Below, piece by piece: positions 1-64,000 of a stretch of 64,000 nt of DNA. The stretch is from Tridacna crocea (lineage: Eukaryota > Mollusca > Bivalvia > Cardiida > Cardiidae). Positions within the stretch are counted from its first letter, which is position 1; each line of letters begins with the position of its first letter. The position numbers and the translations under genes were made by a program. A model generated the notes under the pieces. It did no database searches and had not been told where the DNA came from. It saw only the letters and a program-made list of their open reading frames with translations. The stretch lies in assembly GCA_943736015.1 (NCBI GenBank), contig OX031057.1, forward strand, positions 38,650,501 through 38,714,500. Reading direction: 5' to 3'.

Positions 1-694
1 ACAGTTATAAGTAGTCATTGCAACATTCAACTGATGAATGTCTCGCCTAGCCATAGATGCTGAGATTGATAATACTTTGCATAGTCATTGCAAGCCTGGA
101 CTAACTTCTCATTGACCTAGTCATTGCAACAATGCATTGAGAAACTTTTTGTCATAGCATCTCTGGATTGATTTTTTTTCACTACTGATTACACGATAGA
201 TTTAGAAATTGATAAACTAGTCATTGAAACAATGGATTGACTCATTTCTATGCTTGTCATTGCATCAATAGTTATCCTAACCTGACCTAGTAATAATAGT
301 TATAGACTTATAAATTCTAAGTCTAGTGATTGTAATACTGAATTTAGCAATCTTTTACTTAGTCACTGCAAAATAGATGGACTGATTAAAAGTCATTATA
401 ACGGTTAACTGGCTTCTCTCAGAAGGTCATTGCAACACAGCATTTTTTGCTACACCTAATTGTTCCAACAATGGATTGAGAATTTGTTTGTCATTGCCAC
501 ACTGGATTATTTTTCTACTGTTAAATACAACAATGGATTTAGAAATTTATAACAAAGTCATTACAACAATTGATTGATTTATTTCTGTGCTTGTCATTGC
601 ATCAATAGATATTCTAACCTGACCGAGTAATATCAATTATAGAGTTATGAATTCCATCTCTATTGATTGAAATACTGATTTTACCAATTTCTTA
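1..694. repeat. Minisatellite block, right-hand end (cut by window start)
   Basis: AT-rich DNA built from 30-40 bp monomers that recur as GTCATTGCAACAATGGATTGA-like words separated by T-rich links. One higher-order repeat runs from 1 to about 428. A second, lacking its first hundred or so bases, follows and stops at ACCAATTTCTTA, where SINE-like element a begins. No gene. Confidence 0.93.
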
Positions 695-1183
695 AATGCA
701 CCTATCCATGCTTTATTGAAGTTTCTTCTACCAGTACTTTGCACTATGTCTGTTTCAAACCACTGTCTGCTTTCTCACATAAACAAGTCGAAACGCTGAT
801 TGGCAGTAAAGAAACGGGTATCCTGTCGCACTGAATATATGTCAAAGATCTTAAAGTGAAACAGCTTTAGCTAGGGAGTCAAAGTATCAATCCGAGTCTT
901 AAGTGCGGAATGTTGCTAACAGAGCCTGTGGATTTTTAGAGATAATGATAACAGAGAGAGAGTAAAGAGAGGCAGAGAGTGTGTGAGGGAGTGAGTTTGA
1001 GAAAGCTTTGATTTTGACATTTTTACTTTATAGTGGAAAGGTTGTATTGTGGATGAAAAAATAGTTTGTAAGGCTAATGACGGAAAAGGGAAATATCTAT
1101 ACCGTGATAGATTTGAATAGACACGTGTTGAAAATGTTAGAGGGAAAATATTATAACAGCCACACGCTTCTTTTCCACATAAC
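695..1183 (-). repeat. tRNA-derived SINE-like element, copy a (unit 1)
   Basis: About 490 bp that aligns with 1643-2155 over its length (shared words include CATGCTTTATTGAAGTTT, CCAGTACTTT, GATTGGCAGTAAAGAAA, TTTGATTTTGACA, TTCCACATAAC). Read on the minus strand, positions 930-840 resemble a decayed tRNA head: GGCTCTGTTAGCAACATTCC, then ACTCGGATTGAT, then TTTGACTCCC. Its B box is broken (expected GGTTCGANNCC). The part beyond the head in minus orientation is AT-rich and family-specific. The flank at about 940-1000 is GA-rich. The 89-residue minus frame at 916-1185 overlaps it and shows no recognisable domain. The SINE assignment is inferred from the better-preserved copy b. Confidence 0.55.
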
Positions 1184-1642
1184 AAATGTCAATGCACTGA
1201 ATATCTATAACTATAACTCTAACAAGTGTTACCTGCACTGAAGGAAGGATCCAGTTAGTCTTAAATTATCTTTGATGTTCATTGAACAACGGTAATTTGC
1301 TTTGTCGAGATCTTCACAACGCAAATTGTCTAGTCAGCTTGAGAATTATATTATTCTATTCAGTAATTTAGATGACTTGTTCTGGACAACCACACTTATT
1401 TGTTGACATAAAGCAATAATGGAATTTAAGAAAGTAGATAAATATCAGATATCCATATTGTTAGAATAGAGATGGTGATTTAAAGGGCTGGCTGTAAGGG
1501 GAGGTGGAGGCCAGGGAAAATTAATCAGACTGGTAAAATGTTGGTTGATAGGTAATGGTTGTAGTGTTGATACCGGATTTATTAGTAGAGATCGTTGTGT
1601 TTGTTTTCTTGGTGTTTTATGGCCTAATTGGTCAATACTGTC
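1184..1642. other. Anonymous spacer between SINE-like copies a and b
   Basis: About 460 bp with no recognised element. Contains a short (TATAAC)n run near 1204-1220 that has lost one unit in unit 3, and a purine-rich stretch near 1495-1515 (GTAAGGGGAGGTGGAGG). A 70-residue minus frame at 1445-1657 is proline-rich, has no familiar domain, and recurs in units 1-7 only as part of the repeat. Equivalent spacers lie at 10155-10613, 19131-19583, 28090-28548, 37057-37515, 46026-46484 and 54999-55457. Confidence 0.7.
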
Positions 1643-2155
1643 AATGCACCTACCCATGCTTTATTGAAGTTTATTTTTACCAGTACTTTACAGATTGTCT
1701 GTTTTAAACCACTGTTTGCTTTCCCTCATTAATAAATCAAAATGCCGATTGGCAGTAAAGAAAAATGTATCTTGTCGCAATGAACATATAAAAAGGTCTT
1801 GACGAAGAGCTTTGGAACAGCTTCTGATAGGGAGTCGAACCAGCAACCCGAGAGTTTTATGCCTGGAATGTTAAGGAGCCTCTTGATTTAAGGAGATACA
1901 TGTATGAAGACCGAGAGACTGTGACAGGCAGAGAGTATATTATGAGGGATTGGGTTTGAGAGAGCTTTTGATTTTGACACGTTTACCTTATAGTGAAAGG
2001 TTGTATTGTGGATAAAAAATAGTGAATTACTAAGGCCAATGACAGAAAAGCAAAATATCTATAAAGTGCTAAGGTTTAATATTCATGTTTTAAAAATGTT
2101 TAAATGGTAAATATCGGAACTGATATAAAAGAAACTCTGTTCTTTTTCACATAAC
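1643..2155 (-). repeat. tRNA-derived SINE-like element, copy b, with intact B box (unit 1)
   Basis: Best-preserved of the three copies. On the minus strand 1831-1841 reads GGTTCGACTCC, an exact match to the RNA polymerase III B box GGTTCGANNCC. It is preceded by CTCTCGGGTTGCT, which looks like the anticodon/variable arm of a tRNA. The region where an A box should lie (about 1862-1885, minus GAGGCTCCTTAACATTCC) is a poor match to TRGYNNANNNG, so transcription is doubtful. No clear poly(A) tail or target duplication was found. Alternative: a fragment of another tRNA-related element. Confidence 0.6.
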
Positions 2156-2392
2156 CATCGTTGAAACAAGGAACAGCAATGAGAGACCAGAATCGCAGTT
2201 AATTTCATCAAATATGGGAAAATAATCTTCCATGTTAGCACTGGCGATCCCCTCTCTCTCTAGACTTGTAGATAAGCGACTGAGCTAATAGATTAGTCTT
2301 TTACGATTGATTGATTGAGTGGTTAGTTGACTGTATGTGTTTAACAGCGTTTTCAACAATATTTGAGTTATATTAGGGCGGCCTGTACATAT
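2156..2392. other. Anonymous spacer between SINE-like copies b and c
   Basis: No gene or repeat family recognised. Near 2385-2396 units 1 and 2 read GTACATATAC, while units 3-7 read the perfect palindrome GTACATGTAC. A GATTGATTGATTG run near 2304 is interrupted (GATTTATTGATTG) in units 4-7. Confidence 0.6.
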
Positions 2393-2616
2393 ACCCATGT
2401 TTTCCTGGAGTTCAGTAACCAGTACTTCACACAATATTCTTCCCAAGCCACTAACTGTTTTTTCAACTCCACATAACTCTTGTCAGGTCCGCTTTTCAGA
2501 TGTTGGAGAAGAAGTAATCCTGTCGCAATGTGTATTATCAAATCCCAGAAAAGCATGGCTGAGCCGAGGATCTAAACCAGCTAACCCGTGTCTAAAGTTG
2601 TGTTCGCTACGGACCC
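2393..2616 (-). repeat. tRNA-derived SINE-like element, copy c, short (unit 1)
   Basis: Most diverged copy, about 224 bp, same orientation. Matches to a and b include ACCCATG, CCAGTACTT, CCTGTCGCAATG and a tRNA-like head on the minus strand (GGGTCCGTAGCGAACACAAC, then CACGGGTTAGCTGGTTTAGATCC, split here for length). Its B-box equivalent GGTTTAGATCC has one or two changes from GGTTCGANNCC. The long flank present in a and b beyond the head is missing. The 88-residue plus frame at 2397-2663 is a reading of this element and not a gene. Confidence 0.5.
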
Positions 2617-2810
2617 GATTGCTATTCAAATATCTGTCGAGTTTAACGTCAATAGAGTGTTGATTGGAAATGCTGTGATAGTTCTTACGATTAATAAAAG
2701 ATAGGGAACCGATTTCAATCGCAAAATACCTATGTCTTCAAAACGTTTGAAATACTTTCAGTCCAAGATAGTAGGTGTTTGGTCAGTGCCATAATTCATA
2801 TTTTCGTTTA
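2617..2810. other. Anonymous spacer after SINE-like copy c
   Basis: About 190 bp of mixed sequence with no recognised feature. It is almost invariant between units. Confidence 0.6.
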
Positions 2811-4040
2811 CCTAGCTGTCAGTAAGTACCATCAATCCGATGTACCCCTAGCCCCTGAGAGGAGTCAACAAACGCTTGAGATTTAGCCAAGTCCTTTTTC
2901 CTTCAGCTGATTGTCCTGAGCTCTCAGTCCATGACACCAGCCATTCCCCCCTGGTTAATAAACCACATGTTTTCCTCTCTACATAAGATGCTACCTTGAT
3001 TGGTCAAGTGTAAGTGGATGCCCAGATTCTGGAATTTACCTTAACTGAATGTCGTTAGCTCTTACCCTCAGTCTGTTCGATGAAGCTTAGCCCATGAGAT
3101 GTACCTCCTATCCGAGAAAGGTTTCTTCGTTTCTTTTGATTAATATGTATGCCTTTAAAATGGAACCCTTTCAGGCACTGAAACTGTATCTACATGAATG
3201 TGATCGACCGGCATTCCTGAGCATGTATTCCCAGTCCGTGCTGTCATATATCCGTAGTCTTTAACTCGCACTTCAAACCATCGCACCGAGTTCTTGAGAT
3301 TGTATCATCTGTTCGTGGAATGTTCCCTCAGTGTTTTTCATTTCCTCTTAGACTTGAAACTCGTGCCTATAGTCCATTTGATGTTCCCCAGGCACTACAC
3401 CACTGAACTGACTCGAATGCTTGCATTTGCCCTGTTTGCTGATAGCCTCGGCCCCTGAGAAACGTATCCTAAATCTGTGAGATGTACCCTTAGCGAGTAA
3501 CTGTGCCCTGAGACCCGACAACTGTATGGTAAGGCTGTACCACATGTCCGTCTGATGTACTCAAGGTTTGTAAGACGTGCACTTTGTCCATAGGTTATTC
3601 TCACATAACATGTCACGTATTGTAAGGTATTGAGATCCTTCTATAGTCATTGAGATGTATTCTCGGGCCATGAAACCGTGATTTTACTTCCAGCCTGTCA
3701 TCTTTCACCATAACTTGTGGGATGTTCCCATTTTCCTTTCTCCACACTCTTAGACTTTGACTTTGCAGAAACCCTAAAACTGTGTCTGTCCTTATGTCAA
3801 CCTTACGTCATGTGCCTCTATCCAAGATCAAAATTTTCTCCAAGTTCAAATGATGTAACCTCTCTATTTTACATCTGTGCCTAAACTTTGGATTTACCTT
3901 CAGCCGATTAGCTTGTGCATTAGGTCTGTGCAATCTTTCCCCAATTTGTGAACTGTTTCTGCAATCCTAGGGCTCTTGGCCTCAGTCTATGGAATTGAGA
4001 TATTAGTCGATGTGGGATGCCATTGAAACCCTTGTGCTAT
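2811..4040. repeat. Degenerate array of about 20 bp motifs (unit 1)
   Basis: The text keeps returning to a phrase of about 19-23 bp, roughly CCTnAGnCnnTGAGATGTAC. Clear instances are CCCATGAGATGTACC near 3092, ATCTGTGAGATGTACCC near 3473, CATTGAGATGTATTC near 3649, CCGATGTACCCC near 2838 and GTCTGATGTACTC near 3550. In between, many members are reduced to cCTgAG...TG fragments. It looks like an old minisatellite that has decayed by point mutation, unlike the fresher GTCATTGCAAC arrays. Small frames inside (3348-3545 and 3395-3616, minus) have no domain and are not called as genes. Confidence 0.55.
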
Positions 4041-4118
4041 TTCCTTACTGTCGTTTTCCAACGTTTAAAAGGTGCCCTTTCTATTCTTTGACAATAAGTT
4101 TAATCCCAAAACCGTTTG
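4041..4118. other. Short junction before polypyrimidine tract
   Basis: Mixed sequence, increasingly pyrimidine-rich. Nothing recognised. Confidence 0.5.
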
Positions 4119-4431
4119 TCCCCTCTCTCTTTTACTCTTATCGCTCTTGCTCTCTTCCTTACTTTGACATTGTATGTCGTTCTGGCTATCCCTCTTTCTG
4201 GGCTGTCTCTTTCTCTCTTCTCTTCCATCCTTCTATATCTCAGTCATTCTCTTACTCTTTCCTTTCGCTATCTCTCACTATCTCTATTTCTAATGTTTTC
4301 TTTTTCTCTGCCTGTTTCTCTATTTCTGTCTAACTCATTTCTTCTGTTCTCCAGACTCCATTTTTCTTTCAATCTCAATCCCTCCCTCCTTCCTCTCTAC
4401 ACCTGTCTCTCTACTTTTGCCTGTCTCTCTG

Positions 4432-4472
<41 letters not shown>

Positions 4473-4724
4473 CTGTCTGCATCTGCCTTTCTGTGGCTCA
4501 ATCTTCGTCTCTCTGCCTCTCTCTGGCTCTGTATCTCTGCCTATCTTATGCTCTATTTCAATTCCTCTTTTAGGCTCTATCTGTCAGACTCTCTTTTTCT
4601 CTATCCTGTTCTCTTTCTCTTTCGCTCTGTTCTCTTTCTCTTTCGCTCTCATTCTCTCTCTGTGTCTCTCACTCATTCTCTCTGTCTCTGTCTGTCTGTC
4701 TCTCTCTCTCTCCCTCACTCTCTC
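4119..4724 (+). repeat. Polypyrimidine tract with (CT)17 core (unit 1)
   Basis: About 600 bp in which the plus strand is almost all C and T, with interspersed TCTG and TTCG. The uninterrupted CT run is 4435-4468, 17 dinucleotides. It also contains a CTGT cluster near 4685-4700 and a doubled TTCTCTTTCTCTTTCGCTCTG near 4609-4650. Frames of about 160-208 residues across it are Ser/Leu strings with no domain. The tract could form triplex or other unusual DNA structures; that is an inference from composition. Confidence 0.9.
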
Positions 4725-4847
4725 ATTAACCACATATCATAGCTTACCTCTTCTTATAAGTTTTTTCAAGTTCACAGATCGCAGTTTTCTCCTTTACCCC
4801 ACAAACTGCATTCTCCATTTCAGATTTATCCTCCTTCAGTCCTTTTT
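4725..4847. other. Junction between polypyrimidine tract and minisatellite
   Basis: About 120 bp of C/T-biased mixed sequence without a recognised feature. The first minisatellite-like word appears near 4850. Confidence 0.5.
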
Positions 4848-5215
4848 ACCCTCTGCCTCTTGCAACACTTGGTATACTAAATTCTTACAAAATTGTTTCT
4901 ACACTTGATCTACTTAACTGTGAGAGTATCATTGAGACACTTGATTTCTCATCTTAAACTTCGTTCGGATCACTGGATTTTCTTTATCACCTGGGAAATG
5001 TAACAACGTAGTGATAATTAATTTATTAGGTCTTCGGAACAGTGAATTGACTTTTTTTCTCGCCGGGTAATTTGAACACTGTATTAATAATATTCTTACC
5101 AAGTCATTGCAACCAGGAACCAACCTTTTATGTAATCATTGCAACAATGGATTGAGAAGTCATTGTAACAGTGAATTAATTCATCTGTCACAGAGTCATT
5201 GCAACAATGGACTAT
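4848..5215. repeat. Extra block of extended higher-order repeat, copy 1
   Basis: Starts near CCTCTTGCAACACTTGG and runs through ATACTAAATTCTTACAAAA, TTCGGATCACTGGATTTT and GTGATAATTAATTTAT. It aligns along its whole length with 6491-6860, which has ATACTAAATTCTTATAAAA, TTCGGATCAATGGATC and GTGATAATTAATTTAT. It is an older internal duplication, present in every unit, and marks where the minisatellite resumes after the polypyrimidine tract. Confidence 0.8.
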
Positions 5216-5945
5216 TTCTTTTGTCATTACTACACTGGACTGATTATTTTTCTGCTAGTAATTACAACAATGGGTTTAGAAATTTATAACCTAGTCATTG
5301 CAACATTGGATTGACTTATTTCTGTCCTTATCATTGCATCAATAGTTATCCTAACCTGACCAAGTAATATCAGTTATTGACTTATAAATTCCATATGTAG
5401 TGATTGTAATAGTGAATTTACCAAACTCTTACTTAGCTCCTGAAAGACTGGATTACTTGTTAAAAGTCATTATATGAGTGAATTGACATCGCTCTGAAGG
5501 TCATTGCAAGACTATTTTTTGCTTTGTTAGTTGTTGCAAATTTTGGACAGTTATAACTAGTTGTTCTAACATTCAACCGATGAATGTCTTGCCTAGCCAT
5601 TAGTACTGAGATTGACCAATCTTTGCATAATCATTGTAACCTTAAACTGACTTCTCTTTAACCTAGTCATTGTAACAATGGACTGAGAAACTTTTTAATT
5701 TGTCATTGCTACACTGGATTGATTTTTTTTCTACTAGTAATGACTGTAATGGATTTAGAAATTGATAACCTAGTCATTGCAACAATGGATTGACTTATTT
5801 CTGTGCTTGTCATTGAATCGGTAGATATCCTTACTTGACTAAGTTATATCAATAACAAACTTTTAAATTCCATGTCTAGTGATTGTAATACTGAGTTTAC
5901 CAATCTCTTCATTAGTCACTGCAAAACCAGATTGACACTGGTTAA

Positions 5946-6166
5946 CCCATTACTACACAATCCCTACTTTTGAGGCCCCTGAGAAAGAAGGGTTTCGAAA
6001 ACATTGTGGGAAAAAGAGAAAATGCTGGTAACCAGCATTTCCTCCTTTTCCCACAACGTTTTCTATCCTTCACAAAACAAATTTCAAATTTTCAGTCACT
6101 TTTATTGTGTCATCTGCAAATGTTTTTGATTTGGACAAACCTAAAATTTTGTCATTTGGTAATGAG
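5946..6166. mobile_element. piggyBac-like MITE inserted at TTAA (unit 1)
   Basis: A 221 bp non-coding element inside the higher-order repeat 5547-6253. It is flanked by TTAA at 5942-5945 and ATAA at 6167-6170 (one substitution). It begins CCCATTAC and ends GTAATGAG, giving 8 bp terminal inverted repeats with one mismatch. The same place in the next higher-order repeat (about 7110-7130) reads GATTGACTTGTTAAAATCAT without the insert, so the empty site is preserved. Removing element plus one TTAA brings the 707 bp repeat to 482, near the 460 bp norm. TTAA duplication with CCC-starting ends is characteristic of piggyBac-superfamily elements. No transposase is present, so it must have moved in trans. 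The 66-residue frame across it is not a gene. Confidence 0.75.
5997..6063 (-). repeat. Hairpin inside the MITE (unit 1)
   Basis: Inverted repeat with 33 bp arms around a single central base (6030). The centre is AATGCTGGT-A-ACCAGCATT. Only three arm positions mismatch: 6003/6057, 6015/6045 and 6019/6041, all A opposite C on the plus strand. In an RNA copied as the minus-strand sequence the same pairs are G-U, so that RNA would be fully paired. In units 3-7 base 5996 is A rather than C, which extends pairing to 5995/6065. Confidence 0.85.
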
Positions 6167-6490
6167 ATAAAATCATTGTAACAGTGAATTGACTTCTCTC
6201 AGAAGGTCATTGCAACAGTGTATGTTTTGCTTTGTTAGTCATTGCAATCCTGGACAGTTATAGTCATTGTAATATTCACCTGATGAATGTCTCGCCTAGC
6301 CATTGGTACTGAGATTGACAAATCTTTTGCATAGTCATTGCAACCCTGACCCGACTTCTCTTTCACTTAGTCATTGCAAGAATTGCTTGAGATTTTTTTT
6401 TTATCATAAATGGATATATTGATGTCACCTTGTCATTGCTACAATGGATTGATAATTCTATGACTTTGTCATTGGAACAATTGATTGACT

Positions 6491-6860
6491 ATCCTCTCGC
6501 CTAGACTTTGTAACACTGGATTATACTAAATTCTTATAAAATTGCTTCGACAGTTGATCTAAACTGTGATAGTGATTCAGACACTGGATTTCTCATCTTA
6601 ATCTTGGAGTTCGGATCAATGGATCTTTTCTATCACCTTGGTAAATGTAACAATGGAGTGATAATTAATTTATAAAGATTTTGCAACAGTGAATTGACCT
6701 TTTTTTCTCACCAGATAATTGGAACACTGCATTAATAATATTCTTACCAAGTCCATGCAACCCTGAACTAACAGTTTACGTATGCATTGCAACAATGGTT
6801 TGAAAAATCATTGTAACTTAAACAGTGAATTATTTTATCTGTAACAAAGTCATTGTAACA
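6491..6860. repeat. Extra block of extended higher-order repeat, copy 2
   Basis: Paralogue of 4848-5215. It explains why the higher-order repeat at 6254-7207 is 954 bp rather than about 460. Monomer-like words (AACACTGGATT, AACAGTGAATTGACC) show that it is itself a diverged part of the minisatellite, not a foreign insertion. Confidence 0.8.
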
Positions 6861-9665
6861 ATGGATTAATTTTGTTTTATTTGTCACTGCTACACTGCAT
6901 TGATTCTCTTTCTACTTGTAATTACAACAATGGATTTAAAAATTTATAACCAAGTCAATGCTAAAATGGATTGACTCATTTCTGTTCTTGTCATTGCATC
7001 AATAGATATCCTATCCTGATCAAGTAATATCACTTCTAGATATATCAATTCCATACCTAGTGATTGTAACAATGAATTTACCAATCTCTTACTCAGTCAC
7101 TGCAAAACTAGATTGACTTGTTAAAATCATTGCAATAGTGAAGTAACTTGTCTCAGAAGGTCATTGCAACTCTGCATTTTTTGCTTTGTTAGTCATTGCA
7201 GTCCTGGAGAGTTATAATTGGTCATTGCAACATTCAACTGATGAATGTTGCTTCTAGTCATTGGCACTGAGATTGACAAATCTTTGTGTAGTCATTGCAA
7301 GCCTGGACTGACTTCTCTTTTACCTAGTCATTGCAACAATGGATTGAGAAACACTTTATCATTGCTGCGCTGGATTGATTATTTTTCTACCAGTGATTAC
7401 AAAAAATGGACTTAGAAATCTATAACCTAGTCATTGCAACAATTGATTGTCATTGCATCAATAGATATCCTAACCTGACCAAGTAATACCAGTTTTAGAC
7501 TTATAAAGTCCATATCTAGTGATTGTAAGACTGAATTTACCAATCTGTTACTCAGCCGGTGAAAAACTGGATTATTCGTTAAGTCATCATAACAGTGAAT
7601 TGACTTCTCTCTGATGGTCATTGCAACACTGTATTTTTGCTTTGTTCATCATTGCAATTCTGGACAGTGATAACTAGTCATTGCAACATTGAACTGGTGA
7701 ATGTTTCGCCTAGCCTTTGGTAATTCGATTTACAAATCTTTGCATAGTAGTTGCAACCCTATACCGACTTCTCTCTCACCTAGTCATTGCAACAATAGAA
7801 TGAGAAACTTTTGTATTTGCCATTGCAACACTGGATTGATTATTTCCTACTATTAATTACAACAATGGATTTAGTAATTTATAACCTAGTGATGCAACAA
7901 TTGAATGACTTATTTCTGTGCTTGTTATTGGATCAATAGATATCCTTATCTGAACAGGTAATACAAGTTCTAGACTTGTAAATTCCAAATCTAGTGATAG
8001 TAATACTGAATTTATCGATCTCTAAGTCACTGCAAAACTATATTGACTTGTTAAAATCATTGTAACAGTAAACTGACTAATCTCAGGTCATTGAAACACT
8101 ATTTTTTTGCTCTGTTAGTCATTGCAATCTTGGACAGTTGTAACTAGTGATTGCAACATTCAACTGATAAATGTCTCGCCTAGCCATTGGTACTGAGATT
8201 GACAAATCTTTGCATTGTCATTTCAGCCCTGGACCGACTTCTCTTTCACCTAGTCATTGCAACAATGGATTAACTTATTTCTGTTCTTGCCATTACATCA
8301 ATAGATATCCTAACTTGACCAAGTAATGTCACTAATCTATAGACATATAAATTCCATATCTAGTGATTGTAAGACTGAATTTACCAATCTCTTATTTAGT
8401 CACTGAAAAACTGGATAACTCATTAAAACCATTGTAACAGTGAACTGACTGCTTTCAGAAGGTCATTGCAATACTGTACTTTTTGCTTTATTTCTCATTG
8501 CAATCCTGGACTGTTATAACTAGTCATTGCAACACTGAAGTGATGAATGTCTCGTGGTACTGAGACTGAGAAATTTTTGTGTGGTAATTGCAACCCTAGA
8601 CTGACTTCTCTTTGATGTAGTCATTGCAACAAAGGATTGAGAAACTTTATAATTTGTCATTGATACGATCATTGTTCTACTAGTAATTACAATAATGGGT
8701 TTAGAAATTTATAACACAGTAATTGCAACAGTGGATTGACTTATTTCTGTGCTTGTCATTGTATCAATAGATATCTTAACCTGACCAAGTGATATCAGTT
8801 ATAGACTTATAAATTCAATATCTAGTATTTGTAATACTGAAATCAACATCTCTTACTCAGCCGTAGAACACCTTGATTACTCGTTAAATGTCTATATAAC
8901 AGTGAATTGACTTCTTTCAGAAGGTCATTGCAACACTGTATGTTTTGCTTTGTTAGTCATTGCAATCCTGGACAGTTATAAGTAGTCATTGCAACATTCA
9001 ACTGATGAATGTCTCGCCTAGCCATAGATGCTGAGATTGATAATACTTTGCATAGTCATTGCAAGCCTGGACTAACTTCTCATTGACCTAGTCATTGCAA
9101 CAATGCATTGAGAAACTTTTTGTCATAGCATCTCTGGATTGATTTTTTTTCACTACTGATTACACGATAGATTTAGAAATTGATAAACTAGTCATTGAAA
9201 CAATGGATTGACTCATTTCTATGCTTGTCATTGCATCAATAGTTATCCTAACCTGACCTAGTAATAATAGTTATAGACTTATAAATTCTAAGTCTAGTGA
9301 TTGTAATACTGAATTTAGCAATCTTTTACTTAGTCACTGCAAAATAGATGGACTGATTAAAAGTCATTATAACGGTTAACTGGCTTCTCTCAGAAGGTCA
9401 TTGCAACACAGCATTTTTTGCTACACCTAATTGTTCCAACAATGGATTGAGAATTTGTTTGTCATTGCCACACTGGATTATTTTTCTACTATTAAATACA
9501 ACAATGGATTTAGAAATTTATAACAAAGTCATTACAACAATTGATTGATTTATTTCTGTGCTTGTCATTGCATCAATAGATATTCTAACCTGACCGAGTA
9601 ATATCAATTATAGAGTTATGAATTCCATCTCTATTGATTGAAATACTGATTTTACCAATTTCTTA

Positions 9666-10154
9666 AATGCACCTATCCATGCTTTATTGAAGTTTCTTCT
9701 ACCAGTACTTTGCACTATGTCTGTTTCAAACCACTGTCTGCTTTCCCACATAAACAAGTCGAAACGCTGATTGGCAGTAAAGAAACGGGTATCCTGTCGC
9801 ACTGAATATATGTCAAAGATCTTAAAGTGAAACAGCTTTAGCTAGGGAGTCAAAGTATCAATCCGAGTCTTAAGTGCGGAATGTTGCTAACAGAGCCTGT
9901 GGATTTTTAGAGATAATGATAACAGAGAGACAGTAAAGAGAGGCAGAGAGTGTGTGAGGGAGTGAGTTTGAGAAAGCTTTGATTTTGACATTTTTACTTT
10001 ATAGTGGAAAGGTTGTATTGTGGATGAAAAAATAGTTTGTAAGGCTAATGACGGAAAAGGGAAATATCTATACCGTGATAGATTTGAATAGACACGTGTT
10101 GAAAATGTTAGAGGGAAAATATTATAACAGCCACACGCTTCTTTTCCACATAAC
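9666..10154 (-). repeat. SINE-like element copy a (unit 2)
   Basis: Counterpart of 695-1183. Has CTTTCCCACATAAAC near 9744, which removes a stop in one minus frame (9608-9802), and GAGACAGTAAAG near 9927. Both are shared with units 6 and 8. Confidence 0.55.
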
Positions 10155-10613
10155 AAATGTCAATGCACTGAATATCTATAACTATAACTCTAACAAGTGT
10201 TACCTGCACTGAAGGAAGGATCCAGTTAGTCTTAAATTATCTTTGATGTTCATTGAACAACGGTAATTTGCTTTGTCGAGATCTTCACAACGCAAATTGT
10301 CTAGTCAGCTTGAGAATTATATTATTCTATTCAGTAATTTAGATGACTTGTTCTGGACAACCACACTTATTTGTTGACATAAAGCAATAATGGAATTTAA
10401 GAAAGTAGATAAATATCAGATATCCATATTGTTAGAATAGAGATGGTGATTTAAAGGGCTGGCTGTAAGGGGAGGTGGAGGCCAGGGAAAATTAATCAGA
10501 CTGGTAAAATGTTGGTTGATAGGTAATGGTTGTAGTGTTGATACCGGATTTATTAGTAGAGATCGTTGTGTTTGTTTTCTTGGTGTTTTATGGCCTAATT
10601 GGTCAATACTGTC

Positions 10614-11126
10614 AATGCACCTACCCATGCTTTATTGAAGTTTATTTTTACCAGTACTTTACAGATTGTCTGTTTTAAACCACTGTTTGCTTTCCCTCAT
10701 TAATAAATCAAAATGCCGATTGGCAGTAAAGAAAAATGTATCTTGTCGCAATGAACATATAAAAAGGTCTTGACGAAGAGCTTTGGAACAGCTTCTGATA
10801 GGGAGTCGAACCAGCAACCCGAGAGTTTTATGCCTGGAATGTTAAGGAGCCTCTTGATTTAAGGAGATACATGTATGAAGACCGAGAGACTGTGACAGGC
10901 AGAGAGTATATTATGAGGGATTGGGTTTGAGAGAGCTTTTGATTTTGACACGTTTACCTTATAGTGAAAGGTTGTATTGTGGATAAAAAATAGTGAATTA
11001 CTAAGGCCAATGACAGAAAAGCAAAATATCTATAAAGTGCTAAGGTTTAATATTCATGTTTTAAAAATGTTTAAATGGTAAATATCGGAACTGATATAAA
11101 AGAAACTCTGTTCTTTTTCACATAAC
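10614..11126 (-). repeat. SINE-like element copy b, B box at 10802-10812 (unit 2)
   Basis: B-box match GGTTCGACTCC on the minus strand is intact. Reads GTGCTAAGG near 11037 as in units 1 and 3. Confidence 0.6.
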
Positions 11127-11363
11127 CATCGTTGAAACAAGGAACAGCAATGAGAGACCAGAATCGCAGTTAATTTCATCAAATATGGGAAAATAATCTT
11201 CCATGTTAGCACTGGCGATCCCCTCTCTCTCTAGACTTGTAGATAAGCGACTGAGCTAATAGATTAGTCTTTTACGATTGATTGATTGAGTGGTTAGTTG
11301 ACTGTATGTGTTTAACAGCGTTTTCAACAATATTTGAGTTATATTAGGGCGGCCTGTACATAT

Positions 11364-11587
11364 ACCCATGTTTTCCTGGAGTTCAGTAACCAGTACTTCA
11401 CACAATATTCTTCCCAAGCCACTAACTGTTTTTTCAACTCCACATAACTCTTGTCAGGTCCGCTTTTCAGATGTTGGAGAAGAAGTAATCCTGTCGCAAT
11501 GTGTATTATCAAATCCCAGAAAAGCATGGCTGAGCCGAGGATCTAAACCAGCTAACCCGTGTCTAAAGTTGTGTTCGCTACGGACCC
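11364..11587 (-). repeat. SINE-like element copy c (unit 2)
   Basis: Same as unit 1 copy c, including CCAGTACTTC and TCAGGTCCGC. Confidence 0.5.
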
Positions 11588-11781
11588 GATTGCTATTCAA
11601 ATATCTGTCGAGTTTAACGTCAATAGAGTGTTGATTGGAAATGCTGTGATAGTTCTTACGATTAATAAAAGATAGGGAACCGATTTCAATCGCAAAATAC
11701 CTATGTCTTCAAAACGTTTGAAATACTTTCAGTCCAAGATAGTAGGTGTTTGGTCAGTGCCATAATTCATATTTTCGTTTA

Positions 11782-13011
11782 CCTAGCTGTCAGTAAGTAC
11801 CATCAATCCGATGTACCCCTAGCCCCTGAGAGGAGTCAACAAACGCTTGAGATTTAGCCAAGTCCTTTTTCCTTCAGCTGATTGTCCTGAGCTCTCAGTC
11901 CATGACACCAGCCATTCCCCCCTGGTTAATAAACCACATGTTTTCCTCTCTACATAAGATGCTACCTTGATTGGTCAAGTGTAAGTGGATGCCCAGATTC
12001 TGGAATTTACCTTAACTGAATGTCGTTAGCTCTTACCCTCAGTCTGTTCGATGAAGCTTAGCCCATGAGATGTACCTCCTATCCGAGAAAGGTTTCTTCG
12101 TTTCTTTTGATTAATATGTATGCCTTTAAAATGGAACCCTTTCAGGCACTGAAACTGTATCTACATGAATGTGATCGACCGGCATTCCTGAGCATGTATT
12201 CCCAGTCCGTGCTGTCATATATCCGTAGTCTTTAACTCGCACTTCAAACCATCGCACCGAGTTCTTGAGATTGTATCATCTGTTCGTGGAATGTTCCCTC
12301 AGTGTTTTTCATTTCCTCTTAGACTTGAAACTCGTGCCTATAGTCCATTTGATGTTCCCCAGGCACTACACCACTGAACTGACTCGAATGCTTGCATTTG
12401 CCCTGTTTGCTGATAGCCTCGGCCCCTGAGAAACGTATCCTAAATCTGTGAGATGTACCCTTAGCGAGTAACTGTGCCCTGAGACCCGACAACTGTATGG
12501 TAAGGCTGTACCACATGTCCGTCTGATGTACTCAAGGTTTGTAAGACGTGCACTTTGTCCATAGGTTATTCTCACATAACATGTCACGTATTGTAAGGTA
12601 TTGAGATCCTTCTATAGTCATTGAGATGTATTCTCGGGCCATGAAACCGTGATTTTACTTCCAGCCTGTCATCTTTCACCATAACTTGTGGGATGTTCCC
12701 ATTTTCCTTTCTCCACACTCTTAGACTTTGACTTTGCAGAAACCCTAAAACTGTGTCTGTCCTTATGTCAACCTTACGTCATGTGCCTCTATCCAAGATC
12801 AAAATTTTCTCCAAGTTCAAATGATGTAACCTCTCTATTTTACATCTGTGCCTAAACTTTGGATTTACCTTCAGCCGATTAGCTTGTGCATTAGGTCTGT
12901 GCAATCTTTCCCCAATTTGTGAACTGTTTCTGCAATCCTAGGGCTCTTGGCCTCAGTCTATGGAATTGAGATATTAGTCGATGTGGGATGCCATTGAAAC
13001 CCTTGTGCTAT
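11782..13011. repeat. Degenerate array of about 20 bp motifs (unit 2)
   Basis: Matches 2811-4040, with GCCTCGGCCCC and TTCCAGCC states (units 1-3 type). Confidence 0.55.
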
Positions 13012-13089
13012 TTCCTTACTGTCGTTTTCCAACGTTTAAAAGGTGCCCTTTCTATTCTTTGACAATAAGTTTAATCCCAAAACCGTTTG

Positions 13090-13402
13090 TCCCCTCTCTC
13101 TTTTACTCTTATCGCTCTTGCTCTCTTCCTTACTTTGACATTGTATGTCGTTCTGGCTATCCCTCTTTCTGGGCTGTCTCTTTCTCTCTTCTCTTCCATC
13201 CTTCTATATCTCAGTCATTCTCTTACTCTTTCCTTTCGCTATCTCTCACTATCTCTATTTCTAATGTTTTCTTTTTCTCTGCCTGTTTCTCTATTTCTGT
13301 CTAACTCATTTCTTCTGTTCTCCAGACTCCATTTTTCTTTCAATCTCAATCCCTCCCTCCTTCCTCTCTACACCTGTCTCTCTACTTTTGCCTGTCTCTC
13401 TG

Positions 13403-13444
<42 letters not shown>

Positions 13445-13699
13445 TATCTGTCTGCATCTGCCTCTCTGTGGCTCAATCTTCGTCTCTCTGCCTCTCTCTG
13501 GCTCTGTATCTCTGCCTATCTTATGCTCTATTTCAATTCCTCTTTTAGGCTCTATCTGTCAGACTCTCTTTTTCTCTATCCTGTTCTCTTTCTCTTTCGC
13601 TCTGTTCTCTTTCTCTTTCGCTCTCATTCTCTCTCTGTGTCTCTCACTCATTCTCTCTGTCTCTGTCTGTCTGTCTCTCTCTCTCTCCCTCACTCTCTC
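13090..13699 (+). repeat. Polypyrimidine tract with (CT)19 core (unit 2)
   Basis: Longest core of the seven: 13404-13441 is uninterrupted CT, because the usual CTTCT start is CCTCT here. It is followed by TTGTATC. The changed phase shortens the Ser/Leu-rich frames compared with other units, confirming that they are not under coding constraint. Confidence 0.9.
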
Positions 13700-13822
13700 A
13701 TTAACCACATATCATAGCTTACCTCTTCTTATAAGTTTTTTCAAGTTCACAGATCGCAGTTTTCTCCTTTACCCCACAAACTGCATTCTCCATTTCAGAT
13801 TTATCCTCCTTCAGTCCTTTTT

Positions 13823-16800
13823 ACCCTCTGCCTCTTGCAACACTTGGTATACTAAATTCTTACAAAATTGTTTCTACACTTGATCTACTTAACTGTGAGA
13901 GTATCATTGAGACACTTGATTTCTCATCTTAAACTTCGTTCGGATCACTGGATTTTCTTTATCACCTGGGAAATGTAACAACGTAGTGATAATTAATTTA
14001 TTAGGTCTTCGGAACAGTGAATTGACTTTTTTTCTCGCCGGGTAATTTGAACACTGTATTAATAATATTCTTACCAAGTCATTGCAACCAGGAACCAACC
14101 TTTTATGTAATCATTGCAACAATGGATTGAGAAGTCATTGTAACAGTGAATTAATTCATCTGTCACAGAGTCATTGCAACAATGGACTATTTCTTTTGTC
14201 ATTACTACACTGGACTGATTATTTTTCTGCTAGTAATTACAACAATGGGTTTAGAAATTTATAACCTAGTCATTGCAACATTGGATTGACTTATTTCTGT
14301 CCTTATCATTGCATCAATAGTTATCCTAACCTGACCAAGTAATATCAGTTATTGACTTATAAATTCCATATGTAGTGATTGTAATAGTGAATTTACCAAA
14401 CTCTTACTTAGCTCCTGAAAGACTGGATTACTTGTTAAAAGTCATTATATGAGTGAATTGACATCGCTCTGAAGGTCATTGCAAGACTATTTTTTGCTTT
14501 GTTAGTTGTTGCAAATTTTGGACAGTTATAACTAGTTGTTCTAACATTCAACCGATGAATGTCTTGCCTAGCCATTAGTACTGAGATTGACCAATCTTTG
14601 CATAATCATTGTAACCTTAAACTGACTTCTCTTTAACCTAGTCATTGTAACAATGGACTGAGAAACTTTTTAATTTGTCATTGCTACACTGGATTGATTT
14701 TTTTTCTACTAGTAATGACTGTAATGGATTTAGAAATTGATAACCTAGTCATTGCAACAATGGATTGACTTATTTCTGTGCTTGTCATTGAATCGGTAGA
14801 TATCCTTACTTGACTAAGTTATATCAGTAACAAACTTTTAAATTCCATGTCTAGTGATTGTAATACTGAGTTGACCAATCTCTTCATTAGTCACTGCAAA
14901 ACCAGATTGACACTGGTTAACCCATTACTACACAATCCCTACTTTTGAGGCCCCTGAGAAAGAAGGGTTTCGAAAACATTGTGGGAAAAAGAGAAAATGC
15001 TGGTAACCAGCATTTCCTCCTTTTCCCACAACGTTTTCTATCCTTCACAAAACAAATTTCAAATTTTCAGTCACTTTTATTGTGTCATCTGCAAATGTTT
15101 TTGATTTGGACAAACCTAAAATTTTGTCATTTGGTAATGAGATAAAATCATTGTAACAGTGAATTGACTTCTCTCAGAAGGTCATTGCAACAGTGTATGT
15201 TTTGCTTTGTTAGTCATTGCAATCCTGGACAGTTATAGTCATTGTAATATTCACCTGATGAATGTCTCGCCTAGCCATTGGTACTGAGATTGACAAATCT
15301 TTTGCATAGTCATTGCAACCCTGACCCGACTTCTCTTTCACTTAGTCATTGCAAGAATTGCTTGAGATTTTTTTTTTTATCATAAATGGATATATTGATG
15401 TCACCTTGTCATTGCTACAATGGATTGATAATTCTATTACTTTGTCATTGGAACAATTGATTGACTATCCTCTCGCCTAGACTTTGTAACACTGGATTAT
15501 ACTAAATTCTTATAAAATTGCTTCGACAGTTGATCTAAACTGTGATAGTGATTCAGACACTGGATTTCTCATCTTAATCTTGGAGTTCGGATCAATGGAT
15601 CTTTTCTATCACCTTGGTAAATGTAACAATGGAGTGATAATTAATTTATAAAGATTTTGCAACAGTGAATTGACCTTTTTTTCTCACCAGATAATTGGAA
15701 CACTGCATTAATAATATTCTTACCAAGTCCATGCAACCCTGAACTAACAGTTTACGTATGCATTGCAACAATGGTTTGAAAAATCATTGTAACTTAAACA
15801 GTGAATTATTTTATCTGTAACAAAGTCATTGCAACAATGGATTAATTTTGTTTTATTTGTCACTGCTACACTGCATTGATTCTCTTTCTACTTGTAATTA
15901 CAACAATGGATTTAAAAATTTATAACCAAGTCAATGCTAAAATGGATTGACTCATTTCTGTTCTTGTCATTGCATCAATAGATATCCTATCCTGATCAAG
16001 TAATATCACTTCTAGATATATCAATTCCATACCTAGTGATTGTAACAATGAATTTACCAATCTCTTACTCAGTCACTGCAAAACTAGATTGACTTGTTAA
16101 AATCATTGCAATAGTGAAGTAACTTGTCTCAGAAGGTCATTGCAACTCTGCATTTTTTGCTTTGTTAGTCATTGCAGTCCTGGAGAGTTATAATTGGTCA
16201 TTGCAACATTCAACTGATGAATGTTGCTTCTAGTCATTGGCACTGAGATTGACAAATCTTTGTGTAGTCATTGCAAGCCTGGACTGACTTCTCTTTTACC
16301 TAGTCATTGCAACAATGGATTGAGAAACACTTTATCATTGCTGCGCTGGATTGATTATTTTTCTACCAGTGATTACAAAAAATGGACTTAGAAATCTATA
16401 ACCTAGTCATTGCAACAATTGATTGTCATTGCATCAATAGATATCCTAACCTGACCAAGTAATACCAGTTTTAGACTTATAAAGTCCATATCTAGTGATT
16501 GTAAGACTGAATTTACCAATCTGTTACTCAGCCGGTGAAAAACTGGATTATTCGTTAAGTCATCATAACAGTGAATTGACTTCTCTCTGATGGTCATTGC
16601 AACACTGTATTTTTGCTTTGTTCATCATTGCAATTCTGGACAGTGATAACTAGTCATTGCAACATTGAACTGGTGAATGTTTCGCCTAGCCTTTGGTAAT
16701 TCGATTTACAAATCTTTGCATAGTAGTTGCAACCCTATACCGACTTCTCTCTCACCTAGTCATTGCAACAATAGAATGAGAAACTTTTGTATTTGCCATT

Positions 16801-18641
16801 GCAACACTGGATTGATTATTTCCTACTATTAATTACAACAATGGATTTAGTAATTTATAACCTAGTGATGCAACAATTGAATGACTTATTTCTGTGCTTG
16901 TTATTGGATCAATAGATATCCTTATCTGACCAGGTAATACAAGTTCTAGACTTGTAAATTCCAAATCTAGTGATAGTAATACTGAATTTATCGATCTCTA
17001 AGTCACTGCAAAACTAGATTGACTTGTTAAAATCATTGTAACAGTAAACTGACTAATCTCAGGTCATTGAAACACTATTTTTTTGCTCTGTTAGTCATTG
17101 CAATCTTGGACAGTTGTAACTAGTGATTGCAACATTCAACTGATAAATGTCTCGCCTAGCCATTGGTACTGAGATTGACAAATCTTTGCATTGTCATTTC
17201 AGCCCTGGACCGACTTCTCTTTCACCTCGTCATTGCAACAATGGATTAACTTATTTCTGTTCTTGCCATTGCATCAATAGATATCCTAACTTGACCAAGT
17301 AATGTCACTTATCTATAGACATATAAATTCCATATCTAGTGATTGTAAGACTGAATTTACCAATCTCTTATTTAGTCACTGAAAAACTGGATAACTCATT
17401 AAAACCATTGTAACAGTGAACTGACTGCTTTCAGAAGGTCATTGCAACACTGTACTTTTTGCTTTATTTCTCATTGCAATCCTGGACTGTTATAACTAGT
17501 CATTGCAACACTGAAGTGATGAATGTCTCGTGGTACTGAGACTGAGAAATTTTTGTGTGGTAATTGCAACCCTAGACTGACTTCTCTTTGATGTAGTCAT
17601 TGCAACAAAGGATTGAGAAACTTTATAATTTGTCATTGATACGATCATTTTTCTACTAGTAATTACAATAATGGGTTTAGAAATTTATAACACAGTAATT
17701 GCAACAGTGGATTGACTTATTTCTGTGCTTGTCATTGTATCAATAGATATCTTAACCTGACCAAGTGATATCAGTTATAGACTTATAAATTCAATATCTA
17801 GTATTTGTAATACTGAAATCAACATCTCTTACTCAGCCGTAGAACACCTTGATTACTCGTTAAATGTCTATATAACAGTGAATTGACTTCTTTCAGAAGG
17901 TCATTGCAACACTGTATGTTTTGCTTTGTTAGTCATTGCAATCCTGGACAGTTATAAGTAGTCATTGCAACATTCAACTGATGAATGTCTCGCCTAGCCA
18001 TAGATGCTGAGATTGATAATACTTTGCATAGTCATTGCAAGCCTGGACTAACTTCTCATTGACCTAGTCATTGCAACAATGCATTGTGAAACTTTTTGTC
18101 ATAGCATCTCTGGATTGATTTTTTTTCACTACTGATTACACGATAGATTTAGAAATTGATAAACTAGTCATTGAAACAATGGATTGACTCATTTCTATGC
18201 TTGTCATTGCATCAATAGTTATCCTAACCTGACCTAGTAATAATAGTTATAGACTTATAAATTCTAAGTCTAGTGATTGTAATACTGAATTTAGCAATCT
18301 TTTACTTAGTCACTGCAAAATAGATGGACTGATTAAAAGTCATTATAACGGTTAACTGGCTTCTCTCAGAAGGTCATTGCAACACAGCATTTTTTGCTAC
18401 ACCTAATTGTTCCAACAATGGATTGAGAATTTGTTTGTCATTGCCACACTGGATTATTTTTCTACTATTAAATACAACAATGGATTTAGAAATTTATAAC
18501 AAAGTCATTACAACAATTGATTGATTTATTTCTGTGCTTGTCATTGCATCAATAGATATTCTAACCTGACCGAGTAATATCAATTATAGAGTTATGAATT
18601 CCATCTCTATTGATTGAAATACTGATTTTACCAATTTCTTA
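13823..18641. repeat. Main minisatellite block (units 2/3)
   Basis: Same order of higher-order repeats as the block at 4848-9665. Block-specific states include ATTCTATTACTTT near 15435 (ATGAC elsewhere), a lengthened T run near 15370, CACCTCGTCATTG near 17224 and ATCATTTTTCTAC near 17645. No gene. Confidence 0.92.
14921..15141. mobile_element. piggyBac-like MITE (unit 2)
   Basis: Same insertion site and ends as 5946-6166. The hairpin lies at 14972-15038 and still has C at the base (TTTCGAAAAC), as in unit 1. The insertion therefore predates amplification of the macrosatellite unit. Confidence 0.75.
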
Positions 18642-19130
18642 AATGCACCTATCCATGCTTTATTGAAGTTTCTTCTACCAGTACTTTGCACTATGTCTGT
18701 TTCAAACCACTGTCTGCTTTCTCACATAAACAAGTCGAAACGCTGATTGGCAGTAAAGAAACGGGTATCCTGTCGCACTGAATATATGTCAAAGATCTTA
18801 AAGTGAAACAGCTTTAGCTAGGGAGTCAAAGTATCAATCCGAGTCTTAAGTGCGGAATGTTGCTAACAGAGCCTGTGGATTTTTAGAGATAATGATAACA
18901 GAGAGACAGTAAAGAGAGGCAGAGAGTGTGTGAGGGAGTGAGTTTGAGAAAGCTTTGATTTTGACATTTTTACTTTATAGTGGAAAGGTTGTATTGTGGA
19001 TGAAAAAATAGTTTGTAAGGCTAATGACGGAAAAGGGAAATATCTATACCGTGATAGATTTGAATAGACACGTGTTGAAAATGTTAGAGGGAAAATATTA
19101 TAACAGCCACACGCTTCTTTTCCACATAAC
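18642..19130 (-). repeat. SINE-like element copy a (unit 3)
   Basis: Mixed state: GAGACAGTAAAG like units 2, 6 and 8, but CTTTCTCACATAAAC like units 1, 4, 5 and 7. Confidence 0.55.
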
Positions 19131-19583
19131 AAATGTCAATGCACTGAATATCTATAACTCTAACAAGTGTTACCTGCACTGAAGGAAGGATCCAGTTAGT
19201 CTTAAATTATCTTTGATGTTCATTGAACAACGGTAATTTGCTTTGTCGAGATCTTCACAACGCAAATTGTCTAGTCAGCTTGAGAATTATATTATTCTAT
19301 TCAGTAATTTAGATGACTTGTTCTGGACAACCACACTTATTTGTTGACATAAAGCAATAATGGAATTTAAGAAAGTAGATAAATATCAGATATCCATATT
19401 GTTAGAATAGAGATGGTGATTTAAAGGGCTGGCTGTAAGGGGAGGTGGAGGCCAGGGAAAATTAATCAGACTGGTAAAATGTTGGTTGATAGGTAATGGT
19501 TGTAGTGTTGATACCGGATTTATTAGTAGAGATCGTTGTGTTTGTTTTCTTGGTGTTTTATGGCCTAATTGGTCAATACTGTC

Positions 19584-20096
19584 AATGCACCTACCCATGC
19601 TTTATTGAAGTTTATTTTTACCAGTACTTTACAGATTGTCTGTTTTAAACCACTGTTTGCTTTCCCTCATTAATAAATCAAAATGCCGATTGGCAGTAAA
19701 GAAAAATGTATCTTGTCGCAATGAACATATAAAAAGGTCTTGACGAAGAGCTTTGGAACAGCTTCTGATAGGGAGTCGAACCAGCAACCCGAGAGTTTTA
19801 TGCCTGGAATGTTAAGGAGCCTCTTGATTTAAGGAGATACATGTATGAAGACCGAGAGACTGTGACAGGCAGAGAGTATATTATGAGGGATTGGGTTTGA
19901 GAGAGCTTTTGATTTTGACACGTTTACCTTATAGTGAAAGGTTGTATTGTGGATAAAAAATAGTGAATTACTAAGGCCAATGACAGAAAAGCAAAATATC
20001 TATAAAGTGCTAAGGTTTAATATTCATGTTTTAAAAATGTTTAAATGGTAAATATCGGAACTGATATAAAAGAAACTCTGTTCTTTTTCACATAAC
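19584..20096 (-). repeat. SINE-like element copy b, B box at 19772-19782 (unit 3)
   Basis: B box intact. The 6 bp loss that makes this unit shorter lies just before it, in the spacer near 19150. Confidence 0.6.
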
Positions 20097-20333
20097 CATC
20101 GTTGAAACAAGGAACAGCAATGAGAGACCAGAATCGCAGTTAATTTCATCAAATATGGGAAAATAATCTTCCATGTTAGCACTGGCGATCCCCTCTCTCT
20201 CTAGACTTGTAGATAAGCGACTGAGCTAATAGATTAGTCTTTTACGATTGATTGATTGAGTGGTTAGTTGACTGTATGTGTTTAACAGCGTTTTCAACAA
20301 TATTTGAGTTATATTAGGGCGGCCTGTACATGT

Positions 20334-20557
20334 ACCCATGTTTTCCTGGAGTTCAGTAACCAGTACTTCACACAATATTCTTCCCAAGCCACTAACTGTT
20401 TTTTCAACTCCACATAACTCTTGTCAGGTCCGCTTTTCAGATGTTGGAGAAGAAGTAATCCTGTCGCAATGTGTATTATCAAATCCCAGAAAAGCATGGC
20501 TGAGCCGAGGATCTAAACCAGCTAACCCGTGTCTAAAGTTGTGTTCGCTACGGACCC
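20334..20557 (-). repeat. SINE-like element copy c (unit 3)
   Basis: First unit with GTACATGTAC at the left edge. It keeps CCAGTACTTC and TCAGGTCCGC like units 1 and 2. Confidence 0.5.
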
Positions 20558-20751
20558 GATTGCTATTCAAATATCTGTCGAGTTTAACGTCAATAGAGTG
20601 TTGATTGGAAATGCTGTGATAGTTCTTACGATTAATAAAAGATAGGGAACCGATTTCAATCGCAAAATACCTATGTCTTCAAAACGTTTGAAATACTTTC
20701 AGTCCAAGATAGTAGGTGTTTGGTCAGTGCCATAATTCATATTTTCGTTTA

Positions 20752-21981
20752 CCTAGCTGTCAGTAAGTACCATCAATCCGATGTACCCCTAGCCCCTGAG
20801 AGGAGTCAACAAACGCTTGAGATTTAGCCAAGTCCTTTTTCCTTCAGCTGATTGTCCTGAGCTCTCAGTCCATGACACCAGCCATTCCCCCCTGGTTAAT
20901 AAACCACATGTTTTCCTCTCTACATAAGATGCTACCTTGATTGGTCAAGTGTAAGTGGATGCCCAGATTCTGGAATTTACCTTAACTGAATGTCGTTAGC
21001 TCTTACCCTCAGTCTGTTCGATGAAGCTTAGCCCATGAGATGTACCTCCTATCCGAGAAAGGTTTCTTCGTTTCTTTTGATTAATATGTATGCCTTTAAA
21101 ATGGAACCCTTTCAGGCACTGAAACTGTATCTACATGAATGTGATCGACCGGCATTCCTGAGCATGTATTCCCAGTCCGTGCTGTCATATATCCGTAGTC
21201 TTTAACTCGCACTTCAAACCATCGCACCGAGTTCTTGAGATTGTATCATCTGTTCGTGGAATGTTCCCTCAGTGTTTTTCATTTCCTCTTAGACTTGAAA
21301 CTCGTGCCTATAGTCCATTTGATGTTCCCCAGGCACTACACCACTGAACTGACTCGAATGCTTGCATTTGCCCTGTTTGCTGATAGCCTCGGCCCCTGAG
21401 AAACGTATCCTAAATCTGTGAGATGTACCCTTAGCGAGTAACTGTGCCCTGAGACCCGACAACTGTATGGTAAGGCTGTACCACATGTCCGTCTGATGTA
21501 CTCAAGGTTTGTAAGACGTGCACTTTGTCCATAGGTTATTCTCACATAACATGTCACGTATTGTAAGGTATTGAGATCCTTCTATAGTCATTGAGATGTA
21601 TTCTCGGGCCATGAAACCGTGATTTTACTTCCAGCCTGTCATCTTTCACCATAACTTGTGGGATGTTCCCATTTTCCTTTCTCCACACTCTTAGACTTTG
21701 ACTTTGCAGAAACCCTAAAACTGTGTCTGTCCTTATGTCAACCTTACGTCATGTGCCTCTATCCAAGATCAAAATTTTCTCCAAGTTCAAATGATGTAAC
21801 CTCTCTATTTTACATCTGTGCCTAAACTTTGGATTTACCTTCAGCCGATTAGCTTGTGCATTAGGTCTGTGCAATCTTTCCCCAATTTGTGAACTGTTTC
21901 TGCAATCCTAGGGCTCTTGGCCTCAGTCTATGGAATTGAGATATTAGTCGATGTGGGATGCCATTGAAACCCTTGTGCTAT
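20752..21981. repeat. Degenerate array of about 20 bp motifs (unit 3)
   Basis: Units 1-3 type (GCCTCGGCCCC near 21386, TTCCAGCC near 21659). Confidence 0.55.
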
Positions 21982-22059
21982 TTCCTTACTGTCGTTTTCC
22001 AACGTTTAAAAGGTGCCCTTTCTATTCTTTGACAATAAGTTTAATCCCAAAACCGTTTG

Positions 22060-22372
22060 TCCCCTCTCTCTTTTACTCTTATCGCTCTTGCTCTCTTCCT
22101 TACTTTGACATTGTATGTCGTTCTGGCTATCCCTCTTTCTGGGCTGTCTCTTTCTCTCTTCTCTTCCATCCTTCTATATCTCAGTCATTCTCTTACTCTT
22201 TCCTTTCGCTATCTCTCACTATCTCTATTTCTAATGTTTTCTTTTTCTCTGCCTGTTTCTCTATTTCTGTCTAACTCATTTCTTCTGTTCTCCAGACTCC
22301 ATTTTTCTTTCAATCTCAATCCCTCCCTCCTTCCTCTCTACACCTGTCTCTCTACTTTTGCCTGTCTCTCTG

Positions 22373-22407
<35 letters not shown>

Positions 22408-22659
22408 CTGTCTGCATCTGCCTCTCTGTGGCTCAATCTTCGTCTCTCTGCCTCTCTCTGGCTCTGTATCTCTGCCTATCTTATGCTCTATTTCAATTCC
22501 TCTTTTAGGCTCTATCTGTCAGACTCTCTTTTTCTCTATCCTGTTCTCTTTCTCTTTCGCTCTGTTCTCTTTCTCTTTCGCTCTCATTCTCTCTCTGTGT
22601 CTCTCACTCATTCTCTCTGTCTCTGTCTGTCTGTCTCTCTCTCTCTCCCTCACTCTCTC
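22060..22659 (+). repeat. Polypyrimidine tract with (CT)14 core (unit 3)
   Basis: Uninterrupted CT at 22376-22403, the same length as units 4 and 5. Confidence 0.9.
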
Positions 22660-22782
22660 ATTAACCACATATCATAGCTTACCTCTTCTTATAAGTTTTT
22701 TCAAGTTCACAGATCGCAGTTTTCTCCTTTACCCCACAAACTGCATTCTCTATTTCAGATTTATCCTCCTTCAGTCCTTTTT

Positions 22783-25700
22783 ACCCTCTGCCTCTTGCAA
22801 CACTTGGTATACTAAATTCTTACAAAATTGTTTCTACACTTGATCTACTTAACTGTGAGAGTATCATTGAGACACTTGATTTCTCATCTTAAACTTCGTT
22901 CGGATCACTGGATTTTCTTTATCACCTGGGAAATGTAACAACATAGTGATAATTAATTTATTAGGTCTTCGGAACAGTGAATTGACTTTTTTTCTCGCCG
23001 GGTAATTTGAACACTGTATTAATAATATTCTTACCAAGTCATTGCAACCAGGAACCAACCTTTTATGTAATCATTGCAACAATGGATTGAGAAGTCATTG
23101 TAACAGTGAATTAATTCATCTGTCACAGAGTCATTGCAACAATGGACTATTTCTTTTGTCATTACTACACTGGACTGATTATTTTTCTGCTAGTAATTAC
23201 AACAATGGGTTTAGAAATTTATAACCTAGTCATTGCAACATTGGATTGACTTATTTCTGTCCTTATCATTGCATCAATAGTTATCCTAACCTGACCAAGT
23301 AATATCAGTTATTGACTTATAAATTCCATATGTAGTGATTGTAATAGTGAATTTACCAAACTCTTACTTAGCTCCTGAAAGACTGGATTACTTGTTAAAA
23401 GTCATTATATGAGTGAATTGACATCGCTCTGAAGGTCATTGCAAGACTATTTTTTGCTTTGTTAGTTGTTGCAAATTTTGGACAGTTATAACTAGTTGTT
23501 CTAACATTCAACCGATGAATGTCTTGCCTAGCCATTAGTACTGAGATTGACCAATCTTTGCATAATCATTGTAACCTTAAACTGACTTCTCTTTAACCTA
23601 GTCATTGTAACAATGGACTGAGAAACTTTTTAATTTGTCATTGCTACACTGGATTGATTTTTTTTCTACTAGTAATGACTGTAATGGATTTAGAAATTGA
23701 TAACCTAGTCATTGCAACAATGGATTGACTTATTTCTGTGCTTGTCATTGAATCGGTAGATATCCTTACTTGACTAAGTTATATCAGTAACAGACTTTTA
23801 AATTCCATGTCTAGTGATTGTAATACTGAGTTGACCAATCTCTTCATTAGTCACTGCAAAACCAGATTGACACTGGTTAACCCATTACTACACAATCCCT
23901 ACTTTTGAGGCCCCTGAGAAAGAAGGGTTTAGAAAACATTGTGGGAAAAAGAGAAAATGCTGGTAACCAGCATTTCCTCCTTTTCCCACAACGTTTTCTA
24001 TCCTTCACAAAACAAATTTCAAATTTTCAGTCACTTTTATTGTGTCATCTGCAAATGTTTTTGATTTGGACAAACCTAAAATTTTGTCATTTGGTAATGA
24101 GATAAAATCATTGTAACAGTGAATTGACTTCTCTCAGAAGGTCATTGCAACAGTGTATGTTTTGCTTTGTTAGTCATTGCAATCCTGGACAGTTATAGTC
24201 ATTGTAATATTCACCTGATGAATGTCTCGCCTAGCCATTGGTACTGAGATTGACAAATCTTTTGCATAGTCATTGCAACCCTGACCCGACTTCTCTTTCA
24301 CTTAGTCATTGCAAGAATTGCTTGAGATTTTTTTTTTATCATAAATGGATATATTGATGTCACCTTGTCATTGCTACAATGGATTGATAATTCTATGACT
24401 TTGTCATTGGAACAATTGATTGACTATCCTCTCGCCTAGACTTTGTAACACTGGATTATACTAAATTCTTATAAAATTGCTTCGACAGTTGATCTAAACT
24501 GTGATAGTGATTCAGACACTGGATTTCTCATCTTAATCTTGGAGTTCGGATCAATGGATCTTTTCTATCACCTTGGTAAATGTAACAATGGAGTGATAAT
24601 TAATTTATAAAGATTTTGCAACAGTGAATTGACCTTTTTTTCTCACCAGATAATTGGAACACTGCATTAATAATATTCTTACCAAGTCCATGCAACCCTG
24701 AACTAACAGTTTACGTATGCATTGCAACAATGGTTTGAAAAATCATTGTAACTTAAACAGTGAATTATTTTATCTGTAACAAAGTCATTGCAACAATGGA
24801 TTAATTTTGTTTTATTTGTCACTGCTACACTGCATTGATTCTCTTTCTACTTGTAATTACAACAATGGATTTAAAAATTTATAACCAAGTCAATGCTAAA
24901 ATGGATTGACTCATTTCTGTTCTTGTCATTGCATCAATAGATATCCTATCCTGATCAAGTAATATCACTTCTAGATATATCAATTCCATACCTAGTGATT
25001 GTAACAATGAATTTACCAATCTCTTACTCAGTCACTGCAAAACTAGATTGACTTGTTAAAATCATTGCAATAGTGAAGTAACTTGTCTCAGAAGGTCATT
25101 GCAACTCTGCATTTTTTGCTTTGTTAGTCATTGCAGTCCTGGAGAGTTATAATTGGTCATTGCAACATTCAACTGATGAATGTTGCTTCTAGTCATTGGC
25201 ACTGAGATTGACAAATCTTTGTGTAGTCATTGCAAGCCTGGACTGACTTCTCTTTTACCTAGTCATTGCAACAATGGATTGAGAAACACTTTATCATTGC
25301 TGCGCTGGATTGATTATTTTTCTACCAGTGATTACAAAAAATGGACTTAGAAATCTATAACCTAGTCATTGCAACAATTGATTGTCATTGCATCAATAGA
25401 TATCCTAACCTGACCAAGTAATACCAGTTTTAGACTTATAAAGTCCATATCTAGTGATTGTAAGACTGAATTTACCAATCTGTTACTCAGCCGGTGAAAA
25501 ACTGGATTATTCGTTAAGTCATCATAACAGTGAATTGACTTCTCTCTGATGGTCATTGCAACACTGTATTTTTGCTTTGTTCATCATTGCAATTCTGGAC
25601 AGTCATAACTAGTCATTGCAACATTGAACTGGTGAATGTTTCGCCTAGCCTTTGGTAATTCGATTTACAAATCTTTGCATAGTAGTTGCAACCCTATACC

Positions 25701-27600
25701 GACTTCTCTCTCACCTAGTCATTGCAACAATAGAATGAGAAACTTTTGTATTTGCCATTGCAACACTGGATTGATTATTTCCTACTATTAATTACAACAA
25801 TGGATTTAGTAATTTATAACCTAGTGATGCAACAATTGAATGACTTATTTCTGTGCTTGTTATTGGATCAATAGATATCCTTATCTGACCAGGTAATACA
25901 AGTTCTAGACTTGTAAATTCCAAATCTAGTGATAGTAATACTGAATTTATCGATCTCTAAGTCACTGCAAAACTAGATTGACTTGTTAAAATCATTGTAA
26001 CAGTAAACTGACTAATCTCAGGTCATTGAAACACTATTTTTTTGCTCTGTTAGTCATTGCAATCTTGGACAGTTGTAACTAGTGATTGCAACATTCAACT
26101 GATAAATGTCTCGCCTAGCCATTGGTACTGAGATTGACAAATCTTTGCATTGTCATTTCAGCCCTGGACCGACTTCTCTTTCACCTCGTCATTGCAACAA
26201 TGGATTAACTTATTTCTGTTCTTGCCATTGCATCAATAGATATCCTAACTTGACCAAGTAATGTCACTTATCTATAGACATATAAATTCCATATCTAGTG
26301 ATTGTAAGACTGAATTTACCAATCTCTTATTTAGTCACTGAAAAACTGGATAACTCATTAAAACCATTGTAACAGTGAACTGACTGCTTTCAGAAGGTCA
26401 TTGCAACACTGTACTTTTTGCTTTATTTCTCATTGCAATCCTGGACTGTTATAACTAGTCATTGCAACACTGAAGTGATGAATGTCTCGTGGTACTGAGA
26501 CTGAGAAATTTTTGTGTGGTAATTGCAACCCTAGACTGACTTCTCTTTGATGTAGTCATTGCAACAAAGGATTGAGAAACTTTATAATTTGTCATTGATA
26601 CGATCATTTTTCTACTAGTAATTACAATAATGGGTTTAGAAATTTATAACACAGTAATTGCAACAGTGGATTGACTTATTTCTGTGCTTGTCATTGTATC
26701 AATAGATATCTTAACCTGACCAAGTGATATCAGTTATAGACTTATAAATTCAATATCTAGTATTTGTAATACTGAAATCAACATCTCTTACTCAGCCGTA
26801 GAACACCTTGATTACTCGTTAAATGTCTATATAACAGTGAATTGACTTCTTTCAGAAGGTCATTGCAACACTGTATGTTTTGCTTTGTTAGTCATTGCAA
26901 TCCTGGACAGTTATAAGTAGTCATTGCAACATTCAACTGATGAATGTCTCGCCTAGCCATAGATGCTGAGATTGATAATACTTTGCATAGTCATTGCAAG
27001 CCTGGACTAACTTCTCATTGACCTAGTCATTGCAACAATGCATTGAGAAACTTTTTGTCATAGCATCTCTGGATTGATTTTTTTTCACTACTGATTACAC
27101 GATAGATTTAGAAATTGATAAACTAGTCATTGAAACAATGGATTGACTCATTTCTATGCTTGTCATTGCATCAATAGTTATCCTAACCTGACCTAGTAAT
27201 AATAGTTATAGACTTATAAATTCTAAGTCTAGTGATTGTAATACTGAATTTAGCAATCTTTTACTTAGTCACTGCAAAATAGATGGACTGATTAAAAGTC
27301 ATTATAACGGTTAACTGGCTTCTCTCAGAAGGTCATTGCAACACAGCATTTTTTGCTACACCTAATTGTTCCAACAATGGATTGAGAATTTGTTTGTCAT
27401 TGCCACACTGGATTATTTTTCTACTGTTAAATACAACAATGGATTTAGAAATTTATAACAAAGTCATTACAACAATTGATTGATTTATTTCTGTGCTTGT
27501 CATTGCATCAATAGATATTCTAACCTGACCGAGTAATATCAATTATAGAGTTATGAATTCCATCTCTATTGATTGAAATACTGATTTTACCAATTTCTTA
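22783..27600. repeat. Main minisatellite block (units 3/4)
   Basis: Carries CAACATAGTGAT near 22940 (CAACGTAGTGAT in units 1, 2 and 7) and GACAGTCATAAC near 25600 (GACAGTGATAAC in units 1 and 2). Right-end states match units 2 and 4. No gene. Confidence 0.92.
23881..24101. mobile_element. piggyBac-like MITE (unit 3)
   Basis: Hairpin core at 23932-23998. TTTAGAAAAC at the base adds a pair and extends the stem to 23930-24000. Confidence 0.75.
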
Positions 27601-28089
27601 AATGCACCTATCCATGCTTTATTGAAGTTTCTTCTACCAGTACTTTGCACTATGTCTGTTTCAAACCACTGTCTGCTTTCTCACATAAACAAGTCGAAAC
27701 GCTGATTGGCAGTAAAGAAACGGGTATCCTGTCGCACTGAATATATGTCAAAGATCTTAAAGTGAAACAGCTTTAGCTAGGGAGTCAAAGTATCAATCCG
27801 AGTCTTAAGTGCGGAATGTTGCTAACAGAGCCTGTGGATTTTTAGAGATAATGATAACAGAGAGAGAGTAAAGAGAGGCAGAGAGTGTGTGAGGGAGTGA
27901 GTTTGAGAAAGCTTTGATTTTGACATTTTTACTTTATAGTGGAAAGGTTGTATTGTGGATGAAAAAATAGTTTGTAAGGCTAATGACGGAAAAGGGAAAT
28001 ATCTATACCGTGATAGATTTGAATAGACACGTGTTGAAAATGTTAGAGGGAAAATATTATAACAGCCACACGCTTCTTTTCCACATAAC
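27601..28089 (-). repeat. SINE-like element copy a (unit 4)
   Basis: GAGAGAGTAAAG and CTTTCTCACATAAAC states, as in units 1, 5 and 7. Confidence 0.55.
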
Positions 28090-28548
28090 AAATGTCAATG
28101 CACTGAATATCTATAACTATAACTCTAACAAGTGTTACCTGCACTGAAGGAAGGATCCAGTTAGTCTTAAATTATCTTTGATGTTCATTGAACAACGGTA
28201 ATTTGCTTTGTCGAGATCTTCACAACGCAAATTGTCTAGTCAGCTTGAGAATTATATTATTCTATTCAGTAATTTAGATGACTTGTTCTTGACAACCACA
28301 CTTATTTGTTGACATAAAGCAATAATGGAATTTAAGAAAGTAGATAAATATCAGATATCCATATTGTTAGAATAGAGATGGTGATTTAAAGGGCTGGCTG
28401 TAAGGGGAGGTGGAGGCCAGGGAAAATTAATCAGACTGGTAAAATGTTGGTTGATAGGTAATGGTTGTAGTGTTGATACCGGATTTATTAGTAGAGATCG
28501 TTGTGTTTGTTTTCTTGGTGTTTTATGGCCTAATTGGTCAATACTGTC

Positions 28549-29061
28549 AATGCACCTACCCATGCTTTATTGAAGTTTATTTTTACCAGTACTTTACAGA
28601 TTGTCTGTTTTAAACCACTGTTTGCTTTCCCTCATTAATAAATCAAAATGCCGATTGGCAGTAAAGAAAAATGTATCTTGTCGCAATGAACATATAAAAA
28701 GGTCTTGACGAAGAGCTTTGGAACAGCTTCTGATAGGGAGTCGAACCAGCAACCCGAGAGTTTTATGCCTGGAATGTTAAGGAGCCTCTTGATTTAAGGA
28801 GATACATGTATGAAGACCGAGAGACTGTGACAGGCAGAGAGTATATTATGAGGGATTGGGTTTGAGAGAGCTTTTGATTTTGACACGTTTACCTTATAGT
28901 GAAAGGTTGTATTGTGGATAAAAAATAGTGAATTACTAAGGCCAATGACAGAAAAGCAAAATATCTATAAAGTGCTAGGGTTTAATATTCATGTTTTAAA
29001 AATGTTTAAATGGTAAATATCGGAACTGATATAAAAGAAACTCTGTTCTTTTTCACATAAC
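28549..29061 (-). repeat. SINE-like element copy b, B box at 28737-28747 (unit 4)
   Basis: B box intact. GTGCTAGGG near 28974 (GTGCTAAGG in units 1-3). Confidence 0.6.
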
Positions 29062-29298
29062 CATCGTTGAAACAAGGAACAGCAATGAGAGACCAGAATC
29101 GCAGTTAATTTCATCAAATATGGGAAAATAATCTTCCATGTTAGCACTGGCGATCCCCTCTCTCTCTAGACTTGTAGATAAGCGACTGAGCTAATAGATT
29201 AGTCTTTTACGATTTATTGATTGAGTGGTTAGTTGACTGTATGTGTTTAACAGCGTTTTCAACAATATTCGAGTTATATTAGGGCGGCCTGTACATGT

Positions 29299-29522
29299 AC
29301 CCATGTTTTCCTGGAGTTCAGTAACCATTACTTCACACAATATTCTTCCCAAGCCACTAACTGTTTTTTCAACTCCACATAACTCTTGTCAGATCCGCTT
29401 TTCAGATGTTGGAGAAGAAGTAATCCTGTCGCAATGTGTATTATCAAATCCCAGAAAAGCATGGCTGAGCCGAGGATCTAAACCAGCTAACCCGTGTCTA
29501 AAGTTGTGTTCGCTACGGACCC
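29299..29522 (-). repeat. SINE-like element copy c (unit 4)
   Basis: CCATTACTTC and TCAGATCCGC replace the units 1-3 states. An upstream T-to-C change near 29270 lengthens a meaningless plus frame to 108 residues here and in unit 5. Confidence 0.5.
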
Positions 29523-29716
29523 GATTGCTATTCAAATATCTGTCGAGTTTAACGTCAATAGAGTGTTGATTGGAAATGCTGTGATAGTTCTTACGATTAA
29601 TAAAAGATAGGGAACCGATTTCAATCGCAAAATACCTATGTCTTCAAAACGTTTGAAATACTTTCAGTCCAAGATAGTAGGTGTTTGGTCAGTGCCATAA
29701 TTCATATTTTCGTTTA

Positions 29717-30949
29717 CCTAGCTGTCAGTAAGTACCATCAATCCGATGTACCCCTAGCCCCTGAGAGGAGTCAACAAACGCTTGAGATTTAGCCAAGTCC
29801 TTTTTTCCTTCAGCTGATTGTCCTGAGCTCTCAGTCCATGACACCAGCCATTCCCCCCTGGTTAATAAACCACATGTTTTCCTCTCTACATAAGATGCTA
29901 CCTTGATTGGTCAAGTGTAAGTGGATGCCCAGATTCTGGAATTTACCTTAACTGAATGTCGTTAGCTCTTACCCTCAGTCTGTTCGATGAAGCTTAGCCT
30001 ATGAGATGTACCTCCTATCCGAGAAAGGTTTCTTCGTTTCTTTTGATTAATATGTATGCCTTTAAAATGGAACCCTTTCAGGCACTGAAACTGTATCTAC
30101 ATGAATGTGATCGACCGGCATTCCTGAGCATGTATTCCCAGTCCGTGCTGTCATATATCCGTAGTCTTTAACTCGCACTTCAAACCATCGCACCGAGTTC
30201 TTGAGATTGTATCATCTGTTCGTGGAATGTTCCCTCAGTGTTTTTCATTTCCTCTTAGACTTGAAACTCGTGCCTATAGTCCATTTGATGTTCCCCAGGC
30301 ACTACACCACTGAACTGACTCGAATGCTTGCATTTGCCCTGTTTGCTGATAGCCTCAGCCCCTGAGAAACGTATCCTAAATCTGTGAGATGTACCCTTAG
30401 CGAGTAACTGTGCCCTGAGACCCGACAACTGTATGGTAAGGCTGTACCACATGTCCGTCTGATGTACTCAAGGTTTGTAAGACGTGCACTTTGTCCATAG
30501 GTTATTCTCACATAACATGTCACGTATTGTAAGGTATTGAGATCCTTCTATAGTCATTGAGATGTATTCTCGGGCCATGAAACCGTGATTTTACTTCGAG
30601 CCTGTCATCTTTCACCATAACTTGTGGGATGTTCCCATTTTCCTTTCTCCACACTCTTAGACTTTGACTTTGCAGAAACCCTAAAACTGTGTCTCTGTCC
30701 TTATGTCAACCTTACGTCATGTGCCTCTATCCAAGATCAAAATTTTCTCCAAGTTCAAATGATGTAACCTCTCTATTTTACATCTGTGCCTAAACTTTGG
30801 ATTTACCTTCAGCCGATTAGCTTGTGCATTAGGTCTGTGCAATCTTTCCCCAATTTGTGAACTGTTTCTGCAATCCTAGGGCTCTTGGCCTCAGTCTATG
30901 GAATTGAGATATTAGTCGATGTGGGATGCCATTGAAACCCTTGTGCTAT
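29717..30949. repeat. Degenerate array of about 20 bp motifs (unit 4)
   Basis: Units 4-7 type: GCCTCAGCCCC, TTCGAGCC and an added TC near 30693, plus the extra T near 29805 shared with unit 5. Confidence 0.55.
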
Positions 30950-31027
30950 TTCCTTACTGTCGTTTTCCAACGTTTAAAAGGTGCCCTTTCTATTCTTTGA
31001 CAATAAGTTTAATCCCAAAACCGTTTG

Positions 31028-31340
31028 TCCCCTCTCTCTTTTACTCTTATCGCTCTTGCTCTCTTCCTTACTTTGACATTGTATGTCGTTCTGGCTATCC
31101 CTCTTTCTGGGCTGTCTCTTTCTCTCTTCTCTTCCATCCTTCTATATCTCAGTCATTCTCTTACTCTTTCCTTTCGCTATCTCTCACTATCTCTATTTCT
31201 AATGTTTTCTTTTTCTCTGCCTGTTTCTCTATTTCTGTCTAACTCATTTCTTCTGTTCTCCAGACTCCATTTTTCTTTCAATCTCAATCCCTCCCTCCTT
31301 CCTCTCTACACCTGTCTCTCTACTTTTGCCTGTCTCTCTG

Positions 31341-31375
<35 letters not shown>

Positions 31376-31627
31376 CTGTCTGCATCTGCCTCTCTGTGGC
31401 TCAATCTTCGTCTCTCTGCCTCTCTCTGGCTCTGTATCTCTGCCTATCTTATGCTCTATTTCAATTCCTCTTTTAGGCTCTATCTGTCAGACTCTCTTTT
31501 TCTCTATCCTGTTCTCTTTCTCTTTCGCTCTGTTCTCTTTCTCTTTCGCTCTCATTCTCTCTCTGTGTCTCTCACTCATTCTCTCTGTCTCTGTCTGTCT
31601 GTCTCTCTCTCTCTCCCTCACTCTCTC
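31028..31627 (+). repeat. Polypyrimidine tract with (CT)14 core (unit 4)
   Basis: Uninterrupted CT at 31344-31371. Confidence 0.9.
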
Positions 31628-31750
31628 ATTAACCACATATCATAGCTTACCTCTTCTTATAAGTTTTTTCAAGTTCACAGATCGCAGTTTTCTCCTTTAC
31701 CCCACAAACTGCATTCTCTATTTCAGATTTATCCTCCTTCAGTCCTTTTT

Positions 31751-34700
31751 ACCCTCTGCCTCTTGCAACACTTGGTATACTAAATTCTTACAAAATTGTT
31801 TCTACACTTGATCTACTTAACTGTGAGAGTATCATTGAGACACTTGATTTCTCATCTTAAACTTCGTTCGGATCACTGGATTTTCTTTATCACCTGGGAA
31901 ATGTAACAACATAGTGATAATTAATTTATTAGGTCTTCGGAACAGTGAATTGACTTTTTTTCTCGCCGGGTAATTTGAACACTGTATTAATAATATTCTT
32001 ACCAAGTCATTGCAACCAGGAACCAACCTTTTATGTAATCATTGCAACAATGGATTGAGAAGTCATTGTAACAGTGAATTAATTCATCTGTCACAGAGTC
32101 ATTGCAACAATGGACTATTTCTTTTGTCATTACTACACTGGACTGATTATTTTTCTGCTAGTAATTACAACAATGGGTTTAGAAATTTATAACCTAGTCA
32201 TTGCAACATTGGATTGACTTATTTCTGTCCTTATCATTGCATCAATAGTTATCCTAACCTGACCAAGTAATATCAGTTATTGACTTATAAATTCCATATG
32301 TAGTGATTGTAATAGTGAATTTACCAAACTCTTACTTAGCTCCTGAAAGACTGGATTACTTGTTAAAAGTCATTATATGAGTGAATTGACATCGCTCTGA
32401 AGGTCATTGCAAGACTATTTTTTGCTTTGTTAGTTGTTGCAAATTTTGGACAGTTATAACTAGTTGTTCTAACATTCAACCGATGAATGTCTTGCCTAGC
32501 CATTAGTACTGAGATTGACCAATCTTTGCATAATCATTGTAACCTTAAACTGACTTCTCTTTAACCTAGTCATTGTAACAATGGACTGAGAAACTTTTTA
32601 ATTTGTCATTGCTACACTGGATTGATTTTTTTTCTACTAGTAATGACTGTAATGGATTTAGAAATTGATAACCTAGTCATTGCAACAATGGATTGACTTA
32701 TTTCTGTGCTTGTCATTGAATCGGTAGATATCCTTACTTGACTAAGTTATATCAGTAACAGACTTTTAAATTCCATGTCTAGTGATTGTAATACTGAGTT
32801 GACCAATCTCTTCATTAGTCACTGCAAAACCAGATTGACACTGGTTAACCCATTACTACACAATCCCTACTTTTGAGGCCCCTGAGAAAGAAGGGTTTAG
32901 AAAACATTGTGGGAAAAAGAGAAAATGCTGGTAACCAGCATTTCCTCCTTTTCCCACAACGTTTTCTATCCTTCACAAAACAAATTTCAAATTTTCAGTC
33001 ACTTTTATTGTGTCATCTGCAAATGTTTTTGATTTGGACAAACCTAAAATTTTGTCATTTGGTAATGAGATAAAATCATTGTAACAGTGAATTGACTTCT
33101 CTCAGAAGGTCATTGCAACAGTGTATGTTTTGCTTTGTTAGTCATTGCAATCCTGGACAGTTATAGTCATTGTAATATTCACCTGATGAATGTCTCGCCT
33201 AGCCATTGGTACTGAGATTGACAAATCTTTTGCATAGTCATTGCAACCCTGACCCGACTTCTCTTTCACTTAGTCATTGCAAGAATTGCTTGAGATTTTT
33301 TTTTTATCATAAATGGATATATTGATGTCACCTTGTCATTGCTACAATGGATTGATAATTCTATGACTTTGTCATTGGAACAATTGATTGACTATCCTCT
33401 CGCCTAGACTTTGTAACACTGGATTATACTAAATTCTTATAAAATTGCTTCGACAGTTGATCTAAACTGTGATAGTGATTCAGACACTGGATTTCTCATC
33501 TTAATCTTGGAGTTCGGATCAATGGATCTTTTCTATCACCTTGGTAAATGTAACAATGGAGTGATAATTAATTTATAAAGATTTTGCAACAGTGAATTGA
33601 CCTTTTTTTCTCACCAGATAATTGGAACACTGCATTAATAATATTCTTACCAAGTCCATGCAACCCTGAACTAACAGTTTACGTATGCATTGCAACAATG
33701 GTTTGAAAAATCATTGTAACTTAAACAGTGAATTATTTTATCTGTAACAAAGTCATTGCAACAATGGATTAATTTTGTTTTATTTGTCACTGCTACACTG
33801 CATTGATTCTCTTTCTACTTGTAATTACAACAATGGATTTAAAAATTTATAACCAAGTCAATGCTAAAATGGATTGACTCATTTCTGTTCTTGTCATTGC
33901 ATCAATAGATATCCTATCCTGATCAAGTAATATCACTTCTAGATATATCAATTCCATACCTAGTGATTGTAACAATGAATTTACCAATCTCTTACTCAGT
34001 CACTGCAAAACTAGATTGACTTGTTAAAATCATTGCAATAGTGAAGTAACTTGTCTCAGAAGGTCATTGCAACTCTGCATTTTTTGCTTTGTTAGTCATT
34101 GCAGTCCTGGAGAGTTATAATTGGTCATTGCAACATTCAACTGATGAATGTTGCTTCTAGTCATTGGCACTGAGATTGACAAATCTTTGTGTAGTCATTG
34201 CAAGCCTGGACTGACTTCTCTTTTACCTAGTCATTGCAACAATGGATTGAGAAACACTTTATCATTGCTGCGCTGGATTGATTATTTTTCTACCAGTGAT
34301 TACAAAAAATGGACTTAGAAATCTATAACCTAGTCATTGCAACAATTGATTGTCATTGCATCAATAGATATCCTAACCTGACCAAGTAATACCAGTTTTA
34401 GACTTATAAAGTCCATATCTAGTGATTGTAAGACTGAATTTACCAATCTGTTACTCAGCCGGTGAAAAACTGGATTATTCGTTAAGTCATCATAACAGTG
34501 AATTGACTTCTCTCTGATGGTCATTGCAACACTGTATTTTTGCTTTGTTCATCATTGCAATTCTGGACAGTCATAACTAGTCATTGCAACATTGAACTGG
34601 TGAATGTTTCGCCTAGCCTTTGGTAATTCGATTTACAAATCTTTGCATAGTAGTTGCAACCCTATACCGACTTCTCTCTCACCTAGTCATTGCAACAATA

Positions 34701-36567
34701 GAATGAGAAACTTTTGTATTTGCCATTGCAACACTGGATTGATTATTTCCTACTATTAATTACAACAATGGATTTAGTAATTTATAACCTAGTGATGCAA
34801 CAATTGAATGACTTATTTCTGTGCTTGTTATTGGATCAATAGATATCCTTATCTGACCAGGTAATACAAGTTCTAGACTTGTAAATTCCAAATCTAGTGA
34901 TAGTAATACTGAATTTATCGATCTCTAAGTCACTGCAAAACTAGATTGACTTGTTAAAATCATTGTAACAGTAAACTGACTAATCTCAGGTCATTGAAAC
35001 ACTATTTTTTTGCTCTGTTAGTCATTGCAATCTTGGACAGTTGTAACTAGTGATTGCAACATTCAACTGATAAATGTCTCGCCTAGCCATTGGTACTGAG
35101 ATTGACAAATCTTTGCATTGTCATTTCAGCCCTGGACCGACTTCTCTTTCACCTCGTCATTGCAACAATGGATTAACTTATTTCTGTTCTTGCCATTGCA
35201 TCAATAGATATCCTAACTTGACCAAGTAATGTCACTTATCTATAGACATATAATTCCATATCTAGTGATTGTAAGACTGAATTTACCAGTCTCTTATTTA
35301 GTCACTGAAAAACTGGATAACTCATTAAAACCATTGTAACAGTGAACTGACTGCTTTCAGAAGGTCATTGCAACACTGTACTTTTTGCTTTATTTCTCAT
35401 TGCAATCCTGGACTGTTATAACTAGTCATTGCAACACTGAAGTGATGAATGTCTCGTGGTACTGAGACTGAGAAATTTTTGTGTGGTAATTGCAACCCTA
35501 GACTGACTTCTCTTTGATGTAGTCATTGCAACAAAGGATTGAGAAACTTTATAATTTGTCATTGATACGATCATTTTTCTACTAGTAATTACAATAATGG
35601 GTTTAGAAATTTATAACACAGTAATTGCAACAGTGGATTGACTTATTTCTGTGCTTGTCATTGTATCAATAGATATCTTAACCTGACCAAGTGATATCAG
35701 TTATAGACTTATAAATTCAATATCTAGTATTTGTAATACTGAAATCAACATCTCTTACTCAGCCGTAGAACACCTTGATTACTCGTTAAATGTCTATATA
35801 ACAGTGAATTGACTTCTTTCAGAAGGTCATTGCAACACTGTATGTTTTGCTTTGTTAGTCATTGCAATCCTGGACAGTTATAAGTAGTCATTGCAACATT
35901 CAACTGATGAATGTCTCGCCTAGCCATAGATGCTGAGATTGATAATACTTTGCATAGTCATTGCAAGCCTGGACTAACTTCTCATTGACCTAGTCATTGC
36001 AACAATGCATTGAGAAACTTTTTGTCATAGCATCTCTGGATTGATTTTTTTTCACTACTGATTACACGATAGATTTAGAAATTGATAAACTAGTCATTGA
36101 AACAATGGATTGACTCATTTCTATGCTTGTCATTGCATCAATAGTTATCCTAACCTGACCTAGTAATAATAGTTATAGACTTATAAATTCTAAGTCTAGT
36201 GATTGTAATACTGAATTTAGCAATCTTTTACTTAGTCACTGCAAAATAGATGGACTGATTAAAAGTCATTATAACGGTTAACTGGCTTCTCTCAGAAGGT
36301 CATTGCAACACAGCATTTTTTGCTACACCTAATTGTTCCAACAATGGATTGAGAATTTGTTTGTCATTGCCACACTGGATTATTTTTCTACTGTTAAATA
36401 CAACAATGGATTTAGAAATTTATAACAAAGTCATTACAACAATTGATTGATTTATTTCTGTGCTTGTCATTGCATCAATAGATATTCTAACCTGACCGAG
36501 TAATATCAATTATAGAGTTATGAATTCCATCTCTATTGATTGAAATACTGATTTTACCAATTTCTTA
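31751..36567. repeat. Main minisatellite block (units 4/5)
   Basis: Same internal order as the others. It lacks one A near 35252 and has ACCAGTCTCTTA near 35286 (ACCAATCTCTTA elsewhere). No gene. Confidence 0.92.
32849..33069. mobile_element. piggyBac-like MITE (unit 4)
   Basis: TTAA on the left, ATAA on the right. Hairpin core 32900-32966 with the extended base. Confidence 0.75.
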
Positions 36568-37056
36568 AATGCACCTATCCATGCTTTATTGAAGTTTCTT
36601 CTACCAGTACTTTGCACTATGTCTGTTTCAAACCACTGTCTGCTTTCTCACATAAACAAGTCGAAACGCTGATTGGCAGTAAAGAAACGGGTATCCTGTC
36701 GCACTGAATATATGTCAAAGATCTTAAAGTGAAACAGCTTTAGCTAGGGAGTCAAAGTATCAATCCGAGTCTTAAGTGCGGAATGTTGCTAACAGAGCCT
36801 GTGGATTTTTAGAGATAATGATAACAGAGAGAGAGTAAAGAGAGGCAGAGAGTGTGTGAGGGAGTGAGTTTGAGAAAGCTTTGATTTTGACATTTTTACT
36901 TTATAGTGGAAAGGTTGTATTGTGGATGAAAAAATAGTTTGTAAGGCTAATGACGGAAAAGGGAAATATCTATACCGTGATAGATTTGAATAGACACGTG
37001 TTGAAAATGTTAGAGGGAAAATATTATAACAGCCACACGCTTCTTTTCCACATAAC
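36568..37056 (-). repeat. SINE-like element copy a (unit 5)
   Basis: Same states as unit 4. Confidence 0.55.
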
Positions 37057-37515
37057 AAATGTCAATGCACTGAATATCTATAACTATAACTCTAACAAGT
37101 GTTACCTGCACTGAAGGAAGGATCCAGTTAGTCTTAAATTATCTTTGATGTTCATTGAACAACGGTAATTTGCTTTGTCGAGATCTTCACAACGCAAATT
37201 GTCTAGTCAGCTTGAGAATTATATTATTCTATTCAGTAATTTAGATGACTTGTTCTGGACAACCACACTTATTTGTTGACATAAAGCAATAATGGAATTT
37301 AAGAAAGTAGATAAATATCAGATATCCATATTGTTAGAATAGAGATGGTGATTTAAAGGGCTGGCTGTAAGGGGAGGTGGAGGCCAGGGAAAATTAATCA
37401 GACTGGTAAAATGTTGGTTGATAGGTAATGGTTGTAGTGTTGATACCGGATTTATTAGTAGAGATCGTTGTGTTTGTTTTCTTGGTGTTTTATGGCCTAA
37501 TTGGTCAATACTGTC

Positions 37516-38028
37516 AATGCACCTACCCATGCTTTATTGAAGTTTATTTTTACCAGTACTTTACAGATTGTCTGTTTTAAACCACTGTTTGCTTTCCCTC
37601 ATTAATAAATCAAAATGCCGATTGGCAGTAAAGAAAAATGTATCTTGTCGCAATGAACATATAAAAAGGTCTTGACGAAGAGCTTTGGAACAGCTTCTGA
37701 TAGGGAGTCGAACCAGCAACCCGAGAGTTTTATGCCTGGAATGTTAAGGAGCCTCTTGATTTAAGGAGATACATGTATGAAGACCGAGAGACTGTGACAG
37801 GCAGAGAGTATATTATGAGGGATTGGGTTTGAGAGAGCTTTTGATTTTGACACGTTTACCTTATAGTGAAAGGTTGTATTGTGGATAAAAAATAGTGAAT
37901 TACTAAGGCCAATGACAGAAAAGCAAAATATCTATAAAGTGCTAGGGTTTAATATTCATGTTTTAAAAATGTTTAAATGGTAAATATCGGAACTGATATA
38001 AAAGAAACTCTGTTCTTTTTCACATAAC
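37516..38028 (-). repeat. SINE-like element copy b, B box at 37704-37714 (unit 5)
   Basis: B box intact. Matches unit 4. Confidence 0.6.
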
Positions 38029-38265
38029 CATCGTTGAAACAAGGAACAGCAATGAGAGACCAGAATCGCAGTTAATTTCATCAAATATGGGAAAATAATC
38101 TTCCATGTTAGCACTGGCGATCCCCTCTCTCTCTAGACTTGTAGATAAGCGACTGAGCTAATAGATTAGTCTTTTACGATTTATTGATTGAGTGGTTAGT
38201 TGACTGTATGTGTTTAACAGCGTTTTCAACAATATTCGAGTTATATTAGGGCGGCCTGTACATGT

Positions 38266-38489
38266 ACCCATGTTTTCCTGGAGTTCAGTAACCATTACTT
38301 CACACAATATTCTTCCCAAGCCACTAACTGTTTTTTCAACTCCACATAACTCTTGTCAGATCCGCTTTTCAGATGTTGGAGAAGAAGTAATCCTGTCGCA
38401 ATGTGTATTATCAAATCCCAGAAAAGCATGGCTGAGCCGAGGATCTAAACCAGCTAACCCGTGTCTAAAGTTGTGTTCGCTACGGACCC
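38266..38489 (-). repeat. SINE-like element copy c (unit 5)
   Basis: Matches unit 4, including AATATTCGAG just upstream. Confidence 0.5.
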
Positions 38490-38683
38490 GATTGCTATTC
38501 AAATATCTGTCGAGTTTAACGTCAATAGAGTGTTGATTGGAAATGCTGTGATAGTTCTTACGATTAATAAAAGATAGGGAACCGATTTCAATCGCAAAAT
38601 ACCTATGTCTTCAAAACGTTTGAAATACTTTCAGTCCAAGATAGTAGGTGTTTGGTCAGTGCCATAATTCATATTTTCGTTTA

Positions 38684-39916
38684 CCTAGCTGTCAGTAAGT
38701 ACCATCAATCCGATGTACCCCTAGCCCCTGAGAGGAGTCAACAAACGCTTGAGATTTAGCCAAGTCCTTTTTTCCTTCAGCTGATTGTCCTGAGCTCTCA
38801 GTCCATGACACCAGCCATTCCCCCCTGGTTAATAAACCACATGTTTTCCTCTCTACATAAGATGCTACCTTGATTGGTCAAGTGTAAGTGGATGCCCAGA
38901 TTCTGGAATTTACCTTAACTGAATGTCGTTAGCTCTTACCCTCAGTCTGTTCGATGAAGCTTAGCCTATGAGATGTACCTCCTATCCGAGAAAGGTTTCT
39001 TCGTTTCTTTTGATTAATATGTATGCCTTTAAAATGGAACCCTTTCAGGCACTGAAACTGTATCTACATGAATGTGATCGACCGGCATTCCTGAGCATGT
39101 ATTCCCAGTCCGTGCTGTCATATATCCGTAGTCTTTAACTCGCACTTCAAACCATCGCACCGAGTTCTTGAGATTGTATCATCTGTTCGTGGAATGTTCC
39201 CTCAGTGTTTTTCATTTCCTCTTAGACTTGAAACTCGTGCCTATAGTCCATTTGATGTTCCCCAGGCACTACACCACTGAACTGACTCGAATGCTTGCAT
39301 TTGCCCTGTTTGCTGATAGCCTCAGCCCCTGAGAAACGTATCCTAAATCTGTGAGATGTACCCTTAGCGAGTAACTGTGCCCTGAGACCCGACAACTGTA
39401 TGGTAAGGCTGTACCACATGTCCGTCTGATGTACTCAAGGTTTGTAAGACGTGCACTTTGTCCATAGGTTATTCTCACATAACATGTCACGTATTGTAAG
39501 GTATTGAGATCCTTCTATAGTCATTGAGATGTATTCTCGGGCCATGAAACCGTGATTTTACTTCGAGCCTGTCATCTTTCACCATAACTTGTGGGATGTT
39601 CCCATTTTCCTTTCTCCACACTCTTAGACTTTGACTTTGCAGAAACCCTAAAACTGTGTCTCTGTCCTTATGTCAACCTTACGTCATGTGCCTCTATCCA
39701 AGATCAAAATTTTCTCCAAGTTCAAATGATGTAACCTCTCTATTTTACATCTGTGCCTAAACTTTGGATTTACCTTCAGCCGATTAGCTTGTGCATTAGG
39801 TCTGTGCAATCTTTCCCCAATTTGTGAACTGTTTCTGCAATCCTAGGGCTCTTGGCCTCAGTCTATGGAATTGAGATATTAGTCGATGTGGGATGCCATT
39901 GAAACCCTTGTGCTAT
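38684..39916. repeat. Degenerate array of about 20 bp motifs (unit 5)
   Basis: Units 4-7 type with the extra T near 38772 shared only with unit 4. Confidence 0.55.
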
Positions 39917-39994
39917 TTCCTTACTGTCGTTTTCCAACGTTTAAAAGGTGCCCTTTCTATTCTTTGACAATAAGTTTAATCCCAAAACCGTTTG

Positions 39995-40307
39995 TCCCCT
40001 CTCTCTTTTACTCTTATCGCTCTTGCTCTCTTCCTTACTTTGACATTGTATGTCGTTCTGGCTATCCCTCTTTCTGGGCTGTCTCTTTCTCTCTTCTCTT
40101 CCATCCTTCTATATCTCAGTCATTCTCTTACTCTTTCCTTTCGCTATCTCTCACTATCTCTATTTCTAATGTTTTCTTTTTCTCTGCCTGTTTCTCTATT
40201 TCTGTCTAACTCATTTCTTCTGTTCTCCAGACTCCATTTTTCTTTCAATCTCAATCCCTCCCTCCTTCCTCTCTACACCTGTCTCTCTACTTTTGCCTGT
40301 CTCTCTG

Positions 40308-40342
<35 letters not shown>

Positions 40343-40594
40343 CTGTCTGCATCTGCCTCTCTGTGGCTCAATCTTCGTCTCTCTGCCTCTCTCTGGCTCT
40401 GTATCTCTGCCTATCTTATGCTCTATTTCAATTCCTCTTTTAGGCTCTATCTGTCAGACTCTCTTTTTCTCTATCCTGTTCTCTTTCTCTTTCGCTCTGT
40501 TCTCTTTCTCTTTCGCTCTCATTCTCTCTCTGTGTCTCTCACTCATTCTCTCTGTCTCTGTCTGTCTGTCTCTCTCTCTCTCCCTCACTCTCTC
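39995..40594 (+). repeat. Polypyrimidine tract with (CT)14 core (unit 5)
   Basis: Uninterrupted CT at 40311-40338. Confidence 0.9.
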
Positions 40595-40717
40595 ATTAAC
40601 CACATATCATAGCTTACCTCTTCTTATAAGTTTTTTCAAGTTCACAGATCGCAGTTTTCTCCTTTACCCCACAAACTGCATTCTCTATTTCAGATTTATC
40701 CTCCTTCAGTCCTTTTT

Positions 40718-43700
40718 ACCCTCTGCCTCTTGCAACACTTGGTATACTAAATTCTTACAAAATTGTTTCTACACTTGATCTACTTAACTGTGAGAGTATC
40801 ATTGAGACACTTGATTTCTCATCTTAAACTTCGTTCGGATCACTGGATTTTCTTTATCACCTGGGAAATGTAACAACATAGTGATAATTAATTTATTAGG
40901 TCTTCGGAACAGTGAATTGACTTTTTTTCTCGCCGGGTAATTTGAACACTGTATTAATAATATTCTTACCAAGTCATTGCAACCAGGAACCAACCTTTTA
41001 TGTAATCATTGCAACAATGGATTGAGAAGTCATTGTAACAGTGAATTAATTCATCTGTCACAGAGTCATTGCAACAATGGACTATTTCTTTTGTCATTAC
41101 TACACTGGACTGATTATTTTTCTGCTAGTAATTACAACAATGGGTTTAGAAATTTATAACCTAGTCATTGCAACATTGGATTGACTTATTTCTGTCCTTA
41201 TCATTGCATCAATAGTTATCCTAACCTGACCAAGTAATATCAGTTATTGACTTATAAATTCCATATGTAGTGATTGTAATAGTGAATTTACCAAACTCTT
41301 ACTTAGCTCCTGAAAGACTGGATTACTTGTTAAAAGTCATTATATGAGTGAATTGACATCGCTCTGAAGGTCATTGCAAGACTATTTTTTGCTTTGTTAG
41401 TTGTTGCAAATTTTGGACAGTTATAACTAGTTGTTCTAACATTCAACCGATGAATGTCTTGCCTAGCCATTAGTACTGAGATTGACCAATCTTTGCATAA
41501 TCATTGTAACCTTAAACTGACTTCTCTTTAACCTAGTCATTGTAACAATGGACTGAGAAACTTTTTAATTTGTCATTGCTACACTGGATTGATTTTTTTT
41601 CTACTAGTAATGACTGTAATGGATTTAGAAATTGATAACCTAGTCATTGCAACAATGGATTGACTTATTTCTGTGCTTGTCATTGAATCGGTAGATATCC
41701 TTACTTGACTAAGTTATATCAGTAACAGACTTTTAAATTCCATGTCTAGTGATTGTAATACTGAGTTGACCAATCTCTTCATTAGTCACTGCAAAACCAG
41801 ATTGACACTGGTTAACCCATTACTACACAATCCCTACTTTTGAGGCCCCTGAGAAAGAAGGGTTTAGAAAACATTGTGGGAAAAAGAGAAAATGCTGGTA
41901 ACCAGCATTTCCTCCTTTTCCCACAACGTTTTCTATCCTTCACAAAACAAATTTCAAATTTTCAGTCACTTTTATTGTGTCATCTGCAAATGTTTTTGAT
42001 TTGGACAAACCTAAAATTTTGTCATTTGGTAATGAGATAAAATCATTGTAACAGTGAATTGACTTCTCTCAGAAGGTCATTGCAACAGTGTATGTTTTGC
42101 TTTGTTAGTCATTGCAATCCTGGACAGTTATAGTCATTGTAATATTCACCTGATGAATGTCTCGCCTAGCCATTGGTACTGAGATTGACAAATCTTTTGC
42201 ATAGTCATTGCAACCCTGACCCGACTTCTCTTTCACTTAGTCATTGCAAGAATTGCTTGAGATTTTTTTTTTATCATAAATGGATATATTGATGTCACCT
42301 TGTCATTGCTACAATGGATTGATAATTCTATGACTTTGTCATTGGAACAATTGATTGACTATCCTCTCGCCTAGACTTTGTAACACTGGATTATACTAAA
42401 TTCTTATAAAATTGCTTCGACAGTTGATCTAAACTGTGATAGTGATTCAGACACTGGATTTCTCATCTTAATCTTGGAGTTCGGATCAATGGATCTTTTC
42501 TATCACCTTGGTAAATGTAACAATGGAGTGATAATTAATTTATAAAGATTTTGCAACAGTGAATTGACCTTTTTTTCTCACCAGATAATTGGAACACTGC
42601 ATTAATAATATTCTTACCAAGTCCATGCAACCCTGAACTAACAGTTTACGTATGCATTGCAACAATGGTTTGAAAAATCATTGTAACTTAAACAGTGAAT
42701 TATTTTATCTGTAACAAAGTCATTGCAACAATGGATTAATTTTGTTTTATTTGTCACTGCTACACTGCATTGATTCTCTTTCTACTTGTAATTACAACAA
42801 TGGATTTAAAAATTTATAACCAAGTCAATGCTAAAATGGATTGACTCATTTCTGTTCTTGTCATTGCATCAATAGATATCCTATCCTGATCAAGTAATAT
42901 CACTTCTAGATATATCAATTCCATACCTAGTGATTGTAACAATGAATTTACCAATCTCTTACTCAGTCACTGCAAAACTAGATTGACTTGTTAAAATCAT
43001 TGCAATAGTGAAGTAACTTGTCTCAGAAGGTCATTGCAACTCTGCATTTTTTGCTTTGTTAGTCATTGCAGTCCTGGAGAGTTATAATTGGTCATTGCAA
43101 CATTCAACTGATGAATGTTGCTTCTAGTCATTGGCACTGAGATTGACAAATCTTTGTGTAGTCATTGCAAGCCTGGACTGACTTCTCTTTTACCTAGTCA
43201 TTGCAACAATGGATTGAGAAACACTTTATCATTGCTGCGCTGGATTGATTATTTTTCTACCAGTGATTACAAAAAATGGACTTAGAAATCTATAACCTAG
43301 TCATTGCAACAATTGATTGTCATTGCATCAATAGATATCCTAACCTGACCAAGTAATACCAGTTTTAGACTTATAAAGTCCATATCTAGTGATTGTAAGA
43401 CTGAATTTACCAATCTGTTACTCAGCCGGTGAAAAACTGGATTATTCGTTAAGTCATCATAACAGTGAATTGACTTCTCTCTGATGGTCATTGCAACACT
43501 GTATTTTTGCTTTGTTCATCATTGCAATTCTGGACAGTCATAACTAGTCATTGCAACATTGAACTGGTGAATGTTTCGCCTAGCCTTTGGTAATTCGATT
43601 TACAAATCTTTGCATAGTAGTTGCAACCCTATACCGACTTCTCTCTCACCTAGTCATTGCAACAATAGAATGAGAAACTTTTGTATTTGCCATTGCAACA

Positions 43701-45536
43701 CTGGATTGATTATTTCCTACTATTAATTACAACAATGGATTTAGTAATTTATAACCTAGTGATGCAACAATTGAATGACTTATTTCTGTGCTTGTTATTG
43801 GATCAATAGATATCCTTATCTGACCAGGTAATACAAGTTCTAGACTTGTAAATTCCAAATCTAGTGATAGTAATACTGAATTTATCGATCTCTAAGTCAC
43901 TGCAAAACTATATTGACTTGTTAAAATCATTGTAACAGTAAACTGACTAATCTCAGGTCATTGAAACACTATTTTTTTGCTCTGTTAGTCATTGCAATCT
44001 TGGACAGTTGTAACTAGTGATTGCAACATTCAACTGATAAATGTCTCGCCTAGCCATTGGTACTGAGATTGACAAATCTTTGCATTGTCATTTCAGCCCT
44101 GGACCGACTTCTCTTTCACCTAGTCATTGCAACAATGGATTAACTTATTTCTGTTCTTGCCATTGCATCAATAGATATCCTAACTTGACCAAGTAATGTC
44201 ACTTATCTATAGACATATAAATTCCATATCTAGTGATTGTAAGACTGAATTTACCAATCTCTTATTTAGTCACTGAAAAACTGGATAACTCATTAAAACC
44301 ATTGTAACAGTGAACTGACTGCTTTCAGAAGGTCATTGCAACACTGTACTTTTTGCTTTATTTCTCATTGCAATCCTGGACTGTTATAACTAGTCATTGC
44401 AACACTGAAGTGATGAATGTCTCGTGGTACTGAGACTGAGAAATTTTTGTGTGGTAATTGCAACCCTAGACTGACTTCTCTTTGATGTAGTCATTGCAAC
44501 AAAGGATTGAGAAACTTTATAATTTGTCATTGATACGATCATTGTTCTACTAGTAATTACAATAATGGGTTTAGAAATTTATAACACAGTAATTGCAACA
44601 GTGGATTGACTTATTTCTGTGCTTGTCATTGTATCAATAGATATCTTAACCTGACCAAGTGATATCAGTTATAGATTTATAAATTCAATATCTAGTATTT
44701 GTAATACTGAAATCAACATCTCTTACTCAGCCGTAGAACACCTTGATTACTCGTTAAATGTCTATATAACAGTGAATTGACTTCTTTCAGAAGGTCATTG
44801 CAACACTGTATGTTTTGCTTTGTTAGTCATTGCAATCCTGGACAGTTATAAGTAGTCATTGCAACATTCAACTGATGAATGTCTCGCCTAGCCATAGATG
44901 CTGAGATTGATAATACTTTGCATAGTCATTGCAAGCCTGGACTAACTTCTCATTGACCTAGTCATTGCAACAATGCATTGAGAAACTTTTTGTCATAGCA
45001 TCTCTGGATTGATTTTTTTTTCACTACTGATTACACGATAGATTTAGAAATTGATAAACTAGTCATTGAAACAATGGATTGACTCATTTCTATGCTTGTC
45101 ATTGCATCAATAGTTATCCTAACCTGACCTAGTAATAATAGTTATAGACTTATAAATTCTAAGTCTAGTGATTGTAATACTGAATTTAGCAATCTTTTAC
45201 TTAGTCACTGCAAAATAGATGGACTGATTAAAAGTCATTATAACGGTTAACTGGCTTCTCTCAGAAGGTCATTGCAACACAGCATTTTTTGCTACACCTA
45301 ATTGTTCCAACAATGGATTGAGAATTTGTTTGTCATTGCCACACTGGATTATTTTTCTACTGTTAAATACAACAATGGATTTAGAAATTTATAACAAAGT
45401 CATTACAACAATTGATTGATTTATTTCTGTGCTTGTCATTGCATCAATAGATATTCTAACCTGACCGAGTAATATCAATTATAGAGTTATGAATTCCATC
45501 TCTATTGATTGAAATACTGATTTTACCAATTTCTTA
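40718..45536. repeat. Main minisatellite block (units 5/6)
   Basis: Has CTATATTGACTTG near 43908, shared with units 1 and 6 against CTAGATTGACTTG in units 2, 3, 4 and 7. Also has ATAGATTTATAAA near 44673 (ATAGACTTATAAA elsewhere) and the extra T near 45015. No gene. Confidence 0.92.
41816..42036. mobile_element. piggyBac-like MITE (unit 5)
   Basis: Hairpin core 41867-41933 with the extended base. No private change noticed. Confidence 0.75.
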
Positions 45537-46025
45537 AATGCACCTATCCATGCTTTATTGAAGTTTCTTCTACCAGTACTTTGCACTATGTCTGTTTCAA
45601 ACCACTGTCTGCTTTCCCACATAAACAAGTCGAAACGCTGATTGGCAGTAAAGAAACGGGTATCCTGTCGCACTGAATATATGTCAAAGATCTTAAAGTG
45701 AAACAGCTTTAGCTAGGGAGTCAAAGTATCAATCCGAGTCTTAAGTGCGGAATGTTGCTAACAGAGCCTGTGGATTTTTAGAGATAATGATAACAGAGAG
45801 ACAGTAAAGAGAGGCAGAGAGTGTGTGAGGGAGTGAGTTTGAGAAAGCTTTGATTTTGACATTTTTACTTTATAGTGGAAAGGTTGTATTGTGGATGAAA
45901 AAATAGTTTGTAAGGCTAATGACGGAAAAGGGAAATATCTATACCGTGATAGATTTGAATAGACACGTGTTGAAAATGTTAGAGGGAAAATATTATAACA
46001 GCCACACGCTTCTTTTCCACATAAC
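45537..46025 (-). repeat. SINE-like element copy a (unit 6)
   Basis: Has the CTTTCCCACATAAAC and GAGACAGTAAAG pair, like units 2 and 8, although its right-hand neighbours in the same unit are 4-7 type. Confidence 0.55.
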
Positions 46026-46484
46026 AAATGTCAATGCACTGAATATCTATAACTATAACTCTAACAAGTGTTACCTGCACTGAAGGAAGGATCCAGTTAG
46101 TCTTAAATTATCTTTGATGTTCATTGAACAACGGTAATTTGCTTTGTCGAGATCTTCACAACGCAAATTGTCTAGTCAGCTTGAGAATTATATTATTCTA
46201 TTCAGTAATTTAGATGACTTGTTCTGGACAACCACACTTATTTGTTGACATAAAGCAATAATGGAATTTAAGAAAGTAGATAAATATCAGATATCCATAT
46301 TGTTAGAATAGAGATGGTGATTTAAAGGGCTGGCTGTAAGGGGAGGTGGAGGCCAGGGAAAATTAATCAGACTGGTAAAATGTTGGTTGATAGGTAATGG
46401 TTGTAGTGTTGATACCGGATTTATTAGTAGAGATCGTTGTGTTTGTTTTCTTGGTGTTTTATGGCCTAATTGGTCAATACTGTC

Positions 46485-46997
46485 AATGCACCTACCCATG
46501 CTTTATTGAAGTTTATTTTTACCAGTACTTTACAGATTGTCTGTTTTAAACCACTGTTTGCTTTCCCTCATTAATAAATCAAAATGCCGATTGGCAGTAA
46601 AGAAAAATGTATCTTGTCGCAATGAACATATAAAAAGGTCTTGACGAAGAGCTTTGGAACAGCTTCTGATAGGGAGTCGAACCAGCAACCCGAGAGTTTT
46701 ATGCCTGGAATGTTAAGGAGCCTCTTGATTTAAGGAGATACATGTATGAAGACCGAGAGACTGTGACAGGCAGAGAGTATATTATGAGGGATTGGGTTTG
46801 AGAGAGCTTTTGATTTTGACACGTTTACCTTATAGTGAAAGGTTGTATTGTGGATAAAAAATAGTGAATTACTAAGGCCAATGACAGAAAAGCAAAATAT
46901 CTATAAAGTGCTAGGGTTTAATATTCATGTTTTAAAAATGTTTAAATGGTAAATATCGGAACTGATATAAAAGAAACTCTGTTCTTTTTCACATAAC
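46485..46997 (-). repeat. SINE-like element copy b, B box at 46673-46683 (unit 6)
   Basis: B box intact. GTGCTAGGG state. Confidence 0.6.
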
Positions 46998-47234
46998 CAT
47001 CGTTGAAACAAGGAACAGCAATGAGAGACCAGAATCGCAGTTAATTTCATCAAATATGGGAAAATAATCTTCCATGTTAGCACTGGCGATCCCCTCTCTC
47101 TCTAGACTTGTAGATAAGCGACTGAGCTAATAGATTAGTCTTTTACGATTTATTGATTGAGTGGTTAGTTGACTGTATGTGTTTAACAGCGTTTTCAACA
47201 ATATTTGAGTTATATTAGGGCGGCCTGTACATGT

Positions 47235-47458
47235 ACCCATGTTTTCCTGGAGTTCAGTAACCATTACTTCACACAATATTCTTCCCAAGCCACTAACTGT
47301 TTTTTCAACTCCACATAACTCTTGTCAGATCCGCTTTTCAGATGTTGGAGAAGAAGTAATCCTGTCGCAATGTGTATTATCAAATCCCAGAAAAGCATGG
47401 CTGAGCCGAGGATCTAAACCAGCTAACCCGTGTCTAAAGTTGTGTTCGCTACGGACCC
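47235..47458 (-). repeat. SINE-like element copy c (unit 6)
   Basis: CCATTACTTC and TCAGATCCGC, but AATATTTGAG upstream, unlike units 4 and 5. Confidence 0.5.
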
Positions 47459-47652
47459 GATTGCTATTCAAATATCTGTCGAGTTTAACGTCAATAGAGT
47501 GTTGATTGGAAATGCTGTGATAGTTCTTACGATTAATAAAAGATAGGGAACCGATTTCAATCGCAAAATACCTATGTCTTCAAAACGTTTGAAATACTTT
47601 CAGTCCAAGATAGTAGGTGTTTGGTCAGTGCCATAATTCATATTTTCGTTTA

Positions 47653-48884
47653 CCTAGCTGTCAGTAAGTACCATCAATCCGATGTACCCCTAGCCCCTGA
47701 GAGGAGTCAACAAACGCTTGAGATTTAGCCAAGTCCTTTTTCCTTCAGCTGATTGTCCTGAGCTCTCAGTCCATGACACCAGCCATTCCCCCCTGGTTAA
47801 TAAACCACATGTTTTCCTCTCTACATAAGATGCTACCTTGATTGGTCAAGTGTAAGTGGATGCCCAGATTCTGGAATTTACCTTAACTGAATGTCGTTAG
47901 CTCTTACCCTCAGTCTGTTCGATGAAGCTTAGCCTATGAGATGTACCTCCTATCCGAGAAAGGTTTCTTCGTTTCTTTTGATTAATATGTATGCCTATAA
48001 AATGGAACCCTTTCAGGCACTGAAACTGTATCTACATGAATGTGATCGACCGGCATTCCTGAGCATGTATTCCCAGTCCGTGCTGTCATATATCCGTAGT
48101 CTTTAACTCGCACTTCAAACCATCGCACCGAGTTCTTGAGATTGTATCATCTGTTCGTGGAATGTTCCCTCAGTGTTTTTCATTTCCTCTTAGACTTGAA
48201 ACTCGTGCCTATAGTCCATTTGATGTTCCCCAGGCACTACACCACTGAACTGACTCGAATGCTTGCATTTGCCCTGTTTGCTGATAGCCTCAGCCCCTGA
48301 GAAACGTATCCTAAATCTGTGAGATGTACCCTTAGCGAGTAACTGTGCCCTGAGACCCGACAACTGTATGGTAAGGCTGTACCACATGTCCGTCTGATGT
48401 ACTCAAGGTTTGTAAGACGTGCACTTTGTCCATAGGTTATTCTCACATAACATGTCACGTATTGTAAGGTATTGAGATCCTTCTATAGTCATTGAGATGT
48501 ATTCTCGGGCCATGAAACCGTGATTTTACTTCGAGCCTGTCATCTTTCACCATAACTTGTGGGATGTTCCCATTTTCCTTTCTCCACACTCTTAGACTTT
48601 GACTTTGCAGAAACCCTAAAACTGTGTCTCTGTCCTTATGTCAACCTTACGTCATGTGCCTCTATCCAAGATCAAAATTTTCTGTAAGTTCAAATGATGT
48701 AACCTCTCTATTTTACATCTGTGCCTAAACTTTGGATTTACCTTCAGCCGATTAGCTTGTGCATTAGGTCTGTGCAATCTTTCCCCAATTTGTGAACTGT
48801 TTCTGCAATCCTAGGGCTCTTGGCCTCAGTCTATGGAATTGAGATATTAGTCGATGTGGGATGCCATTGAAACCCTTGTGCTAT
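47653..48884. repeat. Degenerate array of about 20 bp motifs (unit 6)
   Basis: Units 4-7 type with private changes near 47995 and 48683. Confidence 0.55.
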
Positions 48885-48962
48885 TTCCTTACTGTCGTTT
48901 TCCAACGTTTAAAAGGTGCCCTTTCTATTCTTTGACAATAAGTTTAATCCCAAAACCGTTTG

Positions 48963-49275
48963 TCCCCTCTCTCTTTTACTCTTATCGCTCTTGCTCTCTT
49001 CCTTACTTTGACATTGTATGTCGTTCTGGCTATCCCTCTTTCTGGGCTGTCTCTTTCTCTCTTCTCTTCCATCCTTCTATATCTCAGTCATTCTCTTACT
49101 CTTTCCTTTCGCTATCTCTCACTATCTCTATTTCTAATGTTTTCTTTTTCTCTGCCTGTTTCTCTATTTCTGTCTAACTCATTTCTTCTGTTCTCCAGAC
49201 TCCATTTTTCTTTCAATCTCAATCCCTCCCTCCTTCCTCTCTACACCTGTCTCTCTACTTTTGCATGTCTCTCTG

Positions 49276-49316
<41 letters not shown>

Positions 49317-49568
49317 CTGTCTGCATCTGCCTCTCTGTGGCTCAATCTTCGTCTCTCTGCCTCTCTCTGGCTCTGTATCTCTGCCTATCTTATGCTCTAT
49401 TTCAATTCCTCTTTTAGGCTCTATCTGTCAGACTCTCTTTTTCTCTATCCTGTTCTCTTTCTCTTTCGCTCTGTTCTCTTTCTCTTTCGCTCTCATTCTC
49501 TCTCTGTGTCTCTCACTCATTCTCTCTGTCTCTGTCTGTCTGTCTCTCTCTCTCTCCCTCACTCTCTC
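48963..49568 (+). repeat. Polypyrimidine tract with (CT)17 core (unit 6)
   Basis: Uninterrupted CT at 49279-49312, the same length as unit 1. Private TTGCATGTC just before it. Confidence 0.9.
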
Positions 49569-49691
49569 ATTAACCACATATCATAGCTTACCTCTTCTTA
49601 TAAGTTTTTTCAAGTTCACAGATCGCAGTTTTCTCCTTTACCCCACAAACTGCATTCTCCATTTCAGATTTATCCTCCTTCAGTCCTTTTT

Positions 49692-52600
49692 ACCCTCTGC
49701 CTCTTGCAACACTTGGTATACTAAATTCTTACAAAATTGTTTCTACACTTGATCTACTTAACTGTGAGAGTATCATTGAGACACTTGATTTCTCATCTTA
49801 AACTTCGTTCGGATCACTGGATTTTCTTTATCACCTGGGAAATGTAACAACATAGTGATAATTAATTTATTAGGTCTTCGGAACAGTGAATTGACTTTTT
49901 TTCTCGCCGGGTAATTTGAACACTGTATTAATAATATTCTTACCAAGTCATTGCAACCAGGAACCAACCTTTTATGTAATCATTGCAACAATGGATTGAG
50001 AAGTCATTGTAACAGTGAATTAATTCATCTGTCACAGAGTCATTGCAACAATGGACTATTTCTTTTGTCATTACTACACTGGACTGATTATTTTTCTGCT
50101 AGTAATTACAACAATGGGTTTAGAAATTTATAACCTAGTCATTGCAACATTGGATTGACTTATTTCTGTCCTTATCATTGCATCAATAGTTATCCTAACC
50201 TGACCAAGTAATATCAGTTATTGACTTATAAATTCCATATGTAGTGATTGTAATAGTGAATTTACCAAACTCTTACTTAGCTCCTGAAAGACTGGATTAC
50301 TTGTTAAAAGTCATTATATGAGTGAATTGACATCGCTCTGAAGGTCATTGCAAGACTATTTTTTGCTTTGTTAGTTGTTGCAAATTTTGGACAGTTATAA
50401 CTAGTTGTTCTAACATTCAACCGATGAATGTCTTGCCTAGCCATTAGTACTGAGATTGACCAATCTTTGCATAATCATTGTAACCTTAAACTGACTTCTC
50501 TTTAACCTAGTCATTGTAACAATGGACTGAGAAACTTTTTAATTTGTCATTGCTACACTGGATTGATTTTTTTTCTACTAGTAATGACTGTAATGGATTT
50601 AGAAATTGATAACCTAGTCATTGCAACAATGGATTGACTTATTTCTGTGCTTGTCATTGAATCGGTAGATATCCTTACTTGACTAAGTTATATCAGTAAC
50701 AGACTTTTAAATTCCATGTCTAGTGATTGTAATACTGAGTTGACCAATCTCTTCATTAGTCACTGCAAAACCAGATTGACACTGGTTAACCCATTACTAC
50801 ACAATCCCTACTTTTGAGGCCCCTGAGAAAGAAGGGTTTAGAAAACATTGTGGGAAAAAGAGAAAATGCTGGTAACCAGCATTTCCTCCTTTTCCCACAA
50901 CGTTTTCTATCCTTCACAAAACAAATTTCAAATTTTCAGTCACTTTTATTGTGTCATCTGCAAATGTTTTTGATTTGGACAAACCTAAAATTTTGTCATT
51001 TGGTAATGAGATAAAATCATTGTAACAGTGAATTGACTTCTCTCAGAAGGTCATTGCAACAGTGTATGTTTTGCTTTGTTAGTCATTGCAATCCTGGACA
51101 GTTATAGTCATTGTAATATTCACCTGATGAATGTCTCGCCTAGCCATTGGTACTGAGATTGACAAATCTTTTGCATAGTCATTGCAACCCTGACCCGACT
51201 TCTCTTTCACTTAGTCATTGCAAGAATTGCTTGAGATTTTTTTTTTATCATAAATGGATATATTGATGTCACCTTGTCATTGCTACAATGGATTGATAAT
51301 TCTATGACTTTGTCATTGGAACAATTGATTGACTATCCTCTCGCCTAGACTTTGTAACACTGGATTATACTAAATTCTTATAAAATTGCTTCGACAGTTG
51401 ATCTAAACTGTGATAGTGATTCAGACACTGGATTTCTCATCTTAATCTTGGAGTTCGGATCAATGGATCTTTTCTATCACCTTGGTAAATGTAACAATGG
51501 AGTGATAATTAATTTATAAAGATTTTGCAACAGTGAATTGACCTTTTTTTCTCACCAGATAATTGGAACACTGCATTAATAATATTCTTACCAAGTCCAT
51601 GCAACCCTGAACTAACAGTTTACGTATGCATTGCAACAATGGTTTGAAAAATCATTGTAACTTAAACAGTGAATTATTTTATCTGTAACAAAGTCATTGC
51701 AACAATGGATTAATTTTGTTTTATTTGTCACTGCTACACTGCATTGATTCTCTTTCTACTTGTAATTACAACAATGGATTTAAAAATTTATAACCAAGTC
51801 AATGCTAAAATGGATTGACTCATTTCTGTTCTTGTCATTGCATCAATAGATATCCTATCCTGATCAAGTAATATCACTTCTAGATATATCAATTCCATAC
51901 CTAGTGATTGTAACAATGAATTTACCAATCTCTTACTCAGTCACTGCAAAACTAGATTGACTTGTTAAAATCATTGCAATAGTGAAGTAACTTGTCTCAG
52001 AAGGTCATTGCAACTCTGCATTTTTTGCTTTGTTAGTCATTGCAGTCCTGGAGAGTTATAATTGGTCATTGCAACATTCAACTGATGAATGTTGCTTCTA
52101 GTCATTGGCACTGAGATTGACAAATCTTTGTGTAGTCATTGCAAGCCTGGACTGACTTCTCTTTTACCTAGTCATTGCAACAATGGATTGAGAAACACTT
52201 TATCATTGCTGCGCTGGATTGATTATTTTTCTACCAGTGATTACAAAAAATGGACTTAGAAATCTATAACCTAGTCATTGCAACAATTGATTGTCATTGC
52301 ATCAATAGATATCCTAACCTGACCAAGTAATACCAGTTTTAGACTTATAAAGTCCATATCTAGTGATTGTAAGACTGAATTTACCAATCTGTTACTCAGC
52401 CGGTGAAAAACTGGATTATTCGTTAAGTCATCATAACAGTGAATTGACTTCTCTCTGATGGTCATTGCAACACTGTATTTTTGCTTTGTTCATCATTGCA
52501 ATTCTGGACAGTCATAACTAGTCATTGCAACATTGAACTGGTGAATGTTTCGCCTAGCCTTTGGTAATTCGATTTACAAATCTTTGCATAGTAGTTGCAA

Positions 52601-54509
52601 CCCTATACCGACTTCTCTCTCACCTAGTCATTGCAACAATAGAAAGAGAAACTTTTGTATTTGCCATTGCAACACTGGATTGATTATTTCCTACTATTAA
52701 TTACAACAATGGATTTAGTAATTTATAACCTAGTGATGCAACAATTGAATGACTTATTTCTGTGCTTGTTATTGGATCAATAGATATCCTTATCTGACCA
52801 GGTAATACAAGTTCTAGACTTGTAAATTCCAAATCTAGTGATAGTAATACTGAATTTATCGATCTCTAAGTCACTGCAAAACTATATTGACTTGTTAAAA
52901 TCATTGTAACAGTAAACTGACTAATCTCAGGTCATTGAAACACTATTTTTTTGCTCTGTTAGTCATTGCAATCTTGGACAGTTGTAACTAGTGATTGCAA
53001 CATTCAACTGATAAATGTCTCGCCTAGCCATTGGTACTGAGATTGACAAATCTTTGCATTGTCATTTCAGCCCTGGACCGACTTCTCTTTCACCTAGTCA
53101 TTGCAACAATGGATTAACTTATTTCTGTTCTTGCCATTGCATCAATAGATATCCTAACTTGACCAAGTAATGTCACTTATCTATAGACATATAAATTCCA
53201 TATCTAGTGATTGTAAGACTGAATTTACCAATCTCTTATTTAGTCACTGAAAAACTGGATAACTCATTAAAACCATTGTAACAGTGAACTGACTGCTTTC
53301 AGAAGGTCATTGCAATACTGTACTTTTTGCTTTATTTCTCATTGCAATCCTGGACTGTTATAACTAGTCATTGCAACACTGAAGTGATGAATGTCTCGTG
53401 GTACTGAGACTGAGAAATTTTTGTGTGGTAATTGCAACCCTAGACTGACTTCTCTTTGATGTAGTCATTGCAACAAAGGATTGAGAAACTTTATAATTTG
53501 TCATTGATACGATCATTGTTCTACTAGTAATTACAATAATGGGTTTAGAAATTTATAACACAGTAATTGCAACAGTGGATTGACTTATTTCTGTGCTTGT
53601 CATTGTATCAATAGATATCTTAACCTGACCAAGTGATATCAGTTATAGACTTATAAATTCAATATCTAGTATTTGTAATACTGAAATCAACATCTCTTAC
53701 TCAGCCGTAGAACACCTTGATTACTCGTTAAATGTCTATATAACAGTGAATTGACTTCTTTCAGAAGGTCATTGCAACACTGTATGTTTTGCTTTGTTAG
53801 TCATTGCAATCCTGGACAGTTATAAGTAGTCATTGCAACATTCAACTGATGAATGTCTCGCCTAGCCATAGATGCTGAGATTGATAATACTTTGCATAGT
53901 CATTGCAAGCCTGGACTAACTTCTCATTGACCTAGTCATTGCAACAATGCATTGAGAAACTTTTTGTCATAGCATCTCTGGATTGATTTTTTTTCACTAC
54001 TGATTACACGATAGATTTAGAAATTGATAAACTAGTCATTGAAACAATGGATTGACTCATTTCTATGCTTGTCATTGCATCAATAGTTATCCTAACCTGA
54101 CCTAGTAATAATAGTTATAGACTTATAAATTCTAAGTCTAGTGATTGTAATACTGAATTTAGCAATCTTTTACTTAGTCACTGCAAAATAGATGGACTGA
54201 TTAAAAGTCATTATAACGGTTAACTGGCTTCTCTCAGAAGGTCATTGCAACACAGCATTTTTTGCTACACCTAATTGTTCCAACAATGGATTGAGAATTT
54301 GTTTGTCATTGCCACACTGGATTATTTTTCTACTGTTAAATACAACAATGGATTTAGAAATTTATAACAAAGTCATTACAACAATTGATTGATTTATTTC
54401 TGTGCTTGTCATTGCATCAATAGATATTCTAACCTGACCGAGTAATATCAATTATAGAGTTATGAATTCCATCTCTATTGATTGAAATACTGATTTTACC
54501 AATTTCTTA
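49692..54509. repeat. Main minisatellite block (units 6/7)
   Basis: Has AATAGAAAGAG near 52640 (AATAGAATGAG elsewhere) and CAATACTGTAC near 53313, the latter shared only with unit 1. No gene. Confidence 0.92.
50790..51010. mobile_element. piggyBac-like MITE (unit 6)
   Basis: Hairpin core 50841-50907 with the extended base. Confidence 0.75.
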
Positions 54510-54998
54510 AATGCACCTATCCATGCTTTATTGAAGTTTCTTCTACCAGTACTTTGCACTATGTCTGTTTCAAACCACTGTCTGCTTTCTCACATAAACA
54601 AGTCGAAACGCTGATTGGCAGTAAAGAAACGGGTATCCTGTCGCACTGAATATATGTCAAAGATCTTAAAGTGAAACAGCTTTAGCTAGGGAGTCAAAGT
54701 ATCAATCCGAGTCTTAAGTGCGGAATGTTGCTAACAGAGCCTGTGGATTTTTAGAGATAATGATAACAGAGAGAGAGTAAAGAGAGGCAGAGAGTGTGTG
54801 AGGGAGTGAGTTTGAGAAAGCTTTGATTTTGACATTTTTACTTTATAGTGGAAAGGTTGTATTGTGGATGAAAAAATAGTTTGTAAGGCTAATGACGGAA
54901 AAGGGAAATATCTATACCGTGATAGATTTGAATAGACACGTGTTGAAAATGTTAGAGGGAAAATATTATAACAGCCACACGCTTCTTTTCCACATAAC
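54510..54998 (-). repeat. SINE-like element copy a (unit 7)
   Basis: GAGAGAGTAAAG and CTTTCTCACATAAAC, as in units 1, 4 and 5. Confidence 0.55.
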
Positions 54999-55457
54999 AA
55001 ATGTCAATGCACTGAATATCTATAACTATAACTCTAACAAGTGTTACCTGCACTGAAGGAAGGATCCAGTTAGTCTTAAATTATCTTTGATGTTCATTGA
55101 ACAACGGTAATTTGCTTTGTCGAGATCTTCACAACGCAAATTGTCTAGTCAGCTTGAGAATTATATTATTCTATTCAGTAATTTAGATGACTTGTTCTGG
55201 ACAACCACACTTATTTGTTGACATAAAGCAATAATGGAATTTAAGAAAGTAGATAAATATCAGATATCCATATTGTTAGAATAGAGATGGTGATTTAAAG
55301 GGCTGGCTGTAAGGGGAGGTGGAGGCCAGGGAAAATTAATCAGACTGGTAAAATGTTGGTTGATAGGTAATGGTTGTAGTGTTGATACCGGATTTATTAG
55401 TAGAGATCGTTGTGTTTGTTTTCTTGGTGTTTTATGGCCTAATTGGTCAATACTGTC

Positions 55458-55970
55458 AATGCACCTACCCATGCTTTATTGAAGTTTATTTTTACCAGTA
55501 CTTTACAGATTGTCTGTTTTAAACCACTGTTTGCTTTCCCTCATTAATAAATCAAAATGCCGATTGGCAGTAAAGAAAAATGTATCTTGTCGCAATGAAC
55601 ATATAAAAAGGTCTTGACGAAGAGCTTTGGAACAGCTTCTGATAGGGAGTCGAACCAGCAACCCGAGAGTTTTATGCCTGGAATGTTAAGGAGCCTCTTG
55701 ATTTAAGGAGATACATGTATGAAGACCGAGAGACTGTGACAGGCAGAGAGTATATTATGAGGGATTGGGTTTGAGAGAGCTTTTGATTTTGACACGTTTA
55801 CCTTATAGTGAAAGGTTGTATTGTGGATAAAAAATAGTGAATTACTAAGGCCAATGACAGAAAAGCAAAATATCTATAAAGTGCTAGGGTTTAATATTCA
55901 TGTTTTAAAAATGTTTAAATGGTAAATATCGGAACTGATATAAAAGAAACTCTGTTCTTTTTCACATAAC
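55458..55970 (-). repeat. SINE-like element copy b, B box at 55646-55656 (unit 7)
   Basis: B box intact. Confidence 0.6.
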
Positions 55971-56207
55971 CATCGTTGAAACAAGGAACAGCAATGAGAG
56001 ACCAGAATCGCAGTTAATTTCATCAAATATGGGAAAATAATCTTCCATGTTAGCACTGGCGATCCCCTCTCTCTCTAGACTTGTAGATAAGCGACTGAGC
56101 TAATAGATTAGTCTTTTACGATTTATTGATTGAGTGGTTAGTTGACTGTATGTGTTTAACAGCGTTTTCAACAATATTTGAGTTATATTAGGGCGGCCTG
56201 TACATGT

Positions 56208-56431
56208 ACCCATGTTTTCCTGGAGTTCAGTAACCATTACTTCACACAATATTCTTCCCAAGCCACTAACTGTTTTTTCAACTCCACATAACTCTTGTCA
56301 GATCCGCTTTTCAGATGTTGGAGAAGAAGTAATCCTGTCGCAATGTGTATTATCAAATCCCAGAAAAGCATGGCTGAGCCGAGGATCTAAACCAGCTAAC
56401 CCGTGTCTAAAGTTGTGTTCGCTACGGACCC
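56208..56431 (-). repeat. SINE-like element copy c (unit 7)
   Basis: Same as unit 6. Confidence 0.5.
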
Positions 56432-56625
56432 GATTGCTATTCAAATATCTGTCGAGTTTAACGTCAATAGAGTGTTGATTGGAAATGCTGTGATAGTTCT
56501 TACGATTAATAAAAGATAGGGAACCGATTTCAATCGCAAAATACCTATGTCTTCAAAACGTTTGAAATACTTTCAGTCCAAGATAGTAGGTGTTTGGTCA
56601 GTGCCATAATTCATATTTTCGTTTA

Positions 56626-57857
56626 CCTAGCTGTCAGTAAGTACCATCAATCCGATGTACCCCTAGCCCCTGAGAGGAGTCAACAAACGCTTGAGATTTA
56701 GCCAAGTCCTTTTTCCTTCAGCTGATTGTCCTGAGCTCTCAGTCCATGACACCAGCCATTCCCCCCTGGTTAATAAACCACATGTTTTCCTCTCTACATA
56801 AGATGCTACCTTGATTGGTCAAGTGTAAGTGGATGCCCAGATTCTGGAATTTACCTTAACTGAATGTCGTTAGCTCTTACCCTCAGTCTGTTCGATGAAG
56901 CTTAGCCTATGAGATGTACCTCCTATCCGAGAAAGGTTTCTTCGTTTCTTTTGATTAATATGTATGCCTTTAAAATGGAACCCTTTCAGGCACTGAAACT
57001 GTATCTACATGAATGTGATCGACCGGCATTCCTGAGCATGTATTCCCAGTCCGTGCTGTCATATATCCGTAGTCTTTAACTCGCACTTCAAACCATCGCA
57101 CCGAGTTCTTGAGATTGTATCATCTGTTTGTGGAATGTTCCCTCAGTGTTTTTCATTTCCTCTTAGATTTGAAACTCGTGCCTATAGTCCATTTGATGTT
57201 CCCCAGGCACTACACCACTGAACTGACTCGAATGTTTGCATTTGCCCTGTTTGCTGATAGCCTCAGCCCCTGAGAAACGTATCCTAAATCTGTGAGATGT
57301 ACCCTTAGCGAGTAACTGTGCCCTGAGACCCGACAACTGTATGGTAAGGCTGTACCACATGTCCGTCTGATGTACTCAAGGTTTGTAAGACGTGCACTTT
57401 GTCCATAGGTTATTCTCACATAACATGTCACGTATTGTAAGGTATTGAGATCCTTCTATAGTCATTGAGATGTATTCTCGGGCCATGAAACCGTGATTTT
57501 ACTTCGAGCCTGTCATCTTTCACCATAACTTGTGGGATGTTCCCATTTTCCTTTCTCCACACTCTTAGACTTTGACTTTGCAGAAACCCTAAAACTGTGT
57601 CTCTGTCCTTATGTCAACCTTACGTCATGTGCCTCTATCCAAGATCAAAATTTTCTCCAAGTTCAAATGATGTAACCTCTCTATTTTACATCTGTGCCTA
57701 AACTTTGGATTTACCTTCAGCCGATTAGCTTGTGCATTAGGTCTGTGCAATCTTTCCCCAATTTGTGAACTGTTTCTGCAATCCTAGGGCTCTTGGCCTC
57801 GGTCTATGGAATTGAGATATTAGTCGATGTGGGATGCCATTGAAACCCTTGTGCTAT
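56626..57857. repeat. Degenerate array of about 20 bp motifs (unit 7)
   Basis: Units 4-7 type with several private transitions (CTGTTTGTGG near 57124, TAGATTTGAAAC near 57165, GAATGTTTGC near 57230, CTCGGTCTATGG near 57798). Confidence 0.55.
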
Positions 57858-57935
57858 TTCCTTACTGTCGTTTTCCAACGTTTAAAAGGTGCCCTTTCTA
57901 TTCTTTGACAATAAGTTTAATCCCAAAACCGTTTG

Positions 57936-58249
57936 TCCCCTCTCTCTTTTACTCTTATCGCTCTTGCTCTCTTCCTTACTTTGACATTGTATGTCGTTCT
58001 GGCTATCCCTCTTTCTGGGCTGTCTCTTTCTCTCTTCTCTTCCATCCTTCTATATCTCAGTCATTCTCTTACTCTTTCCTTTCGCTATCTCTCACTATCT
58101 CTATTTCTAATGTTTTCTTTTTCTCTGCCTGTTTCTCTATTTCTGTCTAACTCATTTCTTCTGTTCTCCAGACTCCATTTTTCTTTCAATCTCAATCCCT
58201 CCCTCCCTCCTTCTCTACACCTGTCTCTCTACTTTTGCCTGTCTCTCTG

Positions 58250-58286
<37 letters not shown>

Positions 58287-58542
58287 CTGTCTGCATCTGC
58301 CTCTCTGTGGCTCAATCTTCGTCTCTCTGCCTCTCTCTGGCTCTGTATCTCTGCCTATCTTATGCTCTATTTCAATTCCTCTTTTAGGCTCTATCTGTCA
58401 GACTCTCTTTTTCTCTATCCTGTTCTCTTTCTCTTTCGGTCTGTTCTCTTTCTCTTTCGCTCTCATTCTCTCTCTGTGTCTCTCACTCATTCTCTCTGTC
58501 TCTGTCTGTCTGTCTGTCTCTCTCTCTCTCCCTCACTCTCTC
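57936..58542 (+). repeat. Polypyrimidine tract with (CT)15 core (unit 7)
   Basis: Uninterrupted CT at 58253-58282. The CCTCCCTCCCTCC run near 58198, CGGTCTG near 58437 and one added TCTG near 58510 are private to this unit. Confidence 0.9.
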
Positions 58543-58665
58543 ATTAACCACATATCATAGCTTACCTCTTCTTATAAGTTTTTTCAAGTTCACAGATCGC
58601 AGTTTTCTCCTTTACCCCACAAACTGCATTCTCCATTTCAGATTTATCCTCCTTCAGTCCTTTTT

Positions 58666-61600
58666 ACCCTCTGCCTCTTGCAACACTTGGTATACTAAAT
58701 TCTTACAAAATTGTTTCTACACTTGATCTACTTAACTGTGAGAGTATCATTGAGACACTTGATTTCTCATCTTAAACTTCGTTCGGATCACTGGATTTTC
58801 TTTATCACCTGGGAAATGTAACAACGTAGTGATAATTAATTTATTAGGTCTTCGGAACAGTGAATTGACTTTTTTTCTCGCCGGGTAATTTGAACACTGT
58901 ATTAATAATATTCTTACCAAGTCATTGCAACCAGGAACCAACCTTTTATGTAATCATTGCAACAATGGATTGAGAAGTCATTGTAACAGTGAATTAATTC
59001 ATCTGTCACAGAGTCATTGCAACAATGGACTATTTCTTTTGTCATTACTACACTGGACTGATTATTTTTCTGCTAGTAATTACAACAATGGGTTTAGAAA
59101 TTTATAACCTAGTCATTGCAACATTGGATTGACTTATTTCTGTCCTTATCATTGCATCAATAGTTATCCTAACCTGACCAAGTAATATCAGTTATTGACT
59201 TATAAATTCCATATGTAGTGATTGTAATAGTGAATTTACCAAACTCTTACTTAGCTCCTGAAAGACTGGATTACTTGTTAAAAGTCATTATATGAGTGAA
59301 TTGACATCGCTCTGAAGGTCATTGCAAGACTATTTTTTGCTTTGTTAGTTGTTGCAAATTTTGGACAGTTATAACTAGTTGTTCTAACATTCAACCGATG
59401 AATGTCTTGCCTAGCCATTAGTACTGAGATTGACCAATCTTTGCATAATCATTGTAACCTTAAACTGACTTCTCTTTAACCTAGTCATTGTAACAATGGA
59501 CTGAGAAACTTTTTAATTTGTCATTGCTACACTGGATTGATTTTTTTTCTACTAGTAATGACTGTAATGGATTTAGAAATTGATAACCTAGTCATTGCAA
59601 CAATGGATTGACTTATTTCTGTGCTTGTCATTGAATCGGTAGATATCCTTACTTGACTAAGTTATATCAGTAACAGACTTTTAAATTCCATGTCTAGTGA
59701 TTGTAATACTGAGTTGACCAATCTCTTCATTAGTCACTGCAAAACCAGATTGACACTGGTTAACCCATTACTGCACAATCCCTACTTTTGAGGCCCCTGA
59801 GAAAGAAGGGTTTAGAAAACATTGTGGGGAAAAAGAGAAAATGCTGGTAACCAGCATTTCCTCCTTTTCCCACAACGTTTTCTATCCTTCACAAAACAAA
59901 TTTCAAATTTTCAGTCACTTTTATTGTGTCATCTGCAAATGTTTTTGATTTGGACAAACCTAAAATTTTGTCATTTGGTAATGAGATAAAATCATTGTAA
60001 CAGTGAATTGACTTCTCTCAGAAGGTCATTGCAACAGTGTATGCTTTGCTTTGTTAGTCATTGCAATCCTGGACAGTTATAGTCATTGTAATATTCACCT
60101 GATGAATGTCTCGCCCAGCCATTGGTACTGAGATTGACAAATCTTTTGCATAGTCATTGCAACCCTGACCCGACTTCTCTTTCACTTAGTCATTGCAAGA
60201 ATTGCTTGAGATTTTTTTTTATCATAAATGGATATATTGATGTCACCTTGTCATTGCTACAATGGATTGATAATTCTATGACTTTGTCATTGGAACAATT
60301 GATTGACTATCCTCTCGCCTAGACTTTGTAACACTGGATTATACTAAATTCTTATAAAATTGCTTCGACAGTTGATCTAAACTGTGATAGTGATTCAGAC
60401 ACTGGATTTCTCATCTTAATCTTGGAGTTCGGATCAATGGATCTTTTCTATCACCTTGGTAAATGTAACAATGGAGTGATAATTAATTTATAAAGATTTT
60501 GCAACAGTGAATTGACCTTTTTTTCTCACCAGATAATTGGAACACTGCATTAATAATATTCTTACCAAGTCCATGCAACCCTGAACTAACAGTTTACGTA
60601 TGCATTGCAACAATGGTTTGAAAAATCATTGTAACTTAAACAGTGAATTATTTTATCTGTAACAAAGTCATTGCAACAATGGATTAATTTTGTTTTATTT
60701 GTCACTGCTACACTGCATTGATTCTCTTTCTACTTGTAATTACAACAATGGATTTAAAAATTTATAACCAAGTCAATGCTAAAATGGATTGACTCATTTC
60801 TGTTCTTGTCATTGCATCAATAGATATCCTATCCTGATCAAGTAATATCACTTCTAGATATATCGATTCCATACCTAGTGATTGTAACAATGAATTTACC
60901 AATCTCTTACTCAGTCACTGCAAAACTAGATTGACTTGTTAAAATCATTGCAATAGTGAAGTAACTTGTCTCAGAAGGTCATTGCAACTCTGCATTTTTT
61001 GCTGTGTTAGTCATTGCAGTCCTGGAGAGTTATAATTGGTCACTGCAACATTCAACTGATGAATGTTGCTTCTAGTCATTGGCACTGAGATTGACAAATC
61101 TTTGTGTAGTCATTGCAAGCCTGGACTGACTTCTCTTTTACCTAGTCATTGCAACAATGGATTGAGAAACACTTTATCATTGCTGCGCTGGATTGATTAT
61201 TTTTCTACCAGTGATTACAAAAAATGGACTTAGAAATCTATAACCTAGTCATTGCAACAATTGATTGTCATTGCATCAATAGATATCCTAACCTGACCAA
61301 GTAATACCAGTTTTAGACTTATAAAGTCCATATCTAGTGATTGTAAGACTGAATTTACCAATCTGTTACTCAGCCGGTGAAAAACTGGATTATTCGTTAA
61401 GTCATCATAACAGTGAATTGACTTCTCTCTGATGGTCATTGCAACACTGTATTTTTGCTTTGTTCATCATTGCAATTCTGGACAGTCATAACTAGTCATT
61501 GCAACATTGAACTGGTGAATGTTTCGCCTAGCCATTGGTAATTCGATTTACAAATCTTTGCATAGTAGTTGCAACCCTATACCGACTTCTCTCTCACCTA

Positions 61601-63484
61601 GTCATTGCAACAATAGAATGAGAAACTTTTGTATTTGCCATTGCAACACTGGATTGATTATTTCCTACTATTAATTACAACAATGGATTTAGTAATTTAT
61701 AACCTAGTCATTGCAACAATTGAATGACTTATTTCTGTGCTTGTTATTGGATCAATAGATATCCTTATCTGACCAGGTAATACAAGTTCTAGACTTGTAA
61801 ATTCCAAATCTAGTGATAGTAATACTGAATTTATCGATCTCTAAGTCACTGCAAAACTAGATTGACTTGTTAAAATCATTGTAACAGTAAACTGACAAAT
61901 CTCAGGTCATTGAAACACTGTTTTTTTAGCTTTGTTAGTCATTGCAATCTTGGACAGTTGTAACTAGTGATTGCAACATTCAACTGATAAATGTCTCGCC
62001 TAGCCATTGGTACTGAGATTGACAAATCTTTGCATTGTCATTTCAGCCCTGGACCGACTTCTCTTTCACCTAGTCATTGCAACAATGGATTAACTTATTT
62101 CTGTTCTTGCCATTGCATCAATAGATATCCTATCTTGACCAAGTAATGTCACTTATCTATAGACATATAAATTCCATATCTAGTGATTGTAAGACTGAAT
62201 TTACCAATCTCTTATTTAGTCACTGAAAAACTGGATAACTCATTAAAACCATTGTAACAGTGAACTGACTGCTTTCAGAAGGTCATTGCAACACTGTACT
62301 TTTTGCTTTATTTCTCATTGCAATCCTGGACTGTTATAACTAGTCATTGCAACACTGAAGTGATGAATGTCGCGTGGTACTGAGACTGAGAAATTTTTGT
62401 GTGGTAATTGCAACCCTAGACTGACTTCTCTTTCATCTAGTCATTGCAACAATGGATTGAGAAACTTTATAATTTGTCATTGATACGATCATTGTTCTAC
62501 TAGTAATTACAATAATGGATTTAGAAATTTATAACACAGTAATTGCAACAGTGGATTGACTTATTTCTGTGCTTGTCATTGTATCAATAGATATCCTAAC
62601 CTGACCAAGTGATATCAGTTATAGACTTATAAATTCAATATCTAGTATTTGTAATACTGAAATCAACATCTCTTACTCAGCCGTAGAACACCTTGATTAC
62701 TCGTTAAATGTCTATATAACAGTGAATTGACTTCTTTCAGAAGGTCATTGCAACACTGTATGTTTTGCTTTGTTAGTCATTGCAATCCTGGACAGTTATA
62801 AGTAGTCATTGCAACATTCAACTGATGAATGTCTCGCCTAGCCATAGATGCTGAGATTGATAATACTTTGCATAGTCATTGCAAGCCTGGACTAACTTCT
62901 CATTGACCTAGTCATTGCAACAATGCATTGAGAAACTTTTTGTCATAGCATCTCTGGATTGATATTTTTTTCACTACTGATTACACGATAGATTTAGAAA
63001 TTGATAAACTAGTCATTGAAACAATGGATTGACTTATTTCTATGCTTGTCATTGCATCAATAGTTATCCTAACCTGACCTAGTAATAATAGTTATAGACT
63101 TATAAATTCTAAGTCTAGTGATTGTAATACTGAATTTAGCAATCTTTTACTTAGTCACTGCAAAATAGATGGACTGATTAAAAGTCATTATAACGGTTAA
63201 CTGGCTTCTCTCAGAAGGTCATTGCAACAGCATTTTTTGCTACACCTAATTGTTCCAACAATGGATTGAGAATTTGTTTGTCATTGCCACACTGGATTAT
63301 TTTTCTACTATTAAATACAACAATGGATTTAGAAATTTATAACAAAGTCATTACAACAATTGATTGATTTATTTCTGTGCTTGTCATTGCATCAATAGAT
63401 ATTCTAACCTGACCGAGTAATATCAATTATAGAGTTATGAATTCCATCTCTATTGATTGAAATACTGATTTTACCAATTTCTTA
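58666..63484. repeat. Main minisatellite block (units 7/8), partly ancestral-looking
   Basis: The left part matches the other blocks. From about 61500 to 62620 several sites differ from all other units and agree with the general monomer consensus: CCTAGTCATTGCAAC near 61705, GCCTAGCCATTGG near 61527 and ATAATGGATTTAG near 62511. The 66-residue plus frame at 60122-60322 is open only because of a local T-run length difference and is not a gene. Confidence 0.92.
59764..59985. mobile_element. piggyBac-like MITE (unit 7), 222 bp
   Basis: One extra G in the left hairpin arm near 59828 creates a bulge and breaks the 66-residue frame seen over this element in units 1-6. The hairpin spans 59815-59882. 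Confidence 0.75.
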
Positions 63485-64000
63485 AATGCACCTATCCATG
63501 CTTTATTGAAGTTTCTTCTACCAGTACTTTGCACTATGTCTGTTTCAAACCACTGTCTGCTTTCCCACATAAACAAGTCGAAACGCTGATTGGCAGTAAA
63601 GAAACGGGTATTCTGTCGCACTGAATATATGTCAAAGATCTTAAAGTGAAACAGCTTTAGCTAGGGAGTCAAAGTATCAATCCGAGTCTTAAGTGCGGAA
63701 TGTTGCTAACAGAGCCTGTGGATTTTTAGAGATAATGATAACAGAGAGACAGTAAAGAGAGGCAGAGAGTGTGTGAGGGAGTGAGTTTGAGAAAGCTTTG
63801 ATTTTGACATTTTTACTTTATAGAGGAAAGGTTGTATTGTGGATGAAAAAATAGTTTGTAAGGCTAATGACGGAAAAGGGAAATATCTATACCGTGATAG
63901 ATTTGAATAGACACGTGTTGAAAATGTTGAGGGAAAATATTATAACAGCCACACGCTTCTTTTCCACATAACAAATGTCAATGCACTGAATATCTATAAC
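62792..64000. repeat. Macrosatellite unit 8, truncated by window end
   Basis: This is the first 1209 bp of another unit, up to just past SINE-like element a. It shows a 2 bp loss near 63228 (CAACAGCATT for CAACACAGCATT) and a 1 bp loss near 63928 (ATGTTGAGGG). It shares CTTTCCCACATAAAC and GAGACAGTAAAG with units 2 and 6. The array clearly continues past 64000. Confidence 0.95.
63485..63972 (-). repeat. SINE-like element copy a (unit 8)
   Basis: One-base loss near 63928, TATAGAGGAAAGG near 63822 (TATAGTGGAAAGG elsewhere) and GGGTATTCTGTCGC near 63606. The window ends shortly after. Confidence 0.55.

Follow-up and report, generated by a model that had tools for sequence, protein, structure and literature searches.

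A head-to-tail array of composite 9-kb units on a Tridacna crocea contig

We found that a 64-kb stretch of Tridacna crocea DNA (hereafter the window) consists of head-to-tail copies of a composite 9-kb unit and lies inside an array of ~232 kb on contig C2. The array is very probably a single-site, non-coding macro- or megasatellite, in which a core was joined to an older satellite, amplified head to tail and homogenised by unequal exchange. Its units diverge in a graded manner along the array, and clusters of related cores lie elsewhere in the genome.

When we re-phased the window, we recovered exactly the seven full units of 8959–8976 bp and one partial copy that the first-pass annotation had described from the letters alone; the partial copy measures 1209 bp. 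The period is ~8.97 kb: 80% of 24-mers recurred at a distance of 8900–9010 bp, and none did so in one mononucleotide shuffle of the window. The annotation had also noted the lack of any unique flank, which is true within the window, and both flanks of the array are visible on the chromosome. The layered inner repeats that it reported are real, and consist of a ~36-bp motif and ~465-bp blocks within the 9-kb unit. The units of the window are as follows.

1 to 8971, plus strand: unit 1, 8971 bp, with the phase set at window base 1
8972 to 17947, plus strand: unit 2, 8976 bp
17948 to 26906, plus strand: unit 3, 8959 bp
26907 to 35873, plus strand: unit 4, 8967 bp
35874 to 44841, plus strand: unit 5, 8968 bp
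44842 to 53815, plus strand: unit 6, 8974 bp
53816 to 62791, plus strand: unit 7, 8976 bp
62792 to 64000, plus strand: partial unit 8, 1209 bp

Each unit is a composite of a 4.2-kb core and a 4.8-kb satellite, with repeats nested at three levels. The parts of unit 1 are as follows.

695 to 4860, plus strand: core module, with SINE-like, minisatellite-like and polypyrimidine parts
695 to 2735, minus strand: three tRNA-derived SINE-like copies (near 695, 1640 and 2370) and their spacers
1448 to 1559, no strand: best conserved stretch of the core, with invariant runs in four paralogous cores
2736 to 4060, plus strand: part of the core that, by eye, resembles a decayed minisatellite
4061 to 4860, plus strand: polypyrimidine (TC-rich) tract, in which the longest uninterrupted stretch of pyrimidines (37 bp) is at 4432
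4861 to 9660, plus strand: satellite module, with the ~36-bp motif TAGTCATTGCAACAATGGATTGA... and ~465-bp blocks, extending into unit 2 up to the next core
5940 to 6172, no strand: foldback MITE of ~234 bp within the satellite module

Like the megasatellites that include mobile-element pieces, the unit has sequences of dispersed elements, since both its MITE and its SINE-like sequences also occur in the flanks of the array. Comparison of the core with itself matched the SINE-like stretches 695–1183 and 1643–2155 at 74%. The third copy, near 2370, was missed by this comparison; it aligns with the other copies and matches the same two diverged SINE-like copies in the left flank, one of which has A-box- and B-box-like letters by eye. 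The minus strand has an exact B box (GGTTCGACTCC) at 1841, and no other site in the unit comes within two mismatches of it. Matches to the foldback MITE are so numerous in the left flank (five of 229–238 bp in 17.7 kb, L009 and L010, C2:38500001-38517700, together with many shorter ones) that this element is frequent in the region. The right flank has two matches of 229–240 bp in 4.3 kb.

The window occupies C2:38650501-38714500, on a contig of 76.48 Mb in a genome of 1.05 Gb and 31 contigs. Matches of at least 92% to the array run from about 38.5238 to 38.7557 Mb. Counting from anchor to anchor, we found 24 full units, followed at the right end by a truncated one, and a 1.5-kb core query (window part 2600–4100, searched genome-wide) gave 25 full-length matches in the array. 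The units stand head to tail at 8947–8976 bp, with one of 12236 bp, within the range of hundreds of base pairs to several kilobases that is typical of macro- and megasatellites. The long one, U6 (C2:38578424-38590659), carries a ~3.25-kb foldback element inserted in its satellite module, with inverted ends of ~850 bp that are 93% alike. At the left edge, a decayed form of the satellite begins near 38.5177 Mb, and the leftmost array copy is broken by deletions and a ~2.6-kb insertion. At the right end, unit position 5940 of the last copy is followed directly by 2811, and the copy stops at 3375. Beyond it, the ~4.3 kb of right flank that we examined differs from the array satellite. This flank (L029:6248-9449, about 38.756–38.759 Mb on C2) also contains short exon-like open frames, and one of seven tried gave a weak Pfam match (PML_C, 18.3 bits, below the cut-off of 27.1).

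To compare the units, we aligned 23 of the 24 full ones, leaving out the last. Pairwise divergence among these 23 ranged from 0.01 to 0.84%, the high unit-to-unit identity expected of macro- and megasatellites. We counted the 8964 of 12253 alignment columns that held letters in at least 18 units, the others being mostly the single insertion. Variable columns numbered 188, and at 78 of them the rarer letter was present in at least two units, largely as blocks of neighbours. The variable fraction was 1.7% in the SINE-like part, 2.0% in the satellite, 2.4% in the minisatellite-like part and 3.5% in the polypyrimidine tract. Averaged over all pairs, divergence was 0.36%; adjacent units differed by a mean of 0.18% and those 22 positions apart by 0.80%, and none of 10000 random unit orders reached the observed likeness of neighbours. 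The units at the left end and the four right-most aligned units are the most distant from the remainder. Those four are mutually close (0.01–0.11%), so the right end forms a separate block and not part of a smooth slope. Unequal exchange among near neighbours is well established for tandem repeats. That neighbours are most alike and end units most distant fits such exchange and argues against an assembly copying error. The macrosatellite and homogenisation reading of the first-pass annotation thus gains support from the graded divergence of the aligned units.

Related cores are present outside the array. The core query gave at least 11 near-full-length matches at 88–91%, along with shorter pieces, all on the minus strand, in three clusters: 15.885–15.954 Mb and 20.69–20.77 Mb on C2, and 2.87–2.917 Mb on C5 (of 67.1 Mb). 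These are the best 40 of 608 candidates scored and so represent a lower bound; among them, matches were confined to C2 and C5. A satellite query, by comparison, found the array site alone among the matches listed (best 28 of 5430 candidates). Three of four 10-kb outside stretches (L030, L031 and L032) have core copies but no satellite other than 67 bp matching the MITE in L032, as judged on same-strand matches at an E value of 1e-10. BLAST matched stretches of L030 and L031 to about 695–4858 at 86–88%. The fourth stretch, L033, has both modules, as a core with rearranged satellite. Two cores in the 20.7-Mb cluster are 94.5% alike, which makes that cluster less uniform than the 38.6-Mb array. 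We also observed that in a sister cluster (L031:4457-6771) the conserved-element stretch occurs thrice in a row, with two copies of equal BLAST identity to the window.

These observations suggest how the array may have formed. The 4.2-kb core, present in clusters elsewhere, would have become linked with an older satellite of short motifs; the resulting 9-kb unit would then have multiplied head to tail at 38.6 Mb, and unequal exchange between adjacent copies would have kept the units alike. The simplest order would run from a core cluster, through a core-plus-satellite form such as that in L033, to growth at 38.6 Mb. We infer both this order and the engine, which would be unequal crossing over or conversion.

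We searched the unit for genes and functional sites. Rfam gave no match at the gathering score in two units (18.5 kb), and a permissive search, run on one unit, yielded 10 weak matches that fell short of their gathering scores; six of these lay at or close to the foldback MITE. ARAGORN found no tRNA or tmRNA in 64 kb. We therefore rejected an array of ribosomal or other RNA genes (rDNA, 5S or U snRNA). No Pfam match was found for the 10 ORFs tried of the 29 with at least 60 amino acids in window positions 1–10000. No segment open in all four paralogous cores exceeded 61 codons, a length reached in the TC tract, and there was no clear coding pattern in this test of the core. A few of the 25 core segments printed had a mild third-position excess (at most 8/13 or 7/11 changes), which we read as chance, about as expected from so many tests. 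A protein-gene array is not supported by these 10 of 29 ORFs and the core coding pattern. No match to a vertebrate-style CTCF consensus (CCASYAGRKGGCRS, up to two mismatches) was present in 64 kb; the shuffle expectation of 2.87 refers to those 64 kb, of which only ~9 kb is different sequence. By this vertebrate-style consensus, the unit lacks the CTCF site per unit of a DXZ4-like insulator. A CENP-B box (up to one mismatch) had no match either, so this feature of centromeric satellites is lacking as well, although the box is missing from many centromeres. One exact 23-mer found no relative among IMG/VR contigs. We regard the unit as non-coding, in that we found no gene within it, and infer that it has no selected function.

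The one sign of constraint that we saw in the unit is the stretch 1448–1559, which we keep as a lead. It contains invariant runs of 64 bp and 36 bp among the four paralogous cores. The 64-bp run is the longest in the core and exceeds the 99.9th percentile of shuffles (41), which suggests that part of the 9-kb unit may be under constraint; a run of 36 bp is also seen at 3094–3129. Each unit might carry, at or near this stretch, a putative promoter or a gene for a transcribed non-coding RNA, in which case the array would be a cluster of RNA genes that works like the DXZ4 or RNU2 arrays. Beyond the invariant run, this is favoured by the window positions 1475–1530, which match each of two deeper paralogues at 93%, more than any other 56-bp step in those two comparisons, and by a TACAG on the minus strand that follows a run of pyrimidines and, by eye, resembles a splice acceptor. 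However, other steps reach 91% in the same pair of comparisons, and when the two deeper paralogues are compared with each other this step is 91% identical, whereas others reach up to 95%. Folds at 1440–1570 were no better than shuffles (z of 0.64 and −0.94), and we rejected a structured RNA there on that ground; the absence of Rfam matches at the gathering score also weighs against an RNA gene. We consider such a gene cluster unlikely. It is very unlikely that the 112-bp stretch of each core marks a putative promoter or spliced non-coding RNA, in ~25 copies kept by selection and related to sequences of the core clusters elsewhere, as one of a family of regulatory macrosatellites.

Two further explanations concern the array as a whole. 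It lies at ~50% of the length of C2 (38.52–38.76 of 76.48 Mb), as a centromere or pericentromeric block of this one chromosome might. However, it spans only ~232 kb, cores related to its own occur at two more places on C2 and at 2.9 of 67.1 Mb on C5, the matches listed (a lower bound) including no further contig, and the CENP-B-like consensus is absent; the right flank, too, departs from the array satellite over ~4.3 kb. A centromeric or pericentromeric role on C2 is very unlikely. The first-pass annotation had listed a centromeric role among several; as a genome-wide role it is not supported by the core query, which matched C2 and C5 only (best 40 of 608 candidates). The copy number could instead be largely an artefact of assembly, and some neighbours are indeed only about one base apart (U22 and U23, 0.01%), so the real copy number may differ at such places. 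Even so, variants are shared by blocks of neighbours, unit lengths differ, one unit has its own insertion, the edges are decayed, and the 250 kb counted across the array surroundings contain no N. An assembler that duplicated a single unit would hardly produce graded divergence. The annotation had named one or two units, copied by the assembler, as the finding that would overturn its reading; the graded divergence, the shared variants, the U6 insertion and the decayed edge copies all oppose it, and an artefact of this kind is extremely improbable.

The homogenised single-site macro- or megasatellite that we favour has the tested features of its kind and adds no new mechanism; the array is large but ordinary, and it leaves existing knowledge of satellites unchanged. 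It is assembled from edge to edge, and one can read in it the order of the units, the variants they share and the decay at both ends; the related clusters display the core both with and without satellite. These properties make it reasonably well suited to testing models of unequal exchange. A partial literature search, covering titles and the starts of abstracts, found no array of similar kind, which is not proof that none has been reported.

Among systems described in other species, satellite-like repeats in the Pacific oyster are carried by non-autonomous Helentrons (PMC7492417). The array resembles them in linking short satellite repeats with mobile-element sequence, whereas the oyster arrays are short and dispersed. 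Human macrosatellites have units of 3.0–6.6 kb at one or two sites, according to a table in Schaap et al. 2013 (PMC3599962), and some, such as DXZ4, have no protein product. Our array shares with DXZ4 and other human macrosatellites a multi-kilobase unit; it differs in that the unit is larger, with no encoded product found and no CTCF-like consensus. The closest known kind is the human megasatellites with mobile-element pieces. As described in Warburton et al. 2008 (PMC2588610), these have multi-kilobase head-to-tail units of mobile-element pieces, one with short-satellite blocks; 12-kb units occur among the arrays, one family is spread over 11 chromosomes in more than 25 arrays, and the authors presume unequal crossing over. 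The array described here likewise has multi-kilobase units, head to tail, with mobile-element pieces. It differs from the human megasatellites in sequence and host, and in that about half of its 9-kb unit is a diverged 36-bp satellite, with repeats at three nested levels.
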